NCBI RefSeq assembly: GCF_000325705.1 | Contig: NC_019904.1 | Coordinates: forward strand, 1,062,001-1,126,000 | Direction: 5' to 3' | DNA from: Echinicola vietnamensis DSM 17526 | GTDB taxonomy: Bacteria > Bacteroidota > Bacteroidia > Cytophagales > Cyclobacteriaceae | DNA: 64,000 nt | Shown: one piece after another, positions 1-64,000 of the stretch | Layout of the letters: each line of letters starts with the position of its first letter | How positions within the stretch are numbered: the stretch's first letter is position 1 | The notes under the pieces: model-generated | The model's input: the letters and a program-made list of their open reading frames with translations, nothing else | Told to the model about the DNA's origin: nothing | Databases searched by the model: none | Position numbers and translations under genes: made by a program

Positions 1-664
1 ACAACGCTTTGTAAAGCTCAGGGACAATATTACCCGTACTCGGCACAATACCATCTGCCCCTGTCCTGATACTGCTGGCCGATTGGGCTCCCCAGCCGCA
101 GAAAAAGGAAAAATCAGGCCTTTCCCGATACTGGTCAATCGCCGCATGCATCCTGGAGAAATCCCGCTCGGAGTCCTTCAGCCCCCAAATATGTGGATGG
201 TGGCTCATCTCTTCCACCACCGAAAGGGGGATGGACATTTGGGTCGTGGCCTTGATATTGTACATCAGCAGCGGCCCGGCAAGATGATCGGCAAGCCCTT
301 CAAAATGACGTTTCATTTGATCATCAGAAAGGACATAATAGGCAGGCAATGTGGCCACGATCGCATCCACACCCTGTGCCAAATAGTCGCTGCCACGGTG
401 ATATTGCTCCTCCACCAAATTGCTTACCACGCCCGCATAAACCTGTTGGTTGGCAGCCTTGGCGGCCACCGTGGCTTTGATCATTTCCAAGCTGTCTTGC
501 TCAGAAAAGGAGGCGGATTCTCCCGTGGTGCCCAGCACTAGCGGGGAAAGATCATTTTGGGCAAACTCGGCCATGATCCTGGCCACTGCCTCTTGGTCGA
601 TGGCACCTTTTGCGGTGAGCGGCGTCACCATCGGCACCACCACACCTTGATATTGCTTTTTCAT
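1..664 (-). CDS. DapA/NanA-family lyase (dihydrodipicolinate synthase-like), 3' end outside window
   Basis: About 221 residues are visible, from the ATG at 664 to the window edge, so the C-terminus is missing. The protein starts MKKQYQGVVVPMVTPL, the typical opening of the class I aldolase family that includes dihydrodipicolinate synthase, N-acetylneuraminate lyase and 2-keto-3-deoxy-sugar-acid aldolases. The GTTGES motif that binds the substrate carboxylate is present, as are the YN of the catalytic Tyr strand and GLKDS, which holds the Schiff-base Lys. It is the last visible gene of the pectin locus. A role in cleaving or dehydrating a keto-deoxy acid made from galacturonate is therefore more likely than lysine synthesis, but this is inferred from context only. 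It is cytoplasmic, as no signal peptide is seen. Confidence 0.85.
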   Translation of the reverse strand, partial: MKKQYQGVVVPMVTPLTAKGAIDQEAVARIMAEFAQNDLSPLVLGTTGESASFSEQDSLEMIKATVAAKAANQQVYAGVVSNLVEEQYHRGSDYLAQGVDAIVATLPAYYVLSDDQMKRHFEGLADHLAGPLLMYNIKATTQMSIPLSVVEEMSHHPHIWGLKDSERDFSRMHAAIDQYRERPDFSFFCGWGAQSASSIRTGADGIVPSTGNIVPELYKAL

Positions 665-690
665 CTTTTATCTTTTTTGATCTTAGCGGA

Positions 691-742
691 GGGGATTACA
701 AATCCCCTTGATCTGTAGTTCCTGATTGCAAATCAGGAACAG
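691..742. repeat. Two family-2 hairpins (ATTNCAAAT core)
   Basis: Two perfect short palindromes lie just upstream of the aldolase gene. At 691-707 GGGG and CCCC flank ATTACAAAT, and at 721-737 CCTG and CAGG flank ATTGCAAAT. The second is followed by GAACAG, a tail seen after several other copies in the window. The arms differ between copies but remain complementary. Confidence 0.8.
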
Positions 743-810
743 TGTAAGTAAACCCCACCTAGCCTCCCCAAAAAGGGGAAGAAAATCGTCTCACTACTCA
801 TGTCTCCCGC

Positions 811-863
811 GTTGTCCCGCCGTCTCTGACGCGGGACCACAAAAACTGAGTCTCCCGACTCAA
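811..863. repeat. Two family-1 hairpins (TCAGAGA-type loop)
   Basis: A 7-bp stem (GTCCCGC 814-820, GCGGGAC 831-837) encloses a loop reading TCAGAGA on the minus strand. A second stem, GAGTC/GACTC, lies at 848-861 and encloses TCGGGAGA on the minus strand. The same pair of hairpins recurs at 3949-3997 and 16509-16556. The rest of 665-966 shows no gene. Confidence 0.75.
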
Positions 864-966
864 CCATATATTTTTGCTATTTGCATTCTTATTTTGCTCC
901 TTGCTCCAATCCACCGTCTCATTTCTCCCTACTTGATACTCACTACTCACATCTCACTACTCAATA

Positions 967-3762
967 CTAAAACTTAACTTCAATACTATATTTCCCCGAG
1001 CCCAGCTCAAAAGATGGATGCCCATCGGCTTGCACCTTGCTCACTCCCTTGGCTTTCTCAGTCCTGCTGCCATTGATCCTTACTTCTGCGGATTGCTCCA
1101 CGGGCAGCACCAACGTGGCGCTTGTATTGGCTGGTATGTCAAAGTGGAATTGGGCATTTCCCTCTTCCTTTTTCCAAGAGGAAGCAATGGTCCCGTAAAT
1201 GCTTTCATAGCTGGCCTTGACGAATGTCATATCGCCCACCCACTGCGGCTTTAATAGGAAGTGTTTAAAACCAGGCTGATCAGGATCCGGCTGGATGCCG
1301 GCCAAATCACGGTAAAACCACTCTTCGATTTGCCCCATCATAAAATGGTTCCAGCTGTTGCCCTTGCGGGGATCCCACTGTTCGGTCAATGTCGTCAGCC
1401 CAAACTTGATCTGGAAACCGTATCCGGGCGTGTCGTAATGGTTGTGCATCTTGAACATCACTTCATTCAGCCCGTTTCTGGCCAATGTCTGGTACAAATA
1501 CCGGTTGCCCACATCGCCGGTGGTCAATCGGTAACCATGCGCTTCAATGTCCTGCACCAAATGCGCCAACACCGCTTCCCGCTTGGTCGAATCGACCATG
1601 TCCAAAAACAGCGGCACGGCATTGGAAAATTGACTTCCGGTACCGTATTGGTTGGTCTCGGGATCAAAAAAGGTTTGGTTAAAGGCTTCTTTCACCTGCT
1701 TTTCCAGCCGGCTGTATTCCCGGTAATCCACCCCTTTTTGGAGCATCAAAGCAGCCTTTTTCAATAATTTCACCCCAAAATAATAGTGCGAAGTGGCCGA
1801 AAGGGCAATCGGACTGTTCTTGGAATAGCCCGCAGCATGCTCGCCATAGTCATACCAATCCCCCAAACCATGGGAAACGATATGGTTATCGGCTGTCGTC
1901 CCCAAATAGTCGATGTATTTTTTCATCATCGGATAATACTCCTGAATCAAGGAACTGTCGCCATAATAATCGTAATACATCCAAGGCAGTACCACAGAAG
2001 CCACGCCCCATTCAGGGGAATCCGTAAAGTCACCTCCAAAGACCACATATTCGGGGGCGATGTTTGGCACCAGGCCATTTTCCCGCTGGGCATCTGCCAT
2101 GTCTTGCATGACTTTAGGCACCAGCTGGGTAAGGTCATAATTATAAAACAACCCGGGACCATTTAGGTGTGTCTCTTCCAGCCAGCCCAACTTCTCCCGA
2201 TGTGGACAATCGGTAAAAACACTTTGCATATTGCTCTTGATGGCATTATTGATCAGCAAATGGGTCTGGTTGAAAATCTCATTGGAGCTTTCAAAGGTTC
2301 CCTCTTCCGTGGCGTCGTTATAGATAAAATTGGATTTTATCTCGGTAATGGTGGGCCTATCTGCTTGCTGCTCTTGGCCGGGCACATTCACGTCTGTCAC
2401 TTGGATGTATTGGTAACCATAAAAGCTAAACCTCGGCTGCCAGGATTCCTCTTCGTCGCCCTTGAGTGTGTATTCGTAATAATGCGGACCTCCGGTTCTA
2501 CCTTGGCCTACCAAACCACTCTCCTTGAGGTGCTCTCCCACGACCAGCTTTACTTTCTGACCTTTTTGACCTTTCACCTTGATGGATGGAAAACCGGCTA
2601 AGTTCTGCCCCATGTCCAGCACATAGGTGTTTTCTTCAGGCTCGGCAGTTGCTTTGATGTCATATTGCTTCTGGACAAGTACCGGTGATGCATGCTGCGG
2701 ACAAAGTTTTCCCTTAGGGGCTTCTTGGATGACCACAGGCTTCCAGTTGCGGTCATCAAATCCAGGCTGCGCCCAACCGTCTTGCTCCAAAGTGGCATCG
2801 TAATCCTCGCCACCAAAAACACAATTGAAGGTAATCGGACTCTCCGACCACTTCCATGAATCATCCGACGATATCAGCTGTTCCTCACCATCAGCATAGG
2901 TGATTTTCAGGTGAAAAAATAGGGTGGGAGGACCAAAACTGATCAGGAACTTTGCATAACGATCACCGGACACGTTGTACATCCCATTGCCCAGTAAGAC
3001 GCCAATGGCATTTTCCCCGCTTACAAGGCGCTCGGTGACATCGTAAGCATTGTAATAAACCGTTTTGTCATAATCTGACCACAAGGGTGCAAATTCACTG
3101 TTGCCCACTTTTTCCCCGTTGAGCTTGAGCTCATAATGGCCAAGTCCACTGATATAAACTGTCGCTTTTTCAATTTCACTTTCCACCTCAAACGGTTTCC
3201 GCAATTGGATACTCCGCTTTGCCAATGGCTTCACCTTGGACCATTTTTCCTTATTTTCCTCCCGGCGCATATCCGGCTCATGATAATTTCTGCCAGCCGG
3301 CAATCCACTTTCCGCACGGGTGATGGCGCCGATCCACTGAGCTCCTTTTTCCAGCTCATATGGTGCCATTTCGAAAAAAGCCATGTTGCTCCAATCAGAG
3401 GAAATACCTGCTTCATTCCACACTTTTACTTTCCAGAAATACCGCTCTCCATTGATCAAGGGGCCACCTTCATAGGGAATCAATTGGCTCTGACCGCTGG
3501 TGATTTTACCACTGTCCCAAACTACCGCCGCTTCATCCTCGCTGGCAGAATGGGACACCACCACCTGATAAGCGGTTTGCCGGGCACCGTTCGCATCACT
3601 GACCAATTCCCATCCAAATCGTGGCGCCGTCTTTTCAATGTTCATCGGGTTATCGGCCAATTCCGTGGTGATGTTGGTCACCTGAAGAAGGGTACCCCTA
3701 GGTCCGGAATCGCAGCCAGAAAACAGTACTACCGCTATCAATAAAAACAGCCATGCCTGCAT
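967..3762 (-). CDS. GH78-type alpha-L-rhamnosidase lipoprotein
   Basis: This 931-residue exported enzyme should remove terminal alpha-L-rhamnose from pectic side chains. The ATG at 3762 gives a clean lipoprotein signal (MQAWLFLLIAVVLFSGC); the longer frame would need a TTG at 3801. After the signal come a fibronectin-like region, an N-terminal sandwich domain and the alpha/alpha six-hairpin catalytic domain. Characteristic family motifs are DCPHREKLGW, with acidic residues just after it, and LTTLTEQWDP before the C-terminal beta domain. The length is normal for multi-domain Bacteroidota rhamnosidases. It lies between the propeller hydrolase upstream and the aldolase downstream, in the pectin locus. 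The lipid anchor suggests a surface or periplasmic location. Class is confident; linkage specificity cannot be read from the sequence. Confidence 0.92.
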   Translation of the reverse strand: MQAWLFLLIAVVLFSGCDSGPRGTLLQVTNITTELADNPMNIEKTAPRFGWELVSDANGARQTAYQVVVSHSASEDEAAVVWDSGKITSGQSQLIPYEGGPLINGERYFWKVKVWNEAGISSDWSNMAFFEMAPYELEKGAQWIGAITRAESGLPAGRNYHEPDMRREENKEKWSKVKPLAKRSIQLRKPFEVESEIEKATVYISGLGHYELKLNGEKVGNSEFAPLWSDYDKTVYYNAYDVTERLVSGENAIGVLLGNGMYNVSGDRYAKFLISFGPPTLFFHLKITYADGEEQLISSDDSWKWSESPITFNCVFGGEDYDATLEQDGWAQPGFDDRNWKPVVIQEAPKGKLCPQHASPVLVQKQYDIKATAEPEENTYVLDMGQNLAGFPSIKVKGQKGQKVKLVVGEHLKESGLVGQGRTGGPHYYEYTLKGDEEESWQPRFSFYGYQYIQVTDVNVPGQEQQADRPTITEIKSNFIYNDATEEGTFESSNEIFNQTHLLINNAIKSNMQSVFTDCPHREKLGWLEETHLNGPGLFYNYDLTQLVPKVMQDMADAQRENGLVPNIAPEYVVFGGDFTDSPEWGVASVVLPWMYYDYYGDSSLIQEYYPMMKKYIDYLGTTADNHIVSHGLGDWYDYGEHAAGYSKNSPIALSATSHYYFGVKLLKKAALMLQKGVDYREYSRLEKQVKEAFNQTFFDPETNQYGTGSQFSNAVPLFLDMVDSTKREAVLAHLVQDIEAHGYRLTTGDVGNRYLYQTLARNGLNEVMFKMHNHYDTPGYGFQIKFGLTTLTEQWDPRKGNSWNHFMMGQIEEWFYRDLAGIQPDPDQPGFKHFLLKPQWVGDMTFVKASYESIYGTIASSWKKEEGNAQFHFDIPANTSATLVLPVEQSAEVRINGSRTEKAKGVSKVQADGHPSFELGSGKYSIEVKF

Positions 3763-3868
3763 GAGGGCTAAAGGTTCCGTATAATTCTTTTCTACTTTCA
3801 ATTTTTTAGTATTTAACTCGAAATTAATACTGTTCAGTTAATGAAATTTAAATGGCTATCTGTGCAAG

Positions 3869-4079
3869 GTGCCGGAGCGGAGATCCGGCACGACGTTCTA
3901 TTTGCCATAGGCCTAATTGTACCGCTGTCTCTAACTCGGTACCCAGTTGTCCCGTCATCTCTGATGCGGGACGGTGAAAATTGAGTCTCCCGACTCAGCT
4001 CAGCTTTGCTTTACCACCGATTCCAATCTTTTGAGTCAGAGACTCAATGATAAGAAGTACCAAGTCACATACTTGGTAC
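3869..4079. repeat. Cluster of family-1 hairpins between pectin genes
   Basis: The 3802-4123 gap has no gene but contains at least six hairpins. They are GTGCCGGA/TCCGGCAC (3869-3891), GTACCG/CGGTAC (3919-3942), GTCCCGT/GCGGGAC (3949-3972), GAGTC/GACTC (3984-3997), TTGAG/CTCAA around TCAGAGA (4031-4047), and a 9-bp stem GTACCAAGT/ACTTGGTAC (4057-4079). Most enclose a CAGAGA-like loop on one strand or the other. Confidence 0.75.
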
Positions 4080-4123
4080 AACCACAAACTATTTTCTTAC
4101 TCAATCACGTTCTATCCAACCAC

Positions 4124-6085
4124 CTAATACGTCACTAACGACTCCAAGTAAAACACCGCCTCTGGATCTTCATCACCGGCATTGTCCAAGTCATAATCCT
4201 GGTCCGTTGGGGTTTCGGCATTCGGGAAGTACCGCTGTGTACCGGTTCGGAACACCACCCTTTCCATGGCATCCAAAGGCGCAAAGAAGAGCTTTGGCCC
4301 TTTCTCTTTGCCGTTTACCTTGATCTGGTAAAAGCGGGTTTCGGCATTTAATTCCAATTTCACATGATAGCTTTCTCCTGCTTCATATTCGGTAAGGGTA
4401 TTCATGCGGTATCCTGCCCGTGTCTTAAACAATCCATCTTCATCAAAGATCAACTGCACGCCTGGACGGCCTTTGCCATCTTGGATTTCGACCTGGAATT
4501 TTCCATGATCACTTTGCCCTGGGATCACGGTAAATTCCACATGCAGCTGCTTACTGCTGGGCACTATTCGCTGTGCCTTGCCATAATCAAAGGGATCCTT
4601 ATCCTTAAAGGTCAAGTATCTCTTGCCATCCTTAGCAGTGATTTCCGTCTTTGCCCACTGCGGGCTATACGTATTCCAAAGGGCCAGTTCCTGTCCTTCC
4701 GGTAACGCGTCAAACACTTCATTGGCATGACCCGCTGCTTCCGCCGTGATGGGCGTGGGCACAGAGGCCACCCATATGTCTTCTTTGTTGACACTGTATG
4801 TGAGCCACATTTTACCTGCTGTAGGGGTACCATTGCCCTCCAAAATCCCTCGCACGTATTGGGGGCCGTAGGATTTATAATTTCCGCCGTATCGCATGGC
4901 CGTGATCTCGCCGTGTACCAGCAGCAAATCCGTATAATTGATTCCGTCCTGACTGGTAGAAACAGCCAACGGCCACCGGTATTCGGAAGGGTTATAGACC
5001 GTCGCATAAGCGCCATCCGCTGTTCGCTGCCCCCAAATTTTGGCATTTCCATTGACCACGCCGGGCGCCCTCAGGGGATTGTATTCCCACGATTTTCCCT
5101 CATCATGGCTGATGCTCGTAAGGGCATGCTTCCACAATCCTACCACACGGCCATCGGGAAGGTGGTAATAACTAAACGCTTTATATTGTTTTTTCAAGGG
5201 AATCAACGGATCATCGCGATCCGCTTCCTCAACCCATTGTTGCATCATCAGCGGTTTGCCGAGCAGCTCATCACAGGCCTCCACAAAGGCGTTGTCTTTG
5301 CTGGACTTGTAAAACGGATAATCGGTATTTTGTTCATCCCAGCCGTGGTTATACCGGATAAAATGGATCGGCCCAAAACTGCCATCCGCCTTGATTTCCC
5401 GAACCACCCGGCCAATGCCGTTACCATCATTCGGCCCATCGTGGGCATCCAAAGCTATCCCATAATAGGCCAGTGCCAGGAATTTTCCATTATCAGCGAC
5501 ATAAAAGCCCATGCGCTGGTGCATCACGGCATCCAAGTCTTTGGCCACCCCTTCGTGCCCCGCTTTGCTCGTGCCATCAGGAATACGATAGGGAGGGAAA
5601 ATCACTTGCGGCTTGGTCCAGTCGTACCCATCCTCGGAAACTTGCAAAAGCGTCTGGCTCGGAGCAATGTGCTCCCCAACCGGGTCACTCAAGTATTCCA
5701 TGTAGAATTTTCCCTTCCAATAGGCCAACATCGGCGCGTGGTTATAGGTCCAGCCAAAGCCATCTCCCTTATCCGGTTGTTCCCTGTTGGCCCGCATGGT
5801 CTGCACAGCATGCACACCAATGGCCGGCTTTAACTGCCCGTGGTGATAATCTACCCTGGACAAGGTACTTCCACTGTAGTGTAGCGTATCCTGGGCCAAA
5901 AGCGAGGCTGGGGTAGCCACGATCATGCACAAGATCGAAAAAGCACCTAAGATTAGGGGATTACAAATTCCCTTTATGTCAAGCTCCGGATTGCAAATCC
6001 GGAACAGCAAGTCTTTTAAGCCTTGGCCCACTGTCCCGCTCTTTATTCTTTCCTCTATGTTCTTTCCTCTAAAATGCATTTTCAT
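4124..6085 (-). CDS. Asp-box beta-propeller glycosidase-like protein with C-terminal beta-sandwich
   Basis: A 653-residue exported protein from the pectin locus. Sialidase-type Asp boxes are visible (VSEDGYDW, SHDEGKSW, STSQDGINY), giving a predicted 5- or 6-bladed propeller over roughly residues 65-460. A LamG-like sandwich follows to the end. The family includes sialidases and related exo-hydrolases of acidic sugars, so one of the unusual acids of pectin is a possible substrate, but no catalytic set was assigned. The ATG at 6085 overlaps the GH43 stop as ATGA. The N-terminus is odd: residues about 27-44 are encoded by two intergenic-type hairpins, and the hydrophobic signal segment (LILGAFSILCMIVATPASL) only begins after them. 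An internal ATG at 5926 would leave a very short signal peptide. Confidence 0.75.
   Translation of the reverse strand: MKMHFRGKNIEERIKSGTVGQGLKDLLFRICNPELDIKGICNPLILGAFSILCMIVATPASLLAQDTLHYSGSTLSRVDYHHGQLKPAIGVHAVQTMRANREQPDKGDGFGWTYNHAPMLAYWKGKFYMEYLSDPVGEHIAPSQTLLQVSEDGYDWTKPQVIFPPYRIPDGTSKAGHEGVAKDLDAVMHQRMGFYVADNGKFLALAYYGIALDAHDGPNDGNGIGRVVREIKADGSFGPIHFIRYNHGWDEQNTDYPFYKSSKDNAFVEACDELLGKPLMMQQWVEEADRDDPLIPLKKQYKAFSYYHLPDGRVVGLWKHALTSISHDEGKSWEYNPLRAPGVVNGNAKIWGQRTADGAYATVYNPSEYRWPLAVSTSQDGINYTDLLLVHGEITAMRYGGNYKSYGPQYVRGILEGNGTPTAGKMWLTYSVNKEDIWVASVPTPITAEAAGHANEVFDALPEGQELALWNTYSPQWAKTEITAKDGKRYLTFKDKDPFDYGKAQRIVPSSKQLHVEFTVIPGQSDHGKFQVEIQDGKGRPGVQLIFDEDGLFKTRAGYRMNTLTEYEAGESYHVKLELNAETRFYQIKVNGKEKGPKLFFAPLDAMERVVFRTGTQRYFPNAETPTDQDYDLDNAGDEDPEAVFYLESLVTY
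5956..6008. repeat. Two family-2 hairpins inside the propeller gene's 5' end
   Basis: GGGG and TCCC flank ATTACAAAT-like sequence at 5956-5972, and CCGG and CCGG flank ATTGCAAAT at 5986-6002, followed by GAACAG. In the coding frame they read as two ICNP segments (RICNPEL and GICNPL). These are the same elements found between genes elsewhere in the window. Confidence 0.75.
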
Positions 6086-7026
6086 TTTGTTTTTGCGTTG
6101 GCTTTTAGGTTGTCCAACACTTCTTTGGAAACCGTACTGATCGTGCCGTGTTTATGTCCCTCCGGCAGGCTGATTTGATCATCGATATTGGTAAAGGTCT
6201 TGAAATCTGCCGTACTGACTGCTTGATAGGTCTTGGCACCGTAGCTGTCAAAATAGATCAGCCACTTATCCCCATCTTTCAGCACCGTAGGCCCCTCGGT
6301 GAGGAAATCCGAAAATGGCTCCGAATAATCCTTCCAAGGGCCTAGCGGAGATTTGCCAAAAGCCACTTGGATATTCCGGTTGGGGCGGGTATTATCTTTC
6401 AATACCAGCGCATAATCATCTTTTTTGCGCTTCACGATCACCGCATCAATAACGCTAAAACCCGGCTCCAAAAAGAGCTTTGTCGGCGTAAAATCCTTGA
6501 AATCCTTGGTCGTGGTGTAGTACATCCGGTGGTTGTTTCGCTCTTCTTCCTCACCCTTCTCGTACCGGAAAGGGATAGTGGATGCCCAAATGATGATGTA
6601 GCGGTCTTCTTCATCATCATAAAAGATCTCTGGTGCCCAAACGTTCACTACATCGGGTTCATGGGCCATAGCAGGAATAAACTGCTGCTCCGACCAATCC
6701 ACAAAATCCTGTGTGCTGGCATAGCCAAAACCCTTGCCCCCCCTCCAATCAGTGGTCCATACCATGTGGTAGGTTCCGTCGGGCCCTTTTACCACAGAAG
6801 GATCACGCATGATGTGGCTTTTGCCGACTTTTGGCGGCAGGAAAGGGCCTCCAAGACTTTCCCAATGGTAGCCATCTTCGCTGTACGCCAAGTAAAGCCC
6901 TTCATCTGCTGGTTCTCGAAAGGAAGTAAAAATGTAATATTCCTTTTCTGATTGGCAGCTCAGCATCAGGCTGCCCAAAACGAATAAGGCTATCTTTATA
7001 AAGCTCGTTCTCTCAGTAATTTTCAT
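6082..7026 (-). CDS. GH43-like glycosidase lipoprotein
   Basis: A 314-residue lipoprotein when started at the ATG at 7026, which gives MKITERTSFIKIALFVLGSL followed by MLSC as lipobox. An ATG at 7053 would add nine residues. The body is a five-bladed propeller typical of clan GH-F. The first acidic motif is MRDPSVV, the second SVIDAVIV and the likely general-acid motif LTEGPTVL, in the order expected for the base Asp, modulating Asp and acid Glu. Relatives act on arabinose, galactose or xylose side chains; the exact activity is not clear. The stop overlaps the next gene, so the two are probably translated together. A hairpin repeat separates it from GH28 upstream. Confidence 0.82.
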   Translation of the reverse strand: MKITERTSFIKIALFVLGSLMLSCQSEKEYYIFTSFREPADEGLYLAYSEDGYHWESLGGPFLPPKVGKSHIMRDPSVVKGPDGTYHMVWTTDWRGGKGFGYASTQDFVDWSEQQFIPAMAHEPDVVNVWAPEIFYDDEEDRYIIIWASTIPFRYEKGEEEERNNHRMYYTTTKDFKDFTPTKLFLEPGFSVIDAVIVKRKKDDYALVLKDNTRPNRNIQVAFGKSPLGPWKDYSEPFSDFLTEGPTVLKDGDKWLIYFDSYGAKTYQAVSTADFKTFTNIDDQISLPEGHKHGTISTVSKEVLDNLKANAKTK

Positions 7027-7061
7027 TGATAATCTTTTGTTCAAGAAATCCATATCTCACA

Positions 7062-7200
7062 TCATTGCGAGGAAGTATGACGAAGCAATCTCTTCTTCGG
7101 AACACAAGATTGCTTCTTCCCTCCGGTCATCACAATGACGAAATAAAGGACCGTCATTGCGAGCGGAACAATAGTGAGCAAAGCAATCTCGCCTCCTTTA
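7062..7200. repeat. Fold-back intergenic repeat (ATTGCGAG / GAAGCAATC type)
   Basis: This region between GH28 and GH43 contains GAAGCAATC (7082-7090) and its complement GATTGCTTC (7108-7116), with CATTGCGAG and CACAATGACG outside them. A second partial copy starts near 7153 (GTCATTGCGAGCGG). The same core is found, flanked by terminal inverted repeats, at 33124-33262. No coding potential was seen. Confidence 0.7.
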
Positions 7201-7214
7201 CACTACATCACTAT

Positions 7215-8789
7215 TTAATTTATCCCTTTCACCTCTTCTCCTTTGATCACCGGTTCGGTGACATTGTTCCATTGGTTGTTTTGAATAAAGATGTCCAAGC
7301 TCTTTTCTCCATTTATCTTCAGGAAATTTGGGGTGCTGACCATAGGGAAATTGTTGGTCACCAAGGCATTGCTGACATTCATGAGCTCCACCACGGGGCG
7401 ATCTGCATGGGGCCGGCGACTTTTGATATTGTCCAAGATGATCCCTTCGGTATCTTCCACACTTATGGAAGGGCCCATTTCGGTCGTGATCTGCACATCA
7501 TGCAACTCCACATTGGTGGCCGTATGGATGGAAATGCCCTCTTTAGCATCCATGTTGATATTGGAAAAGCTGATCTGGTCGATCGGCATCTCGGGAATTC
7601 CTAAGATCTTGCCGGCCACATTGATTTGGCTTCCGGTCACATTGGAAATATGGATGTTGCGGAATGCAGGTGTTTCTTCGGTTACAGGGCCTTCCTTGGT
7701 GTTCTTGTCATAAAAAAGGTTCATCACAATGGCTTCTAGCTGGATATCCTTCATGACGACATTGTCCACCCGGATTTCTTCGACCACACCGCCACGTCCT
7801 CTGGCTGCTTTTAGCCGAATACCTCTATCGGTGCCATCGAATACGCAATTGGAGATGGTCACTTTTCGGATGCTGCCGGAGACCTCACTTCCGATGACCA
7901 CACCGCCATGTCCGCTGAGCATGGTGCAATTGGTAATCGTGACATTCTCGGTAGGAGTGTCCCACTTCCGGCCGTCCATATCCCTACCGGACTTGATCGT
8001 GATACAGTCGTCGCCCACGCTGATATGGCTGTCAGAGATGTGCACATTACGACAGGAAGTCGGGTTGATGCCATCGGTATTGGGAGAAGGAGGGTTTTCG
8101 ATCGTAACACCCGTGATGGTGACATTGTCACAAAAAGCAGGATTTACCGTCCAAAAGGGGGAATTTACAATGGTCACCCCCTCGATACGAACATTTTTGC
8201 AGCGAAAAGGCTGAATCAACGGCGGCCTGAAAAACTTCAGTCGCATGGTTTTCTGATAATTTGGAGAAGTCTCCAGCCCTTCATTTGCAGCGGTCCACAT
8301 CTTCTGGTATTTGCTCTCTTCGAGGGTCTCGGGAGCCGCTTCATGAATCCGGTACATTTCCATCCACCAGTCTTTGCCTTGACCGTCGATCTTTCCCCTA
8401 CCGGTAATGGTGATATTCTCTGCCTCATAGGCGTAGATCAATGGGGAGAAGTTATTCATCACAGTCCCTTCCCAACGCATCTGCACAAAAGGCAGGTAAT
8501 GGTCAAAATTCGTGGAAAATCGCAACACCGCTCCCGCATCCAAATGAAGGGTGGTATTGCTTTTCATGTGAATGGCACCCGTGAGGTAATCCCCCGCCGG
8601 AAAAAAAAGCGTTCCCCCACCTGCCTCAGCGGCTTTGTCAATGGCACTTTGGATGGCTTCCGTACAAAGCTGGCCTTCGTTGTTGCCACCAACATCCAAA
8701 ATATTCGTCCAGCCCGGATTCGCCGCAGTCAACGATTGACTGAAGGCAAAAAGGCATACTACAAACAGTAATTTTGTTAGTCTTTTCAT
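7215..8789 (-). CDS. GH28 polygalacturonase-family enzyme
   Basis: A 524-residue exported right-handed beta-helix hydrolase that should cut galacturonan or rhamnogalacturonan. A signal peptide (MKRLTKLLFVVCLFAFSQSL, then TAA) is followed by a pectate-lyase-superfamily opening (AIQSAIDKAAEAGGGTLFFP). All GH28 active-site motifs are visible: NTD at 237-239, GDD at 259-261, GHG at 293-295 and the substrate-binding RIRLK region near 322-327. The length fits bacterial exo-acting or rhamnogalacturonan-type members, which are longer than fungal endo enzymes. The gene lies centrally in the pectin locus between GH140-like and GH43 genes. Family assignment is very safe; endo or exo mode is not. Confidence 0.95.
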   Translation of the reverse strand: MKRLTKLLFVVCLFAFSQSLTAANPGWTNILDVGGNNEGQLCTEAIQSAIDKAAEAGGGTLFFPAGDYLTGAIHMKSNTTLHLDAGAVLRFSTNFDHYLPFVQMRWEGTVMNNFSPLIYAYEAENITITGRGKIDGQGKDWWMEMYRIHEAAPETLEESKYQKMWTAANEGLETSPNYQKTMRLKFFRPPLIQPFRCKNVRIEGVTIVNSPFWTVNPAFCDNVTITGVTIENPPSPNTDGINPTSCRNVHISDSHISVGDDCITIKSGRDMDGRKWDTPTENVTITNCTMLSGHGGVVIGSEVSGSIRKVTISNCVFDGTDRGIRLKAARGRGGVVEEIRVDNVVMKDIQLEAIVMNLFYDKNTKEGPVTEETPAFRNIHISNVTGSQINVAGKILGIPEMPIDQISFSNINMDAKEGISIHTATNVELHDVQITTEMGPSISVEDTEGIILDNIKSRRPHADRPVVELMNVSNALVTNNFPMVSTPNFLKINGEKSLDIFIQNNQWNNVTEPVIKGEEVKGIN

Positions 8790-8810
8790 AGGTTATTTTG
8801 ATAGGTAGTT

Positions 8811-8935
8811 GGGGATTTCAAATCCCCATTATTGTTAGTTCGGGATTACAAATCCCAAACATCGGGATTACAAATCCAGAACAGGTGAGCCTCATGAATT
8901 GGCTCGGATATCCAAATTCCGAACAGCTTAAGTGC
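8811..8935. repeat. Run of four family-2 hairpins
   Basis: The gap between the GH140-like and GH28 genes contains ATTTCAAAT between GGGG and CCCC (8811-8827), ATTACAAAT between GGG and CCC (8842-8856), the same core between GG and CC (8865-8877), and a degenerate copy near 8909-8926. Two are followed by GAACAG. No gene is seen here. Confidence 0.75.
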
Positions 8936-8969
8936 ATACTCCAGTCTCAAGACTCACTACTCACTACTC

Positions 8970-10397
8970 TCACTTGTAATTTAACACCAATACCCAATCG
9001 TTGCCATCCTGCACCTTCCCGTCCGGCTTGAACTCTTGGACACCTTGGGCATCCACCTCACCGATTTCGGTCATTTCTCCATTTCGCGGATTAAACCAGC
9101 TGGCGGTGGCTTTATTCCCTTTGATTACCTCCATGTTTACTTGGATAGGCCTTCCGGTATAGGTATAAATCAGGGCGTACTGTTCTCCTCGGGTAGCCGC
9201 CAGGTGATCGTGTCGCTCCCCTTGGTTTGCAATCAGGGACTGATCAGGAACACGCTCCAAATAAGGAAATTGCATGATCAAGTCTTTCAAATGGTGCATT
9301 TGCTTGGCTCCTGGATCATTGATCGCCGCTGTCCATAATTTGGTATTGCCATAGGCACCTACTTCGCCATCCTCGGGACGGTGCATCTGCATCACTGCAC
9401 TATGCCCATAAGTATGGCCTGCTGCTCCTGAAAATACGGCCCAATACGCATACCTTCTTACCGCAGCGGCATCCCAAAACCCTTCTTCAGGATCATGGAG
9501 CCCTTCAGGAATACCCTCATAGGAAGGCTCTCCATCCACCGTGGGCATTTTGCGCTCCAACTTGTAATCCGCCTGCACATATTTCCAGTTGTCCTCGCCA
9601 TAAGCCCTTTCGGTATCGTCCTGATCGTAGCGCCGGTGGCCGGACTGAAACATATGAAAGTCCATCCATGGGGCATCTGCAAACCAGTCTGAAGACTGCA
9701 TACGGCCTCTTGGGTGGAAGGTAATCAGATGGTTACGGTCATTTTTGTCTAAGGTCTCTCCAATGGCATTCCAAACATCCGTGTGCTCATTGCCAAAGGT
9801 ATCACCCCCATTTAGCCAAATGACGTTTGGCCGGTCTTTGTAGCGAAGGGTAAGGAACTTGGCATATTTCTTTGCTTCCTCCACGGTCACACCACCGTCC
9901 TTGACATTGGAACCCCATACGGGTACCATGGCCATGTAAAGGCCTCGCTTCTCCGCCTCTCTCACCAAATAATCAATATGGTCCCAAAAATCATACGCCA
10001 CGGAATCCGAGAAATCACTTCCCGGATGGGTCAGGGGAGTAGCCACATTTTGATCCACCAAAGCGCTGTCACCATAAGCATTGACAGCACCTAGCGTGTG
10101 CAGGACCATCACCTGGATGACATTATAACCCTTTTCTTGGCGGTCATCGAAATATTCCAAGGCTTCCTCCCGCTTCAGCTTGTTAAACAACAGCCATCCG
10201 GTATCGCCCAGCCAAAAAAACGGTTCTCCACTGGTCGTTACAAAATAGCGGTCGTTTTCTGACACTTTTAAAAAAGGTAAGCCCTTCGGCCCTTCAGCCG
10301 GCTTTGCGGCCGTTTGGGTTTCGGTTTTGTTGCTTTGACAGCTTAGTAGCGTGCCTAGCACAAGGGCTGCTATGCCTAGTGTGATGTTGCGTTTCAT
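8970..10397 (-). CDS. DUF4038/GH140-like (apiosidase-type) lipoprotein
   Basis: A 475-residue lipoprotein (MKRNITLGIAALVLGTLLSC). It begins with the DUF4038 signature: a short strand domain, then FFWLGDTGWLLFNKL opening a TIM barrel, with NVIQVMVLH, IWLNGGD, DFHMFQSGH and VDGEPSYEG on successive strands. A small C-terminal beta domain of the putative collagen-binding type ends the protein. DUF4038 contains GH140, whose characterised members release apiose from rhamnogalacturonan II, so an apiose or related pentose substrate is a reasonable guess. The likely catalytic acids are the D/E residues at the barrel strand ends, but they were not proven here. It lies between the beta-helix fusion gene and GH28. 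Confidence 0.83.
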   Translation of the reverse strand: MKRNITLGIAALVLGTLLSCQSNKTETQTAAKPAEGPKGLPFLKVSENDRYFVTTSGEPFFWLGDTGWLLFNKLKREEALEYFDDRQEKGYNVIQVMVLHTLGAVNAYGDSALVDQNVATPLTHPGSDFSDSVAYDFWDHIDYLVREAEKRGLYMAMVPVWGSNVKDGGVTVEEAKKYAKFLTLRYKDRPNVIWLNGGDTFGNEHTDVWNAIGETLDKNDRNHLITFHPRGRMQSSDWFADAPWMDFHMFQSGHRRYDQDDTERAYGEDNWKYVQADYKLERKMPTVDGEPSYEGIPEGLHDPEEGFWDAAAVRRYAYWAVFSGAAGHTYGHSAVMQMHRPEDGEVGAYGNTKLWTAAINDPGAKQMHHLKDLIMQFPYLERVPDQSLIANQGERHDHLAATRGEQYALIYTYTGRPIQVNMEVIKGNKATASWFNPRNGEMTEIGEVDAQGVQEFKPDGKVQDGNDWVLVLNYK

Positions 10398-10513
10398 TGT
10401 ATAATTGTTGAAAGGTTTTTAATGTTTCAATGTGTTAAGGTTATTGCAGGAAGCCTCCTCTAATCCGTTTCCACTTTAGAAAGCTGGGCAGCTGAATCAA
10501 CGCTGCAATTCTC

Positions 10514-13500
10514 CTATTTTTTCCTTATCCAAAGAATCAGTGGGGCGTCCGCTCCAATGTCAAGACCCGAAGTGGTTTCGCTGAGAGTTTTGACTTCTTT
10601 GATGATGGCACCACTTCCAGCGTGGATAAATACCGCTTCTCCGTCTTTTGGGGCCAGTTCGTGATAACCCGCACTTCCCATTGCCTCTTTTTCTGCTATG
10701 TACACCAGTAATTCTCCTTGGTCATTCTGCATGATCCAATGGCCATTTTGACTTTCCATTGGATGCATGGTGGCCAGACTTTCCTTCCAAGCGGGGGCAT
10801 CTACCGCTGGTAAATTGGGCAAAGAACCACCGGCAAACAGCACCGCCCATCCCATGCGGCTTCCTGCGGGGGTGGAATAGATGACTGCTTTGTCAGGAAA
10901 TTGATCACGATACCTTTTGATCCCCTCATAAATCGCTGCTGGAGTTTCTTTGCCTTGCTTCATCTTTCGGGCATGTTGTCTTGGCGCCATGTGCTTGCCT
11001 CCCTGTGGGGCATAATCCCCGCTTTCAGAAGGATGCCAATACCGGATATCGATCACCTCTACCAATTCTTTTCTCACGGGATCTGCCAAAATAGCATCTT
11101 GCACGTCTTTGGTGGCACTCAAGGCAACTAAGGCATCATGCCCCGTTTCGGCTTCCCATTCCCCAATTACATCAACCCAAAACTCCGTAAAGTGCAAAGG
11201 CCCGGTATATTCCGCACTGGTGAATTGCATAACATTGCTGTTGTCGGCGAAATTACCCAAACACTGCCGGATAAATTTTCGGTGAAGCTCCCTTCGCTGC
11301 GGGTGGTCGACATTGTAGAAATATTCATCCATAAAGATCCGCTTGTCCCCCGCATATGGGGGTGGTTCTGGAAATCCGGTGTCGTTGATATTGTTTGCAG
11401 ATCGCCAAGGAGAATCGGCCCAGTGTGCACCGGCTTCCAGGATATTATGCTGGAAATAATTTTGGTGCATCAGGATAATCCCTTCCTGCTCTGCCAAGTC
11501 TGCAAATTGATCCAATCGACTCCAATAGAAATGGCTGTATTTGGTCAGGTCGTATTTGCTCAAGCGATCCCAAGCTTCTCCCTGGCCACTCCTCGCAAAT
11601 GGCTGTTCATAAAACGGGGGCCATACGTCCGGATCAAGTCTTCTGACCCGCTCATGATCGTCCCTTCTTCGCTCATACCACAGCCCATAATTATGGTCCA
11701 GCGCCACGCTGCCTTCCGCTTTCATGGTGGCGACTACCTCAGGAATTACATCCGTGTAGCCTGTTCCGTACCTTCCGGGCACAAAACGGGTAACATGCGG
11801 TCGAGACCGCCCAATATCCCTTGGCCGTAAGCTTCCACGCCACCACTGCACCGTTTGTGTGCTGCCAGTGAGGAGCTGTCCGTCCCAGGTCAGTTTACCC
11901 TTTATGACTGCCACTTTAGGAGCAGCAGTACTCGTCTGATCCTTCGGTTCAATTCCAAGAGCTTCCAAGGACTTTGCGCTGCCTGCTGCTGGATCAATAG
12001 GATTTCGGATCGCTGCTTGCTGGATCCATTTCTCCATCGTCAGCAAGGGCTCTCGGGCCAAAACGGTCATCTCTGTTGCCTGCTCCACCGTGGGGCTGCT
12101 GCTCGGCTCTGACCCCACAGGCATCAAGAATGGCTCGAAGGGCAAATCGCCCAGTCGGTCTTCCAGCTGGGCATAATAGAGGCTCCGTGGCTTGACGTGG
12201 TTGTTGGTCTCGATCCACTGGCCATTCCCCTCAAACTGCGCCCAGGCACCAAAGGCCCAGTTTTGTGCGGTCGGGGGGCTGTAGTTGCGAATTTCCGCTG
12301 CATCGCACTGCCAAAAGACACTGTTGGCTGCGGTCCATCCGGCACCGCGGCCTTCCTGCATCCGGTTCGCAAAAACCAATGCATGACCATCGATCCTCAC
12401 CATGTCAAACAACACTCCCGATGCCCAGCCTTGCTGTGCCCCGCTAAAACTATGAGGCAAATAGGCCTTGCACTGCACAAAAGCATTCGGACCTGCAGTG
12501 GCCAGTCCAGTGCTGAAATCATGGTAACCGTACTCCGAATAGCATCGCTGGAAAAGGGTCTGCTGGCCTTCTGTAAAAAAGGTATTTCGCCGTTCACCTC
12601 CCACCTCCGAGACTGGAGCTAGGGAGCGACAATCCTCTACCGTGATCCTCCTGCCCGTCTTATACACCGCCACAGCCGAGCCCGCAAAATGCCTAAAATC
12701 CACTTGGCGCACCCAAGCATCTTGGACACTTTCCATCGATACGGCGGACCAGCGATGGTCTTCATCTTTGGGATTGCTTTGGTCATAGGTGGACTGCATG
12801 CTGAGGTGTTCGATTCCCACATGTTGGATCCTTCCGGGCCACTCATAGCTCACCAGGAATCCCCCTCCATATTTTTGGTCAATAGCATTGGTCAAGGGCA
12901 CATCGAAAGCCACTTTTCCTTCATCGGTTTTTGATATCGTCCGGTCCCAATATTGGTCATGTCCTCCGGGCTTCCAGCCAATCCAGCCCGTTTCGCCACC
13001 AAATTCATTCATGGAGAGTTCATCGATCCAAGCTTGGGTAGATGGCCTGACCACCATCACTTGAGATCCGGCCGAAAGCGCGGACGCTACCGTCAGCTCA
13101 CGGGCATTGACGGGGACGTATGCATCCGTGATCTTCAGCGTATCGCCGTATTCGCGATCATCCTGCCCCAGCACACGGACGAGGGTTTCACGGGTTTTTC
13201 CCGTTCCGAGCAGCGTGGTTTTACCCTGGCCACTCCCCCTGAGCACCACGCCTGATTTCGAAAATACCAGCTGGCCGCCGATCTCATAAATGCCCGGCTC
13301 CAACAGTACGGCTCCTCTAAAACCATTTTCATCCATGGCCAATGTGCCTACATGGTCTATGGCCGACTGAAGCTGGGCCGTTACATCACCCTCCCTGGGT
13401 GACATCACCACTTTGGCCGGCACCGAGGGAATCGCTTTCTCACTGGCCTCGTAGCCGCAAAACGAAAAGTCCGGAATCCGGTCCCCATTCTCGGATGTCT

Positions 13501-13630
13501 GGTAAACCAATGCTCCGTCCTGCTGGCTAATGGGTTTGGGGGCTTGCCTTGCGAGGACGAGTTGGCCCCACGAAAGGAATAGTCCAAGTACCACAAAATT
13601 CTGGAAGAACCTTCTCCCAGAATTTTGCAT
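10514..13630 (-). CDS. Large exported beta-helix protein fused to a putative TIM-barrel hydrolase domain
   Basis: A 1038-residue protein starting at the ATG at 13630, where a signal peptide (MQNSGRRFFQNFVVLGLFLS) begins. A longer frame back to 13834 would overlap the next gene and is rejected. Residues about 50-480 form a pectate-lyase-superfamily beta-helix (LEPGIYEIGGQLVF, GVVLRGSGQGKTTLLGTG). Residues about 560-960 look like a separate domain (VQWWRGSLRPRD, ALDHNYGLWYERRRDDHERV, FTSAEYTGPLHFTEFW, GDYAPQGGKHMAPRQ), resembling an uncharacterised family I recall as DUF6298. The end is a beta domain. Acidic strand ends (SAEYTGP, FMDEYFYN) suggest a glycosidase. It is a good candidate for an undescribed pectin enzyme; no specific activity can be given. 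Confidence 0.7.
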   Translation of the reverse strand: MQNSGRRFFQNFVVLGLFLSWGQLVLARQAPKPISQQDGALVYQTSENGDRIPDFSFCGYEASEKAIPSVPAKVVMSPREGDVTAQLQSAIDHVGTLAMDENGFRGAVLLEPGIYEIGGQLVFSKSGVVLRGSGQGKTTLLGTGKTRETLVRVLGQDDREYGDTLKITDAYVPVNARELTVASALSAGSQVMVVRPSTQAWIDELSMNEFGGETGWIGWKPGGHDQYWDRTISKTDEGKVAFDVPLTNAIDQKYGGGFLVSYEWPGRIQHVGIEHLSMQSTYDQSNPKDEDHRWSAVSMESVQDAWVRQVDFRHFAGSAVAVYKTGRRITVEDCRSLAPVSEVGGERRNTFFTEGQQTLFQRCYSEYGYHDFSTGLATAGPNAFVQCKAYLPHSFSGAQQGWASGVLFDMVRIDGHALVFANRMQEGRGAGWTAANSVFWQCDAAEIRNYSPPTAQNWAFGAWAQFEGNGQWIETNNHVKPRSLYYAQLEDRLGDLPFEPFLMPVGSEPSSSPTVEQATEMTVLAREPLLTMEKWIQQAAIRNPIDPAAGSAKSLEALGIEPKDQTSTAAPKVAVIKGKLTWDGQLLTGSTQTVQWWRGSLRPRDIGRSRPHVTRFVPGRYGTGYTDVIPEVVATMKAEGSVALDHNYGLWYERRRDDHERVRRLDPDVWPPFYEQPFARSGQGEAWDRLSKYDLTKYSHFYWSRLDQFADLAEQEGIILMHQNYFQHNILEAGAHWADSPWRSANNINDTGFPEPPPYAGDKRIFMDEYFYNVDHPQRRELHRKFIRQCLGNFADNSNVMQFTSAEYTGPLHFTEFWVDVIGEWEAETGHDALVALSATKDVQDAILADPVRKELVEVIDIRYWHPSESGDYAPQGGKHMAPRQHARKMKQGKETPAAIYEGIKRYRDQFPDKAVIYSTPAGSRMGWAVLFAGGSLPNLPAVDAPAWKESLATMHPMESQNGHWIMQNDQGELLVYIAEKEAMGSAGYHELAPKDGEAVFIHAGSGAIIKEVKTLSETTSGLDIGADAPLILWIRKK

Positions 13631-13682
13631 ACTTATCAACCTTCTATTTATGCTATTAAACTGTTTCACGTTGGTCGTTACA

Positions 13683-14342
13683 TTACGGATTGTTGGCTGC
13701 CTTTTTTCGCTCAAACATTTCTTTTTCGGCTTGCTTAAGGTCATATCCCAAGTCGGAAAGGTAGTTGTTGATTTTACCTTTGTATTTGCCAAACCAAGCG
13801 TGCTTGGCATGGGAAGAACCTGCGTCCATCGCACGTTCTCTGGCTTCCACCAGCCAATCCCAAATTTTATCCTGCTGTGCCTGGTTAAGGTCTGGGATCA
13901 TCTCCTGATAAACCTTAAACGTGTTTGGTGCCACGTTATAGGTCATGCCATCTTTCACCGCTTCCACCTGCTTATCGGTCAGCTCAGCAGAAAGTTGGGC
14001 CAGGTATTTTTTATGCAACTTGGCCATGGCTTTATTTGCCCTCTTTTCAGCTTTTTTGATTTTCTTTTCTTCCTTTTTGCCATCATACATCTCCTTGGCC
14101 GCGTCGATCTGTGAATCGCGCTCGTCATGAATCAGGCTGAGGTTCCGATATTGCTTTGCAATGATGTCACTGACTTTGTCCGCTTTCTGTGGATCAGCAA
14201 TATCCATGTTTTCCAAAATCTTGTCGGCCCGCTCGTTGGTTACCTTCACATATTCAGGATCAAAGCCCTGTGCATGGGCTACTGCTGCCAAACCCGTAAT
14301 CAAAATGACAGCCAAAAGGAATGATTTTATATTCTTGTTCAT
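13683..14342 (-). CDS. DUF3826-like exported protein
   Basis: A 219-residue protein with a clear signal peptide (MNKNIKSFLLAVILITGLAA, cleaved after HAQ). The mature part is almost all helical and rich in Lys and Glu. It includes NERADKILENMDIADPQKAD near the start and a long charged helix (DGKKEEKKIKKAEKRANKAM). This pattern matches DUF3826, a small Bacteroidota family found beside pectin and other polysaccharide genes and described only as a putative sugar-binding protein. It lies 52 bp upstream of the beta-helix fusion gene and 135 bp downstream of the pectate lyase. No catalytic motif is seen. Confidence 0.72.
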   Translation of the reverse strand: MNKNIKSFLLAVILITGLAAVAHAQGFDPEYVKVTNERADKILENMDIADPQKADKVSDIIAKQYRNLSLIHDERDSQIDAAKEMYDGKKEEKKIKKAEKRANKAMAKLHKKYLAQLSAELTDKQVEAVKDGMTYNVAPNTFKVYQEMIPDLNQAQQDKIWDWLVEARERAMDAGSSHAKHAWFGKYKGKINNYLSDLGYDLKQAEKEMFERKKAANNP

Positions 14343-14366
14343 GGTAATTATATTTTTTGTTTGAAG

Positions 14367-14390
14367 GGGATTTTAAATCCCGAACAGTGT
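14367..14390. repeat. Family-2 hairpin with GAACAG tail
   Basis: GGG and CCC flank ATTTTAAAT at 14367-14381, followed directly by GAACAG. It lies upstream of the DUF3826 gene, in the gap after the pectate lyase gene. Confidence 0.7.
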
Positions 14391-14477
14391 AAGATAAACC
14401 CCCTCCTAACCTCCCCTAAAGGGGAGGAATTCTAGGAATTCTATCTTGGTTCTTTATTCTTTACTCTTTCTTCTAAA

Positions 14478-16196
14478 CTACTTTTGCAAAAGCCCACCGT
14501 TCATGGCAACATCCAGTAGGGTATCGTGGCTATTTTCCCACTGGGTCCAATCCACCTTTTTGGTAGGATCGATTCCGTTGATGTACTTTTCAAGGTTGGT
14601 GTAGCCGTCACCGTTCAGGTCGCCATTGGCATCGGAAGGATCATTGGGATCCAGCCCATACTTCACTTCCCAAGCATCCGGGATGCCATCACCATCCGTT
14701 TCGGCATACGGCTGCCCCTTGTACTCAGGATAGCCCCCCACTTGATCGGGATGAACGATAATGCCCTTTTTATAAGAATCTATTGGCAACCTCCTATTGA
14801 TAAACTCCGCGCCGATTTCCATTTCTTTCCCTTCCGGAGCATTGATTTCTCCAGTTTTCACCATTTGGATGACCCTTTTGTCCACTGCATCCCTTTTGGG
14901 CAAGGTGGCACCGGCATGCTCCATCACAAAGTCATACGCGGCTTTGGCAGATACGATCTTGATGGGAGCCATTTCAAACGGCTTGGATTGGCGCATGTAG
15001 GCAAAATGCTGCTGCGCCTCTTCGAGGCTTAGGTCAGACGGCTGTACTCCTCCGGCCCAGTTGTCTGCTGAAACCTTGGGGTTTCCTTCGACGAAATTGC
15101 CCTCGACATAAGCCCTTCCAAAGGTTTTCGGATCCAAGTATCCGGATTCTGGTTTGATGATCCGGTAGCTGATGGGCTTACCTTCAGGCGTCATCGGCCC
15201 TGGCTTATAGTAATTGTTAATGATATTGAAGAGCGAACGGTAATCGCCCCCATCCACGGACCGGTTCCACCAATTGAACAGCACATTGTTCACAAAGGTA
15301 AAATCCCCGTACATGCCCACCGATGGGTTTCGGGAGATGTTGTTGGCCCACAGGTTACGGATGAAAGTGCTGTTCAGGCCGCCAATGGTACTGCCAAAAG
15401 CGTGATTATACGTATCAAGCCCTTCAGAGGAAATGGTATTCTGAATGGTAATATTGGCAGCCGGCAGCTTTTCGCGATCGGAATTTTCATTGGCTGTGAA
15501 CATGTTACGGTACAGGGAGATGTTTTCGTCCAGTCCCCAGCTCACCGAGCAATGGTCGATGATCACATTTCCCATGGGATCACCACTCAGGGCATCGTCC
15601 CTCCGTGTCACGTCCGTAGCTCCTCTTCGGAACCTCATGTGCCGGATGATCACATCATGGGTGTCCACGGCAAAGGTCTCTCCCGCTACACAAATCCCAT
15701 CTCCCGGGGCGGTCTGTCCCGCGATGGTCACATACGGTGCCCGCAGACTGATGGGCTTTTCCAGTTGGATAATGCCGGCCACATTGAAGACGATGGTCCT
15801 GGCGCCCCCAGCTTCACAAGCCTCTCGGAGCGTGCCGGGACCACTGTCGGCCAAGCTCGTCACGACAAAGACCTTTCCTCCACGGCCACCGGGCGTAAAA
15901 GCCCCTCCGCCTTCTGCTCCCGGGAAAGCAGGAATATCAGCTTTTACAAAATCATTGGGATAGGAAGCCCAGCGCATATAGGGCCTTCCTTCTGTAGCTT
16001 CCTGCTGAATGGTGGGATAAATTTCGTTCCAAACCTCGTCCAGCCTTGCTTCTTCCAAGGCCATGATCGAATCAGTTTTGGCCTGTAAGGCCGGGGGAAT
16101 CTCGGGATATTGGGCAAAAGCCTCCACGCTTATCAGGGCTGCTACCGTCAAAATGAAGAAGCCTTTCGGCCAAAAAGATTGCTTTATCGTTATCAT
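14478..16196 (-). CDS. PL1-type pectate lyase with C-terminal calcium-binding repeats
   Basis: A 572-residue secreted lyase that should cleave polygalacturonate by beta-elimination. A signal peptide (MITIKQSFWPKGFFILTVAA, ending near AFAQ) precedes the usual start of this subfamily, AFPGAEGGGAFTPGGRGGK at about 90. Pectate lyase motifs follow: RDDALSGDPMGNVIIDHCSV, with calcium-binding Asp and the IDHCS strand, and the beta-helix runs to about 430. The C-terminus contains a thrombospondin-3/dockerin-like stretch (DGDGIPDAWEVKYGLDPNDP, then SDANGDLNGDGYTNLE). It is the first gene of the minus-strand pectin cluster and is preceded by 500 bp without a gene, so the main promoter probably lies there. 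Confidence 0.93.
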   Translation of the reverse strand: MITIKQSFWPKGFFILTVAALISVEAFAQYPEIPPALQAKTDSIMALEEARLDEVWNEIYPTIQQEATEGRPYMRWASYPNDFVKADIPAFPGAEGGGAFTPGGRGGKVFVVTSLADSGPGTLREACEAGGARTIVFNVAGIIQLEKPISLRAPYVTIAGQTAPGDGICVAGETFAVDTHDVIIRHMRFRRGATDVTRRDDALSGDPMGNVIIDHCSVSWGLDENISLYRNMFTANENSDREKLPAANITIQNTISSEGLDTYNHAFGSTIGGLNSTFIRNLWANNISRNPSVGMYGDFTFVNNVLFNWWNRSVDGGDYRSLFNIINNYYKPGPMTPEGKPISYRIIKPESGYLDPKTFGRAYVEGNFVEGNPKVSADNWAGGVQPSDLSLEEAQQHFAYMRQSKPFEMAPIKIVSAKAAYDFVMEHAGATLPKRDAVDKRVIQMVKTGEINAPEGKEMEIGAEFINRRLPIDSYKKGIIVHPDQVGGYPEYKGQPYAETDGDGIPDAWEVKYGLDPNDPSDANGDLNGDGYTNLEKYINGIDPTKKVDWTQWENSHDTLLDVAMNGGLLQK

Positions 16197-16438
16197 TTTC
16201 AGTTAATTTTAGGTTTTTGGTGTTTGCCAAAAGCACCCCACCAGTGTTAATCTAACCAATAGGAAAAAAACCTGATCAACGCCTCCATTTTCTCCATATT
16301 GCTGATGTAAAGTTACTTAATAAGGTAGGCAAACCTTCCTGAACTATCCTGCTGAACCCCCTAACAAAAGGCTGAACAAGGATAATTTAAGCCTGAAAAG
16401 GGATATGGAGAACCTGAGCCTCATACGAAGCAAGTATT

Positions 16439-16556
16439 GAGTCGGAGACTCACCCTTTGCCTGTGCCGGGGCAGAGACCCGGCACAACTACGGCAACCGA
16501 ACCCAGCTATCCCACTGTCTCTGACATGGGATCACGAAAACTGAGTCTCCCGACTC
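16439..16556. repeat. Four family-1 hairpins upstream of the pectin locus
   Basis: GAG/CTC around TCGGAGA (16439-16451), GTGCCGGG/CCCGGCAC around GCAGAGA (16463-16485), ATCCCA/TGGGAT (16509-16532) and GAGTC/GACTC (16543-16556). Compared with the 3869-3972 copies, the second and third stems carry paired changes on both arms. The rest of 16197-16720 has no gene; it should contain the promoters of the pectate lyase and ytxJ genes. Confidence 0.75.
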
Positions 16557-16720
16557 AGGTATTCGGTTTCTTCCACTAATTTCTTCACAGTGGGACAGGG
16601 CCCCAACGCAACCCCGGACTTCATCATTCCTAATTTCCCTATTGTCACTTGCTACTTTTTTCGCTTATCTTCGAACCGAAATCCACTAAAGGATTGTTAC
16701 AGACCAAACGAAAAGAAACT

Positions 16721-17056
16721 ATGGCTTGGAAAGCAATTGATCACCTAGAGCAAATCCAAAAAATCAAAGAAGAAAGCAAAACCCAACCGGTATTGATCTT
16801 CAAGCACTCTACCAGCTGCAGCATCAGTGGCATGGCTTGGAACCGGCTGCAACGCAATTGGCAGGAAGGGGATTTCGCAAAAGTCAGCCCTTACGTGCTG
16901 GACCTTCTTACCTACCGTGAGATTTCAAACGCCATCGCCCAAGAGTTTGCGGTGGACCATGAATCGCCCCAAGTAATCCTTCTCAAAGACGGCATGGCCT
17001 ATTATGACACCAGTCACATGGGCATCAATTACCACGACATTATCGAAAAGGTATAG
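16721..17056 (+). CDS. ytxJ: Bacillithiol-system redox protein YtxJ family
   Basis: A 111-residue cytoplasmic thioredoxin-fold protein starting at the ATG at 16721 (MAWKAIDHLEQI). It has the single active-site Cys of the YtxJ/DUF2847 family in KHSTSCSIS (Cys33) and the conserved ESPQVILLKDG strand containing the cis-Pro. Members are thought to act as monothiol bacilliredoxins that remove bacillithiol from proteins. This fits Bacteroidota, many of which make bacillithiol. The frame is open further upstream, but that part is unlike the family. It stands alone between the pectin locus and the sulfatase. Confidence 0.9.
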   Translation: MAWKAIDHLEQIQKIKEESKTQPVLIFKHSTSCSISGMAWNRLQRNWQEGDFAKVSPYVLDLLTYREISNAIAQEFAVDHESPQVILLKDGMAYYDTSHMGINYHDIIEKV

Positions 17057-17283
17057 TCAAGAGCATAAGATAGTGACCAAGGCCTTAAAATAGCCAAGGA
17101 AAGAAGCTCCTCCTTGCCCTTGGACACACTCTTTACGATGTAGTAGGAGGAAGGGCCTTCAGATGGTGCTTCCTTTGCCTACCCCCCAACATTTTTCTCC
17201 TCACCGTAAATTAAAGGGAAGAGCGTTTTTAATAATTGGGATGAGCTTATATATTTGGCTCACTTACCTGAACGAACCTATCC

Positions 17284-18750
17284 ATGAGATTTCCGGCCCA
17301 TCTGCTTTTATTTGCCCTTATCTTTTATTTTTCATGCAAAGAAGAAACCACCACCCCACCCAATATTCTTTTTATTGCCGTGGATGATCTTCGGCCAGAA
17401 TTGGCTTGCTATGGAAAATCATATGTCCATTCCCCCAATTTTGATCAGTTAGCGGCTGAAAGTAGCCTTTTTGAAAACCACTTTGTGACGGTACCTACCT
17501 GTGGAGCCTCCCGTTACAACCTGATCACCGGAAGACTCCCCAAAAGCCCGGGAGACCTGAGCAACCAGGCTTCTGTGACCAATATTGCAAATAAGCCAGA
17601 AGACGAAAGGCCTGTTACCTTTATGCAAGCATTAAGGCAAAATGGCTATTACACCGTAGGGATCGGAAAAATCTCCCATCATCCCGATGGATATGTATAT
17701 GGCTACCTTGACCCTAAAAGCGATAAAATCGAACTTCCGGGCAGCTGGGACGAAATGCACTTCAATAACGGTAAATGGGGCACGGGACATCATGCCTTTT
17801 TTGGGTATGCAGATGGCTCAAACCGCAACGAAATGGACAAAGCGGTCAAGCCTTATGAAGCCGCAGAGGTCGACGACAAAGGGTATCCGGATGGGCTTAC
17901 CGCTGACCTGGCCATCCAAAAGCTAAAATCCCTAAAGCAGCAACAAAAGCCTTTTTTCTTGGGAGTGGGCTTTTTTAAACCCCACTTGCCCTTCACCGCC
18001 CCAAAAAAATACTGGGACCTCTATGATGAAGTAGACATTCCTTTGGCCCCATTTGCGGCTATTCCAGAAAACAGTGCCAAGGCCAGCCTTCATAACAGCG
18101 GGGAGCTAAACCAATACCGACTCGGGGAAGAAAAGCCTAACTTGGAACAGGCCGCCTCTGATGCCTATGCCCGAAAATTGCGTCATGGGTATTTGGCGGC
18201 GGTAAGTTATATCGATGCCCAGGTGGGCAAACTATTGGACGAACTAGAAGCGCAAGGCCTGGCCGATAATACCATAGTAGTGGTTTGGGGCGACCATGGC
18301 TGGCATTTGGGCGACCAAAAAACTTGGGGCAAGCATACGGTCTTTGACAATGCCCTGAAAAGTGTCCTGATGATCAAGCGGCCTGGAAAAGAAGGGCAGC
18401 GGATAAAGCAGGTCGTCAGCACTACAGACATCTATCCGACTGTCATGGAGCTTACCAATGTCCCTTCCCAATCGACCTTGGATGGAGAGAGTATGGTGTC
18501 CCTTATGGACAATCCTTCTGCTAAAGAATGGAGGAACACTGCTTACAGCTATTTCAGTAGAGGTGTTTCCCTACGAACCCCACAATATAGATTGACCAAA
18601 TATTTCCGAGATCAGCCTCCAGCCGTGGAGCTATACGATCACCTAAACGACCCACATGAAAGTAAAAACGTGGCAAAGGACCTGCCAAAAGTAGTACAGC
18701 AACTTATGCCGATCTGGGAAAAGGGGAATACGGGGATCTTTGAGGAATAG
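17284..18750 (+). CDS. S1-family sulfatase, iduronate-2-sulfatase-like lipoprotein
   Basis: A 488-residue lipoprotein (MRFPAHLLLFALIFYFSC) that should hydrolyse a sulfate ester on a carbohydrate. The metal-binding DD at 34-35 (IAVDDLRPEL) and the formylglycine motif CGASR at 73-77 are clear, followed by YNLITGR. The motif has Ala where CXPSR sulfatases carry Pro. VVWGDHGWHLGDQKTWGKH near 330 supplies the C-terminal metal and sulfate ligands. Overall organisation matches the iduronate-2-sulfatase/choline-sulfatase type. Activation would need a formylglycine-generating enzyme encoded outside this window. The gene is next to the pectin locus but on the other strand, so membership in it is not shown. 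Confidence 0.92.
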   Translation: MRFPAHLLLFALIFYFSCKEETTTPPNILFIAVDDLRPELACYGKSYVHSPNFDQLAAESSLFENHFVTVPTCGASRYNLITGRLPKSPGDLSNQASVTNIANKPEDERPVTFMQALRQNGYYTVGIGKISHHPDGYVYGYLDPKSDKIELPGSWDEMHFNNGKWGTGHHAFFGYADGSNRNEMDKAVKPYEAAEVDDKGYPDGLTADLAIQKLKSLKQQQKPFFLGVGFFKPHLPFTAPKKYWDLYDEVDIPLAPFAAIPENSAKASLHNSGELNQYRLGEEKPNLEQAASDAYARKLRHGYLAAVSYIDAQVGKLLDELEAQGLADNTIVVVWGDHGWHLGDQKTWGKHTVFDNALKSVLMIKRPGKEGQRIKQVVSTTDIYPTVMELTNVPSQSTLDGESMVSLMDNPSAKEWRNTAYSYFSRGVSLRTPQYRLTKYFRDQPPAVELYDHLNDPHESKNVAKDLPKVVQQLMPIWEKGNTGIFEE

Positions 18751-18753
18751 ATG

Positions 18754-20010
18754 GAAGCCCCCTTCGACTACGCTCAGGGATCTTTATTCTTCGGCTAAGC
18801 TCTGGAAAGGAATCAGAAGCAGCCTATTTGAGTCAGCGACCGAAAGCTTGACCGTGCTGCGGCAGAGACCCAGCAAAACCTTAGGTATTAACCTTGTCTT
18901 ACGGAATTCGTATTTTATCGCATTTGTCACCTTACTTTATGGTTTATGAGTTTCCTACTCAGTTCAATCCTGGTATAAGCTGTTTCGGATTTGTAATCCC
19001 GTGGAGACTTGTTTTGATTTCGTACTTTGTACGTCGTACTTGATACTTAAGTCTAACTACTAGATACTTTGCTCTTGGCTCTTTTCTCTTTACTCTTTCC
19101 AAATATAATGTACAAGTCTGGAGACTTGTAGGAGTCTGGGTATCAGTCTGAAGACTAAGACCAGGTGGGAGAAGCCCCCTTCGACTACGCTCAGGGATCT
19201 TTATTCTTCGGCTAAGCTCTGGACAGGAATCGGAAACAGCCTATTTGAGTCAGCGACTCAAAACTATACCGTGCTGCGGCAGAGCCCAAGCACAACCTTA
19301 GGTATTAACCTTGTCTTACGGAATTCGTATTTTATCGCATTTGTCACCTTACTTTATGGTTTATGAGTTTCCTACTCAATTCAATCCTGGTATAAGCTGT
19401 TTCGGGTTTGTAATCCCGTGGAGACTTGTTTTGATTTCGTACTTTGTACGTCGTACTTGATACTTAAGTCTAACTACTAGATACTTTGCTCTTTTTTCTT
19501 TACTCTTTCCAAATATAATGTACAAGTCTGGAGACTTGTAGGAGTCTGGGTATCAGTCTGAAGACTAAGACCAGGTGGGAGAAGCCCCCTTCGACTACGC
19601 TCAGGGATCTTTATTCTTCGGCTAAGCTCTGGACAGGAATCGGAAACAGCCTATTTGAGTCAGCGACTCAAAACTATACCGTGCTGCGGCAGAGCCCAAG
19701 CACAACCTTAGGTATTAACCTTGTCTTACGGAATTCGTATTTTATCGCATTTGTCACCTTACTTTATGGTTTATGAGTTTCCTACTCAATTCAATCCTGG
19801 TATAAGCTGTTTCGGGTTTGTAATCCCGTGGAGACTTGTTTTGATTTCGTACTTTGTACGCCGTACTTGATACTTAAGTCTAACTACTAGATACTTTGCT
19901 CTTGGCTCTTTTTTCTTTACTCTTTCCAAATATAATGCACTAGTCTGGAGACTTGTAGGAGTCTGGGTCTCAGTCTGAAGACTAAGACCAGGTGGAGACT
20001 AAGACCAGGT
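18754..20010. repeat. Three tandem copies of a 410-417 bp noncoding repeat
   Basis: Near-identical units start at 18754, 19171 and 19581 (GAAGCCCCCTTCGACTACGC), giving periods of 417 and 410 bp. The 7-bp difference comes mainly from a CT-rich tract. Each unit contains the hairpin words found elsewhere: TTTGAG/CTCAAA around TCAGCGA, GTGCT/AGCAC, TACAAG/CTTGTA around TCTGGAGA, and a family-2 core. The third copy ends in a short duplication (AGACTAAGACCAGGTGG). Short open frames inside it are not conserved in reading or start context. Confidence 0.93.
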
Positions 20011-20029
20011 GGGTACTTGGCTGAATGGC

Positions 20030-20962
20030 TCAGTCCGTCACTTTGGTATCCATGTCGATTTTCATGTCCATGAGCATCCCTTCAGGTAGTTGCTCATTTT
20101 TCTGAATTTCGACCTGGCCGTCCAAGTCCTGCTTGAGGTCAATGGCTTTGATCCAGCCAGTGGTCGCATCTAAGGTAAAGGTCGCCTGTAAGCTTCCATC
20201 TACATCATATTTCATGGGAAAAGGCATTAGATTTTGAGCAGTTTTTTCACTTTCTCCCATATCGGTATGGCCAGTCGCTTCCAAATAATAACGGCCATTT
20301 TCTTCTTTGACGTAAGTATAGGTAATCGTATGGTCGGCATCCACCCCGTTCATGGAAGATGTAATGGAGGCATTCCACGTATCTCCGGGGGCCACTTTAT
20401 TTTCAGGAAAGATAGGACTCGTCAGCTGTAGGTTGCCTAGCATGCCATTTTTACCAAAATTCTGCTTCATCTGGGCTTTTACCTTGTCCAACTGATCATC
20501 ACCAAGCTCCGCAGCTATCTCGTCCACTGCCGATGAAAAGGCTTCGTCCATGCCGCTTACTTCCAGGATTTTTCCTTTATTGTTCATTTTGATGGTAAAC
20601 GGCTTATCGGCCATCCTTCCAAACATCTTACTCAACGGGTTGCTGTCGGGTTTGTCCGCATCTTCAGAGCTGATCGCCATGTTCATCATCGGCATGGTCA
20701 TTTCCATGCTCATCCGCTCAAACTTGGCTTCCATGATGTAATAATCATTTTCTTCCGCCACTACCTTCAAGGACATATCGCCCACAATGCCCATGTCAAT
20801 ATCAATGGTGTTTTCACCAAAAACCTGACTAATATGGGAATCCATGGTGGATTTTTGGTAATAGGTATCGCCTTCGGCCAAATCAAGTTGTAAAAGCACT
20901 TTTTTGGATTGACAGGAAGCCATCAGCACGCACAAAAGCAATAAAAGATGGTGGTTTTTCAT
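20030..20962 (-). CDS. DUF6263-like lipoprotein of unknown function
   Basis: A 310-residue lipoprotein started at the ATG at 20962 (MKNHHLLLLLCVLMASC); the longer frame would need a TTG. The mature part is a beta-rich protein with many Met residues (MSMEMTMPMMNMAI) and segments such as GDTYYQKSTMDSHI, VAPGDTWNASI and the C-terminal DATTGWIKAIDLKQDLDGQV. This layout matches the DUF6263 lipoproteins common in Bacteroidota, whose role is unknown. Its stop lies 20 bp from the 410-bp tandem repeat, which therefore forms its 3' flank. No operon partner is apparent. Confidence 0.72.
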   Translation of the reverse strand: MKNHHLLLLLCVLMASCQSKKVLLQLDLAEGDTYYQKSTMDSHISQVFGENTIDIDMGIVGDMSLKVVAEENDYYIMEAKFERMSMEMTMPMMNMAISSEDADKPDSNPLSKMFGRMADKPFTIKMNNKGKILEVSGMDEAFSSAVDEIAAELGDDQLDKVKAQMKQNFGKNGMLGNLQLTSPIFPENKVAPGDTWNASITSSMNGVDADHTITYTYVKEENGRYYLEATGHTDMGESEKTAQNLMPFPMKYDVDGSLQATFTLDATTGWIKAIDLKQDLDGQVEIQKNEQLPEGMLMDMKIDMDTKVTD

Positions 20963-21274
20963 AACGTTCAAAAAGGATTTTAATTAAAAATTATTTTTGG
21001 CAAGTTAAGGATTCTTTTGCCGCTTCGGCAGGGGATGGCCCACTTTTATGATGATCCGCTTTTATGCAGGAAGGTGGGGAGGTTAACATGTTGGAGGTTT
21101 TAAGGTTGGAAAATTACAAGATTGGAAAATTGGAAATTGCAGGACTAACCATGCCGTTCGGATTTTTATTTTATAGCTGACGCCTTACTCGTACCTTGTA
21201 CTTTTCGTCCACTATTTATGTGAATTTTCACTATTTTTTTTGATCGGTTATTGGTGGAATGTCCACGGTCAACG

Positions 21275-21413
21275 GAGGCTGTGTAAAAAAAAACGGACTT
21301 AGATGTCATTCTGACGAAAGGAACCTGCCGGCCAGTAGGCGGGGAATCTCAAACCCCTGATCATCAGAATAAATTTATCCTACCGTAGAAATGACACGTT
21401 TTTACACAGCCTC
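21275..21413. mobile_element. MITE-like 139-bp element with 15-bp terminal inverted repeats
   Basis: Perfect ends GAGGCTGTGTAAAAA (21275-21289) and TTTTTACACAGCCTC (21399-21413) enclose a noncoding core beginning GTCATTCTGACGAAAGG and ending in ATGAC. AACG lies on both sides (21271-21274 and 21414-21417), consistent with a short target duplication. An element of the same length with similar ends lies at 33124-33262. The rest of 20972-21518 holds low-complexity spacer text and no gene. Confidence 0.78.
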
Positions 21414-21518
21414 AACGGTCTACTGTCCACTGCCGGGCATGGAAGCTCATCATTTCTCATTTGTGCTAAAATCTCATGTCTAACGTCTCAATACTCAAAT
21501 CTAGCTACTTGATACTAA

Positions 21519-22034
21519 TCATCCCTCGTTCTTCTTGTTAAGGTTCATTCCCGCATAAAATCCCAAGTCTTTTCTTCTCAGGATCTTGGTCCAAAAGGCA
21601 ATCTGTCCGGTGTGGTAGGCAAAATGCTCCACAGCATGGATGACATTGCCTACGCCCGAATAATGATAGCCTTGAACGGTATATTTGGTCTCCAGGCTAT
21701 TTTGATCCAGGCTTTGCAATAAATCCACACACTGGCCCACGGTGGCAGTTAACTTTTCGATCAGGGCTTGCTTATTCATGATTTTGCTGGCACTAAATTC
21801 AGCATCCCGGTCCCGCTCATCCTTGCGCTTGCCCAAAGCGGACAACAAATACTGCGTCAAGTTTCCACAAAGGTGCAAGACCAAATTCCCCATGCTGTTA
21901 GAGGCTTCATTGGGCTTTTCCCATACTTCATCTTCTGACAACCACTCCAAGCAACTAACGATCTTAGCGTTATTTTCCTCCAACCGAAATACAGCATGCT
22001 TGATGGTCTCTATTACCAATTTGTTATTTTCCAT
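21519..22034 (-). CDS. DinB-family (DUF1572-like) protein
   Basis: A 171-residue cytoplasmic protein with the four-helix DinB fold. Likely metal-binding His residues are in NLVLHLCGNL, HAVEHFAYHTGQIAFWTK and nearby positions. DinB-superfamily members include thiol-dependent transferases and many proteins of unknown role; DUF1572 members are common in Bacteroidota and lack an assigned reaction. Length is typical. It is divergent from the PHP-domain gene, with about 95 bp between starts. The gene product could use bacillithiol as cofactor, as some relatives do, but this is speculation. Confidence 0.82.
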   Translation of the reverse strand: MENNKLVIETIKHAVFRLEENNAKIVSCLEWLSEDEVWEKPNEASNSMGNLVLHLCGNLTQYLLSALGKRKDERDRDAEFSASKIMNKQALIEKLTATVGQCVDLLQSLDQNSLETKYTVQGYHYSGVGNVIHAVEHFAYHTGQIAFWTKILRRKDLGFYAGMNLNKKNEG

Positions 22035-22128
22035 GGTTTTTAATCGTTTTGAGTTGTCTAAAGTGTTATTTTCTAGTAGCTCATCCTATATTTCATCGTT
22101 CCATTGATCCTTAAGCACCACTAACGTC

Positions 22129-23331
22129 ATGCAAAACTTAACCCTTGTCAGCTGCTTATTGTTGTTAACTTTTTCATGTAAACAGCAGCGTACCGATGCT
22201 CCTGAAAAGCAATGGTACAAAGGCAACCTCCACACCCATTCTTACTGGAGTGACGGTGATGATTATCCCGAAATGATCATGGACTGGTACAAATCCCACG
22301 ACTACGACTTCATCGTCCTCTCAGATCACAATGTACTGGCAAAAGGGGAGAAGTGGAAACGCATTCCAAAATCTCCTGTTCATGAAGGTGCTTTTGAGAA
22401 GTATTTAGAGCAGTTTGGGGAAGCATGGGTGGAGCACAGGGAGGACAGCGCTGGCAGGACAGAAGTGCGGCTAAAAACCTTGGAGGAATACCGGCCTCTT
22501 TTTGAGGAGGAAGGAAAATTTCTCATCATCCAATCGGAGGAAATCAGTGACAGCTTCGAGCAAAAACCGCTTCACATGAACGTGACAAATATCCAGCAAA
22601 AGATCGAGCCACAAGGGGGCACATCCGTAGCAGATGTCTTGCAGCGAAACCTGGACAAGGTAAAAGCACAGCGGACAGAAACCGGTGTTTCTATGTTTTT
22701 GCACATCAATCACCCCAACTTCGTCTGGGCCATTTCTCCGGAAGACATCATCCAGCTGGAGGGAGAACGCTTCTTTGAGGTGTACAATGGCCACCCGTTG
22801 GTGCACAACTACGGGGATTCCTTGCGCCCCAGCATGGAGGCACTTTGGGACAAGGTGCAAGTCGCTTATCGCCAAGACGGAAAGCCCTTACTTTACGGCT
22901 TAGCGGTGGATGATGCCCACAATTACCATGTGTTTAACGAAAAAAGCAGCAATCCCGGCCGTGGCTGGGTGATGGTAAAAGCCAAGGACCTTTCAGCAGC
23001 CGCGTTGATCGAAGCCATGGAAGCGGGGGAATTTTATGCCTCTACGGGCGTCACGTTGGATGCGGTCCAGTTTGATGGCCAGCAGCTGGAAGTCCGTGTG
23101 GCAGCAGAGGAAGGAATTGCCTATACCATTCAGTTTTTTGGCACTAAAAAAACTACTCCTGAAAAATATGGAATGCTTCTGCATGAGGTGAAGGGCACCC
23201 GTGGTACCTACAAGCTTCAGGAAGATGATCTGTACGTCAGGGCAAAAGTGATCTCCTCCAAACCCAAGCAAAATCCCTATCAAATCGGGGACAAAGAGGT
23301 GGCCTGGACCCAGCCGGTAGTAAAGAGATAA
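22129..23331 (+). CDS. PHP-domain metal-dependent hydrolase, lipoprotein
   Basis: A 400-residue lipoprotein (MQNLTLVSCLLLLTFSC, Cys17). The PHP metal-binding motifs appear in order: LHTHSYWSDG at 34-43 (His35, His37), VLSDHNVLAKGE, LHINHPNF and AVDDAHNYH. These place it with exported PHP phosphoesterases related to histidinol phosphatase and to the exonuclease domain of some DNA polymerases. An exported location suggests a phosphoester or sugar-phosphate substrate outside the cytoplasm, but none can be named. It stands alone, convergent with the exopolysaccharide locus. Confidence 0.85.
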   Translation: MQNLTLVSCLLLLTFSCKQQRTDAPEKQWYKGNLHTHSYWSDGDDYPEMIMDWYKSHDYDFIVLSDHNVLAKGEKWKRIPKSPVHEGAFEKYLEQFGEAWVEHREDSAGRTEVRLKTLEEYRPLFEEEGKFLIIQSEEISDSFEQKPLHMNVTNIQQKIEPQGGTSVADVLQRNLDKVKAQRTETGVSMFLHINHPNFVWAISPEDIIQLEGERFFEVYNGHPLVHNYGDSLRPSMEALWDKVQVAYRQDGKPLLYGLAVDDAHNYHVFNEKSSNPGRGWVMVKAKDLSAAALIEAMEAGEFYASTGVTLDAVQFDGQQLEVRVAAEEGIAYTIQFFGTKKTTPEKYGMLLHEVKGTRGTYKLQEDDLYVRAKVISSKPKQNPYQIGDKEVAWTQPVVKR

Positions 23332-23392
23332 GGCAGGAAAGACGTAAAAATAGCGCCTACTTTCCCACTTAAGCTTGACCTAACACTTAAGC

Positions 23393-24511
23393 CTACCTGC
23401 CCGCCAATTGCCTAAACACCTCCAAATACTGCTCGGTGACATGGTCCCAATCGTACTTCTGGGTAAGCCCCTGACGGGAGGTTTGGCGGAGCTGAAGCAT
23501 CGCTTCTGGGCTGCTTTCAGCCTTCTCCACCACTGCGACGATATCTTCCGTATCTTTCTGAAAATACCAGCCATGTTTCCCCTGCTGGAGCATTTCTTGA
23601 TTAAAAGGCGTGTCCAGTGCGAGGATGGCACAGTCATAGCCCAATGCCTTGAGCATGGCAGGGTTGGTTCCCCCGTATTCATGCCCGTGGAAATAGGCAT
23701 AACAGTTCCGGTACAGCGCTGCCAATTCCTGTTGGTCTTTGACATATCCTGTAAAAAGTAGCCGGTCATCGGGGATATTTTTGAGCCTTTCGGCAAATTC
23801 ATCCTTGTAGGGAACGTCACCTACGACTACCAGTTTCCGCTTACTGGCAGATTTGGTGAAGCCTTCGATGATCAAATCGGCATTGTTATCGGGAATTAGC
23901 CGGCCGACGATCAGGTAATAACCTTCCTTTTCCAACTGCCATTTTTGGATCAGGGCAGGATCCGCCTGCAATCCCGGGTTGGAGCCGTAAGCAATGACTT
24001 TGGAAGGGGCTTGGAAGAGTTCTTGATAGACCCGCTGCATCTCGTCGGAGTCATTGATCAACTGGTCATAAAATTTCGTGGCCATCTTGGACGCCCAATA
24101 AAAGTACTTGCCGCCGATGCCTTTCCACTTTGGGCGGAGCCATTCCAGGCCGTCCACATTGATGGCAGTAGGTTTACGCATCATTCGGGAGATCAGCCCA
24201 AATGGGCCATTGCCGCTGTTGACCACAAAGATCACATCTGCACTGGAAAAGCAAGCATGGATCATACAGAAAAATGAATGGGTCAGCTGCGTAAAGCTCT
24301 TGGACTCGATGGCGGGCATATAGACCAAGTCGATGCCATTTACCTGCGGTGGCCGCTCCTTGAACAGGGACCGGTGACAGTAAACGGTCACCCGAACATT
24401 CTTTTTTACCAATCTTTCACACAGCTCCTTCACCATGGTATCGTACCCTCCATACACATAGGGATACCCCTTGGCTCCGAAAATGGCGACGTGAAGTGGT
24501 TTGTTTTGCAT
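23393..24511 (-). CDS. GT4 glycosyltransferase with DUF1972-type N-terminus
   Basis: A 372-residue GT-B glycosyltransferase. The N-terminal opening VAIFGAKGYPYVYGGYDTMV is that of DUF1972, found in rhamnosyltransferase-like GT4 enzymes. The C-terminal half has the nucleotide-sugar site, with YLIVGRLIPDNNADLIIEGF and HGHEYGGTNPAMLKALGYDC. The start is the ATG at 24511. It is the last gene of the exopolysaccharide locus, after a 195-bp spacer, and should add one sugar to the repeat unit at the inner membrane. Donor and acceptor cannot be read from the sequence. Confidence 0.88.
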   Translation of the reverse strand: MQNKPLHVAIFGAKGYPYVYGGYDTMVKELCERLVKKNVRVTVYCHRSLFKERPPQVNGIDLVYMPAIESKSFTQLTHSFFCMIHACFSSADVIFVVNSGNGPFGLISRMMRKPTAINVDGLEWLRPKWKGIGGKYFYWASKMATKFYDQLINDSDEMQRVYQELFQAPSKVIAYGSNPGLQADPALIQKWQLEKEGYYLIVGRLIPDNNADLIIEGFTKSASKRKLVVVGDVPYKDEFAERLKNIPDDRLLFTGYVKDQQELAALYRNCYAYFHGHEYGGTNPAMLKALGYDCAILALDTPFNQEMLQQGKHGWYFQKDTEDIVAVVEKAESSPEAMLQLRQTSRQGLTQKYDWDHVTEQYLEVFRQLAGR

Positions 24512-24706
24512 GTTCTTTGGCTTGGAAAATTTTAAGATTGAAAGATTGTTATATTGGTCAAAACACTCAAATCTTGTTACTTTATGGTTGGTCCACTGAT
24601 TACACTAATTTTTTGCGTGTTACTGGTCACTGCTGGAAGGTCCACAGTCCACTGACGGTTCCAGTACTTCCAACCTCTTGGTTCTTTACTCTTTACTCTT
24701 GATTCT

Positions 24707-25876
24707 TTACTCTTGGTTCTTCACATTCATAACTTCCCTAAATACTTTTCCCATATTTTCCTTATAGGCTTCGATGGAGAAATGCTCGATCACTCTTTCC
24801 TGCCCTGCCTGCCCCATGGAATGCCGTTTGGAAGGGGATTCGATCAGCTCATCAAATGCAAGGGATGCTTTTTCTGCCTCATCCCAAGGCACCAAGTATC
24901 CCGTCTCACCATCGATGACCATTTCGGTAGCCCCGCCATGGGCAGTAGCGATGACCGGTTTGGCAGCGGCCATGGCCTCCAGCACAGTGGTGGGAAGAGG
25001 GTCGGGAAGGACAGAAGGCAGCATAAAGATGTCCAGTCCGCTCATGATCTTGGGGATATCTGTACGGTAGCCCAAGTTGGAAACTTTATCGGTCAAGCCA
25101 TTGGCTTCCACCTTGGCATTGATTTCATCATAGAGATATTCGTAGCCCTCAAAAGCATCCCCTACCATGACGAAGTGAAGATGGTCATGCCGCGCGGCCA
25201 AGGCTTTGGCGACGTCCAGAAAATAGGGCTGCCCTTTCCAGAAATGTACCCGGGCGATCATCCCGATCAAAATGGTGTCCTTAGCAATCCCTAACTCGGC
25301 CTTCAGGTCGTAATGCGCTTCCTTGAAGGGAAGGTAGTCGATGCCGTTGTAAACCAGCTTCATCATATAAGCTGGTACATTGGGTTTCATGTTTTCAATT
25401 ACTGCCTGGGAAACACAAAGGGCTAAATCCCCCGTATAGGTGACATACTTTTCGATAAATTTCTTGAACCAAGTTGGAGTGACTATAATTTCATGTATGT
25501 GCCAAATATGCCTCAGCCTTTTCTTTTTGGCTAACCAAGCACCTATCCAAACAGCAGCAGTATTGGAATAAACTAGCGATACGTTTTCTTTCTTGATTAA
25601 TTTTGACAGTGCACCATTCGCCTTGTAAAGGCATTTTAATCGATTCAGGAGACCTTTTGGATTCATGTACTTCCGCCTCATAATGCCTAGTTTGACAATG
25701 GACACGGCGGTTCCTTTTTCCCTCAGCATAGCAGCTAATGGTCCTTCATCTGATAAGACAACGATGGATTGAAATCCACTTGCTTCTAGGGCATCTACCG
25801 TTCTGAACACACATCTACTTGCCCCGTACAGATCTGATGAACTGTGTAAGATCAAAGCAGTTTTCTTATTGATCAT
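24707..25876 (-). CDS. GT4-family glycosyltransferase
   Basis: A 389-residue GT-B enzyme started at the ATG at 25876 (MINKKTALILHSSSDLYGAS); the longer frame begins at a TTG. It has the N-terminal donor-free domain typical of GT4 and the C-terminal GT1-Pfam domain, with IGMIARVHFWKGQPYFLDVA, a DIFMLPSVLPDPLPTTVLEA segment carrying the acidic motif, and GGATEMVIDGETGYLV. The start overlaps the acyltransferase stop by 11 bp, so translation is probably coupled. It belongs to the exopolysaccharide assembly genes and acts on the cytoplasmic face of the inner membrane. Specificity unknown. Confidence 0.9.
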   Translation of the reverse strand: MINKKTALILHSSSDLYGASRCVFRTVDALEASGFQSIVVLSDEGPLAAMLREKGTAVSIVKLGIMRRKYMNPKGLLNRLKCLYKANGALSKLIKKENVSLVYSNTAAVWIGAWLAKKKRLRHIWHIHEIIVTPTWFKKFIEKYVTYTGDLALCVSQAVIENMKPNVPAYMMKLVYNGIDYLPFKEAHYDLKAELGIAKDTILIGMIARVHFWKGQPYFLDVAKALAARHDHLHFVMVGDAFEGYEYLYDEINAKVEANGLTDKVSNLGYRTDIPKIMSGLDIFMLPSVLPDPLPTTVLEAMAAAKPVIATAHGGATEMVIDGETGYLVPWDEAEKASLAFDELIESPSKRHSMGQAGQERVIEHFSIEAYKENMGKVFREVMNVKNQE

Positions 25877-26606
25877 TTGCTGTTTTACCTGCTGATTTTT
25901 GCTCAAATCTAGTTTTTAAAAGTTTTGCGGGATTACCACCTACAATGGAGTAAGGCGGCACGTCTTTGGTCACCACACTTCCGGCAGCCACCACTGATCC
26001 TTTACCGACCGTTACTCCTGCCAAAATTATGGAATTACTGGCAATCCAACAATCATCCTCTATCTTGGCAAAGGACCTGGTCACCCCCTGTTCGATCATC
26101 GGGCTTTCGGTATCGTCAAAATTATGGTTCTCGGAATAAATGCTAACTCTGGGGGACATCATCACGTTATCACCGATCTCAATGTACCCCGAACATCCGA
26201 TATAGGCATATGGGCCAATGCTGGAGTTGTTTCCGACTTTTAACCCCACTCCGGCTTCACCGCCGTAGAGATTGGTAGGCCGGATAATGGCATAACTCCC
26301 CACGGTCACTTTATCCCCAAATACAATGCCTTTTTGGGATAGACAATTGATCTCACAATTATCCTGGGCGATAAAATTCTTGCCTACAGACAGGTAGCGG
26401 GCTTGCCGGATCGTCACTCTTTTGCCGATCAGTAGCATTCCCTCGGAGGACTTAAACCACAACCTGCGGAAACACCCCCTAATAAACCATCCACTCATAC
26501 GCCATAAGACTCCAAGAGTAGATAGACTGTCCCAATTCTCATCAAACCTGTCCGACAAGTCTATTCCTGTGAGGTTAGTAAGGGTTCGTTGGATAAAATT
26601 TGCCAT
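25866..26606 (-). CDS. Left-handed beta-helix acyltransferase (WbbJ/colanic-acid type)
   Basis: A 246-residue hexapeptide-repeat protein. Successive imperfect hexapeptides run from about residue 80 to 225 (VGSYAIIRPTN, VGNNSSIGPYAYIG, IGDNVMMSPRVSIYS). The catalytic His is in SENHNFDD, followed by the conserved VTRSFAKIEDDCWIASNSII block and GAGSVVTKDVPPYSIVGGNP-like C-terminus. Such enzymes transfer acetyl groups to sugars of surface polysaccharides. It is the first gene of a three-gene run with two GT4 enzymes, and its 5' side faces the first small lipoprotein gene. The N-terminal 60 residues form an amphipathic basic region. Confidence 0.9.
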   Translation of the reverse strand: MANFIQRTLTNLTGIDLSDRFDENWDSLSTLGVLWRMSGWFIRGCFRRLWFKSSEGMLLIGKRVTIRQARYLSVGKNFIAQDNCEINCLSQKGIVFGDKVTVGSYAIIRPTNLYGGEAGVGLKVGNNSSIGPYAYIGCSGYIEIGDNVMMSPRVSIYSENHNFDDTESPMIEQGVTRSFAKIEDDCWIASNSIILAGVTVGKGSVVAAGSVVTKDVPPYSIVGGNPAKLLKTRFEQKSAGKTANDQ

Positions 26607-26724
26607 GATGCTCCATTATACGACTTTTCCCACTACTGAAATAGGAGTGTTACTTTCTATAAATCACAAAAATGGTTAATTTTAATGATATGATTGATTT
26701 TTAACCATTAAACTTACACATGGC

Positions 26725-27018
26725 ATGAAAAAATTAGGGCTTTTTATACTGATGATCCTTTGCTTGGGAACTGTGAGTTGTAGCAATGATGATGAACCAG
26801 ACTTGATGCAAGTGCGAGAAGTAGCTTGGAACAGCATTGAAGAAGGAGAATTTGGCCGCGAATCGGTCGTTACCCCTTGGCAGGAGGCAGAGGTAAAAAC
26901 CAAAGAGGGGAATTATGCAGTAACCTTCTATACCGAGCAAGACCTCTTACTCGGACCCATCATCGTGTTTGTCAATGGGGAGAGTTTAGAGGTTACCGGG
27001 CAAGCACCCAGGTATTGA
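26725..27018 (+). CDS. Small lipoprotein, unknown function
   Basis: A 97-residue protein with a lipoprotein signal (MKKLGLFILMILCLGTVSC, Cys19) and an acidic linker (SNDDEPD). The mature part is about 75 residues, beta-rich (VAWNSIEEGEFGRESVVTPW, YAVTFYTEQDLLLGPIIVFV). I do not recognise the family. It lies inside the exopolysaccharide locus but on the opposite strand to it, divergent from the acyltransferase gene, and ends just before a strong hairpin. Confidence 0.7.
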   Translation: MKKLGLFILMILCLGTVSCSNDDEPDLMQVREVAWNSIEEGEFGRESVVTPWQEAEVKTKEGNYAVTFYTEQDLLLGPIIVFVNGESLEVTGQAPRY

Positions 27019-27039
27019 GCAGGAATCTGTAAGATGGTA

Positions 27040-27081
27040 AAACGACGGGAATGTCTAATATTGTAGACATTCCCGTCGTTT
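27040..27081 (+). terminator. 18-bp perfect hairpin after the small lipoprotein gene
   Basis: The arms at 27040-27057 and 27064-27081 (AAACGACGGGAATGTCTA and its complement) are perfectly paired around the loop ATATTG, 21 bp after the stop at 27018. There is no long T-tract, so it may be a terminator or transcript-stabilising hairpin. It is symmetrical, so it could serve transcripts on either strand. Confidence 0.65.
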
Positions 27082-27292
27082 AAGCGTAGACTTTTAATTA
27101 ATTACGTCCGAGTAAAGGATTCGCTTCAGAAGGAAATTCGTCCAATTCTGCTCCTAAATCCCCTAAAGGGGACCTTCTTATTACCACTTCATAGAATAGG
27201 ATGGTTTTAGGAAATGGAAAAAATCTTTTTCTTTAACCCTACTTTTAAGAGTAGGTCATACTTAATCGGACGACATCAACTTTTATGATACA

Positions 27293-27802
27293 TCAATCTA
27301 CTTTAATGAAAGTTTGGGGGCCTATACAGATACAATAGGCATTGGGTGGACATGTATCATTGCATGGTCCATAATCAAGGGTAAGCTCAGTACCTTGATT
27401 GGTGATTTCAAAAGTAATTTCTCTTGGCTCAACTGGTTCCGCAGGATCATAATCCACCAATTCTTCCATTGTACCGCACCCTGAAGGGTGATATAAATGT
27501 GCATAGCCTGACCCATCAAGAATCAATTTATCCCCCGATCTGGTATACGTCCCAGATGACATTCGATAATAACACGTCACTTCTCCACTTTCCGAATCAC
27601 GACCCGTCACGCTATTTTCATAGGTGCCGTCTGCTCTGAAAATGAACGTTTCAACCGCATAATAATCTTCTCCTTCATTTGCCTCCTCATTGGAGTCTTC
27701 CCAAGTTCCCAGGACGATATTGGGATTATTATCTTCATCATCCTTACAGGACACGGACAAAACTAAAAAACAAACCAATAACAAATAAGATAATTTTTTC
27801 AT
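27293..27802 (-). CDS. Lipocalin-like small lipoprotein, paralogue of the 28155-28526 gene in its 5' part
   Basis: A 169-residue lipoprotein (MKKLSYLLLVCFLVLSVSC). The mature part begins with acidic residues, then VLGTWEDSNEEANEGEDYYA and FIFRADGTYENSVTGRDSES, a pattern of lipocalin-like Bacteroidota proteins. It ends in a Cys-rich segment (YGPCNDTCPPNAYCICIGPQ). Its signal peptide and about 90 bp upstream are nearly identical to those of the gene at 28155-28526, while the mature parts share no clear similarity. It interrupts the exopolysaccharide locus on the same strand. Function unknown. Confidence 0.78.
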   Translation of the reverse strand: MKKLSYLLLVCFLVLSVSCKDDEDNNPNIVLGTWEDSNEEANEGEDYYAVETFIFRADGTYENSVTGRDSESGEVTCYYRMSSGTYTRSGDKLILDGSGYAHLYHPSGCGTMEELVDYDPAEPVEPREITFEITNQGTELTLDYGPCNDTCPPNAYCICIGPQTFIKVD

Positions 27803-27892
27803 GGTATAAAAGCTTAAAATTTGAAATGTTATACTCCCTGTACGTAAACCTAGCGTATAGTGCTACAGGAATCAATGGCATTATTGCCACTT
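27742..27892 (-). repeat. Duplicated 5' cassette, copy 1 (upstream region plus signal peptide)
   Basis: A 151-bp block covering about 90 bp upstream of the start at 27802 and the signal-peptide codons. It aligns without gaps to 28466-28616 at a constant offset of 724 bp, with only a small number of substitutions. Similarity stops at the codons just after the lipobox Cys. Confidence 0.85.
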
Positions 27893-27909
27893 ATTTAAGT
27901 TCATGATCA

Positions 27910-28110
27910 CTGAAGTAATGTACCTACGGCACATCGGATCATTCAAAGGGACCTTTCATAGTTACCAAGCTTAACCACCTACGGTGGAGGTTTGGGTATA
28001 GGGAGGCAAATAGTACCGTTTCCCACCACCATTCGTTACTATATCCACCTGTGCCATCGGCACAAAAGCTTGGTAACTTGAGGTCGGTTGATTTATCCAC
28101 AATTGTGCCG
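27910..28110. repeat. Family-3 short palindromes between lipoprotein genes
   Basis: Short stems with 3-nt loops: CCACC/GGTGG around TAC (near 27972-27984), TGTGCC/GGCACA around ATC (near 28050-28065) and TGTGCC/GGTACA around GGA (near 28103-28117). A related TGTACC/GGTACA stem lies near 28803-28817. The stem sequence differs between copies while pairing is retained. No gene is seen in 27893-28154 or 28617-28821. Confidence 0.6.
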
Positions 28111-28154
28111 GAGGTACAACACTATGCTCGAAGTACCTAGCTAAAGCAAGCTAC

Positions 28155-28526
28155 TTACTCCTCAAAGCTGCACTCATTTTCTTCGGATTTCCATACCAAT
28201 TCGATATCCGTCATCTCACTTACCTCGATGTCCAAGTCTTCCTGTGGCTCTCCTTCACAATTGAAAATTTTCTGGTCGATTAAACAATCTGGACAGCAAG
28301 AGGTGTTAAAATAATAAAAATCTCCTTCATAATATCCGCTGTGAATAGCGCTATATTTTCTATCGATTTCGGAAGATTCCATCTGAGCAATATATTCCTT
28401 CATCCATTCCAGTTCTTCCGTGGGGTTTTCTACACCACATGGAAAGGATACGGGTGTTTCCTCTTCCTTACAGGAAACCGATAAAACTAAAAAACAAGCC
28501 AAAAACAAATAGGATAATTTTTTCAT
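28155..28526 (-). CDS. Small Cys-rich lipoprotein, unknown function
   Basis: A 123-residue lipoprotein (MKKLSYLFLACFLVLSVSC) whose signal peptide is nearly the same as that of the gene at 27293-27802. The mature part differs: it is acidic (KEEETPVSFPCGVENPTEEL) and has a FNTSCCPDCLIDQKIFNCEG segment with four Cys, possibly disulfide-bonded or metal-binding, and ends in ENECSFEE. I do not recognise the family. It follows the GT4 gene at 28822 on the same strand but with a 295-bp spacer of palindromes, so it probably has its own promoter in the shared cassette. Confidence 0.75.
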   Translation of the reverse strand: MKKLSYLFLACFLVLSVSCKEEETPVSFPCGVENPTEELEWMKEYIAQMESSEIDRKYSAIHSGYYEGDFYYFNTSCCPDCLIDQKIFNCEGEPQEDLDIEVSEMTDIELVWKSEENECSFEE

Positions 28527-28616
28527 GGTATAAAAGGTTAAAATTTGAAATGTTATACTGCCTGTACGTAAACTTAGCGTATAGTGCTACAGGAATCAAT
28601 GGTTTTATTGCCACTT
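28466..28616 (-). repeat. Duplicated 5' cassette, copy 2
   Basis: Counterpart of 27742-27892. It contains the shared upstream text (TGCCTGTACGTAAACTTAGC, then GTATAGTGCTACAGGAATC) and the signal-peptide codons of the gene starting at 28526. The alignment has no gaps over 151 bp. Confidence 0.85.
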
Positions 28617-28821
28617 TTTTTTCTCGGCCAACGAAGTAATGAGCCTAAGGTGGATGGGTCGGTGAGAAGGAATGATATGGGGAGATAAATGCAGCAAGCA
28701 CCTTTGACCATCAGCCTTTTATCCGCACTTGCCCGTTGCGTACTCGCCCTCTCATGCCCTGAGGGATGAAAGGCAGGTAACAGAGAGTAATGACTGTTCC
28801 TCATGTACCGGGGGTACAGCA

Positions 28822-29943
28822 CTACAACATCCTTAAAAAACACTTCTCCAAGTCGTCTAAAAACCGCTGACCTCCAAAGCTCGCAAGTCGCTTATTCCCT
28901 TTTTCGATCAGGGATGTCCTTAGCGGAACGTCTTGTACTACGCGCCTCATCACTTCCGCAAAAGCATCTGCCGAGTGATCTCTAGGGTAGATCACGGCAT
29001 CACCACCCACCTCCATCAAGGCGCCCTGCCGGGAGATAATCACGGGCAGCTGATAAGAAAATGCCTCTAGCACGGGCATCCCAAAGCCCTCACTACATGA
29101 AGGAAAGACATAAGCCGAAGCATGATGATAATAGCTTTCCAATACTTCTCGGCTTACAAAACCGGGCAGGATCACCTGTTCTTTTAAAGCTAATCGATCG
29201 ATTTCTTGAAGCACATTTTCATAGTCATCCAAATCCCTCCGCGGTCCACGCTGACCTACCAAAACAAGCTTAAAATCTGGATAACCGCCCGCTTTCCGGA
29301 AGTGATCAAACGCTTGGATAAGGGTGACCAAATTTTTTCGCTTTTCCATCACCCCCACATGGAGAAAGTAGGGGGAGGCCAATGGAGATGGAACGTTAGA
29401 TTCAGGTTTTGCCGCCACATTGGTAGCCGGATAAACCACATGAATGGGCAATTTGGGAAGGTCCAAATAGTGCTGAAGTTGCTTTTTTGAATATTCCGTG
29501 ATGGTGACCACTTCTGCATTGGTACGAAGTGAAAATGACAGTAGTCCCAGAAAATACTTTCGCCAGTGGGGATTATAATGGTCAGGATTTTCCCAAAAAA
29601 AGGCGTCATGAAGTACTGAAACCTTCACTCCCCGAGCCCACAATGGAGAAAGGATATCTGGAGAAAAGACCATGTCACTACGATGCCAATACGTCAAAAT
29701 AGGCAACACCACTGCTTTCCGTAAAAAATAAAGTAACTGAAAGAGCAGGTTTTTCCATTTAGGGGTTTTGCCTTTAAAGAAAGTGCTGGACTTAAGGGAA
29801 GAGTACTTCGGGCTGATAATATAGTCAAAAGGCCCATCCTTCCCACTACGCTCAGTGGCTTCGATCAAGGATTCGGTATATGTCCGAATACCCGTCTGTG
29901 CTACATGGAGGTAATAGATATCGATGAGAATCCTCTTTTTCAT
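28822..29943 (-). CDS. GT4-family glycosyltransferase
   Basis: A 373-residue GT-B enzyme of the exopolysaccharide locus. The N-terminus MKKRILIDIYYLHVAQTGIR has the Gly-Arg/Thr loop of mannosyltransferase-like GT4 proteins. The C-terminal domain shows VGVMEKRKNLVTLIQAFDHF and PSCSEGFGMPVLEAFSYQLP, where E-G-F-G-M-P-V-L-E is the EX7E motif. It starts 12 bp after the stop of the polymerase/ligase gene and is thus operonic with it. It should add a hexose, possibly mannose, to the lipid-linked repeat unit; this last point is family inference. Confidence 0.92.
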   Translation of the reverse strand: MKKRILIDIYYLHVAQTGIRTYTESLIEATERSGKDGPFDYIISPKYSSLKSSTFFKGKTPKWKNLLFQLLYFLRKAVVLPILTYWHRSDMVFSPDILSPLWARGVKVSVLHDAFFWENPDHYNPHWRKYFLGLLSFSLRTNAEVVTITEYSKKQLQHYLDLPKLPIHVVYPATNVAAKPESNVPSPLASPYFLHVGVMEKRKNLVTLIQAFDHFRKAGGYPDFKLVLVGQRGPRRDLDDYENVLQEIDRLALKEQVILPGFVSREVLESYYHHASAYVFPSCSEGFGMPVLEAFSYQLPVIISRQGALMEVGGDAVIYPRDHSADAFAEVMRRVVQDVPLRTSLIEKGNKRLASFGGQRFLDDLEKCFLRML

Positions 29944-29955
29944 GCCCGCATGCTC

Positions 29956-31353
29956 TTAATTGTGCTGGAGGATTAATTGTCTATTGTAAGCGGTTTCATT
30001 GTAGGTTTTAACACTCAGCCCTATCATCCACCAACTTACCCAAGATACAAAGGCATACAATTCAGCATTCGCCGTAAATAATGGAAGCAAAAGCCCCACT
30101 TTCACTGTTGCTGCGACGAAGGCAATTCTGGCCAAATGGGTATCCTTGGAATATCGAAAAGCTTGTATGGCCGTCCAAATTCCCGTGGCCAAGATGGCAA
30201 TGTATAACAACATTCCCAATACCCCGAGCTGAACGCCAAATATCAGAAACTGGTTTTCACCTCCAATTCTTAATTCATCTGTCACACCAGAGGCATTACC
30301 ACTTGTGGCCAATCCAGATCCTAGGGGAGCGATCACCATTTGGTTAAAGGCCTCTATCCAAGCTAAAAGGTGCCCCATGCTAGATGCATTTTCAAAAGTC
30401 AGGGTATCCACTACGAAGTAATAAAATTCATCTGAGGAAAAATAAACGACATATATAACAAAGCCCAATATCAGCATTAACCCAAATTTGATCAATCCAT
30501 AAAGCCTAAAAATCATCGCAATAAAACAAAGCATGATAAAGAAAGAAGCGAAAGATGCCCGGGATGCAGCAAAAAACAAACTGCCCAAAGCACAGACCAT
30601 AATTGAGATAAACAGCCAAGACTGCTCTCGCTTAGACGTCAAATACCCGATCAACCCCACCGAAAAGCCGATCAAACATGAACTGGCCAAATCCAAAGGA
30701 TCCGAGAAAAACGATGCCAGTCTCATCCCTGCGGTTTGCGTTTCAAACGTCCAAGTTAATCCATAATTCCCAGAGGGCTCTACATCATTAATGACACGAT
30801 TATATAGGGCATATCCCGAAATATGCTGAAAGTGGAGGTGGGTGATTTTTTCAAAAATATTTAACCCAAATGCACTAACAAAAATGACCATAATCAACAT
30901 AAACATGGTTCTGAACTCTCCGTCCTTTAAAGTAGTGTTCCTGCCAAAGAAGTACATTAACCCCATAATCAGGACATTCTTAAAGTAGATCGCTTTCGTC
31001 GTGAAATCGGCTGTTCCAATAGGAAGGATCAAGAAAATTGCACAGAGTAAGTAAAAGAGGAGGAACAGTTTGTCGGTAATCCTTAGCCGGTATGCATCAT
31101 CAAAAATATTCTTTCGGTATAGGATAAAGGAAAGCAATGCCAATAACAGCACCAGCTCCTTCATATATTTAAAAACATTGGTTAGCAGCACTGAAGTGGT
31201 CGCTTGATAGGTAATGCTCAAGATCACCGTATAGGCAGGAAGAAAAAGGATCATAAAAAAAATCACCCATTCCCATTTGCCTTTGAAAACAATTTGATAA
31301 ATCGTCACCATCAGCAAGGGTATGATATAGATCAGTACAATTAAAAAAAGCAC
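29956..31353 (-). CDS. O-antigen polymerase/ligase-family membrane protein (Wzy-like)
   Basis: A 465-residue integral membrane protein with about ten to twelve hydrophobic segments (FLIVLIYIIPLLMVTIYQIV at the N-terminus, LLALLSFILY, LVLKVGLLLPLF-type segments near the end). A large central loop lies around residues 190-240 and carries RLASFFSDPLDLASSCLIG, where the Arg in a periplasmic loop is typical of the Wzy/WaaL superfamily. The start codon is GTG at 31353, as no ATG lies before the first membrane helix. It is packed between the GT2 and GT4 genes. It probably polymerises the exopolysaccharide repeat; ligase activity cannot be excluded. Confidence 0.85.
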   Translation of the reverse strand: MLFLIVLIYIIPLLMVTIYQIVFKGKWEWVIFFMILFLPAYTVILSITYQATTSVLLTNVFKYMKELVLLLALLSFILYRKNIFDDAYRLRITDKLFLLFYLLCAIFLILPIGTADFTTKAIYFKNVLIMGLMYFFGRNTTLKDGEFRTMFMLIMVIFVSAFGLNIFEKITHLHFQHISGYALYNRVINDVEPSGNYGLTWTFETQTAGMRLASFFSDPLDLASSCLIGFSVGLIGYLTSKREQSWLFISIMVCALGSLFFAASRASFASFFIMLCFIAMIFRLYGLIKFGLMLILGFVIYVVYFSSDEFYYFVVDTLTFENASSMGHLLAWIEAFNQMVIAPLGSGLATSGNASGVTDELRIGGENQFLIFGVQLGVLGMLLYIAILATGIWTAIQAFRYSKDTHLARIAFVAATVKVGLLLPLFTANAELYAFVSWVSWWMIGLSVKTYNETAYNRQLILQHN

Positions 31354-31378
31354 AACGCGTAAATATAAATTTAAACGA

Positions 31379-32290
31379 TCAACATTTTAGCGATAAGCCG
31401 TCACTGAGGCCTTTTCCCAACGCCCTTAATTTCTCCATTCTACGTCGAACCAGAAAGTAAAGGGCATATAGGGCCAGTTTAGCCAACTGGACGGGCCAAG
31501 CTACCAGTCCATGGGGAAAGCGAACGTGGTTTCGCAATTGGAACAGTTGGTTTCGGGTATTGAGGTAATGGACCTTGGGGCTTAGGACACCTTCTTTTCC
31601 CTTCTTTTTGGCTTTGGAAGAAGCGCCTGCCTCGTGGTAGATGACAGCAGCGGGAACCACGGCCAGGCCATATCCATGTTTCCGCATCCTCAAGGACCAG
31701 TCCACGTCCTCAAAATACGCAAAATAGTGCTCATTTAGCAGGCCTACTTCCCGGATTACCTCCGCCCTTGCCAAGATGCAGCAGCCCGTGATCCAATCCG
31801 TGGGATAGGGGGAAGAAAGGGCTTGTTTTTGGGTAATGGAGGTAGATCCACCGGTCCACCTATGGTACCTGCCACCGGCATTCCATACCTTTTCCCTATC
31901 GTGAAGGTAATACATCAGGGGCTGAACGGCCGCCAGCTTAGCATTGCCCTTAAGCTCATCCATCAAGTACGTCAAAAAACCCGGAACCACTTCGGTGTCA
32001 TTGTTCAGCAGCATGATATAGGGGATGTTTCTTTCTAAGGCGTGCTTGATGGCCACATTATTGCCTCCGGTAAAGCCTAAATTTTGATCGTTTAGGAGAT
32101 AGGTATGTTGCGGAAATTCGGCTTGTAGCCGTGCTGCGGATCCATCTTCAGAAGCATTGTCGACCACGATCACTTCCGCATCTTCCATTTCAGCGACTTG
32201 CAGTGATTTCAGGCAGTTCTTGGTATGCCCATAACCGTTCCAATTTAGGACGATAATGGCCACAGAAGGTGTCGCTTTTCCCATGGCCAT
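31379..32290 (-). CDS. GT2-family glycosyltransferase (rhamnosyltransferase-like)
   Basis: A 303-residue GT-A enzyme. It opens with VAIIVLNWNGYGHTKNCLKS, then VIVVDNASEDGSAARLQAEF and the metal-binding region MLLNNDTEVVPGFL (DxD-like NDTE). YFAYFEDVDWSLRMRKHGYG holds the ED..W acceptor-site motif usual in GT2 rhamnosyl-type transferases. The C-terminal part is basic and may associate with the membrane. An in-frame ATG two codons later (32284) is an alternative start. It lies 3 bp after the methyltransferase stop and is part of the exopolysaccharide operon. Confidence 0.92.
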   Translation of the reverse strand: MAMGKATPSVAIIVLNWNGYGHTKNCLKSLQVAEMEDAEVIVVDNASEDGSAARLQAEFPQHTYLLNDQNLGFTGGNNVAIKHALERNIPYIMLLNNDTEVVPGFLTYLMDELKGNAKLAAVQPLMYYLHDREKVWNAGGRYHRWTGGSTSITQKQALSSPYPTDWITGCCILARAEVIREVGLLNEHYFAYFEDVDWSLRMRKHGYGLAVVPAAVIYHEAGASSKAKKKGKEGVLSPKVHYLNTRNQLFQLRNHVRFPHGLVAWPVQLAKLALYALYFLVRRRMEKLRALGKGLSDGLSLKC

Positions 32291-32293
32291 CCT

Positions 32294-33109
32294 TTAGTAG
32301 TTTGGCGAGGCCAATTTCCACCCACTTCCCTTGTTTACCGTGACCACTGCTTCCAGGTCCTCCGCAAAAAAACCAAGGCGATTGCCCAAGTTGGCCAGTA
32401 GCCGGTATCCCTTATGCGGGCCAGAGAGGTCGTACGTTCGATAGCTATACTTTTTGACCTTCACCTCAAAATCATCACTCAGCATCTCAAAATATTCCTT
32501 GATCTCTCCTGCACTGTACTCTTTCCAGTGATGACCATAAGTCACGCTGTGATGGATCATCTCTACGCCAATTCCCACTCCTCGAAAACCCAACAGATTC
32601 TTCAATGTCCTGACATAGCCCGGCAGGCTCAAGCTATTTGGTGTGGAAATATAGATCAATCCACCGTCCTTTACCATGCCGTGAATGGCCTTCCAGAAGT
32701 TGATGGGATTAAAGGTAATATGCTCCATGATCTCCGTAAAAAGCACGATATCATAATGCTCTTCCTTTCCCGCAGGCACGGTCAAGGTGCTCAAATCATC
32801 TTCAATGATGGGATTAAGGCCATGCTTGGCAGCACGTTCCTTCACAAAGGGCAGCGACCAAAAGGCTGATACATCCATGCTGTCCACCGCACACCCCAAT
32901 TCCTTCGCCAGGACGGAGGTATGCAGGTAATGGCTGCCGATGTCGAGCACTTTCAACTGTTTATGTTCTGCCTTTTTTCGAAGAAAATCATACACCCGGC
33001 CAAACCGCTTGTGGTGCACCTCAAAATAGGACATGTCCCCTTCATTGCCCGTGGCTGTAATTTCACTTTTCAGGGCTGCAATAAAGGCCTCTTTTTCAAT
33101 CAAACTCAT
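32294..33109 (-). CDS. SAM-dependent class I methyltransferase
   Basis: A 271-residue enzyme started at the ATG at 33109 (MSLIEKEAFIAALKSEI). The frame stays open further upstream, but only through the MITE-like element. The SAM-binding motif I is VLDIGSHYLHTS, motif post-I is CAVDSMDVSAFW, and HYDIVLFTEIMEHI is motif II. GGLIYISTPNSLSLPGYVR is the usual post-II segment of Methyltransf_11/23 proteins. Within the exopolysaccharide locus it may O-methylate a sugar of the repeat unit. The substrate is not determined by the sequence. Confidence 0.9.
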   Translation of the reverse strand: MSLIEKEAFIAALKSEITATGNEGDMSYFEVHHKRFGRVYDFLRKKAEHKQLKVLDIGSHYLHTSVLAKELGCAVDSMDVSAFWSLPFVKERAAKHGLNPIIEDDLSTLTVPAGKEEHYDIVLFTEIMEHITFNPINFWKAIHGMVKDGGLIYISTPNSLSLPGYVRTLKNLLGFRGVGIGVEMIHHSVTYGHHWKEYSAGEIKEYFEMLSDDFEVKVKKYSYRTYDLSGPHKGYRLLANLGNRLGFFAEDLEAVVTVNKGSGWKLASPNY

Positions 33110-33123
33110 CTTTAGTGTTTTAC

Positions 33124-33262
33124 GAGGCTGTCTCATAAATAAATAATCCGTCATCACGAGCGGAGTGAAGTGATCTCGATGTGCTTGCATTGCACGTATG
33201 ACGAGATTGCTTCCTCCGATATCCATCGGAATCGCAATGACGAGGACTTATGAGACAACCTC
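33124..33262. mobile_element. MITE-like 139-bp element in the exopolysaccharide locus
   Basis: Ends GAGGCTGTCTCATAA (33124-33138) and TTATGAGACAACCTC (33248-33262) pair at 14 of 15 positions. The core starts GTCATCACGAGCGGAGTGA and ends CGCAATGACGAGG, matching the fold-back repeat at 7062-7200. It has the same length as the 21275-21413 element. No target duplication was clear. It separates the flippase gene from the methyltransferase; the rest of 33110-33454 shows no gene. Confidence 0.75.
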
Positions 33263-33454
33263 TTTTCTTTTATTTGGGTGTATTCGTAAATATTGCCCCC
33301 GGATGCCATTACGATTATGTTTTTTAAATTCAATCTCGGTACACCTGCGATTGGTGCGCGATGGGCATTGGGGCTTGGTGACGGCTTACCGGACACCTCC
33401 TGAACAGCATGCATCGAAAATTATTCCCTATTTCCTTGGCTTACGGGGCGAGGG

Positions 33455-34753
33455 CTACCGGGCATTTCCATAAAACCCTCTGATCAGCTCAGGGCACTTT
33501 TTCAGGATAATCCAGCAGGTGAAAAGGAAAACAAACAATTCACTCATCACCATGGCCACGCATAATCCTACCGTCCCAAACAGGCTGGTGGCCGCTACTG
33601 TGCTCAGCAGCATCACCGTCAACATGATCCAAGAAGCGTTAAACAAGAGGTATTTCTTGTTGGCTATCAACAGCAAAACGGTATTGCCGGCATTTAAGCT
33701 AGCAATCATCGGCACCAAGACCAGTATTCGCAAATATAAAACGCTTTCCGGTAAGGGTTCTTTTGCCAAAAGCTGGATGATAAAGGGAGCCAATATCCAA
33801 ATGATGCTCACCATCAGTCCGCAAAGGATCAGCGTGGTGGCATATACTTTTTTCATAAACCGAAAAAATCCCTGAACATCCGCTTCATAGAGTTTGGCGG
33901 CATTGGGATAAATCGCTTGGGCGATCAACGCCGGAACAATCCGCAGCACCAAGCTCACCCGCTCTGCCAAGCTGTACATGCCCAGCACTTCAGCACGAGC
34001 AAAGAAACTCAACACCACAATACCTCCATTCACCGCGATATGGTTTGCGAAGGACGACAGAAACAGGTAAATATTCTCCTTTAAGGAACCCATGATCCGC
34101 TGCCAACTGGAAAATGCCAGGGCAATGCGAAACTGGAAATGTACATAGGCGAGCAAGAGCAGGTTGATCAACACCGCCGACCCTCCAAAGAAGAAGTTCA
34201 CCCACTTGGCATCTGCTGGACCTTGGATAAACAAGACGATTCCCGTAAGGTAAAGCAGCTTGCTAAAGACATTTGCAGCGGACACCAGCTTCATCTTTTC
34301 CATCCCCTGAAAAAACCACACCGGTAAGGTCGCCTCTGAAAAGAGCATCAGCAGGGAATACAGCAAGATCACCTGATATTCCGGAAACAAGCCAAAGCCC
34401 TTCACGGCCACCAGGAGTGACACGCTCGCCAGCAATGCCAACACCAACTTACTGGAAATCACGCTGGATAGGATCGCCGAAAGGGCTTTTCTGTCTTTTT
34501 GGTTCAAGGCCACATCCTTGGGACCGCTCAGGTTATAGCCAAAGCCCACAAAGACATTGGCAATCAAAATAACCGATAGGGCCAAGCTCACCAACCCAAA
34601 TCGATCCACGCCAATGGACTGGATCAACAGCGGCATGACAATCAACGAAATCAGGATATTGGATGATTGGATGATCAGCAGAAAAATAAAATTCTGGACA
34701 GACTTGTGCCGGACAAGTTGTGAAAAAGGAATGGTAATGTACTTTTCGATCAT
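33455..34753 (-). CDS. Wzx-type polysaccharide flippase
   Basis: A 432-residue integral membrane protein of the MATE/MOP superfamily with about twelve hydrophobic segments (FLLIIQSSNILISLIVMPLL, FGLVSLALSVILIANVFVGF, LILVPMIASLNAGNTVLLLI). It has the usual N-terminal cytoplasmic stretch and the polysaccharide-synthesis domain layout. It should move the lipid-linked repeat unit across the inner membrane before polymerisation by the Wzy-like protein. It follows the Wzz-like gene after a 51-bp spacer and is followed by the MITE-like element, which may interrupt the operon. Length and topology are normal for the family. Confidence 0.92.
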   Translation of the reverse strand: MIEKYITIPFSQLVRHKSVQNFIFLLIIQSSNILISLIVMPLLIQSIGVDRFGLVSLALSVILIANVFVGFGYNLSGPKDVALNQKDRKALSAILSSVISSKLVLALLASVSLLVAVKGFGLFPEYQVILLYSLLMLFSEATLPVWFFQGMEKMKLVSAANVFSKLLYLTGIVLFIQGPADAKWVNFFFGGSAVLINLLLLAYVHFQFRIALAFSSWQRIMGSLKENIYLFLSSFANHIAVNGGIVVLSFFARAEVLGMYSLAERVSLVLRIVPALIAQAIYPNAAKLYEADVQGFFRFMKKVYATTLILCGLMVSIIWILAPFIIQLLAKEPLPESVLYLRILVLVPMIASLNAGNTVLLLIANKKYLLFNASWIMLTVMLLSTVAATSLFGTVGLCVAMVMSELFVFLFTCWIILKKCPELIRGFYGNAR

Positions 34754-34804
34754 CCTAAAGGGTTGGAAGATTGGATCTCATATCTCAAGACTCAAGACTC
34801 AAAT

Positions 34805-35884
34805 CTACCTACTAGCTTCTCTAATATTCGCCTGATAAAGCCGGGTGATATACAGGTAAAAGAGCATAAGAACAAAGGCAATAACTCCACCGGCTACGAT
34901 GCCCACGTACCATTTTAGCTTGCTTTCTTCCAAAGGATAGCGGGGCCGGTCGATGATCTGGATAAGGGGGGAATTGTTACGGTGATTGATCTTGGCGACT
35001 TCGAGGTTTTTGATAATCTCTTCGTAGGCACTGCTGGATACACGGATATCCACCTGCTTGCGTTCTGCATCCACCACTGCCTGTTGCATGAGGGGATTGG
35101 GGTTGGGACGCTTGTCCTGCAGCTTGGCATATTCCTGGAGGTCATGGTCCAATACTTTGCGGACGCTATCCGCTTGGGATTGGAGGATTTGAAGGTTTTC
35201 GGCGGTCTTTTTGGTCTTGGTTTCGAAGTAAAACTGGTTGACATTCTCGACCAGTTTTTCATTATAGGCCTTGGCAAAGGACTCATCCTTGGAAGTGGTC
35301 GTCACCTTGATGATGCTGAGCTTACGGTCTGGCTTGTCCACACCCAGTTCGCTCTCTCGAATAAGCTGGGCGATTTCTTTCATGACACTGTCCTGCTCCA
35401 CGGAAAAGGCTTCTCTGGGCAAGTTAAAGTCCAAGGCTTCAAAATCCACCTTATCCGCCCATTTATCATCTAGCTCATGAAATGAAATGTACCGTTCTAC
35501 CAAGCGCTGACCATCGATGTCCTCTGCAGGGCTGAGCAAGGTCTTGATGAGCATATTGTCCGAGCGGTAAAGTTCCATGATATTGTCACCTTGGAAGAGT
35601 CCGCTGCTGCTTCCCAAGGAACCCAAGTTGATGCCTGCCAAGCTGGCCAATCCGGATAAACTTCCCATACTGCTTCCACTGGATTCTTCCAGAACGAAAG
35701 AAGTAGCGGCGGTGTACTTTGGCTTTTTCAGCCATGAAGCGACTAAGCCCAGTACGGCACCTACCAAAACGGCCAAGATGATGAGCCTGGCTTTGCTCCG
35801 AAAATAGTGCAACCAGCCCTTTCCACGAAGGATTAGCTCGCGGAAGGTAATTTTATCGTCGATGATGTGCTTTTGATCTGCCAT
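34805..35884 (-). CDS. Wzz/GNVR-type chain-length determinant protein
   Basis: A 359-residue inner-membrane protein with two membrane helices, near residues 35-53 (LIILAVLVGAVLGLVASWL) and 325-347 (YVGIVAGGVIAFVLMLFYLY). Between them lies a long periplasmic coiled-coil region. PRYPLEESKLKWYVG before the second helix is the conserved Pro-rich Wzz signature. It lacks the C-terminal tyrosine kinase found in Wzc-type proteins. The start overlaps the export-protein stop by one base. It should set the chain length of the exopolysaccharide together with the polymerase. Confidence 0.9.
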   Translation of the reverse strand: MADQKHIIDDKITFRELILRGKGWLHYFRSKARLIILAVLVGAVLGLVASWLKKPKYTAATSFVLEESSGSSMGSLSGLASLAGINLGSLGSSSGLFQGDNIMELYRSDNMLIKTLLSPAEDIDGQRLVERYISFHELDDKWADKVDFEALDFNLPREAFSVEQDSVMKEIAQLIRESELGVDKPDRKLSIIKVTTTSKDESFAKAYNEKLVENVNQFYFETKTKKTAENLQILQSQADSVRKVLDHDLQEYAKLQDKRPNPNPLMQQAVVDAERKQVDIRVSSSAYEEIIKNLEVAKINHRNNSPLIQIIDRPRYPLEESKLKWYVGIVAGGVIAFVLMLFYLYITRLYQANIREASR

Positions 35885-38493
35885 TAGTTTCCTGATCCGT
35901 TGTTAAAGTTGATCTGGGAGATGACCAGTGCCAACGTGGCCAATCCAGAAGTCAAGCCGATGATTTCACCGATCCTTAAGGGCACCCGAGGGCCCTTGGA
36001 AGGCACAATTACCTCTGATCCAGGAGCCACCTTTGGATAGGATTTGAGCCCTAGGAAGCTTTTGGTACGTGCCACTTCGCCATTGGCATAGACCACGTAG
36101 GTCCGCTTTCGCTTGGCCCTGCTGTCAAAACCACCTGCCCGGTCGATATAGTACTTCATGGAACGGCCATTTTCATAGCGAACGGTCGTAGGATAGATAA
36201 CATCCCCGCGCATGCGAACCGTCTGTAGCTGCTTGGGCACGCTGATGATGTCACCTTCTTCCAAGATAAGGTCAAATTTTGACCCTGGCTGTTCCATGAT
36301 TGCCTCCAAATCGATGGCGATCGCCTCGGTTTCTTTGATCTTAATCGAAGTACCTTCTCCTTGGCTGATATCATGGAGGGTTTCTTCCCGGCTTTGGGCA
36401 ATGAGGCTCCTTCTTTCCTCTTCGGTCATTCCCCGCTTGGTCTCTTGCGCCAGTCGGTCCATTTGGCGGGCTTGGGCCTCCGACGGATCTTGGCTGATGA
36501 TGCGGTCCAAAAGCTTTTCGAGGTGCTTTTGTCGCCTGTATTGCTCCGATTCGGTATTGAAATATTCTGTCCTGCGGATCAAGGTGGCACCAGCCGGATA
36601 AGCATAGCCTGTCAGCCCACCTGCACGGCCAATGACGTCTGAAATACGCTCCTCAGTATCTCGAAGGGCAAACTCCCCTGGTGCATTCACCTGGCCTTGT
36701 ACCTGTACAATGCGCTCCAATGCAAAGTTGGGCTTGCGGCGGACGATGAGGTTATCATACGGTTTCAGGGAAATGGCATTCCCGTCAATGGCCAATCCAT
36801 CCTGTAAATTCACCGGGATAAGCTCCGCAATTTCGCCGTTTTCTCGCCCATCCTGGATTCTTCGGGCAATTTCCACATCTTGGCGGGAAGCCGACTCGGT
36901 AAAGCCACCGGCCTGCTGGATCAAGTCTTCGGCGGTCATTCCCTCGGAATAAGGATAAATCCCTGGATCCCGCACTTCTCCGGAAATTTTCAGGTAATAT
37001 TCATCTTTCAAATCATAAATGGAGGAGATGCGGATGATATCATCGGCCTCCAACGAGACATCTTGGTCCCCTGCCATCACGGCCTTTAAGTTTACCGGAA
37101 TCACCGATGTGGAAAGGTCTTCATGGGTCCTCAAAATACTCGCCCGGTCCAGGTATGCATCCCCGCGCAATCCATCCGCCCGGGTGATGAGCTGGGAAAG
37201 GGTCAGCCCTTCGGACAAGGCATAATTCCCCGCCCTGAACACGGCACCTTTCAGCTGGACGCGGTTGTTGTAGCGGTTGAGGACCGTACCGATGGTATAT
37301 TCATCACCTGCCTTTACGGTAAATATTCCGAACTGGCCATTGTAGATGTCAGAAACCGTCTTTTCCTTTTGCGTAAACCGCGTAACACTGACCTTGTTGG
37401 TATAGGCATTATCGGTAAAGCCTCCGGCAAAGGCAAGCACATCCTCAAAGGTTTCCCCAGGCTGGACTTCAAAGGTCATCGGACGCTTTACAGCACCACG
37501 CAACGTAACACGGGAAGCATAAGGCTCCACCATGATGACATCCTGGTCCTGAAGCTGAAAGCCCATATTGGCTTTTCCATTGACCAAAAAGTCATAGGCA
37601 TCCACCGTGGCCACCTGTTGGTTGTTCCGAAATACCTTGATGTTTCGCATGGTGCCGTTGGTATTGGGGCCACCTGCTGCATAGAGCGCGTTAAACACCG
37701 TACTGAACGCACTCAGGGTAAAGGTCCCCGGGAGCCTTAATTCCCCGACCAAGTGCACTTTAATACTCCGCACATTGCCCAGTGAGAGTTGCATAAAAGT
37801 ACTGGGATTATCCCCTTGCATATCAGCATAAAACCGTGAAAGCCGATTTTTGACCACCTTGGTAGCCTCCGAAATGGAAAGCCCTGAAAGGCCAATGGGG
37901 CCAATATTTTCTAAAATCAAATTGCCTTCCGGCGTGATGGTGGACTCGTAGTAGTTTTCGGAAGCACCATACACATCTACATAGAGCAAATCTCCCGGCC
38001 CCAGCACATAACTGGACGGCGTGGCCATGTTTAGGTTGGGCTCAAAGGTCAGCTCACGCTCTTTCTGGTAAAAGAGGTCCAGTCCAAAATATGATGGGTT
38101 GTTTTTTTCCTCCGCAGCAGGCCCTTGATGGGCAATGGTACCTTGCTGAATTTCTGTATAATCCTTCTGCTGCCTAGGTTCCCTTTTGGAAAGTGACGAA
38201 CTGCTTCTTGCTGGAGCACTGTCCATCGCAACTTCCTCGATCCGGTCCGACAGCTTTTCCACTTCCGCCTCCGCCATGCCGCGGGAGCGTGCCATTTCCA
38301 ACAGTGCTTCTTTTCCCAATCCGGCATCTTGGGCTTTTTTGACCAGTGCCTTTACCTGATCATCGGATAGCTCATCTACTTTGATGGAAGCTACATCCGA
38401 GATGGATTGTGCAGCCGCTTCTTGGGGAATTGCCAAAAGCAAGGCCAAGCCCATCATGGCCTGTACCAGCACCAAATTCAAAAATTTTATCAT
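35884..38493 (-). CDS. Wza-like polysaccharide export protein with repeated SLBB domains
   Basis: An 869-residue exported protein started at the ATG at 38493 (MIKFLNLVLVQAMMGLALLL, cleavage near AAAQ). An N-terminal helical region (residues 30-110) is followed by the poly-export domain (LGPGDLLYVDVYGASENYYE), and then by about five SLBB domains, seen in repeats such as VTLRGAVKRPMTFEVQPGET, VQLKGAVFRAGNYALSEGLT, LKISGEVRDPGIYPYSEGMT and VQVQGQVNAPGEFALRDTEE. The C-terminus has a hydrophobic segment (IGEIIGLTSGLATLALVISQ). It should form the outer-membrane channel. It is the first gene of the exopolysaccharide operon, with about 390 bp upstream. Confidence 0.93.
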   Translation of the reverse strand: MIKFLNLVLVQAMMGLALLLAIPQEAAAQSISDVASIKVDELSDDQVKALVKKAQDAGLGKEALLEMARSRGMAEAEVEKLSDRIEEVAMDSAPARSSSSLSKREPRQQKDYTEIQQGTIAHQGPAAEEKNNPSYFGLDLFYQKERELTFEPNLNMATPSSYVLGPGDLLYVDVYGASENYYESTITPEGNLILENIGPIGLSGLSISEATKVVKNRLSRFYADMQGDNPSTFMQLSLGNVRSIKVHLVGELRLPGTFTLSAFSTVFNALYAAGGPNTNGTMRNIKVFRNNQQVATVDAYDFLVNGKANMGFQLQDQDVIMVEPYASRVTLRGAVKRPMTFEVQPGETFEDVLAFAGGFTDNAYTNKVSVTRFTQKEKTVSDIYNGQFGIFTVKAGDEYTIGTVLNRYNNRVQLKGAVFRAGNYALSEGLTLSQLITRADGLRGDAYLDRASILRTHEDLSTSVIPVNLKAVMAGDQDVSLEADDIIRISSIYDLKDEYYLKISGEVRDPGIYPYSEGMTAEDLIQQAGGFTESASRQDVEIARRIQDGRENGEIAELIPVNLQDGLAIDGNAISLKPYDNLIVRRKPNFALERIVQVQGQVNAPGEFALRDTEERISDVIGRAGGLTGYAYPAGATLIRRTEYFNTESEQYRRQKHLEKLLDRIISQDPSEAQARQMDRLAQETKRGMTEEERRSLIAQSREETLHDISQGEGTSIKIKETEAIAIDLEAIMEQPGSKFDLILEEGDIISVPKQLQTVRMRGDVIYPTTVRYENGRSMKYYIDRAGGFDSRAKRKRTYVVYANGEVARTKSFLGLKSYPKVAPGSEVIVPSKGPRVPLRIGEIIGLTSGLATLALVISQINFNNGSGN

Positions 38494-38824
38494 TATTCCT
38501 GATTTGTTTAAATTATTGTGGGCAGTAGACACAGCTTCGCCACGTCACCCCCATCATTAGTGACCAATGCATCAATTTCCATCATCTAATCACGAAAATA
38601 GAAAACCACCGTAAAGATAATTATTCCCTGTGATTGAGGGCAATCTTTGCAATGAAATGCCCTGCTTATGCTAATCAAATTAGACCTGTAACCGGAATTG
38701 CCACCTGATCCGCCGCTGCATAAGCTTCCATGCCGTTTAGTCAGGGGAAATTTTATAAGTTAACACAGATTTGTTATGGCTTTAGCATCCTGTCCGTGTT
38801 TATCCGTGGTAGAATAGAAACAAC
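38494..38824. other. Intergenic region upstream of the exopolysaccharide operon
   Basis: No gene is seen. The operon promoter should lie here, but no clear CAAAnnTA-N19-CAAA (minus-strand) match was found. Around 38757-38815 there is an ACACAGATT ... TATCCGTGG spacer text related to the repeats at 51496-51573. Confidence 0.5.
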
Positions 38825-38856
38825 AAAAAAAGCCCGGACGAAATGTCCGGGCTTTG
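38825..38856 (-). terminator. Rho-independent terminator of the susCD-like operon
   Basis: On the minus strand, AGCCCGGAC and GTCCGGGCT (38831-38839 and 38845-38853) form a 9-bp GC-rich stem with a 5-nt loop, followed by a run of T. It lies about 30 bp after the SusD stop and separates this operon from the exopolysaccharide genes. Confidence 0.9.
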
Positions 38857-38883
38857 AATAGGTTGTATAAAGCAAATCCAGTC

Positions 38884-40392
38884 TTATTCAGTCGTTGGAT
38901 TTTGAATGATGTTATCATTGGCATTCAACTCATCAATAGGGATTTGCCACTGCCAATTGACCGTTCCAGCTTCTTCAAAGAACTTGCTGTTGATGACATT
39001 TGCTACATGGTTACCGCCTCTTCTGTCCAAAGGCAGGTTCAAACGCTTAAGGTCATAGAACCTGAAGCCTTCTCCCCACAGCTCCACTCGACGCTGGATC
39101 ATGATCTCGTCGATCAGGGCTTGGCCGGTATTGGTGCTTTGGGTGTATTCTGGATCCCTGGCAGAGGCCAGTTCAAACAAGGCTGCTGCAGCACCGGCAT
39201 CATCGCCTGATCTTGCCAAGGCTTCTGCCTCGATCAGGATCATTTCTGCTGCCCTCATATAGGGCACATCCCCCACAGAGCTACCATTTGCTTGCGCCAC
39301 AAACTTGCGGTTCATGTAATCCTCTTTCGAGAAAGACCCCAAGGTCACCTCATCGATAAACGGATCCCTTAATTCAGGATCAGAGGCATTGGCATCCCAC
39401 AATCTTTTTCTATAATCCGTCTCGCTGATTTGGTCATAAAGTGGTTGGAAAATCGCCTTAGGATTTCCTCGAATATTGGTAGAACTAAAGTTTACCGACA
39501 TATAGGCAAAGAAAGAAGCGAAATAGGTTTGCTGAATTTCGATCTGATGGAAACCCCACATCCATTCGGGATTGGTATAATCGTTAAAGCCTGCAAGCAG
39601 GTCAGATTCACCCATCAAGTCAAAACCATCTCTTGCCGCATTGGCTACCGTCGCGGCTTCTGCAAACCTACCTTGCGTCAGCAATACCCTGGCTTTGATT
39701 CCCCTGGCCACGTTGATGTTCAGGTGGGAAGCATTGTTTCTGCTTTCATCCAAAAGGGCAATGGCATCGTCCAAATCCTGGTTGATCTGCGCATAAACCT
39801 CTTCTACGGAATTACGTGGACCGCCTTCCGTGATGGGCTCCAATACGATTGGCACACCCATTTGGTCATTATTGCCATTATAGGCATAGCGCTCTGCAAA
39901 TATTTGCACCAAGTTAAAGTGTCCCCAGGCCCGGTAAGCCAAAGCCTGCCCTTTGATTTCGTCGCGTTCTTCCTGAGTTCCTTCTGCCGCATCAATTTTA
40001 TCGATCAGCATGTTGGCGTTACCGATAATCTTATAATAGAATTTCCAGACAAACTCCACATCAGATGGTGTTTCAGAAATGTGCCGCTGCCAAGAGGCCA
40101 TAGATACAAACCAACCGTTTGCCTGACTGGTCATGACCAAGTCTTCTCCCAACACTTCACGCATGATCATCACGCCATGTTCGCCCGGTTGCCCTTGGGA
40201 ATCATAACGGAGTGCCATAGCACGGTGAATGCCGTTTAGCGCCGCCATTGCGTTGCCGGTAGTGGCAAATGCAGACTCTTCGGACACCGCATCAGTCGGT
40301 GTAGTATCCAAGTAATCACTGGCACAGCCAATGTTTACCATCAAGCCCAATAGAAATATTTTATGGATTAATTTTTTCATGTTAATTCTCAT
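38884..40392 (-). CDS. RagB/SusD-family outer-membrane glycan-binding lipoprotein
   Basis: A 502-residue lipoprotein. The ATG at 40380 gives a signal ending in LMVNIGC; the ATG at 40392 directly abuts the SusC stop. It shows the SusD layout: YLDTTPTDAVSEESAFAT at the mature start, tetratricopeptide-like helices (GQALAYRAWGHFNLVQIFAE), ARSGDDAGAAAALFELASAR, and the C-terminal WGEGFRFYDLKRLNLPLDRR and WQIPIDELNANDNIIQNP. It caps the SusC-like transporter and binds its oligomeric ligand at the cell surface. No glycosidase gene is attached to this pair, so the ligand is unknown. Confidence 0.95.
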   Translation of the reverse strand: MRINMKKLIHKIFLLGLMVNIGCASDYLDTTPTDAVSEESAFATTGNAMAALNGIHRAMALRYDSQGQPGEHGVMIMREVLGEDLVMTSQANGWFVSMASWQRHISETPSDVEFVWKFYYKIIGNANMLIDKIDAAEGTQEERDEIKGQALAYRAWGHFNLVQIFAERYAYNGNNDQMGVPIVLEPITEGGPRNSVEEVYAQINQDLDDAIALLDESRNNASHLNINVARGIKARVLLTQGRFAEAATVANAARDGFDLMGESDLLAGFNDYTNPEWMWGFHQIEIQQTYFASFFAYMSVNFSSTNIRGNPKAIFQPLYDQISETDYRKRLWDANASDPELRDPFIDEVTLGSFSKEDYMNRKFVAQANGSSVGDVPYMRAAEMILIEAEALARSGDDAGAAAALFELASARDPEYTQSTNTGQALIDEIMIQRRVELWGEGFRFYDLKRLNLPLDRRGGNHVANVINSKFFEEAGTVNWQWQIPIDELNANDNIIQNPTTE

Positions 40393-43300
40393 TTAGAAGC
40401 TTACATTAAGACCCAACGTGAACGTCCTGGCTGGAGAGTAAGTATTGGAAGTCGTTCCATTGAAACTCTCCGATACAAACATTCCCTTTCTTTTTGAAAG
40501 CCAACCAAGGTTTTCTCCGGCAATAAATACCGTGGCCTGGGAAGCATCTACCTTGCCTAGGATGTCTTTTGGTAATCGGTAGCTCAGGTTAATGGACCTT
40601 AGGTTCAGGTAAGAGCGATCGATGAGCCACCGGTCTGAAGACCCATTGGTCTCAGTCGAATTGATATTGTCCATCCTTGGCACATCCGTCACGTCACCAG
40701 GCTGCTGCCATCTACCCAGCGCATCGGTGTGAAGCGCATCCCCATCAGGGCTGGAGCTCATTAGGCTGGCATAAAGGCCATCATAAATCTCACCTCCCAC
40801 GGAGAAACTCACCAATACACTTAACTCGAAGTTTTTGTAAGAGAATGTATTCGCCAATCCACCAGAGAAATCTGGAATCGCCGTACCGGCAAAATGCTGT
40901 TTGGCATTGTCGTATTCAGTCGTCAGGGTATCTGTACCTACAATCATGACATCATCCCGCACCTCGCCATTTTGGTTGAGGTATTCATTAGCGGTATAAA
41001 GCCCATACCCTGTCTCTGGATCCACACCTCTCCAGTCTCTCAGCCAGTAGTCGTAAATCGATCGGCCTACGACATATTTTTTGGTGCCGTTGATCTGCTC
41101 ATCAAATGGCAACTTCTTGAACTTATTGGTAAAGGTCGAAACGTTCAAGTTAGCATTCCAAGTAAAGTCCTGGTTTCGGATGATGTCCCCTTGGATTTGG
41201 AATTCCACGCCGCTATTGGCCATGGTACCGATATTGATCGGTCTGCTTTCCAAACCAGTCGTAAGGGACAATGGTACATCAAACAACAAGTTTTCAGAAA
41301 CTCGGTAGTAATACTCCAAGGTACCGGAGAAACGTTTTGCGAAAGCAAAGTCCAAACCGACATCAAAAGTATTGTTGGATTCCCATAGCAGCTCTAAAGC
41401 AGACAAACTTCCTTGAAGAATACCTGGCTCCAAGGCGTTGTTATTGTCCAAGTTATAAAGCGCTTGCCAAGGGTAGTAATTTTGGGATGATCCCGAAAGC
41501 AAACCATCATTACCTACTTCACCATAGGAAGCCCGAAGCTTCAGCATGTCGAAGAAATCGGCATTGAAGAATGCTCCTTTCTCGATGTTCCATGCACCGG
41601 CCACAGACCAGAAGGTACCCCATCGTACGTCTTCGTAAAACCTGGAAGATCCGTCTGTCCTGATCGAAGCAGATAGGGAGTACTTGTCATCATAAACATA
41701 GTTAAACCTAGAGAAATAAGATTCGATTCGGTAAGTGTCTACACGGCCATCTGCAGCGCTGGTCACCACGAAGTTATCCGGCTCGATATTGCCATCCAAG
41801 ATTTGTTCTTGCTTGGCCAAATACTGGTAATTGTATTTGTAATCATAATTCTCATGCGCCACCAATCCTTCAAAATAGTGTTTGGTATTGAAGGTATTCG
41901 CATAGCTCAAAATCTGGTTGAAGGTCAAGGCGTTTCTTCGGACATTGGTACGATTGGCCCTACCGGCAGGTGCACCATCACCGACAATTTTGTTATCGTA
42001 TTCGATGCCAAGATGCGAAATCATATCAGTCGATATGTTCGTACGTAAGGTAAAGTCTTTCAAGAAACTTACTTCTGCATACGCCCGCGCACTGATTACG
42101 TCCCGGTCATACAGGTCTTCGTTCAATAACGTTTCTTGCACCACGTGACGACCTACCGAAGCACCTGGACCACGTCTAACGGATCCTAGGTCGGTCATGT
42201 CTCCTGTATCATAAATACGCTGACCATTGGCATCCAAGATATAACCACCGGTCTGTTGGTTTTGAAGGTAAACCGGATAGATCGGGCCCATATTTCTGGC
42301 GAAAAAGAATGGGTTGACATAACTGGAGTTACCAGAGGTACGGGAATTGTTACCATCTGCCATGGTGGCGGAAAGGTTGATACCTGTTTTAAACCAATCG
42401 GTGGCCTGCGTATTCACATTGATACGACCGGTAAACCGTTCAATATCGGTTTTAAGCAAGAAACCCTTTTCGTTCAGGTAACCTACAGAGGTATAGAAAT
42501 CTGTCTTTTCTGTTCCTCCTGAGTACGTCATGTTGTATTCTCCACGGTTACCGGTTCCGATCAATTCATCGTACCAATCAAGATCGGTAAAGTTATTGAC
42601 GGCATTGGAGTTCAAGGTACCATCTAAGCCTACGATTTGATCATTTGGAACATTATAGATATTATATCCAAGTTGTTCGATCAAGTTTTCAGAAGCATAC
42701 TGGCTTGCAGCACCATCTTCAAGGCCATTTGAAGTCATTTGTCCATGCTTGAGGGATTCCCATACCAGTGGATAGTACTGTGCGGCATTTACCCGGTCGT
42801 ATTCTGGCAATGCGCGGGAAGAAACACCTTGTCTTACCGAAAGGTTAAAGGTAGATTTTTTGGCGCCACCTTTTTTAGTGGTAATCATGATGACCCCATT
42901 GGCTGCACGGGCACCGTAAAGGGCCGAAGAAGAGGCATCTTTCAGCACCGTTACATCTGCGATATCATTCGGGTTAAGGTTAGAGATGTCCCCGGAATAG
43001 GGAACGCCATCCACGACATAAAGCGGGTTTTGGGAAGCATTTACAGAACCGATACCTCGGATCCGGACAGTGGGGCTTTCGCCTGGCTGACCGCTGGCAG
43101 AAGTGGTGATCACACCAGCAGCCTGTCCTTCCAATACGTTGGTCACACTGTTGATGGGACGATTGGCGATTTTGGCTTCCTTGATGGCCACTGCAGAGCC
43201 GGCAAAATTGCCTTTTTCAGCAGAACCATAAGCCACAACGATTACTTCTTCCAGGTTTTGGGTATCTGGAGAGAGGGTGACATTGACAGTAGATTGGTTG

Positions 43301-43557
43301 CCAATGTTTATTTCTTGGCTGCTATAGCCAATAAAGCTAAATACCAAGGTATTTTGGCCTGCAGGTACCTCTATGGTATACACACCATCCAAATCGGTGA
43401 TGCCACCCACAGTGGTTCCTTTTACCAGTACGTTTACGCCTGGCATTCCATTTGGCTCCTCTTCAGAAGTCACTTTTCCCGTTACGGTCCGGCTTTGGGC
43501 CCAAACCGAGGAAATAGTAAAGAGAGCTAAGATGAGACTTAGTAAACTTTTCCTCAT
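40393..43557 (-). CDS. SusC/RagA-family TonB-dependent transporter
   Basis: A 1054-residue outer-membrane receptor. A signal peptide (MRKSLLSLILALFTISSVWA) is followed by a carboxypeptidase-like regulatory domain at about 22-105 (VTGKVTSEEEPNGMPGVNVL). The plug has the SusC signature (ALYGARAANGVIMITTKKG) and the 22-strand barrel ends in FTLGLNVSF. The TonB-box-like DTQNLEEVIVVAYG precedes the plug. It forms an operon with the SusD gene downstream and should import the ligand captured by SusD. No SusR, sigma/anti-sigma or glycosidase neighbour is present. The 440-bp region upstream is AT-rich and should carry the promoter. Confidence 0.96.
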   Translation of the reverse strand: MRKSLLSLILALFTISSVWAQSRTVTGKVTSEEEPNGMPGVNVLVKGTTVGGITDLDGVYTIEVPAGQNTLVFSFIGYSSQEINIGNQSTVNVTLSPDTQNLEEVIVVAYGSAEKGNFAGSAVAIKEAKIANRPINSVTNVLEGQAAGVITTSASGQPGESPTVRIRGIGSVNASQNPLYVVDGVPYSGDISNLNPNDIADVTVLKDASSSALYGARAANGVIMITTKKGGAKKSTFNLSVRQGVSSRALPEYDRVNAAQYYPLVWESLKHGQMTSNGLEDGAASQYASENLIEQLGYNIYNVPNDQIVGLDGTLNSNAVNNFTDLDWYDELIGTGNRGEYNMTYSGGTEKTDFYTSVGYLNEKGFLLKTDIERFTGRINVNTQATDWFKTGINLSATMADGNNSRTSGNSSYVNPFFFARNMGPIYPVYLQNQQTGGYILDANGQRIYDTGDMTDLGSVRRGPGASVGRHVVQETLLNEDLYDRDVISARAYAEVSFLKDFTLRTNISTDMISHLGIEYDNKIVGDGAPAGRANRTNVRRNALTFNQILSYANTFNTKHYFEGLVAHENYDYKYNYQYLAKQEQILDGNIEPDNFVVTSAADGRVDTYRIESYFSRFNYVYDDKYSLSASIRTDGSSRFYEDVRWGTFWSVAGAWNIEKGAFFNADFFDMLKLRASYGEVGNDGLLSGSSQNYYPWQALYNLDNNNALEPGILQGSLSALELLWESNNTFDVGLDFAFAKRFSGTLEYYYRVSENLLFDVPLSLTTGLESRPINIGTMANSGVEFQIQGDIIRNQDFTWNANLNVSTFTNKFKKLPFDEQINGTKKYVVGRSIYDYWLRDWRGVDPETGYGLYTANEYLNQNGEVRDDVMIVGTDTLTTEYDNAKQHFAGTAIPDFSGGLANTFSYKNFELSVLVSFSVGGEIYDGLYASLMSSSPDGDALHTDALGRWQQPGDVTDVPRMDNINSTETNGSSDRWLIDRSYLNLRSINLSYRLPKDILGKVDASQATVFIAGENLGWLSKRKGMFVSESFNGTTSNTYSPARTFTLGLNVSF

Positions 43558-43996
43558 ACGATTGATTTTAAATATTTAATGTTGTCTTTGTAGAATTATT
43601 CAGTAGACTATTCATTCTATCATGAATAACTCATATGGAAATATAAGGTAGTTTTTATTAATTATTTATGAAAAATTAACAATTATTATCTTTAAGACCA
43701 CGAAAATGCGTGGATAAAACACATGAATTATAGAATTCTACGCTTTCAAAAATCAGACTTTTCCAAAAAAGCTTTATTTACATTTTGCCTTATTGCAAGT
43801 GATAATAGGAATATTTTGAAATAAGTACAATCAATACATCATTGATATTTCACACCAGCATGGGTGTTTTTTTCCCAAGGCTAAGGGTAGATATTGCCAT
43901 TTTGCGATTGATCGGTTAAAAAACAAACTTGCTCCTTTATATGTACCTTTTAAAGGGAAAGTATAATGGTTTCAGGAATCAAAAACCGAAACTTCA
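43558..43996. other. AT-rich upstream region of the susCD-like operon
   Basis: There is no gene. The sequence is clearly more AT-rich than its surroundings, consistent with a promoter region for the SusC gene on the minus strand. No full match to the TTTG-N19-TAnnTTTG consensus was found on that strand. The hairpin repeats found elsewhere are absent here. Confidence 0.5.
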
Positions 43997-45016
43997 TCAT
44001 TCAGAACAGTTTTTACAGATCTCGATTTGCTTCCGGTCTTCCAGCAACTGCTTTCTAAAGGTATTATAAGCACCAGTGGACCAAATATGTGAGAGCGCCG
44101 TTTCTCCAAGATTTCCCATTTTATGGCTGGCATCTTTATCAAAGCAGCACGGCACCACATCGCCATCCCAAGTCACCACAGCCCCCTGCCACATGCGCCA
44201 GCATTTATTACGAATGGGCTTTTTGAGGATCCATTTGCCATTTTTTTGTGGCAAATACCGGGAATAACGGAGATCCTTGGGGATTAACTCCGACCCCTTC
44301 TCGTAATCGTAAATTTGGGCAGTTTTGAGTTGAAGTTCATCCACCGCTAGCGCAGCAGCCAGTGCCCTGATAGCGGGAAGCTCATGTTCATTTTTCCCGG
44401 TAACCAAAAACTGAAAGATCACTTGAGGAAATCGCTTTCCAGATGCCTTTCGCTCCTGAAGAAGCAATGCAATGCCTTCTTTCACCCGGTCCAATTTTCC
44501 GCCGATCCGGTATTGTTCATATACCCCTTGTGATGCCCCGTCCACGGAAACGATCAGCTGTTTTAGCCCAGATGCCAAAACCTTGGGCACCGTCTTTTTG
44601 GTTAAAAAGTGGGCATTGGTAGAAGTCGCGGTGAATATCTTACGCTCGTCCGCGTAGCGCACCAGGTCCAGCAATTCGGGGTGCAAAAAAGGCTCTCCCT
44701 GAAAATAAAGGTGTAGGTAAGAAAGGTGACCTTGGCTTTCTTGGATGATCTTTTGATACAGGGCCTTATCCAGCATGCCAGTCGGCCGTGTAAAACTCCT
44801 TAAACCTGACGGGCATTCCGGACAGCGTAAGTTACAGCCAGTGGTAGGCTCCACCGATAAGGCCGTGGGAAGGCCTTGCATATGGGGCCTTTTCACCAAC
44901 CTGGACCAATGAAACGACCCGTACAATAAAAATACGTTTACGATTTTTTTCCAGGTCAAGTACCGGAGAAAGGCCTTGGCTAAAATAAACTTACTCTTCA
45001 CTGTCGCAGCTGTCAT
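43997..45016 (-). CDS. Radical SAM/SPASM-domain protein of unknown function
   Basis: A 339-residue enzyme started at the ATG at 45016. The CX3CX2C cluster motif that binds the SAM-linked iron-sulfur cluster is CNLRCPEC (Cys61, 65, 68), preceded by TALSVEPTTG. LHLYFQGEPFLHPELLDLVR and LIVSVDGASQGVYEQYR are core barrel strands. The C-terminal SPASM Cys residues appear in CWRMWQGAVVTWDGDVVPCC and EICKNCSE. A basic N-terminal 50-residue extension (LRYLTWKKIVNVFLLYGSF) may bind the membrane. SPASM proteins modify peptides or small molecules. No short precursor peptide gene was seen beside it, so a non-peptide substrate is also possible. Confidence 0.87.
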   Translation of the reverse strand: MTAATVKSKFILAKAFLRYLTWKKIVNVFLLYGSFHWSRLVKRPHMQGLPTALSVEPTTGCNLRCPECPSGLRSFTRPTGMLDKALYQKIIQESQGHLSYLHLYFQGEPFLHPELLDLVRYADERKIFTATSTNAHFLTKKTVPKVLASGLKQLIVSVDGASQGVYEQYRIGGKLDRVKEGIALLLQERKASGKRFPQVIFQFLVTGKNEHELPAIRALAAALAVDELQLKTAQIYDYEKGSELIPKDLRYSRYLPQKNGKWILKKPIRNKCWRMWQGAVVTWDGDVVPCCFDKDASHKMGNLGETALSHIWSTGAYNTFRKQLLEDRKQIEICKNCSE

Positions 45017-45078
45017 GGCTGCCAAATGTATCAAAAATGTTACAAATGAGACAAGATAAGAGCAAGAAAAGCCTGGGC

Positions 45079-45612
45079 CTAGCGCCTTTTGGCTTTAAAG
45101 GATTTGATGATCTCCATGAAGTCTTTTTGAATGGATTCCGCAGTAGCTTCAGGTGCCGTGGTCGTGATTTTAAATTGCTGCCCCAAACGAGGGTACATGT
45201 AAAAATAATGAATCAAGTTCCCTTCGCCGGTTTCTGATTTGAATTTTGCCCAGAGGGCAGTGGTACCGTCTATCTGCACTTTTCCCTTTTCGATCACCTT
45301 AAAGCCCTCCACACCCTCTGCCACATTATACTGGAGCTCAAAATTAAAATCTTCCTCAAAAGCCGGTGTGTCTCCCAGCGACGATACGTAATCGTTCCCT
45401 TGGGGGCCCTGCACATAGGTAAATGAGACATAAGCATCAGCATTGCCCGGCGCATGGAGTTGGTAGGTGTAGCCGTCGTCCTTTATTTCCCAGCCAGAAG
45501 GCTTGTCATAGCTAAACTGGATACTGGGATCATTTACCACCACCCGCTCTTGGCCAAAAGCCATGACGGGCCCTAGGTTAAGGCAAAAAAACAGGATCGC
45601 TTTCAGTGTCAT
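45079..45612 (-). CDS. Exported PsbP/DcrB-like protein, unknown function
   Basis: A 177-residue protein with a signal peptide (MTLKAILFFCLNLGPVMAFG). The mature part is a single alpha/beta domain with NDPSIQFSYDKPSGWEIKDD near the start and a closing helix TAESIQKDFMEIIKSFKAKR. This is the arrangement of PsbP-related and DcrB-like domains, in which a substrate-free sandwich is closed by a C-terminal helix. No catalytic motif is visible. It is 53 bp downstream of the DUF4221 gene and 62 bp upstream of the radical SAM gene, on the same strand, so they may be co-transcribed. Confidence 0.65.
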   Translation of the reverse strand: MTLKAILFFCLNLGPVMAFGQERVVVNDPSIQFSYDKPSGWEIKDDGYTYQLHAPGNADAYVSFTYVQGPQGNDYVSSLGDTPAFEEDFNFELQYNVAEGVEGFKVIEKGKVQIDGTTALWAKFKSETGEGNLIHYFYMYPRLGQQFKITTTAPEATAESIQKDFMEIIKSFKAKRR

Positions 45613-45664
45613 CTTGTAACTCGGTTTGGTTCGTTCATACCGTAACGCAATAAAAGTGCCCAGG

Positions 45665-46801
45665 TTATTCCGCTACCATTTTTGCACGGATAAAGGCCAG
45701 TTCGTCCTCTATATTGACGGCAAAATAAATCATATTGTCTTTCACAAAAGAAGGCCTCCATGCCATTGGAAAATCTTCCAACTCATTTTCAGCTATCATC
45801 TCCAAATGATCATCAAAAACGGTCAGGACCGTATTCCAATTAGATTGGTTGACATCTTCTCTAAACACGGTTAATCGATAGTACAGGCCTTGCGCTGGAT
45901 CGTATACAGGTTGCCCAAAATTCAGTTTACGCCCAATATCCTTACCAATTTCATTAAATTCCTCTCGTGATCCTGCATTGGTTTTCCTTAGAGGTTGCTG
46001 ACGATTAGGTGTTATGGTACTCTCATATTGATAGTGGTACAATGAATCTTTCCGCGTGTCGTAAAAAAATAGCTCGTTGATCGCAGAATTCGAAATCAAT
46101 ATTTTCCCAGGTAAATATTGAAAGTGAAAACTGGCTGATCGTTTTGAAATGCCTCCATTTACTTCATAGGTAACTTGGTAGGCGTTAATCGCCTCAATTC
46201 CTTTTACGGGAATCTTCGTGAGGGTCCTGCTCGGGATATCTACCTTTGCTATCCCTTCTGGTCCTTTTGAAAAATCCGAATAATAGGAAAAATAAGTACG
46301 GCCCTTTGCATCAATTCCTCCAGATGTGTTGATCCTTTCATAGGCGCCCAAGGTGTCTCCTTTTAGCGTCTCCTGATCCAACCGGAACTGATCTATCTGT
46401 TGCCTTTCTTGATCAAAGAGCCGGATATTGCTATTGAAGTCATTGATCATAAAATTCCCCTCACCATAATAATCAATCCTCGAAACTTGGCTGCCGGTGC
46501 CATTTGGGCCATCTCTTTCCAACTTCACCTGCTGTTCCAGCACCATCTTATCGAGGTCTATCATGTCGATATGATTCAACTTCCAGTTAAAATTGAAATA
46601 ATACCGCCGATTATCACTGACATCTATCCTGCTACTTTGATTTTCTACCAGAATGATTTCCTCTCCCGGATCTACCATTAAGGTATCTACTACTTTGAGG
46701 GAATATGTTTGTTCACCTTTGGAAGCAACCGTTTCATGGGAACCCTTTCCCGAGCATCCAAAAATCACTAATAAATAGATGACAAAAGTTAGTTTATTCA
46801 T
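45665..46801 (-). CDS. DUF4221-like lipoprotein
   Basis: A 378-residue lipoprotein (MNKLTFVIYLLVIFGC). The body looks like a beta-propeller, with repeats such as YYFNFNWKLNHIDMIDLDKM, NFMINDFNSNIRLFDQERQQ, KGRTYFSYYSDFSKGPEGIA and LISNSAINELFFYDTRKDSL. It matches the DUF4221 lipoproteins that are common and often multi-copy in Cyclobacteriaceae. The role is unknown. It may be the first gene of a short operon with the PsbP-like and radical SAM genes. Confidence 0.8.
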   Translation of the reverse strand: MNKLTFVIYLLVIFGCSGKGSHETVASKGEQTYSLKVVDTLMVDPGEEIILVENQSSRIDVSDNRRYYFNFNWKLNHIDMIDLDKMVLEQQVKLERDGPNGTGSQVSRIDYYGEGNFMINDFNSNIRLFDQERQQIDQFRLDQETLKGDTLGAYERINTSGGIDAKGRTYFSYYSDFSKGPEGIAKVDIPSRTLTKIPVKGIEAINAYQVTYEVNGGISKRSASFHFQYLPGKILISNSAINELFFYDTRKDSLYHYQYESTITPNRQQPLRKTNAGSREEFNEIGKDIGRKLNFGQPVYDPAQGLYYRLTVFREDVNQSNWNTVLTVFDDHLEMIAENELEDFPMAWRPSFVKDNMIYFAVNIEDELAFIRAKMVAE

Positions 46802-47438
46802 AAAAAACAGGTTAAAACAATCTGACTTTCAATATAATGACTTTCTCTTTTACTACCAAAACATCTGTTTTGCCAGCAATGACCAAGAAATGCTTTCTTA
46901 GTCCGGATCAAGCAATACTTATGGGAGGATGAATGTTGACATATTCTTATGAAAGATAATTTCAAACCGTTAAAACAATGGTTTTCCTCTTTTCGCACGA
47001 ATGGGTTTTAGCGGGAAGTTGTGGGGAATAGGAAGGGAAATGCGGCTAAAACGGGAGACGTTGGATGGGCAAATTTACCAAGGGCTGCACCCATGGCTAA
47101 GAATGTGTCGCCCCTTTGGAGCTAACTTTCGAGCACATAGAAGACATAATGATAGCTACAAAACACCTTATATCCTGTATTCAGCCGCTCCCCAGATTAT
47201 ACTATGGCGTAAAATATGATCAAGCGATAATAATGGAGTACTTATACGAGGGCATTACAAATGCTCTGCCCTACCGTCCACATTTCAAATGCGGACTAGA
47301 TGTCTATTGGAGCAATGATACATTCCTTTCCATCCAGGACCAGCGCACACTTGGTGTCTTTGTGACATTTTGATACGTGTACCTGCTGTGTTAGCAGCCT
47401 CTATGCTATGAAAAGCTCGCCGCCGTTCTCAAGACTCA
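46802..47438. other. Intergenic region with two family-2 palindromes
   Basis: No supported gene. Family-2 cores lie at 47252-47264 (GC/GC around ATTACAAAT) and 47281-47291 (C/G around ATTTCAAAT). A GCTG..CAGC palindrome lies near 47385. Short open frames here have no recognisable product or start context. Confidence 0.5.
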
Positions 47439-47987
47439 CTACTCCCCTAAAGGAGCCAATACCCCAAGCTTGGACACAAAATCCCAGATGGCAATGCCCA
47501 TGCTCACGGAAATGTTCAGGGAATGTTTGGTGCCCATTTGGGGGATTTCCAAGACATGATCACTGGCCAGGATCACTTCTTCCTCCACACCAAAGACTTC
47601 ATTCCCAAAAACCAACGCATACTGCTCGCCAGCCTTCGGACTGAACGTGTTCAGTTTGGTACTTTCTTCCACTTGCTCCATCGAACAAATGGTAAACCCT
47701 TGTTGCTTTAAACTGGCGATAGCATCCAAGGTGCTTCCTGCATATTCCCATTCCACGGAATCCGTGGCTCCCAGAGCCGTTTTCTGGATATCACGATGGG
47801 GCGGAGTTCCGGTAATGCCACAGAGATAAATCTTCTGGATACGGAACGCATCCGAAGTCCGAAATGCCGAGCCGACATTGTTTAAGCTTCGGATATTGTC
47901 CAGCACGATTACCAAGGGAATCTTATCAGATGATTTAAACTCATCGACGGACAGGCGGTTAAGCTCGTCCATGCTTAATTTTTTCAT
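47439..47987 (-). CDS. TrmH/SpoU-family RNA methyltransferase
   Basis: A 182-residue SPOUT methyltransferase started at the ATG at 47987 (MKKLSMDELNRLSVDEFK). All three SpoU motifs are present: DNIRSLNNVGSAFRTSDAF (motif 1), ALVFGNEVFGVEEEVI (motif 2) and IPQMGTKHSLNISVSMGIAI (motif 3, forming the SAM-binding knot). It should 2'-O-methylate a tRNA or rRNA nucleotide. The short length and lack of an N-terminal domain fit the small TrmH/TrmL-like members, but the target base is not defined. It is divergent from mutS, with 90 bp between starts. Confidence 0.9.
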   Translation of the reverse strand: MKKLSMDELNRLSVDEFKSSDKIPLVIVLDNIRSLNNVGSAFRTSDAFRIQKIYLCGITGTPPHRDIQKTALGATDSVEWEYAGSTLDAIASLKQQGFTICSMEQVEESTKLNTFSPKAGEQYALVFGNEVFGVEEEVILASDHVLEIPQMGTKHSLNISVSMGIAIWDFVSKLGVLAPLGE

Positions 47988-48076
47988 TCGGTTTTTGTTT
48001 ACCTTCTTGAATCGATTAATTTCAGCCTTTGATATAATTACCAAAAGTAACACAATAGATTTAAATCCGGTAGAAG

Positions 48077-50686
48077 ATGGCCAAAGCAAAGGCAAAAGCA
48101 GCGAAGGAAACGCCCCTAATGAAGCAATACAACAGCATCAAAGCCAAACATCCAGGCGCCTTGCTGCTGTTTAGGGTAGGGGATTTCTATGAGACATTTG
48201 GCGAGGATGCCGTCACGGCCAGCAAAGTCCTCGACATCGTCCTCACCAAGCGTGCCAATGGTGCCGCCAGCCATATTGAATTGGCCGGATTTCCCCACCA
48301 TTCACTGGACAGCTACCTTCCCAAGCTCGTGCGTGCCGGTAATCGCGTGGCCATCTGCGACCAGCTGGAAGACCCCAAGGAGGTCAAAGGCATCGTCAAA
48401 AGGGGCGTCACCGAACTCGTAACTCCCGGGCTGTCCTTTAACGACAATGTCCTTGACAAACGTCGCAACAATTACTTGGCCTCCATTTATTTTGGAAAGC
48501 AGGACCTTGGAATTGCCTTTCTGGATTTGTCTACGGGAGAATTTATGTGTGCCGAGGGCAACGCCTCCTACATCGAAAAACTCTTGCAGAGCTTCAGCCC
48601 GTCGGAGATCATATACTCCAAAGCGGACAAGACCAAGGCCGCTGAATTGCTCAAAGACGACTTCACCACCTTCCATTGTGAAGACTGGGTGTTCCAATAC
48701 GATTACACCTATGAAAAGCTGACCGATCACTTCCAAACGGCCAACCTAAAGGGCTTTGGCATCGAAACCCTGGAGCATGGTATCATCGCCGCCGGCGCTG
48801 TGCTATACTACCTCGAAGAAACCGAACATAAGGAAGTAAAACACATCGCGGCGATTTCCCGCATCGCCGAAGAGAAGTTTGTTTGGCTGGATAAATTTAC
48901 CATCCGAAACCTTGAGCTGGTATATCCGCAGCAAGACGGCGGGGTGCCGTTGATCCAGATCCTGGACCAAACCGTCACCCCCATGGGCTCGCGGATGATG
49001 AAAAAATGGATGGTGCTGCCCTTAAAGGAAAAAGCGCCCATTGAAGAGCGCCTGAAAGTCGTGGACCATTTCCATGCCGAGCAGGAGCTGGCCGAGGAAA
49101 TCCTCAGCCACTTGAAACATATCGGTGACCTGGAGCGGATTATCAGTAAAGTAGCGGTAGCCCGGATCAATCCCCGGGAAATGAACCAGCTGAAAAAAGC
49201 CCTTAAAAGCACCTTGCCCATTAAGGAGCTGCTTAAAAAGCAAAAAAATCCTTCCCTCAAAAAGTTGGGCGATCAAATCAATGCCTGTGAATTTCTACTG
49301 GAAAAAATCGACAAAGAGCTGAAGGAAGACGCCCCCATGCTCACCCATCAAGGAAACATCATCTGCGATGGTGTAGATGCCGAACTGGACGAATACCGAA
49401 AGCTGTCCACTTCCGGCAAGGACTACTTGGTGCAGATCCAGCAGCGCGAAATCCAACGTACCGGCATCAGCTCACTGAAGATCGCCTATAACAAAGTCTT
49501 CGGCTACTACCTGGAAGTCTCCAATACCCATAAGGACAAAGTTCCTGCCGAATGGATCAGAAAGCAGACGCTGGTCAATGCCGAGCGGTATATCACAGAA
49601 GAGCTGAAAGAATATGAAGATAAAATCCTCCATGCAGAGGAAAAACTGGTGGTCCTGGAGCACAAGTACTTTAACCTGCTCGTGCAAAGTGCCGGCGAAT
49701 ACGTCACGCAGATCCAGGAAAACGCCCGGATCTTAGCCACGGTGGACTGTTTGCTGTCCTTTGCCAGTGTGGCGGCCCGAAACGGCTATTGCCGTCCAAA
49801 AGTGGCCGATACCGATACCCTGGAAATCAAAGACGGCCGTCACCCGGTGATCGAAAAGCAGTTGCCCGTCGGTGAGGATTACGTGCCCAACGACATCTAC
49901 TTGGACAACAGCACCCAGCAGATCATCATCATCACGGGGCCCAATATGGCCGGTAAGTCGGCATTACTCCGGCAGACCGCATTGATCGTGCTGATGGCGC
50001 AGATGGGGAGTTTTGTGCCAGCCTCTTATGCCCGTATCGGAATCATCGACAAGGTGTTTACGCGGGTAGGGGCATCGGATAACCTCTCCAAGGGAGAATC
50101 TACTTTTATGGTCGAAATGACCGAAACGGCCAGCATCCTCAACAACCTCTCTGACCGCAGCTTGGTATTGATGGACGAAATCGGCCGGGGGACCTCCACC
50201 TATGATGGGATTTCCATCGCTTGGTCCATCGTAGAATTCCTGCACAACCATCCGAAGTTCAATGCCAAAACACTGTTTGCCACACACTATCACGAGCTCA
50301 ATCAGCTGGCAGAAGACTTCCCCAAAGTCAAAAACTTCAATGTTTCCGTGAAAGAGGTAGCCGATAAGGTCATCTTTATGCGTAAGCTGAAGGAAGGCGG
50401 AAGTGAGCACAGCTTTGGGATCCACGTGGCGCAAATGGCCGGAATGCCTAATCCAGTGGTCTTAAGAGCCGCAGAAATCATGGGCCACCTGGAAAAGGAC
50501 AAGGACATGCACCAACAGCAAGAAAAGATGAAGGACGTGCCCAAAAACAACTTCCAGCTGAGCCTTTTCGAAATCGATCCAAAGTTCAAGGAAGCCCAGG
50601 AATTATTGGACAGCATAGATATTAACACCATCTCTCCTGTGGAAGCCCTGCTTAAACTCAATGAGATCAAGAAAAAGCTAGATTAA
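48077..50686 (+). CDS. mutS: DNA mismatch repair protein MutS
   Basis: An 869-residue MutS, normal in length. The N-terminal mismatch-reading motif GDFYE is at 35-39 (Phe37, Glu39). The connector, lever and clamp regions follow, and the ATPase has the Walker A GPNMAGKS at 621-628, [19 protein letters not shown], Walker [17 protein letters not shown] and the ATHYHEL loop. It recognises mispairs and small loops in DNA and recruits MutL. A Lys/Ala-rich N-terminus ([20 protein letters not shown]) is typical for Bacteroidota. It is monocistronic, followed by tRNA genes. Confidence 0.98.
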
Positions 50687-50755
50687 AAAATCCCCTTGAA
50701 AATCAGCAGGGTAAGGGATTTCGCTGAAAAAATCAAAAAAATATTAAGTTCGATA

Positions 50756-50786
50756 TTTGCTGTTTTGAAAAAGCTGCGTACATTTG
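50756..50786 (+). promoter_or_regulatory. Bacteroidota-type promoter of tRNA-Gly
   Basis: TTTG at 50756-50759, a 19-nt spacer, and TACATTTG at 50779-50786 match the Bacteroidota primary sigma consensus TTTG-N19-TAnnTTTG exactly. It lies 49 bp upstream of the tRNA-Gly 5' end and probably drives the tRNA pair. Confidence 0.8.
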
Positions 50787-50835
50787 CACTCACAATGACG
50801 GAGATAAAACGGTCACCGTCAAGATTTCATCTCAA

Positions 50836-50908
50836 GCGAAAGTAGCTCAGCTGGTAGAGCACAACCTTGCCAAGGTTGGGGTCGCGAGTTCGAATCTCGT
50901 CTTTCGCT
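50836..50908 (+). tRNA. tRNA-Gly (GCC)
   Basis: A 73-nt cloverleaf. The acceptor stem is GCGAAAG/CTTTCGC. The D arm (AGCTCAGCTGGTAGAGC), the anticodon stem CAACC/GGTTG with loop TTGCCAA (anticodon GCC) and the T arm (GCGAGTTCGAATCTCGT) are all in place. CCA is not encoded. Confidence 0.96.
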
Positions 50909-50910
50909 CT

Positions 50911-50943
50911 CAAGAACCCTTGAAAGAAAGGGTTTTCTTGTTT
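50911..50943 (+). terminator. Terminator-like hairpin after tRNA-Gly
   Basis: CAAGAACCCTT pairs imperfectly with AAGGGTTTTCTTG around GAAAG, followed by TTT. It begins 3 bp after the tRNA. It could be a terminator or a processing hairpin between the two tRNAs. Confidence 0.6.
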
Positions 50944-51006
50944 CTGAAGTTATCTTTTTTTGTCAGAGCAAGTTTTAGCTCATTACTTCTATGCCAAATA
51001 GAAGAA

Positions 51007-51090
51007 GCCGGGATGGTGGAATTGGTAGACACGCAAGACTTAAAATCTTGTGTCCATTAGGACGTGCGGGTTCAAGTCCCGCTCCTGGTA
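51007..51090 (+). tRNA. tRNA-Leu (UAA)
   Basis: An 84-nt class II tRNA. The acceptor stem is GCCGGGA/TCCTGGT with allowed G-T pairs. The anticodon stem CAAGA/TCTTG holds loop CTTAAAA (anticodon TAA). The long variable arm (TGTCCATTAGGACGT) is typical of Leu, and the T arm is GCGGGTTCAAGTCCCGC. It lies 98 bp after tRNA-Gly. Confidence 0.96.
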
Positions 51091-51093
51091 CAG

Positions 51094-51118
51094 AAAAGCC
51101 GCGTTATCGCGGCTTTTT
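51094..51118 (+). terminator. Rho-independent terminator after tRNA-Leu
   Basis: AAAGCCGCG and CGCGGCTTT pair around TTAT, followed by TTT. The hairpin starts 4 bp after the tRNA end. Confidence 0.92.
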
Positions 51119-51161
51119 GTGTTTTAGCCCATCCAATATCCACAAAGCCAAGGTTCAAACA

Positions 51162-51306
51162 GATCAAGCCATATTTCTGGGGGATAAGTTTCATTGTTTA
51201 TCAGGATACTCATACGCCACAAAGGCACTAAGCCACAAAGCCATTATAAATTTCCATAAGCCTACGTTACAGCATCCACCTAGTGTCTTTGGGATTTTAT
51301 GGCCTT
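51162..51306. repeat. 145-bp direct repeat, copy 1
   Basis: Begins GATCAAGCCATATTTC and ends GGGATTTTATGGCCTT. It aligns without gaps to 51602-51746 with few substitutions. The text includes CATACGCCAC and GGCACTAAGCCAC. No gene is supported anywhere in 51119-52106. Confidence 0.85.
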
Positions 51307-51495
51307 TTAGTTAACCAACAAGCCCTCGTTTGCAACGAGTGGCTTACCGGGCATGGCATTTTTAATGCGCTTGGAAGTTTATAATCCACAACGCTCCTCA
51401 GGATTTACAATCTTCTTTTAGCCGAATTTTAAATCCCGACCATTTGGGAAACCCTCTTCATGGCCATGGGCAAGTAAACGGTAACCTCATTTTAA

Positions 51496-51573
51496 GCCAC
51501 GGATAAAAGGGATGAACACAGATGTGCCAAGGCTTAAACACCCCATCTGTATACATCAGTGTTCATCCGTGGC
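51496..51573. repeat. Fold-back repeat (ATCCGTGGC type)
   Basis: GCCACGGAT (51496-51504) and GATGAACAC (51511-51519) are the inverse complements of ATCCGTGGC and GTGTTCATC near 51559-51573, so the block can fold on itself. Its right half recurs at 51808-51836, and a related text is found near 38757-38815. Confidence 0.75.
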
Positions 51574-51601
51574 AAAACAGAAACCAAAGGTGACAAAAAA
51601 G

Positions 51602-51746
51602 GATCAAGCCATATTTCCGGGGAATAAGTTTCATTGTTTATCAGGACACTCATACGCCACTAAGGCACTAAGCCACAAAGCCATTATAAATTTCCATAAA
51701 CCTACGTTACAGCATCCACCTAGTATCTATGGGATTTTATGGCCTT
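51602..51746. repeat. 145-bp direct repeat, copy 2
   Basis: Second copy of the block at 51162-51306, at an offset of 440 bp and of equal length. It is followed by another copy of half of the ATCCGTGGC repeat (51808-51836). Confidence 0.85.
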
Positions 51747-52133
51747 ATTTTTATCCGGGGTGCTAACATTAAGCAAACTGCCAGCTCCAACTTTTTCACT
51801 TGATCTCCATCTGTGTACATCAGTGTTCATCCGTGACAAAAAAGAAACCAAAGGTGGCAAAGCATCGGCATAGCCACCAAAATGGGCTAGCCTTCCTTGA
51901 TCCGAAATTTGGTTCAATAGTCATCCTTCGACTCCCTGACCTCGCTGGGCAGGCGGCACTCACCACAAAGGAGGTGAAGTACACGGCTGGTTTGCTCTGG
52001 AACTACCCGAACTAATCCCTGTAGAGAAACCAGATACTGCCTCGAAATCATTACATTTGTGTTGAATTTTGGATAAAAACCCATCATCCAAAATCATAAT
52101 GCGCCAATGTTACGTTGTTTACCTAAACCAATC

Positions 52134-52958
52134 ATGCAGGTAATGCAAAGATTTACACGATCCCTTAGGGCATTTTGGCCCCTTCTGCTTCTTACTTTTA
52201 GCTGTTTGGATGATGCTTCCAATCAGCACCACGCCTTGGTCAATGTATACTTGGTGGACGCCCCTGGAGATTGGGATCAAGTGTTTTTGGAAATCAAACG
52301 GGTAGAGGTATTTGTCGAAAGCGGAAACAGTGCCGGCACCGAAGAATGGATACCGCTGGATTACCTTCCCCTCAGCAACATGGTAAACGTAAGTGCCTTG
52401 GTCAATGACACCAAACTTATCTTGGGCAGGGGAGAGCTTCCCTTGGGCCAAATAAGCCAAGTAAAACTCGTATTTGGCGATGGACAGTACATCATACAAG
52501 ACAATGAAAGACTTTCGCTACAGTTTGCTGACCCCGAAGATAAAAATTATATCCACGACACCAATGTACCGTTAGCAGGTGGCAGGTCTTACGATCTGGT
52601 CTTGGACCTTGACCTCAGTCGTTCCGTAAAGGCCAACCCAAGTGATGAACAAGGATTCCTGTTCTCGCCGGTCATGCGGGTCTTTGAAAACATCAACATG
52701 ACCAAGATAGAAGGCAAAGTCACCCCCGTCGAGGCTTGGCCTTATGTATACGCCATACTCGATCAAGACACGTTGGGCACCCTTACCGACAGCTTGGGCA
52801 ACTTCACTTTTACAGGACTGGAAGCGGCAACGTATCAAATTTATATTGCCCCAAGGGCTCCTTATTTGGACAGTTTGACCACTGTCACGACCAAAATAGA
52901 CTCCACATCCCAGCTGGAGACCATCACCCTTCCAATCCCCCAAACCCCTGAGGAATAA
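52134..52958 (+). CDS. DUF4382-like lipoprotein
   Basis: A lipoprotein of about 274 residues with signal SLRAFWPLLLLTFSC. The start could be the ATG at 52107, 52134 or 52143; 52134 or 52143 give a signal of normal length. The mature part has the DUF4382 opening (HALVNVYLVDAPGDWDQVFL), a beta-rich domain to about 190, and then a small carboxypeptidase-regulatory-like domain (KIEGKVTPVEAWPYVYAILD, GNFTFTGLEAATYQIYIAPR). Such proteins are common outer-membrane lipoproteins of unknown role. It ends 8 bp before ribD, so it may be co-transcribed with it, although no functional link is evident. Confidence 0.82.
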   Translation: MQVMQRFTRSLRAFWPLLLLTFSCLDDASNQHHALVNVYLVDAPGDWDQVFLEIKRVEVFVESGNSAGTEEWIPLDYLPLSNMVNVSALVNDTKLILGRGELPLGQISQVKLVFGDGQYIIQDNERLSLQFADPEDKNYIHDTNVPLAGGRSYDLVLDLDLSRSVKANPSDEQGFLFSPVMRVFENINMTKIEGKVTPVEAWPYVYAILDQDTLGTLTDSLGNFTFTGLEAATYQIYIAPRAPYLDSLTTVTTKIDSTSQLETITLPIPQTPEE

Positions 52959-52966
52959 CCTTTACC

Positions 52967-54010
52967 ATGGCTATGACTGCAGACGAAAAATACATGCTTC
53001 GCGCACTTGAACTGGCGGAATTGGGCAGGGGTCATGTGAGCCCCAACCCGATGGTAGGTTGCGTGATCGTTTACGGCGACCGCATCATCGGCGAAGGATA
53101 CCACATGCAATATGGCGGCCCTCATGCGGAGCCCAATGCCGTAAACAGTGTCACCGACCCGACATTGCTTCGGGAGGCGACCGTATATGTCACTCTGGAG
53201 CCTTGTGCGCATTTTGGCAAAACCCCTCCCTGCGCCAACCTCTTGGCCGAAAAGCAGGTCAAAAAGGTGGTCATTGCAGCGGTGGACAGTAATCCACTGG
53301 TAGGCGGTAAAGGCATCAAGATCCTCGAAGAGGCCGGGATTGAAGTGGTCACGGGAATCCAGGAACAAGCCTCCAGAAAGCTAAACAAGCGCTTTTTTAC
53401 AGCCATTGAAAAAAACAGGCCCTATGTCATCCTGAAATGGGCACAGACCCAGGACGGATACATCGCCCGCTCCAATTACGACAGCAAATGGATCTCCAAT
53501 AGCTACAGCAGACAGCTCGTACACAAATGGCGCACGGAAGAAGATGCCATCATGGTGGGCACCAAAACCGCTTATTTCGACGATCCGAGGCTCAATGTGC
53601 GGGATTGGCAGGGAAAAGACCCGCTGAGAATCGTCCTGGACAAGCAGCTTACCCTGGACAAGAACCTCCACCTGTTTGACCAGCGCATCCCCACGATTTG
53701 TTATAACCTCATCAAAGACGAATCCGCTCACCACCTGACGTATGTCAAACTGAAAGAGCACTTCGGCATCGACGACATCCTCAAAGACCTCCACCAGCGT
53801 AAAGTACAAAGTGTGATCATCGAAGGAGGAAGTTATTTGCTACAAAAGTTTATCCAAAGTGAACTTTGGGATGAAGCACGGGTGTTTACTGGCCAAAGTA
53901 CATTTGAAAACGGCATTTCGGCTCCCAAGCTGAATCAACAGGCCTCCGAAACGCTTGACATCATGGGAGATCGACTGGAGATTTTCGAGCGGAACACATC
54001 ATCATCCTAA
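52967..54010 (+). CDS. ribD: Bifunctional riboflavin biosynthesis deaminase/reductase RibD
   Basis: A 347-residue cytoplasmic enzyme that deaminates the pyrimidine formed by GTP cyclohydrolase II and then reduces its ribose side chain with NADPH. The deaminase zinc site is clear: HAE at 53-55 (GPHAEPNAV), Cys80 and Cys89 in EPCAHFGKTPPC. The reductase domain starts near 145 (RPYVILKWAQTQDGYIARSN), with WRTEEDAIMVGTKTAYFDDP and the C-terminal SVIIEGGSYLLQKFI. The start at 52967 (MAMTADEKYM) is well supported. It is followed after 10 bp by the GAF-domain gene, so the two are operonic. Confidence 0.97.
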   Translation: MAMTADEKYMLRALELAELGRGHVSPNPMVGCVIVYGDRIIGEGYHMQYGGPHAEPNAVNSVTDPTLLREATVYVTLEPCAHFGKTPPCANLLAEKQVKKVVIAAVDSNPLVGGKGIKILEEAGIEVVTGIQEQASRKLNKRFFTAIEKNRPYVILKWAQTQDGYIARSNYDSKWISNSYSRQLVHKWRTEEDAIMVGTKTAYFDDPRLNVRDWQGKDPLRIVLDKQLTLDKNLHLFDQRIPTICYNLIKDESAHHLTYVKLKEHFGIDDILKDLHQRKVQSVIIEGGSYLLQKFIQSELWDEARVFTGQSTFENGISAPKLNQQASETLDIMGDRLEIFERNTSSS

Positions 54011-54020
54011 AATTAAAAAT

Positions 54021-54503
54021 ATGGCTGAATCCATTTTCCTTCCCGAAGCTGCCACCAAGGCAGAAAAATATGAGGCACTCTTGCCACAGCTCGAAGCACT
54101 CACCACGGGTGAAAGCGACCTTACCGCTAACTTAGCCAATATCTCTGCTGCCCTCAAGGAAGCTTTTGGCTTTTTTTGGGTGGGCTTTTACCTGGTAAAG
54201 GACGCGCAACTGGTACTGGGGCCATTCCAAGGGCCGATCGCCTGTACCCGTATCCAATACGGCAAAGGCGTCTGTGGGGCCGCTTGGAAAGAGGGCAAAA
54301 CCCAACTGGTACCGGATGTGGATGCCTTCCCCGGTCATATTGCCTGCAGCAGTGCCTCCAAGTCAGAAATCGTCCTACCTGCCCTTAAAAACGACAAGGT
54401 CGCCTTGGTCCTCGACATCGACAGTGATCAATTAAACGACTTCGACGACACTGACGCAGCGCACTTGGAAAAACTGATGCGAGTGATTGAACGATTTCTT
54501 TAA
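54021..54503 (+). CDS. Free methionine-(R)-sulfoxide reductase (GAF domain)
   Basis: A 160-residue single GAF-domain protein started at the ATG at 54021. The frame stays open into the ribD 3' end, but that extension is unlike the family. The three conserved Cys residues are at 75 (GPIACTRI), 85 (GKGVCGAAW) and 109 (GHIACSSASKSEIVLP), with the same spacing (10 and 24) as in the E. coli enzyme, where the last is catalytic. It should reduce free methionine-(R)-sulfoxide in the cytoplasm. It lies directly after ribD. Confidence 0.93.
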   Translation: MAESIFLPEAATKAEKYEALLPQLEALTTGESDLTANLANISAALKEAFGFFWVGFYLVKDAQLVLGPFQGPIACTRIQYGKGVCGAAWKEGKTQLVPDVDAFPGHIACSSASKSEIVLPALKNDKVALVLDIDSDQLNDFDDTDAAHLEKLMRVIERFL

Positions 54504-54645
54504 CTCGTTCTTCTTTTCTCCACAAGGGATCACAATTTGTAAACTCCCAATGCTCCTACGTCGCAAATGCAGCTCCTCCAAAATCAAAAAGAAGATAAGA
54601 AGCATACTACACGTTTGGGGCATTGGGGTGAACGAACCCCAGACC

Positions 54646-56481
54646 CTACTTCACCGCCATTTCCTTGCCAGCAGCTTCTGGGCTTTTGGAAACGGGATCA
54701 TTTAAGGCCTCGATAAAAGCCACCAACGCAGCCTTTTCCGCCTCTGTCAATTCCAACTTGTCCGTGGGCAAGGTTTGGTTTTCAAGTGCGATGCCAATTC
54801 CCACACCGCCTCCACGATCATAGAAGTCGATCACTTCTTCCAACGTGTTGTAGACTCCATTATGCATGAATGGTGCCGTCAATGCCGCATTGCGGACAGT
54901 AGGGGTTTTGAAAAAATGCTTTCTCTCTTCGGTATGATACACCTCATACCGCCCAAGGTCCTTATCGATCGTAGCATTGATGGTGTCATTGGCATTTGGC
55001 ACTCCGATCAGTTCTACTTCTGACTCCTTAAATGCCACAGGCACGGTGCCGTTAAATACCGGTGGAAAATGACATGTGGCGCATTTGGCTTTGCCCATAA
55101 AAAGGTTAAATCCTTGGCGCTCATCTGCCGTTAGGGTCTGCTCAAGTCCATTCATGTTTCGGTCAAACTTTGAATTAAACGGCACCAAGCTCCTGATATA
55201 ACTGGCGATAGCATTGCGCACATCCCCCTCTAATACCGTATCCTTTTGATAAAGCTCATGGAAAGATTTGACGTAGTCCGCATCACTGGCCGCTACCTGC
55301 TGAAGGTGATCCAGGTCGGTATGAAATTCGTTGACATTGGTCGTAACGTCCACTATTTGCCCTTCCAAGCTGCCGGCCCTGTTATCATAGAAAAATCCTT
55401 TTTGCAGGGCGGCATAAAACAGCGTCGGGCTGTTCCGGTGATTGCCCAAGGCAGTCTTCCGGCCATCGGTAAACTGCTTGTCCGGAAGATGGCAGGTGGC
55501 GCAGCTCATGTTGGCATTCAGCGAAAAGGCCTTTTCATGAAACAGTTTTTTGCCCAAGGCCACTTTTTGCTGGTCCAGTGCTTCAAAATTCTCAGACGAA
55601 AAATAGCTGAGGTTAAACGTTTGGTCCGAAAATAGGGACGTCGCATCATTCCGGATGGCCTTTTCAAAAGGAAACGTCACCCCCCAATCTTTCACCACCT
55701 CATTCCACATGCCGAGCATGGGCTGGGTATGTGCTTTGATAAAGCCGTACCGATCAAAAGTACTAAAATCACCTTGAAGGGCCGTGACACTATTGTCCAG
55801 GGCTTGGATCACCCTTTCATAAAGTGCCTGATCCTTGAAATGGCCTCGGTACAGGGTTATCATTTCCTCCAGGCCAGCATATACATCACGGGCCTCGGCC
55901 AATGATTGCTCCAGCACCGGACTGTCAAAGCCCGTAATTCCCGTCAATGCTACGCGCACAAACCCATCCCGCACCATCCACAGGACATGGTAAGGCTGAA
56001 CAAAATCAAATGAGGTGTTGTCATGGAGCAATTTCATCCGGGCAGCGGTCACGTTAGCGGTCTTGCTGATCGACTCCCAATCAGGGTTTTCCACAAAGAT
56101 GCTTTCTTCCAAAACCTGGAAGCCCTTTGGGGATTTAATTTTGATATCGGTAAAATCCTCTTCTTCGATCTTGGGAATGTTGGGTTGGTTTAAGAACTTA
56201 TAATTTTCGGAATCCATAAATGCCAAAATGGGCTCGGCCATCTTAAAATGTTTGCGGGCATTCAGGAAATAGCCTTCCACTTTCTGGGGATCTTGCGATT
56301 GGGCAAGGCTGTCCAGGTGTAAAAATGAGGCCCTGAGGTGGCCATAATACTGCGCAGCCAGTTGATCGATCGGCGCTTCATCGTGGGTGGTATCAGCTTG
56401 CCTGTTGCAGGCTATAAAACAGGATAAAAAAACCAAAAGGCCTATGAATCCATAAGCCTTTTGGGATAATAAATGACGCAT
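54646..56481 (-). CDS. Di-haem cytochrome c peroxidase/MauG-family protein with long N-terminal domain
   Basis: A 611-residue exported protein with two haem-binding CXXCH sites, in MSCATCHLPD near 324 and AKCATCHFPP near 466. The di-haem peroxidase core is visible (LGKKLFHEKAFSLNANMSC, LGRYEVYHTEERKHFFKTPT, RNAALTAPFMHNGVYNTLEE). It has a lipoprotein-like N-terminus (GLLVFLSCFIAC) and a 280-residue helical region that may be an imelysin-like or sensor domain. It is 4 bp downstream of the PhoX-like gene and certainly co-transcribed with it. The substrate could be peroxide or a protein to be oxidised; the context does not decide. Confidence 0.88.
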   Translation of the reverse strand: MRHLLSQKAYGFIGLLVFLSCFIACNRQADTTHDEAPIDQLAAQYYGHLRASFLHLDSLAQSQDPQKVEGYFLNARKHFKMAEPILAFMDSENYKFLNQPNIPKIEEEDFTDIKIKSPKGFQVLEESIFVENPDWESISKTANVTAARMKLLHDNTSFDFVQPYHVLWMVRDGFVRVALTGITGFDSPVLEQSLAEARDVYAGLEEMITLYRGHFKDQALYERVIQALDNSVTALQGDFSTFDRYGFIKAHTQPMLGMWNEVVKDWGVTFPFEKAIRNDATSLFSDQTFNLSYFSSENFEALDQQKVALGKKLFHEKAFSLNANMSCATCHLPDKQFTDGRKTALGNHRNSPTLFYAALQKGFFYDNRAGSLEGQIVDVTTNVNEFHTDLDHLQQVAASDADYVKSFHELYQKDTVLEGDVRNAIASYIRSLVPFNSKFDRNMNGLEQTLTADERQGFNLFMGKAKCATCHFPPVFNGTVPVAFKESEVELIGVPNANDTINATIDKDLGRYEVYHTEERKHFFKTPTVRNAALTAPFMHNGVYNTLEEVIDFYDRGGGVGIGIALENQTLPTDKLELTEAEKAALVAFIEALNDPVSKSPEAAGKEMAVK

Positions 56482-56485
56482 ATAA

Positions 56486-57934
56486 TTAACGGTTTAGCCC
56501 TTTCACTACGAAAAGCATACTTCCTTCATTGGAAGCGGTGTTGGCATTGGCATTGGGGTCGGTGAATCCTTCGTCTTCCCATCCGTGATTTTGGGTGATC
56601 ATCAAAAAGGTTTCGTCCACGCCCAGGATGTCTGATACATCGATCATACCTGTGATTTCCCACGTATCATCTTCGTTGCCATAATTTTGGGCTGCTGCCG
56701 CTGCTTGGTCACACTCCAACACTGTTTTCAGCTCCCCAGAATTGATGTTGTACTGATACAGCTGCGCAAAGTGCATCTTGTCAGGCTGGTCAAAATAACC
56801 ATTGGGATCTTCTTGGATATACACATAATTCTCGGTCACCACGATGTTGTCGGGGCTATGGAATGCTTTGGCTTTGCCATCCAGTTTGTCACCATCCAGT
56901 ACACAGGTAATGGTGGCCTTGGTAGGATCTTCGCTGTCCAGCACCAGCTTATACACCCGGCCATAAAAAGTCCCTTTGTTCAGCAGCGCATCTTTTTTTC
57001 TGCCTGTTACCGCAAAGTAGATCTCACGGCTATTTTCTGCCGAGCCTCTTCTCCAATCAATATCTTCTACCCTGGAAAAGCCCATAAACCCTTTTTCCCT
57101 GGATTCCTGCTCCAATTCGTCATAGGTACGCTCTTCATATTCCATAAACTCCACCGTATACTCTTCTCCTTCTTCCATGTCCATTTCGTACATGATTCCC
57201 GGACTGGTCACCTTCATGCCATAAAGTTTCCCGTTGGATAGGTCGCCTTGGTCGCCCACATACATCGCTACTTGTCCAGAAGGCGTTTCATTATCACTGG
57301 TATCATCTCCGATAAAAACCACGGTCTTGCCTGGATAGGCCTCTTTTCCGATGGCTACGGCATTCTCTACCGACCACTGGCCCAAGGCAGGAAGCATGGT
57401 GGCCGTCTGGGCATCAGCAGGATCTTTCATGGGATCGGTCACGAAAACCCCTTTGGAGTTTCCTCCCCATTCCCCACCGGAAAGGTACAAGGGCCCAAAA
57501 CCGTGCTCTTCCATCGTGATCAGCGAACCGGAACATTGTGCCGTGGCTGCCGTGGCCTCGGCATTTAGGATATACTCACCACCTACTGGCTTAAACGTCT
57601 CATCAAAGGCAATGCGCGCTACGGAATAGTCCGCCTCGATATTGTTCAGCAGGGTAAAGGTGCCATCATTGTTCTTCATTAATCCTGCACCATCTGCCAT
57701 ACTGCCATACACAAAGTTTGGCGTATTTTCCAATTGATCTTCGGAGCTCAATACATTATAAATCTCAACATCCTCAAATCCCGGTTTCAATTTCATAAAA
57801 ACAGGTGTCTTGGAATGGTTTACCAATTCCACCTCGCTGCTTGGGGGAGTAGGGGTATCCCCACCTTTATCGTTATCACAACCAGCCAAAAATAACGCAC
57901 TGGCTACGGCTTGAGCGGTCAATAATTTTCTCAT
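56486..57934 (-). CDS. PhoX/DUF839-like lipoprotein
   Basis: A 482-residue lipoprotein started at the ATG at 57934 (MRKLLTAQAVASALFLAGC). The protein is a beta-propeller of the PhoX (DUF839) type, with segments such as ITMEEHGFGPLYLSGGEWGG, VVFIGDDTSDNETPSGQVAM, GFSRVEDIDWRRGSAENSRE and the final ITQNHGWEDEGFT. PhoX enzymes are calcium/iron phosphatases, but members of this family vary and the catalytic ligands were not verified. A CAAAAATA at 57967-57974 gives a -7-like TATTTTTG on the minus strand. It forms a two-gene operon with the di-haem peroxidase. Confidence 0.72.
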   Translation of the reverse strand: MRKLLTAQAVASALFLAGCDNDKGGDTPTPPSSEVELVNHSKTPVFMKLKPGFEDVEIYNVLSSEDQLENTPNFVYGSMADGAGLMKNNDGTFTLLNNIEADYSVARIAFDETFKPVGGEYILNAEATAATAQCSGSLITMEEHGFGPLYLSGGEWGGNSKGVFVTDPMKDPADAQTATMLPALGQWSVENAVAIGKEAYPGKTVVFIGDDTSDNETPSGQVAMYVGDQGDLSNGKLYGMKVTSPGIMYEMDMEEGEEYTVEFMEYEERTYDELEQESREKGFMGFSRVEDIDWRRGSAENSREIYFAVTGRKKDALLNKGTFYGRVYKLVLDSEDPTKATITCVLDGDKLDGKAKAFHSPDNIVVTENYVYIQEDPNGYFDQPDKMHFAQLYQYNINSGELKTVLECDQAAAAAQNYGNEDDTWEITGMIDVSDILGVDETFLMITQNHGWEDEGFTDPNANANTASNEGSMLFVVKGLNR

Positions 57935-58274
57935 AATTGGTCTCTTTAAAGTTGTTTGTGTTTTCACAAAAATACACTGAGCACCAATCAATCTGATTAA
58001 GCAAATGTTTCGTTTTATTTAACAATAAACACCTACGAAAATTTATAAAAAACAATAATTTAATCTAAAATTAATACAAAAAACCGATAGTGATCCCTAC
58101 CCTTCAAAATCTTGATCCACCGAAAAAACGGTAAGTCCATTTGCGCGAAGTCCCAAAAACCTACCCTCAAGCAAATAAATCTTAAGAACTGCCTCAAGGT
58201 TCCATTTGGGCACTTTCGCTTGCGTTTTACCTGTAATGTTACCATTTGGTTGAGCGGCAGTGCGGGTGGAAAAC

Positions 58275-59621
58275 TCAGGTACCGGGAAGGGCAATGCCTT
58301 TTACTTTTCGGTAAAGGGAAAGGGCATATTTATCTGTCATCCCCGCGATAAAATCCACCAAATTGCGCAGCAAGAGGTAGGGCATTTGGAGTTCATTATC
58401 GGGCTTGAACACCTCAGGTAAAAGCCTCAGGATGCTCTTGTCCTTTCCTGAGAATCGCTCGGTATCAAAATACTGATTATAAAGCGCATCAGAGAACACT
58501 TCTAACAGGCCTTCCAACACCTGGAAACCTGCTGCTTCTTTTTCCAGCACTGGCTGAGAGCGGTATATTTTGGCTACCGAAAGCTTGGTGATCTTTTTCA
58601 ACGCCGCAGCGGAAGGAATACACTCCGTCAATGCCTGATCAAATGTCCCGGCCAACATCTCTTCCTCGTGGGTTCTAAAAGCCTCCACTGTTTCTTCCAC
58701 CAGCTTGCTGATCGCCATGGCCCTTAGGATGGCCAATTTCTGTGCGGAAGTTTTGAGGGATTGGAGTTTATCTTCCTGGAATTTGTCTCCGATAATTTCT
58801 GCCAATAACGGAATCGTTTCGGCAAGCTGCACCAATCCCAACGTACAGCCATCCTCCAAATCGATGATGCTATAACAGATGTCATCTGCTGCCTCCACCA
58901 AAAAGGCCAATGGGTGCCGGTGCCAGGTATTTTCTCCAGAAGGCGGGATGCCTAAAGTATCGGCGACCTGCTTAAACAGGCCTAGTTGATCGGCAAAAAA
59001 ACCAAATTTCTTCTGACTACGCCGGCCAGGATCCGCTTCCTTCACCCATGCCGGTCTGGGGTATTTTGTAAAGGCCGCCAAGGTAGCATAGCAAACCTGA
59101 AGGCCATTGTTCTTGTCGAGAAGCATCCTGAAGCCTTGGGCATTCCCCTCAAAATGGGTCATGTCCATCCACTCTTCCTCCCGCAAGTGGTCCTTCCATC
59201 GCTGACCGGAGGGATGAAACCGAAAAAAGTCCGAGATGGCATCTTCTCCGGCATGGCCAAACGGAGGATTCCCAATATCGTGGGTAAGCGCTGCAGCCGC
59301 TACAATGGCCCCAATATCACTGGAACCGATGCCCCGTTCGGAAAGGGCTGGATATTTCTTTAGCAAATATTCCCCTGCCGACTTGCCCAAAGACCTGCCC
59401 ACACTGGACACTTCCAGGCTATGGGTAAGCCTGGTATGCACAAAATCCACCTCAGGCAAAGGAAACACCTGGGTCTTGTCTTGGAGGTTCCGAAAAGGGG
59501 CCGAAAAAATGATCCGGTCATAGTCCCGTTCAAACTCACTTCTGTATTGCTCTTGGCTCTGGTGGGCCCTTTGCTTAAAATCCGCTCGTCCTGCACTTAG
59601 CAGCTTTTCCCATTTCATCAT
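58275..59621 (-). CDS. dgt: Deoxyguanosine triphosphate triphosphohydrolase-like protein
   Basis: A 448-residue cytoplasmic HD-domain enzyme that should cleave dNTPs (typically dGTP) to nucleoside and triphosphate. The HD-site residues appear in VHTRLTHSLEVSSVGR, AAALTHDIGNPPFGHAGED and VEAADDICYSIIDLEDG. The N-terminal KWEKLLSAGR and YRSEFERDYDRIIFSAPFRN are diagnostic of Dgt. The ATG at 59621 or 59618 is the start, not the TTG at 59627. A GGAGGG sequence lies upstream. It is monocistronic, convergent with nothing and divergent from the CBM9-like gene. Confidence 0.95.
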   Translation of the reverse strand: MMKWEKLLSAGRADFKQRAHQSQEQYRSEFERDYDRIIFSAPFRNLQDKTQVFPLPEVDFVHTRLTHSLEVSSVGRSLGKSAGEYLLKKYPALSERGIGSSDIGAIVAAAALTHDIGNPPFGHAGEDAISDFFRFHPSGQRWKDHLREEEWMDMTHFEGNAQGFRMLLDKNNGLQVCYATLAAFTKYPRPAWVKEADPGRRSQKKFGFFADQLGLFKQVADTLGIPPSGENTWHRHPLAFLVEAADDICYSIIDLEDGCTLGLVQLAETIPLLAEIIGDKFQEDKLQSLKTSAQKLAILRAMAISKLVEETVEAFRTHEEEMLAGTFDQALTECIPSAAALKKITKLSVAKIYRSQPVLEKEAAGFQVLEGLLEVFSDALYNQYFDTERFSGKDKSILRLLPEVFKPDNELQMPYLLLRNLVDFIAGMTDKYALSLYRKVKGIALPGT

Positions 59622-59832
59622 ACCCAAAATTAATCATCCCTCCTAAATTAATGGCCATATGACCTGATAAAATCTCCTTTACCGTCCTGCAGGACCAAAC
59701 GACCTGGCCGATGTCCATGAGGAATCAAAACCACTGGTCAAAATTCGCGGAAAATATCCTACTCCATCACAATGGAGCCTACATAATTAAATATATTTGT
59801 CAAGAAATACGTATTACCTAAAATATTCGAAA

Positions 59833-60897
59833 ATGATCCCGATCAGATTCTTCCTCCTTTTACTAATTCTTCCATTTCATCTCTCTGCGCAGCAGCCTAG
59901 TGACAGAAAACATTATGTTACTTATCAAACAACGGGCTCCTTGCACATGGACGGAAAGCTGGACGAAAAAGATTGGCAGGAAGCAGCTTGGTCGGATATG
60001 TTTGTGGACATCGAAGGAGATGCCAAGCCCTCTCCGCTTTATGATTCCAAACTCAAGATGCTTTGGGATGACGAAAACCTCTACATCGGCATTTGGATGG
60101 AAGAGCCTGATTTATGGGCCACTTATACCAAGCGGGAGTCGGTGATCTTTCACCAAAATGACATCGAGGTATTTATCGATCCCGATGGCGATACGCATCA
60201 CTATTATGAATTGGAGATCAACGCCCTCGGCACGGAATGGGACTTGATGATGACTAAACCATACCGCAATGGTGGCGCTCCCATCAATGGCTGGAACATC
60301 AATGGCTTCAAAAAAGGACTTGACCTCCAAGGTACCGTCAATGATCCTACAGACCGGGATACGGCCTGGACGGTGGAAATGGCCATTCCCTGGAAAGCCC
60401 TTTCCCAACGGGGGCCTGCCTATGCGCCGCCCAAAGATGGCCAGCAGTGGCGAATCAATTTCTCCCGGGTACAGTGGCAGCTGGAAACCAAAAATGGCCA
60501 GTATGTAAAGAAGATCAATCCTGAAACCGGAAAGCATTTCCCGGAATACAACTGGGTCTGGTCCCCGCAGGGTGCCATTAACATGCACATTCCCGAAAAC
60601 TGGGGCTACCTCCAATTTGCCGCTCAGCCAGTGGGCACGGCCAGTGTCCTTTTCCAAATGGCAACGGATGAAAAGGTCAAAGATGCTTTACGTGCCCTTT
60701 ATCACAAACAACACCGTTATTTCAAAACCCATGGCGAATACGCCACCCAACTTTCGCAGTTGCCGGAGGTGGATGACCTGGTGGAATTTCATCCGCAGTT
60801 CGAAGTGAGTGCTACCCGCTTTAAGCTCTCGGCACCTGCTATCCACCATGATCGAACATGGTTTATCACAGAAGACAGCAAAATCTGGCAAGAGTAA
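59833..60897 (+). CDS. CBM9-like exported carbohydrate-binding protein
   Basis: A 354-residue exported protein started at the ATG at 59833 (MIPIRFFLLLLILPFHLSAQ). The body is a family-9 carbohydrate-binding-like sandwich: LHMDGKLDEKDWQEAAWSDM, LKMLWDDENLYIGIWMEEPD, DIEVFIDPDGDTHHYYELEI and VEMAIPWKALSQRGP. This is the usual layout of the CBM9-like proteins that stand alone in Bacteroidota. The C-terminal 90 residues are helical and lack a known family. A TATATTTG, which fits the -7 element, lies at 59792-59799. The ligand is not known. Confidence 0.85.
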   Translation: MIPIRFFLLLLILPFHLSAQQPSDRKHYVTYQTTGSLHMDGKLDEKDWQEAAWSDMFVDIEGDAKPSPLYDSKLKMLWDDENLYIGIWMEEPDLWATYTKRESVIFHQNDIEVFIDPDGDTHHYYELEINALGTEWDLMMTKPYRNGGAPINGWNINGFKKGLDLQGTVNDPTDRDTAWTVEMAIPWKALSQRGPAYAPPKDGQQWRINFSRVQWQLETKNGQYVKKINPETGKHFPEYNWVWSPQGAINMHIPENWGYLQFAAQPVGTASVLFQMATDEKVKDALRALYHKQHRYFKTHGEYATQLSQLPEVDDLVEFHPQFEVSATRFKLSAPAIHHDRTWFITEDSKIWQE

Positions 60898-61078
60898 AGC
60901 CGTTAGTCATCCGTCGTTAGGAACTTACGAAATTTGTGCTAATCCACTGATTGCCAACACCCATGGGTGGTTGCTTAATTTTTTGAATAACGTCTGCTAT
61001 TGCTTTCTTGGCTTAACGTCACCTTTATGCTAAATTGTAAAAGGATAGTAGCTCCACTATGCCCTAAACAATTTTCAG

Positions 61079-61681
61079 ATGGCCAATTACCAAATCAATC
61101 AACAAGAAAAATTCCGCTGTCCATGGTGCCTCGGATTTGAAGATTACATCAAATACCATGACGAGGAATGGGGCGTTCCCGTGTACAGCGACCGGGTACA
61201 TTTCGAATTTTTGGTACTGGAAAGTGCACAGGCAGGACTGAGCTGGGCCACCATTTTAAAGAAGCGAGAGGGCTATCGAAAAGCTTTTGCAGATTTTGAC
61301 TATAAGCAAGTGGCGGATTTTCCAGATAGCATGGTGGAAGAGCTGCTTCAAGATGCAGGCATCATCCGTAACCGCCTCAAGATCGCTGCGGCCATCAATA
61401 ATGCCAAGCGCTTCATGGAAGTCCAAGCCCAAGTGGGCAGTTTCACAAGTTATATTTGGGATTTTGTGAACGGTAAGCCCATCGATGGCCAACTCAAAAG
61501 TATGGCAGATGCCAAAGCCACCACCGCAGAATCCGACAAACTAGCCAAAGACCTCAAAAAGAAAGGCTTCAAATTCCTCGGCAGTACCACCATCTATGCC
61601 CATATGCAGGCTACGGGACTGGTCAATGACCACTTGATGCAATGTTTTCGGCATCAAGAAGTAAAGCGATTGGTGCGATGA
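61079..61681 (+). CDS. tag: DNA-3-methyladenine glycosylase I
   Basis: A 200-residue base-excision repair enzyme that releases 3-methyladenine from DNA. Diagnostic segments are FRCPWCLGFEDYIKYHDEEW at 12-31, DRVHFEFLVLESAQAGLSWA, LKKREGYRKAFADFDYKQVA, IRNRLKIAAAINNAKRF and the end ATGLVNDHLMQCFRH. Cys14, His27 and the C-terminal His/Cys correspond to the zinc ligands of the family. The start at 61079 gives a normal length. It is monocistronic and followed by a strong terminator. Confidence 0.97.
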   Translation: MANYQINQQEKFRCPWCLGFEDYIKYHDEEWGVPVYSDRVHFEFLVLESAQAGLSWATILKKREGYRKAFADFDYKQVADFPDSMVEELLQDAGIIRNRLKIAAAINNAKRFMEVQAQVGSFTSYIWDFVNGKPIDGQLKSMADAKATTAESDKLAKDLKKKGFKFLGSTTIYAHMQATGLVNDHLMQCFRHQEVKRLVR

Positions 61682-61723
61682 TTCAATTAGGCCAAGGCGG
61701 TTTCTGCGCTAAGCTAAAAAAGA

Positions 61724-61777
61724 TGAGCGCAGCCATTCGCTTCACCGTTGCGAAAAGCTGCGCTCACCTAATTTTTT
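61724..61777 (+). terminator. Strong hairpin terminator between tag and DUF805
   Basis: TGAGCGCAGC (61724-61733) and GCTGCGCTCA (61757-61766) form a perfect 10-bp stem, extended inside by TTCGC/GCGAA. CCTAATTTTTT follows. It should stop tag transcripts and may also act on the convergent DUF805 transcript. Confidence 0.88.
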
Positions 61778-61810
61778 GATTTTTAGACAGGAATCATCTG
61801 TCCAAAACGC

Positions 61811-62191
61811 TTAAAACACCTTTTCGGCGTTTTTGGGATCTTCCCCATACTGGTTAGGCCCATGGTTACCTTCTGTTACCAGGAGCACCAACAGCCATAT
61901 TCCTCCAATCAAGGGAATCAATCCAACAAAATACATCCACCCACTCTTTCCAATATCATGGAGCCTGCGGACGGTAACGGCCAAAGTAGGTACAAGAATC
62001 GCCAAGGAATAGGCTCCATAAAATAAAACAAAAGGAACTTCACTTGAAAAGGCTGTGGAGAGCAGGCCGGATATGATTCCTACTACCATCATCACCAAGA
62101 AGTTTACCAGGACAAACATCCAGTATTCCTTTCGCCGGGCACGGCCCGTAAAATCAGCATAATGATTCAGTACTTTTTTGTAGTATTCCAT
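61811..62191 (-). CDS. DUF805 membrane protein
   Basis: A 126-residue membrane protein with about four hydrophobic segments. The DUF805 signature is present: MEYYKKVLNHYADFTGRARR at the start, EYWMFVLVNFLVMMVV, TVRRLHDIGKSGWMYFVGLI and the end GNHGPNQYGEDPK. The family is widespread in bacteria and its function is unknown. It follows the DUF4328 gene after 25 bp on the same strand and they are probably one operon. Confidence 0.95.
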   Translation of the reverse strand: MEYYKKVLNHYADFTGRARRKEYWMFVLVNFLVMMVVGIISGLLSTAFSSEVPFVLFYGAYSLAILVPTLAVTVRRLHDIGKSGWMYFVGLIPLIGGIWLLVLLVTEGNHGPNQYGEDPKNAEKVF

Positions 62192-62216
62192 GAGTTATAT
62201 TTGTATTGATTAAAAT

Positions 62217-62921
62217 TCAGTCTTCACGGGATATTATTTCTACGGCTGGAATGGACTCCGCACCATCTCCAGCAGCAACCTCCAGCACCTTTTCCAGTTG
62301 ATTATAACGGTTAATGAGCTGAGCAGCCAAAATTCCACACAGCACCACAATGCCCGAAGTAGCCATGTCCGTAAGGGTCATGTTGATCAATTCATCAATG
62401 GTTTCAGCATCTTCATAAACCCTCCAGGATATCCTATCAATTAGTCCTCCGAGGATCCATAATGTCCACCAACTGATCATAAGCCATTCATTGTCCTGAA
62501 CATAAGTGGAGACTTGCTTCTTTTTCAGGAAAGCTGCTGCTTCCTCAAACAACTCTCGCATAATCCTCAAAGGCCGGTATAGATTGATAATTGGCACAAA
62601 CCAAGCACCTACCGCCCAGCCTTCGTTGAAGTCCAACCGGTCTGGGAGCAAGGTATGTAAATTGTAATAGGCCCTTCTAAACCATTGCAGAAAAACGATG
62701 GTTGATACGATGTAGGTCATGACAATTAAAATAGCAATCACCTGATGCCTCAAATCATTCACCTCTGCCTCCTGATCCGTAATACCAATGTCCCTGGCAC
62801 GTAGCAGCAGGTCATACTGCATATAGCCCGAAACAATGCTTACGGCATGAAGAACTATTACCAAATAAATAAACATTCGAGCCAGTTTGGCCCTTTTTTG
62901 ATTAGGTCGTATGGTTTCCAA
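62217..62921 (-). CDS. DUF4328 membrane protein with TTG start
   Basis: A 234-residue membrane protein of the DUF4328 family with about five hydrophobic segments. FNEGWAVGAWFVPIINLYRP is diagnostic. The frame begins at a TTG (62921), because the next upstream codon set reaches a stop and no earlier ATG exists. The ATG at 62876 would remove the RPNQKRA segment that I recall as conserved at the start of the family. It has an operon partner in DUF805. Both are integral membrane proteins of unknown role. Confidence 0.88.
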   Translation of the reverse strand: METIRPNQKRAKLARMFIYLVIVLHAVSIVSGYMQYDLLLRARDIGITDQEAEVNDLRHQVIAILIVMTYIVSTIVFLQWFRRAYYNLHTLLPDRLDFNEGWAVGAWFVPIINLYRPLRIMRELFEEAAAFLKKKQVSTYVQDNEWLMISWWTLWILGGLIDRISWRVYEDAETIDELINMTLTDMATSGIVVLCGILAAQLINRYNQLEKVLEVAAGDGAESIPAVEIISRED

Positions 62922-63368
62922 AAGAGTAGTAGTTTACTAAAACAATTCCCACAAATTTTTAATGACTTCCTTCCATCCACCCAAAAAATCAACTCTTTAA
63001 AAGCATTTGATTACTTACACCAAAAATAAACGGGAAAATAAATTTACAAATAATAATGGCAAATGTAAGCTTTCTGTACATGTAAAACACGATCGGTGGT
63101 CTCCTATCTACCTAAAACTCTTCCCGCTGAAAGACAAATCATCCATTGGCTACTTTTAAGCGGACCGATGTCAGTTGGGAAATGCTGCCCAAGAAGGGGC
63201 AAAACCCGTTGCCAGGTCATGGACATTTAAAGTCTCCCTTTATGATTAATTGGCACCAACTGTTGCTTTATTGGTGAAATAGTCAGAACTTAAAATCGCT
63301 GTTTAAAGGCTTTTGACTATTAAACCACTTGATGTTTTAGATTTTACTGCTGACTAGCTGATTTTACC
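62922..63368. other. Intergenic region, no feature seen
   Basis: I see no gene, tRNA or clear hairpin repeat here. Promoters of the divergent DUF4328 gene and the small membrane-anchored protein should lie within it. Confidence 0.4.
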
Positions 63369-63782
63369 ATGAATAAGTACGTTAAGATTGCTATTTTTTC
63401 CCTGCTGATCATCATGGCGGGATTTATCTACTGGAGATATTTCTTTGTTTTTGCTGAAGGTGTCAAAGGAGGAACGCTAAACTATTACGAGAGAAAGGGC
63501 TTTATCTTCAAGACATGGGAAGGACGCTTGGTACAGGAAGGCTTCCAAAGCCCTACTGCCGGAGCCCTGCAGAGCAATGAATTCCGCTTTAGTGGTGTCG
63601 ATGGAGATGTGTCCGAAAAGCTGGAAAGGGCCAGTGGCAAATTCGTGGAAGTACGCTACCGGGAATACCTGGGCAAGCTGCCTTGGCGCGGCGCCAGCAA
63701 ACATGTGGTCTATGAAGTCATCGAAGTCGGTACCGAGCACATAGGGAAAGGAAACCGTGAATTACCGGTAAACGGGGAATAA
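63369..63782 (+). CDS. Conserved membrane-anchored protein of unknown function
   Basis: A 137-residue protein with one N-terminal membrane helix (VKIAIFSLLIIMAGFIYWRY) and an exported C-terminal domain of about 105 residues, beta-rich with YERKGFIFKTWEGRLVQEGF, NEFRFSGVDGDVSEKLERAS and VEVRYREYLGKLPWRGASKH. This pattern is common in Bacteroidota and sometimes carries a wrong 6-phosphogluconate dehydrogenase label; nothing here supports such an enzyme. Function unknown. It lacks operon partners in the window. Confidence 0.8.
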   Translation: MNKYVKIAIFSLLIIMAGFIYWRYFFVFAEGVKGGTLNYYERKGFIFKTWEGRLVQEGFQSPTAGALQSNEFRFSGVDGDVSEKLERASGKFVEVRYREYLGKLPWRGASKHVVYEVIEVGTEHIGKGNRELPVNGE

Positions 63783-64000
63783 AACCCCACGAAATTCCCA
63801 ATCTCCTGCTCAGGGGCTATTGCTTAAGCAGGAATAGCTGTGATAAATCATGTAAGCAAAGGTTTCCCATCTGCCAAACGATATGATGCCCTCTCCAAGG
63901 CAGTCCTCGAAGCATCCTCGGTGCTTTTTTATTCTACATTTCCTTTCTAAAATGCTTCCTCGTACAGTTCAGGTTTATCCCTAATGCCCCGTCTTCACCC
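63783..64000. other. Window end, no gene seen
   Basis: A short stem AAGCA/TGCTT around TCCTCGG, followed by TTTTTT near 63910-63930, could be a weak terminator on the plus strand. No coding start is seen in the remaining bases. Confidence 0.35.

Follow-up and report, generated by a model that had tools for sequence, protein, structure and literature searches.

Two-hairpin intergenic repeats of Echinicola vietnamensis are very probably REPs and REPINs of a Bacteroidetes-type RAYT

For the TnpAREP proteins of Bacteroidetes assigned to subclass 2.6, PMC6006769 reports 'atypical secondary structures' without a GTAG foot. Excerpts of PMC8266576 describe the loop as essential for the activity of TnpAREP from Marinomonas and Stenotrophomonas, and a moderate effect only when the whole stem was complemented in Marinomonas. 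A search of the literature on Bacteroidetes REPs returned little REP work.

The window, a stretch of 64,000 nucleotides from Echinicola vietnamensis DSM 17526 (NC_019904.1, positions 1,062,001 to 1,126,000), had been described in an initial annotation as containing one family of at least a dozen intergenic hairpins with a conserved TC-N-G-(R)-AGA loop and freely changing stems. All six hairpins quoted as examples lie at the coordinates given for them. We compared the genome of the window (G000) with ten congeners and with other genera, using R1, a covariance model of the two-hairpin unit whose building set included several window units. Eight units in the window matched R1 with E<1e-8. The units sit between large open frames of the window's ORF list, and the features are as follows.

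811–865, minus strand: REP unit, subtype beta; hairpin A 846–863 (GGGA loop), hairpin B 814–837, AAC foot; R1 63.2 bits.
3845–3894, plus strand: decayed unit with intact B, GTGCCGGA/TCCGGCAC at 3869–3891; R1 24.0 bits.
3919–3943, minus strand: weak match, B half only (GTACCG/CGGTAC); R1 16.2 bits, E 0.02.
3946–4000, minus strand: REP unit, subtype beta; A 3981–3998, B 3949–3972; R1 57.5 bits.
4029–4082, plus strand: REP unit; A 4031–4047 (AGA loop), B 4057–4079 with a wholly different stem, GTACCAAGT/ACTTGGTAC, AAC 4080–4082; R1 62.9 bits.
16435–16488, plus strand: REP unit, subtype alpha, left half of a REPIN; A 16437–16453, B 16463–16485, AAC foot; R1 70.5 bits.
16506–16560, minus strand: REP unit, subtype beta, right half of the REPIN; B 16509–16532, A 16541–16558; R1 54.7 bits.
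18754–19995, no strand: tandem array of period 410, 3.0 copies, 96% matches, with units of both families inside.
18826–18879, plus strand: partly decayed REP unit, tandem copy 1 of the 410-bp repeat; R1 41.0 bits.
19110–19163, plus strand: sister-family two-hairpin unit, TACAAGTC-TGGA-GACTTGTA, linker, GGTATCAGTC-TGA-AGACTAAGACC, compared by eye.
19243–19296, plus strand: REP unit, second tandem copy; R1 61.1 bits.
19653–19706, plus strand: REP unit, third tandem copy; R1 61.1 bits.

Each unit of about 54 nt consists of hairpin A (GAGTC-AGA-GACTC), a linker of 7–9 nt, hairpin B (10 bp with an AGA loop and usually one mismatch or bulge) and AAC. This foot is unpaired and reads on the opposite strand as 5'-GTT directly ahead of B. 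It was found in 80 of 89 matches from G197, G198 and G200 that lay outside model building (sample A3, 85 of them distinct), in 23 of 27 distinct units from other genera (A6) and in 18 of 30 distinct units of the own genome (A5). It is more regular in G197, G198 and G200 than in the own genome. Inverted pairs of units (REPINs), such as the doublet at 16435–16560, are common, and many units are single.

This anatomy modifies the initial description in several points. The figure of at least a dozen holds if the two families are pooled and A and B of each unit are counted separately, but the hairpins are not independent, as A and B form one unit. The conserved apex was confirmed, but the loop proper comprises three or four bases (AGA, GGA, GGGA or TGGA), and the TC/GA beside it is the stem top, which is paired in A and forms a G.A mismatch in many B hairpins (unpaired in 50 of the 85 distinct A3 units). 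Free change applies to the lower stem of B, whereas the apex, the AAC foot and, in hairpin A, GAG/CTC are nearly constant within the genus. The quoted stem GTCCCGC/GCGGGAC is the B hairpin of the second subtype, beta, on the opposite strand; beta B hairpins keep a one-base bulge while the neighbouring pairs covary. Nor do the examples seem to form one family: most lie in A-B units, but TACAAG-TCTGGAGA-CTTGTA (19111–19130 and 19521–19540, with an altered copy near 19937) resembles by eye the units flanking L024, the other RAYT of this genome.

The GT[AG]G foot of canonical, GTAG-type REPs was not found in A3, A5 or A6, where the foot is AAC, and the unit alignments lacked the terminal CGTC, 8–9 bp stem and CCA-like tail of CGTC-tagged REPs. 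Where CGTC does occur, it is internal to the B stem of subtype beta, and the unit ends are the GAGTC-containing hairpin A and AAC. In the window, Rfam at gathering thresholds returned two tRNAs only and no family matching the units. The GTT/AAC ends made integron attC sites another candidate identity. The units are very probably bipartite REPs, with a GTT/AAC foot, a constant apex and stems that change freely in matched fashion; the anatomy is new, the REP/REPIN kind is known.

Six loop-form hairpins with at least 5 perfect outer pairs occurred in the window; 200 dinucleotide shuffles gave 0.15 on average and never more than 1, confirming the excess over chance. Covariation was determined in three alignments, with counts taken over copies, kinship of the copies included. 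A2 held 17 own-genome units; two L024 units and the window unit at 19110 were left out and one L009 row (1653–1708) was added, which ends short of the unit end, and the AAC count of A2 (13/17) is slightly low. In A2, 93.6% of cells were paired (83.8 ± 1.2 in shuffles), 8 of 16 pairs were altered on both sides, which was reached in 0 of 500 shuffles, and the covariation score was 0.276 versus 0.107 shuffled and at most 0.102 when slid. The arms thus covary beyond chance, as had been claimed. In the 85 distinct A3 units, 91.5% were paired (82.7 ± 0.5 shuffled), 11 pairs showed change on both sides, and the score reached 0.260 versus 0.106 shuffled and at most 0.065 slid. For A6 the score was 0.589 versus 0.195. 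Because of the covariation in A2, A3 and A6, the folded strand appears to be under selection, and the earlier suggestion of selection for an RNA or DNA hairpin is likewise supported.

The initial annotation had recommended a search for a RAYT-like gene, and such genes lie within unit clusters of relatives: at G111:C31, G078:C1, G045:C23, G128:C2 and G126:C9, and also in G197, G198 and G200. Four congeners (G111, G197, G198 and G200) carry an intact cognate RAYT, of the type called L154, and R1-matching units flank the gene on both sides in all four; in G200 inverted doublets stand on either side. Units beside L154-type RAYTs score up to 73.9 bits with R1, and genomes of the genus have one intact L154-type gene each where it was seen. 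With NCBIfam model NF047646 (REP-associated tyrosine transposase, cutoff 80), L154, L024 and L155 score 92, 106 and 87 bits. L024 (184 aa; NHVH, FWQ, YIHQNP) fits the protein motifs of subclass 2.6. L154 (185 aa) has NHLH and YIHNNP as in that subclass, but FWE replaces WQ; judged by its motifs, the RAYT of these units agrees for the most part with the Bacteroidetes subclass 2.6 of TnpAREP. The flanks of 94 RAYT loci contained 257 perfect hairpins versus 34.2 in shuffles, and at 21 of the 94 the flanks yielded none of the kind searched for. Units were also seen near other Y1_Tnp genes (G146:C17 and G085:C1:1068336).

In G000 itself, no cognate L154-type RAYT flanked by these units was found. 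The order RND1-RAYT-RND2 is present in G111, G198 and G200, and RND1-unit-RND2 in G000; because one unit and no RAYT lie between the RND genes, the copies of the window genome look orphaned. This synteny fails beyond the genus, as the gap has only a few bases in G078 and G128 and the RAYT is elsewhere. The G078 RAYT directly follows a different RND-like frame.

R1 matched 31 times in the G000 genome at E<=0.01, one match being the opposite strand of another, and 1 to 132 times in the ten congeners. Genomes with an intact L154-type RAYT had 30, 78, 79 and 132 units, the others 31, 24, 36, 1, 32, 8 and 6 (one-sided Mann-Whitney p 0.021, four versus seven genomes, no phylogeny). These counts, from four versus seven genomes, suggest that a high unit number goes with an intact RAYT. 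The RAYT-less G047, G146 and G190 hold 24–36 units, equal to G111 with its RAYT. At orthologous sites, a comparison that had been proposed for these hairpins, the REPIN 16435–16560 is missing from the gap of G197 and G200. The flanks at this gap have diverged, and the insertion junction is unreadable.

The hairpins are thus very probably bipartite REPs and REPINs of a RAYT of the Bacteroidetes 'subclass 2.6' type, a Y1 HUH single-strand transposase whose action we infer and whose gene seems to have been lost from G000. On a single strand, hairpins A and B would fold. The RAYT would bind the apex and the GTT foot, perhaps also the irregularity of B, and would cut and rejoin beside the hairpins, so that a REPIN is moved or copied. 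The lower stem would act as a duplex, in which letters may change if both arms change. In the window genome, the cognate RAYT would have been deleted from its ancestral place between two RND genes, orphaning about 30 units. The mobile element that the initial annotation had invoked is in kind borne out by the RAYTs in the clusters, while its recognition of the loop is likewise part of this proposed mechanism.

The apex differs between RAYT lineages, which is new here: examples are TC-AGA-GA, GC-ACA-GC, TT-CGGA-AA and GGT-GCA-ACC. It is conceivable, at somewhat less than even chance, that RAYTs read not the stem sequence but a structural address, namely the apex on the two hairpins of a bipartite REP plus the GTT foot, and that the divergence of RAYT lineages brings new versions of this address with the foot unchanged. 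Among the 27 distinct units from other genera, 16 had an apical dinucleotide common to A and B, versus 6.9 shuffled (0/20000; kinship not controlled). Inside the genus such matching was without excess (14/85 in A3, 10/30 in A5). On the RAYT tree, ATT apex labels cluster, GTC labels do so weakly (38/500 shuffles as low) and GTT labels are unclustered (500/500 shuffles as low).

The units would not be orphaned if L024 served the GTC-AGA-GAC units in addition to the GTC-TGAA-GAC units of its own. L024 is intact, the units on both its flanks have this two-hairpin layout and GTC/GAC as inner arm too, and both unit types share the 410-bp array. However, its own units score weakly under R1 (15.5 and 11.5 bits) and it is 42% identical to L154; in G199, moreover, there is no R1 match around a RAYT of 60%, which suggests that specificity shifts with divergence. 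We regard such double service as unlikely. L024 had also been considered as the cognate RAYT, and was replaced once genes of the L154 type turned up within the clusters of units. A related chemistry could likewise make the units the terminal hairpins of an insertion sequence of the IS200/IS605 type, or miniatures derived from one, and in G146 two identical Y1_Tnp frames of 153 aa have units about 350–390 nt beyond them; yet three cluster proteins score above the cutoff of the RAYT model and below that of the IS200 model NF033573 (19.4, 31.3 and 25.1 bits, cutoff 55), making this origin very improbable.

The covariation is equally compatible with RNA and single-stranded DNA, and the part of PMC6006769 concerned ascribes RNA roles to REPs elsewhere. 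That the hairpins act mainly as RNA (3' stabilisers, terminators or regulatory elements), with RAYT proximity secondary, is nevertheless quite improbable given both unit orientations side by side, the specific RAYT association and the lack of a matching Rfam family; they may have an RNA role secondary to the RAYT role. Template-switch correction of quasi-palindromes, also raised initially, would alter both arms at once and match them without selection. It is disfavoured as the main cause because the frequent G.A mismatch and the beta B bulge persist amid covarying pairs, and the constant apex and foot and the RAYT genes within clusters also speak against it; we consider it highly unlikely.

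The units interpreted here as RAYT-derived REPs give an anatomy to REPs so far called 'atypical'. Their naturally matched loops and RAYTs lend themselves to tests of hairpin recognition by single-strand transposases. The congeners, some with the RAYT and some lacking it, form a set in which one can ask what becomes of REPINs after transposase loss: persistence, decay or a retained role.

As far as the description in PMC6006769 extends, subclass 2.6 shares with this system the Bacteroidetes hosts, proteins of ~180 aa (~179), NH[LIV]H and YIH[QN]NP motifs, the lack of GT[AG]G and flanking structures with genomic copies; it differs in WQ where L154 has FWE, and the anatomy of the structures is given here. 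The REPINs of P. fluorescens SBW25, in the portions of PMC3116915 consulted, are also intergenic inverted doublets, clustered near a RAYT, some in tandem arrays and with partial compensatory change, but there the REP is highly conserved and compensation falls in the spacer, whereas here it falls in the REP hairpin stems. The group 3 REPtrons of Stenotrophomonas and Marinomonas have, in the excerpts of PMC8266576, a GTAG foot and a single hairpin, unlike the units here. The GTAG- and CGTC-tagged palindromic repeats in the relevant part of PMC3733652, whose Table 1 shows no transposase link for CGTC, carry tags absent from the unit ends described here, but resemble them as short palindromes between genes that have complementary variants of the stem and dimers joined head to head.

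The hairpins quoted in the initial annotation proved to be real in the sequence: six are present in the window (positions 1,062,001-1,126,000 of a 5.6-Mb genome in one contig), while 200 shuffles gave a mean of 0.15 and a maximum of 1. BLAST copies elsewhere in the E. vietnamensis genome revealed that two kinds of hairpin are parts of one unit, in the order hairpin A, 7-9 nt, hairpin B and an AAC foot. Hairpin A reads TTGAG-TCAGAGA-CTCAA, and hairpin B reads GTGCCGGG-GCAGAGA-CCCGGCAC, or GTCCCGCGTCAGAGACGGCGGGAC in the opposite-strand reading. When five strands were folded as single-stranded DNA, both hairpins formed (z -4.4 to -5.3). Units are locally dense: 11 of the 31 genomic matches (E<=0.01) to R1, a covariance model of the unit, lie within 20 kb at 1,061,231-1,081,706 (window 811-19706 and the 0.8 kb preceding the window).

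The family had been described as a conserved loop on covarying stems, and this observation was borne out. In an alignment of 17 units of the own genome, both sides changed at 8 of 16 pairs. R1 was then applied to 59 loci of the congeners G197, G198 and G200, none of which had been used in building it; they were taken from the better-scoring places in the R1 listing of these genomes rather than from all units, and yielded 89 matches, 85 of them distinct. In this alignment, which like the two following ones is biased towards the model, 91.5% of the cells were paired (82.7 +- 0.5% shuffled), and 11 pairs had both sides changed against a shuffle mean of 6.0, a number as high in only 1 of 500 shuffles. 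Cells with both-sided change, which are not counts of events as the copies are kin, numbered 124 against 33.2, and the covariation score was 0.260 compared to 0.106 after shuffling and at most 0.065 after sliding. Thirty distinct units from 19 loci of the own genome, mostly the 17 units again, were paired to 90.0% (score 0.231 vs 0.102). For 27 distinct units of other genera the values were 95.1% and 0.589 vs 0.195; their number of pair types was not unusual, being equalled or exceeded in 121 of 500 shuffles. As individual pairs in the three congeners occur as four or five standard types, a single event cannot explain them.

R1 units (E<=1e-4) occur in at least 19 of 196 family genomes, a lower bound as 29 candidates per genome were scored. 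Y1_Tnp genes were searched for in ten of these 19, with matches in nine and none in G169. In five genomes the gene lies inside a unit cluster (G111:C31, G078:C1, G045:C23, G128:C2 and G126:C9, where it is broken). Around the gene of L154, the cognate-type RAYT of G111, differing B stems adjoin one another.

R1 units around the L154 gene in G111
944 (minus strand), 1008 (plus), 1106 (minus), 1170 (plus): units before the gene
1923 (minus strand), 1986 (plus), 2119 (minus): units after the gene

NCBIfam assigned L154, L155 and L024, another RAYT of the own genome, to the REP-associated tyrosine transposases with scores above the curated cutoff, and Pfam found Y1_Tnp. Against PDB sequences (E<=1), the sole match of L154 was TnpArep 4er8 (E 0.02). 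H-x-H and Y-x-x-N-P are invariant across five aligned RAYT proteins, and the motif Y[IVL]xxNP is present in 76 of the 79 proteins of the RAYT set.

The comparison of RAYT and unit number covered eleven genomes of the genus. An intact RAYT, 74-100% identical to L154, was found in G111, G197, G198 and G200, with R1 matches on either side of the gene in all four. G199 carries a RAYT with 60% identity and no R1 match around it. In the own genome, G047, G146, G169, G190 and G196, full-length matches, where present, did not exceed 46% identity; G146 retains two fragments, and G196 a broken copy in two pieces (59% and 47% identical). At E<=0.01, with up to 150 candidates scored per genome and G199 placed in the group without RAYT, unit numbers were 30, 78, 79 and 132 with RAYT vs 31, 24, 36, 1, 32, 8 and 6 without (one-sided p 0.021); three of the four RAYT-bearing genomes exceed the rest, G111 being the exception.

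Two RND genes enclose the RAYT in G111, G198 and G200. In the own genome, these genes stand about 430 nt apart, and the interval contains a single unit and no trace of a RAYT (tblastn, E<=10); the 5' arm of this unit, GTCCCACGTC, equals that of the G200 beta units. The gap measures about 240 nt with two units in G146; in G190 it spans about 1.5 kb, where R1 matched twice and the RAYT search gave nothing. The simplest reading is that the RAYT was deleted from the gap of the own genome, for example via recombination between flanking REPINs. Presence and absence of units were compared at this gap and one further site: G197 and G200 lack the REPIN of window 16435-16560 in the orthologous gap, where G198 carries its own REPIN, and no junction was readable because the flanks are too diverged.

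Units also occur near other Y1_Tnp genes, about 500 nt away in G085. In G146, which is without an intact L154-type RAYT, at least seven R1 units lie in 7 kb (L159, G146:C17:8500-15500) around two identical 153-aa Y1_Tnp frames of a different type, with units 350-390 nt outside these frames; this may reflect chance, target preference or use in trans.

The G197 RAYT is sited elsewhere than the RND gap, and the apices of its REPtron differ. This REPtron (L296, G197:C1:4243300-4244600; RAYT 74% identical to L154) keeps the AAC foot and has the apices GAGTT-AATA-AACTC, GC-ATA-GC and GC-ACA-GC, while AGA-type units occur elsewhere in the same genome; a recent change of specificity is possible. Sister REPtrons of the L154 clade, ATCCGAAGGT-GCA-ACCTTCGGAT-AAC, likewise differ in apex and share the foot.

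Perfect hairpins numbered 257 in the sequence on either side (700 nt at most) of 94 RAYT loci, a non-random sample with best matches chosen first, vs 34.2 shuffled; 21 loci had none. For the 28 loci that had three or more different arms, arm identity within a locus fell from 0.72 beside the loop to 0.35 at pair seven, and between loci it went from 0.45 (0.48 at pair two) down to 0.28. The inner-arm label of 30 labelled rows required 13 changes on a tree with 79 RAYT proteins, vs 18.0 shuffled (as low in 0 of 200); ATT formed nearly one clade, GTC clustered weakly and GTT did not cluster. The suspected mobile element was right in kind, and we infer that the RAYT recognises the unit through apex and foot.

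The own genome has PF01797 (Y1_Tnp) matches at six places. L024 (184 aa), with relatives (E<=1e-15) in 138 of 196 family genomes, has two-hairpin units on either side with apices GTC-TGAA-GAC and related. L020, L022 and L023 (1,236,182; 1,371,447; 3,088,939) are three further Y1_Tnp genes, each with its own flanking repeats, which are further REP-like families within one genome: CAACCCC-NNN-GGGGTTG and CCCAAGGA-TTC-TCCTTGGG at L022, and CCCAATGA-AGC-TCATTGGG at L023. A second hairpin family (window 690-708, 718-740, 5985-6003, 8810-8828) has the apex ATT-ACA/GCA/TCA-AAT and variable outer stems. This apex is also found beside members of another RAYT clade, both in congeners and in other genera (L055, L056, L060, L064, L162, L164); as no member of that clade was seen in the own genome, the family may be a second orphaned one. 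A 410-bp repeat in three tandem copies with 96% matches (window 18754-19995) bears units of both two-hairpin families and an ATT-family-like TTTGTAATCCCG stretch.

In a literature search that was poor in subscription journals, neither REPs of Echinicola nor the two-hairpin anatomy were found to be described; single motifs may already be in Table S1 of the subclass 2.6 paper (PMC6006769), and the accessible part of PMC12306157 mentions Bacteroidota once and neither Echinicola nor RAYT. According to PMC8266576, Marinomonas depends crucially on three positions of the loop, whole-stem swaps having a moderate effect there; for Stenotrophomonas the loop is critical, and in E. coli its letters were not selected. 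Among REP/REPIN elements, this hairpin family represents a new variant.
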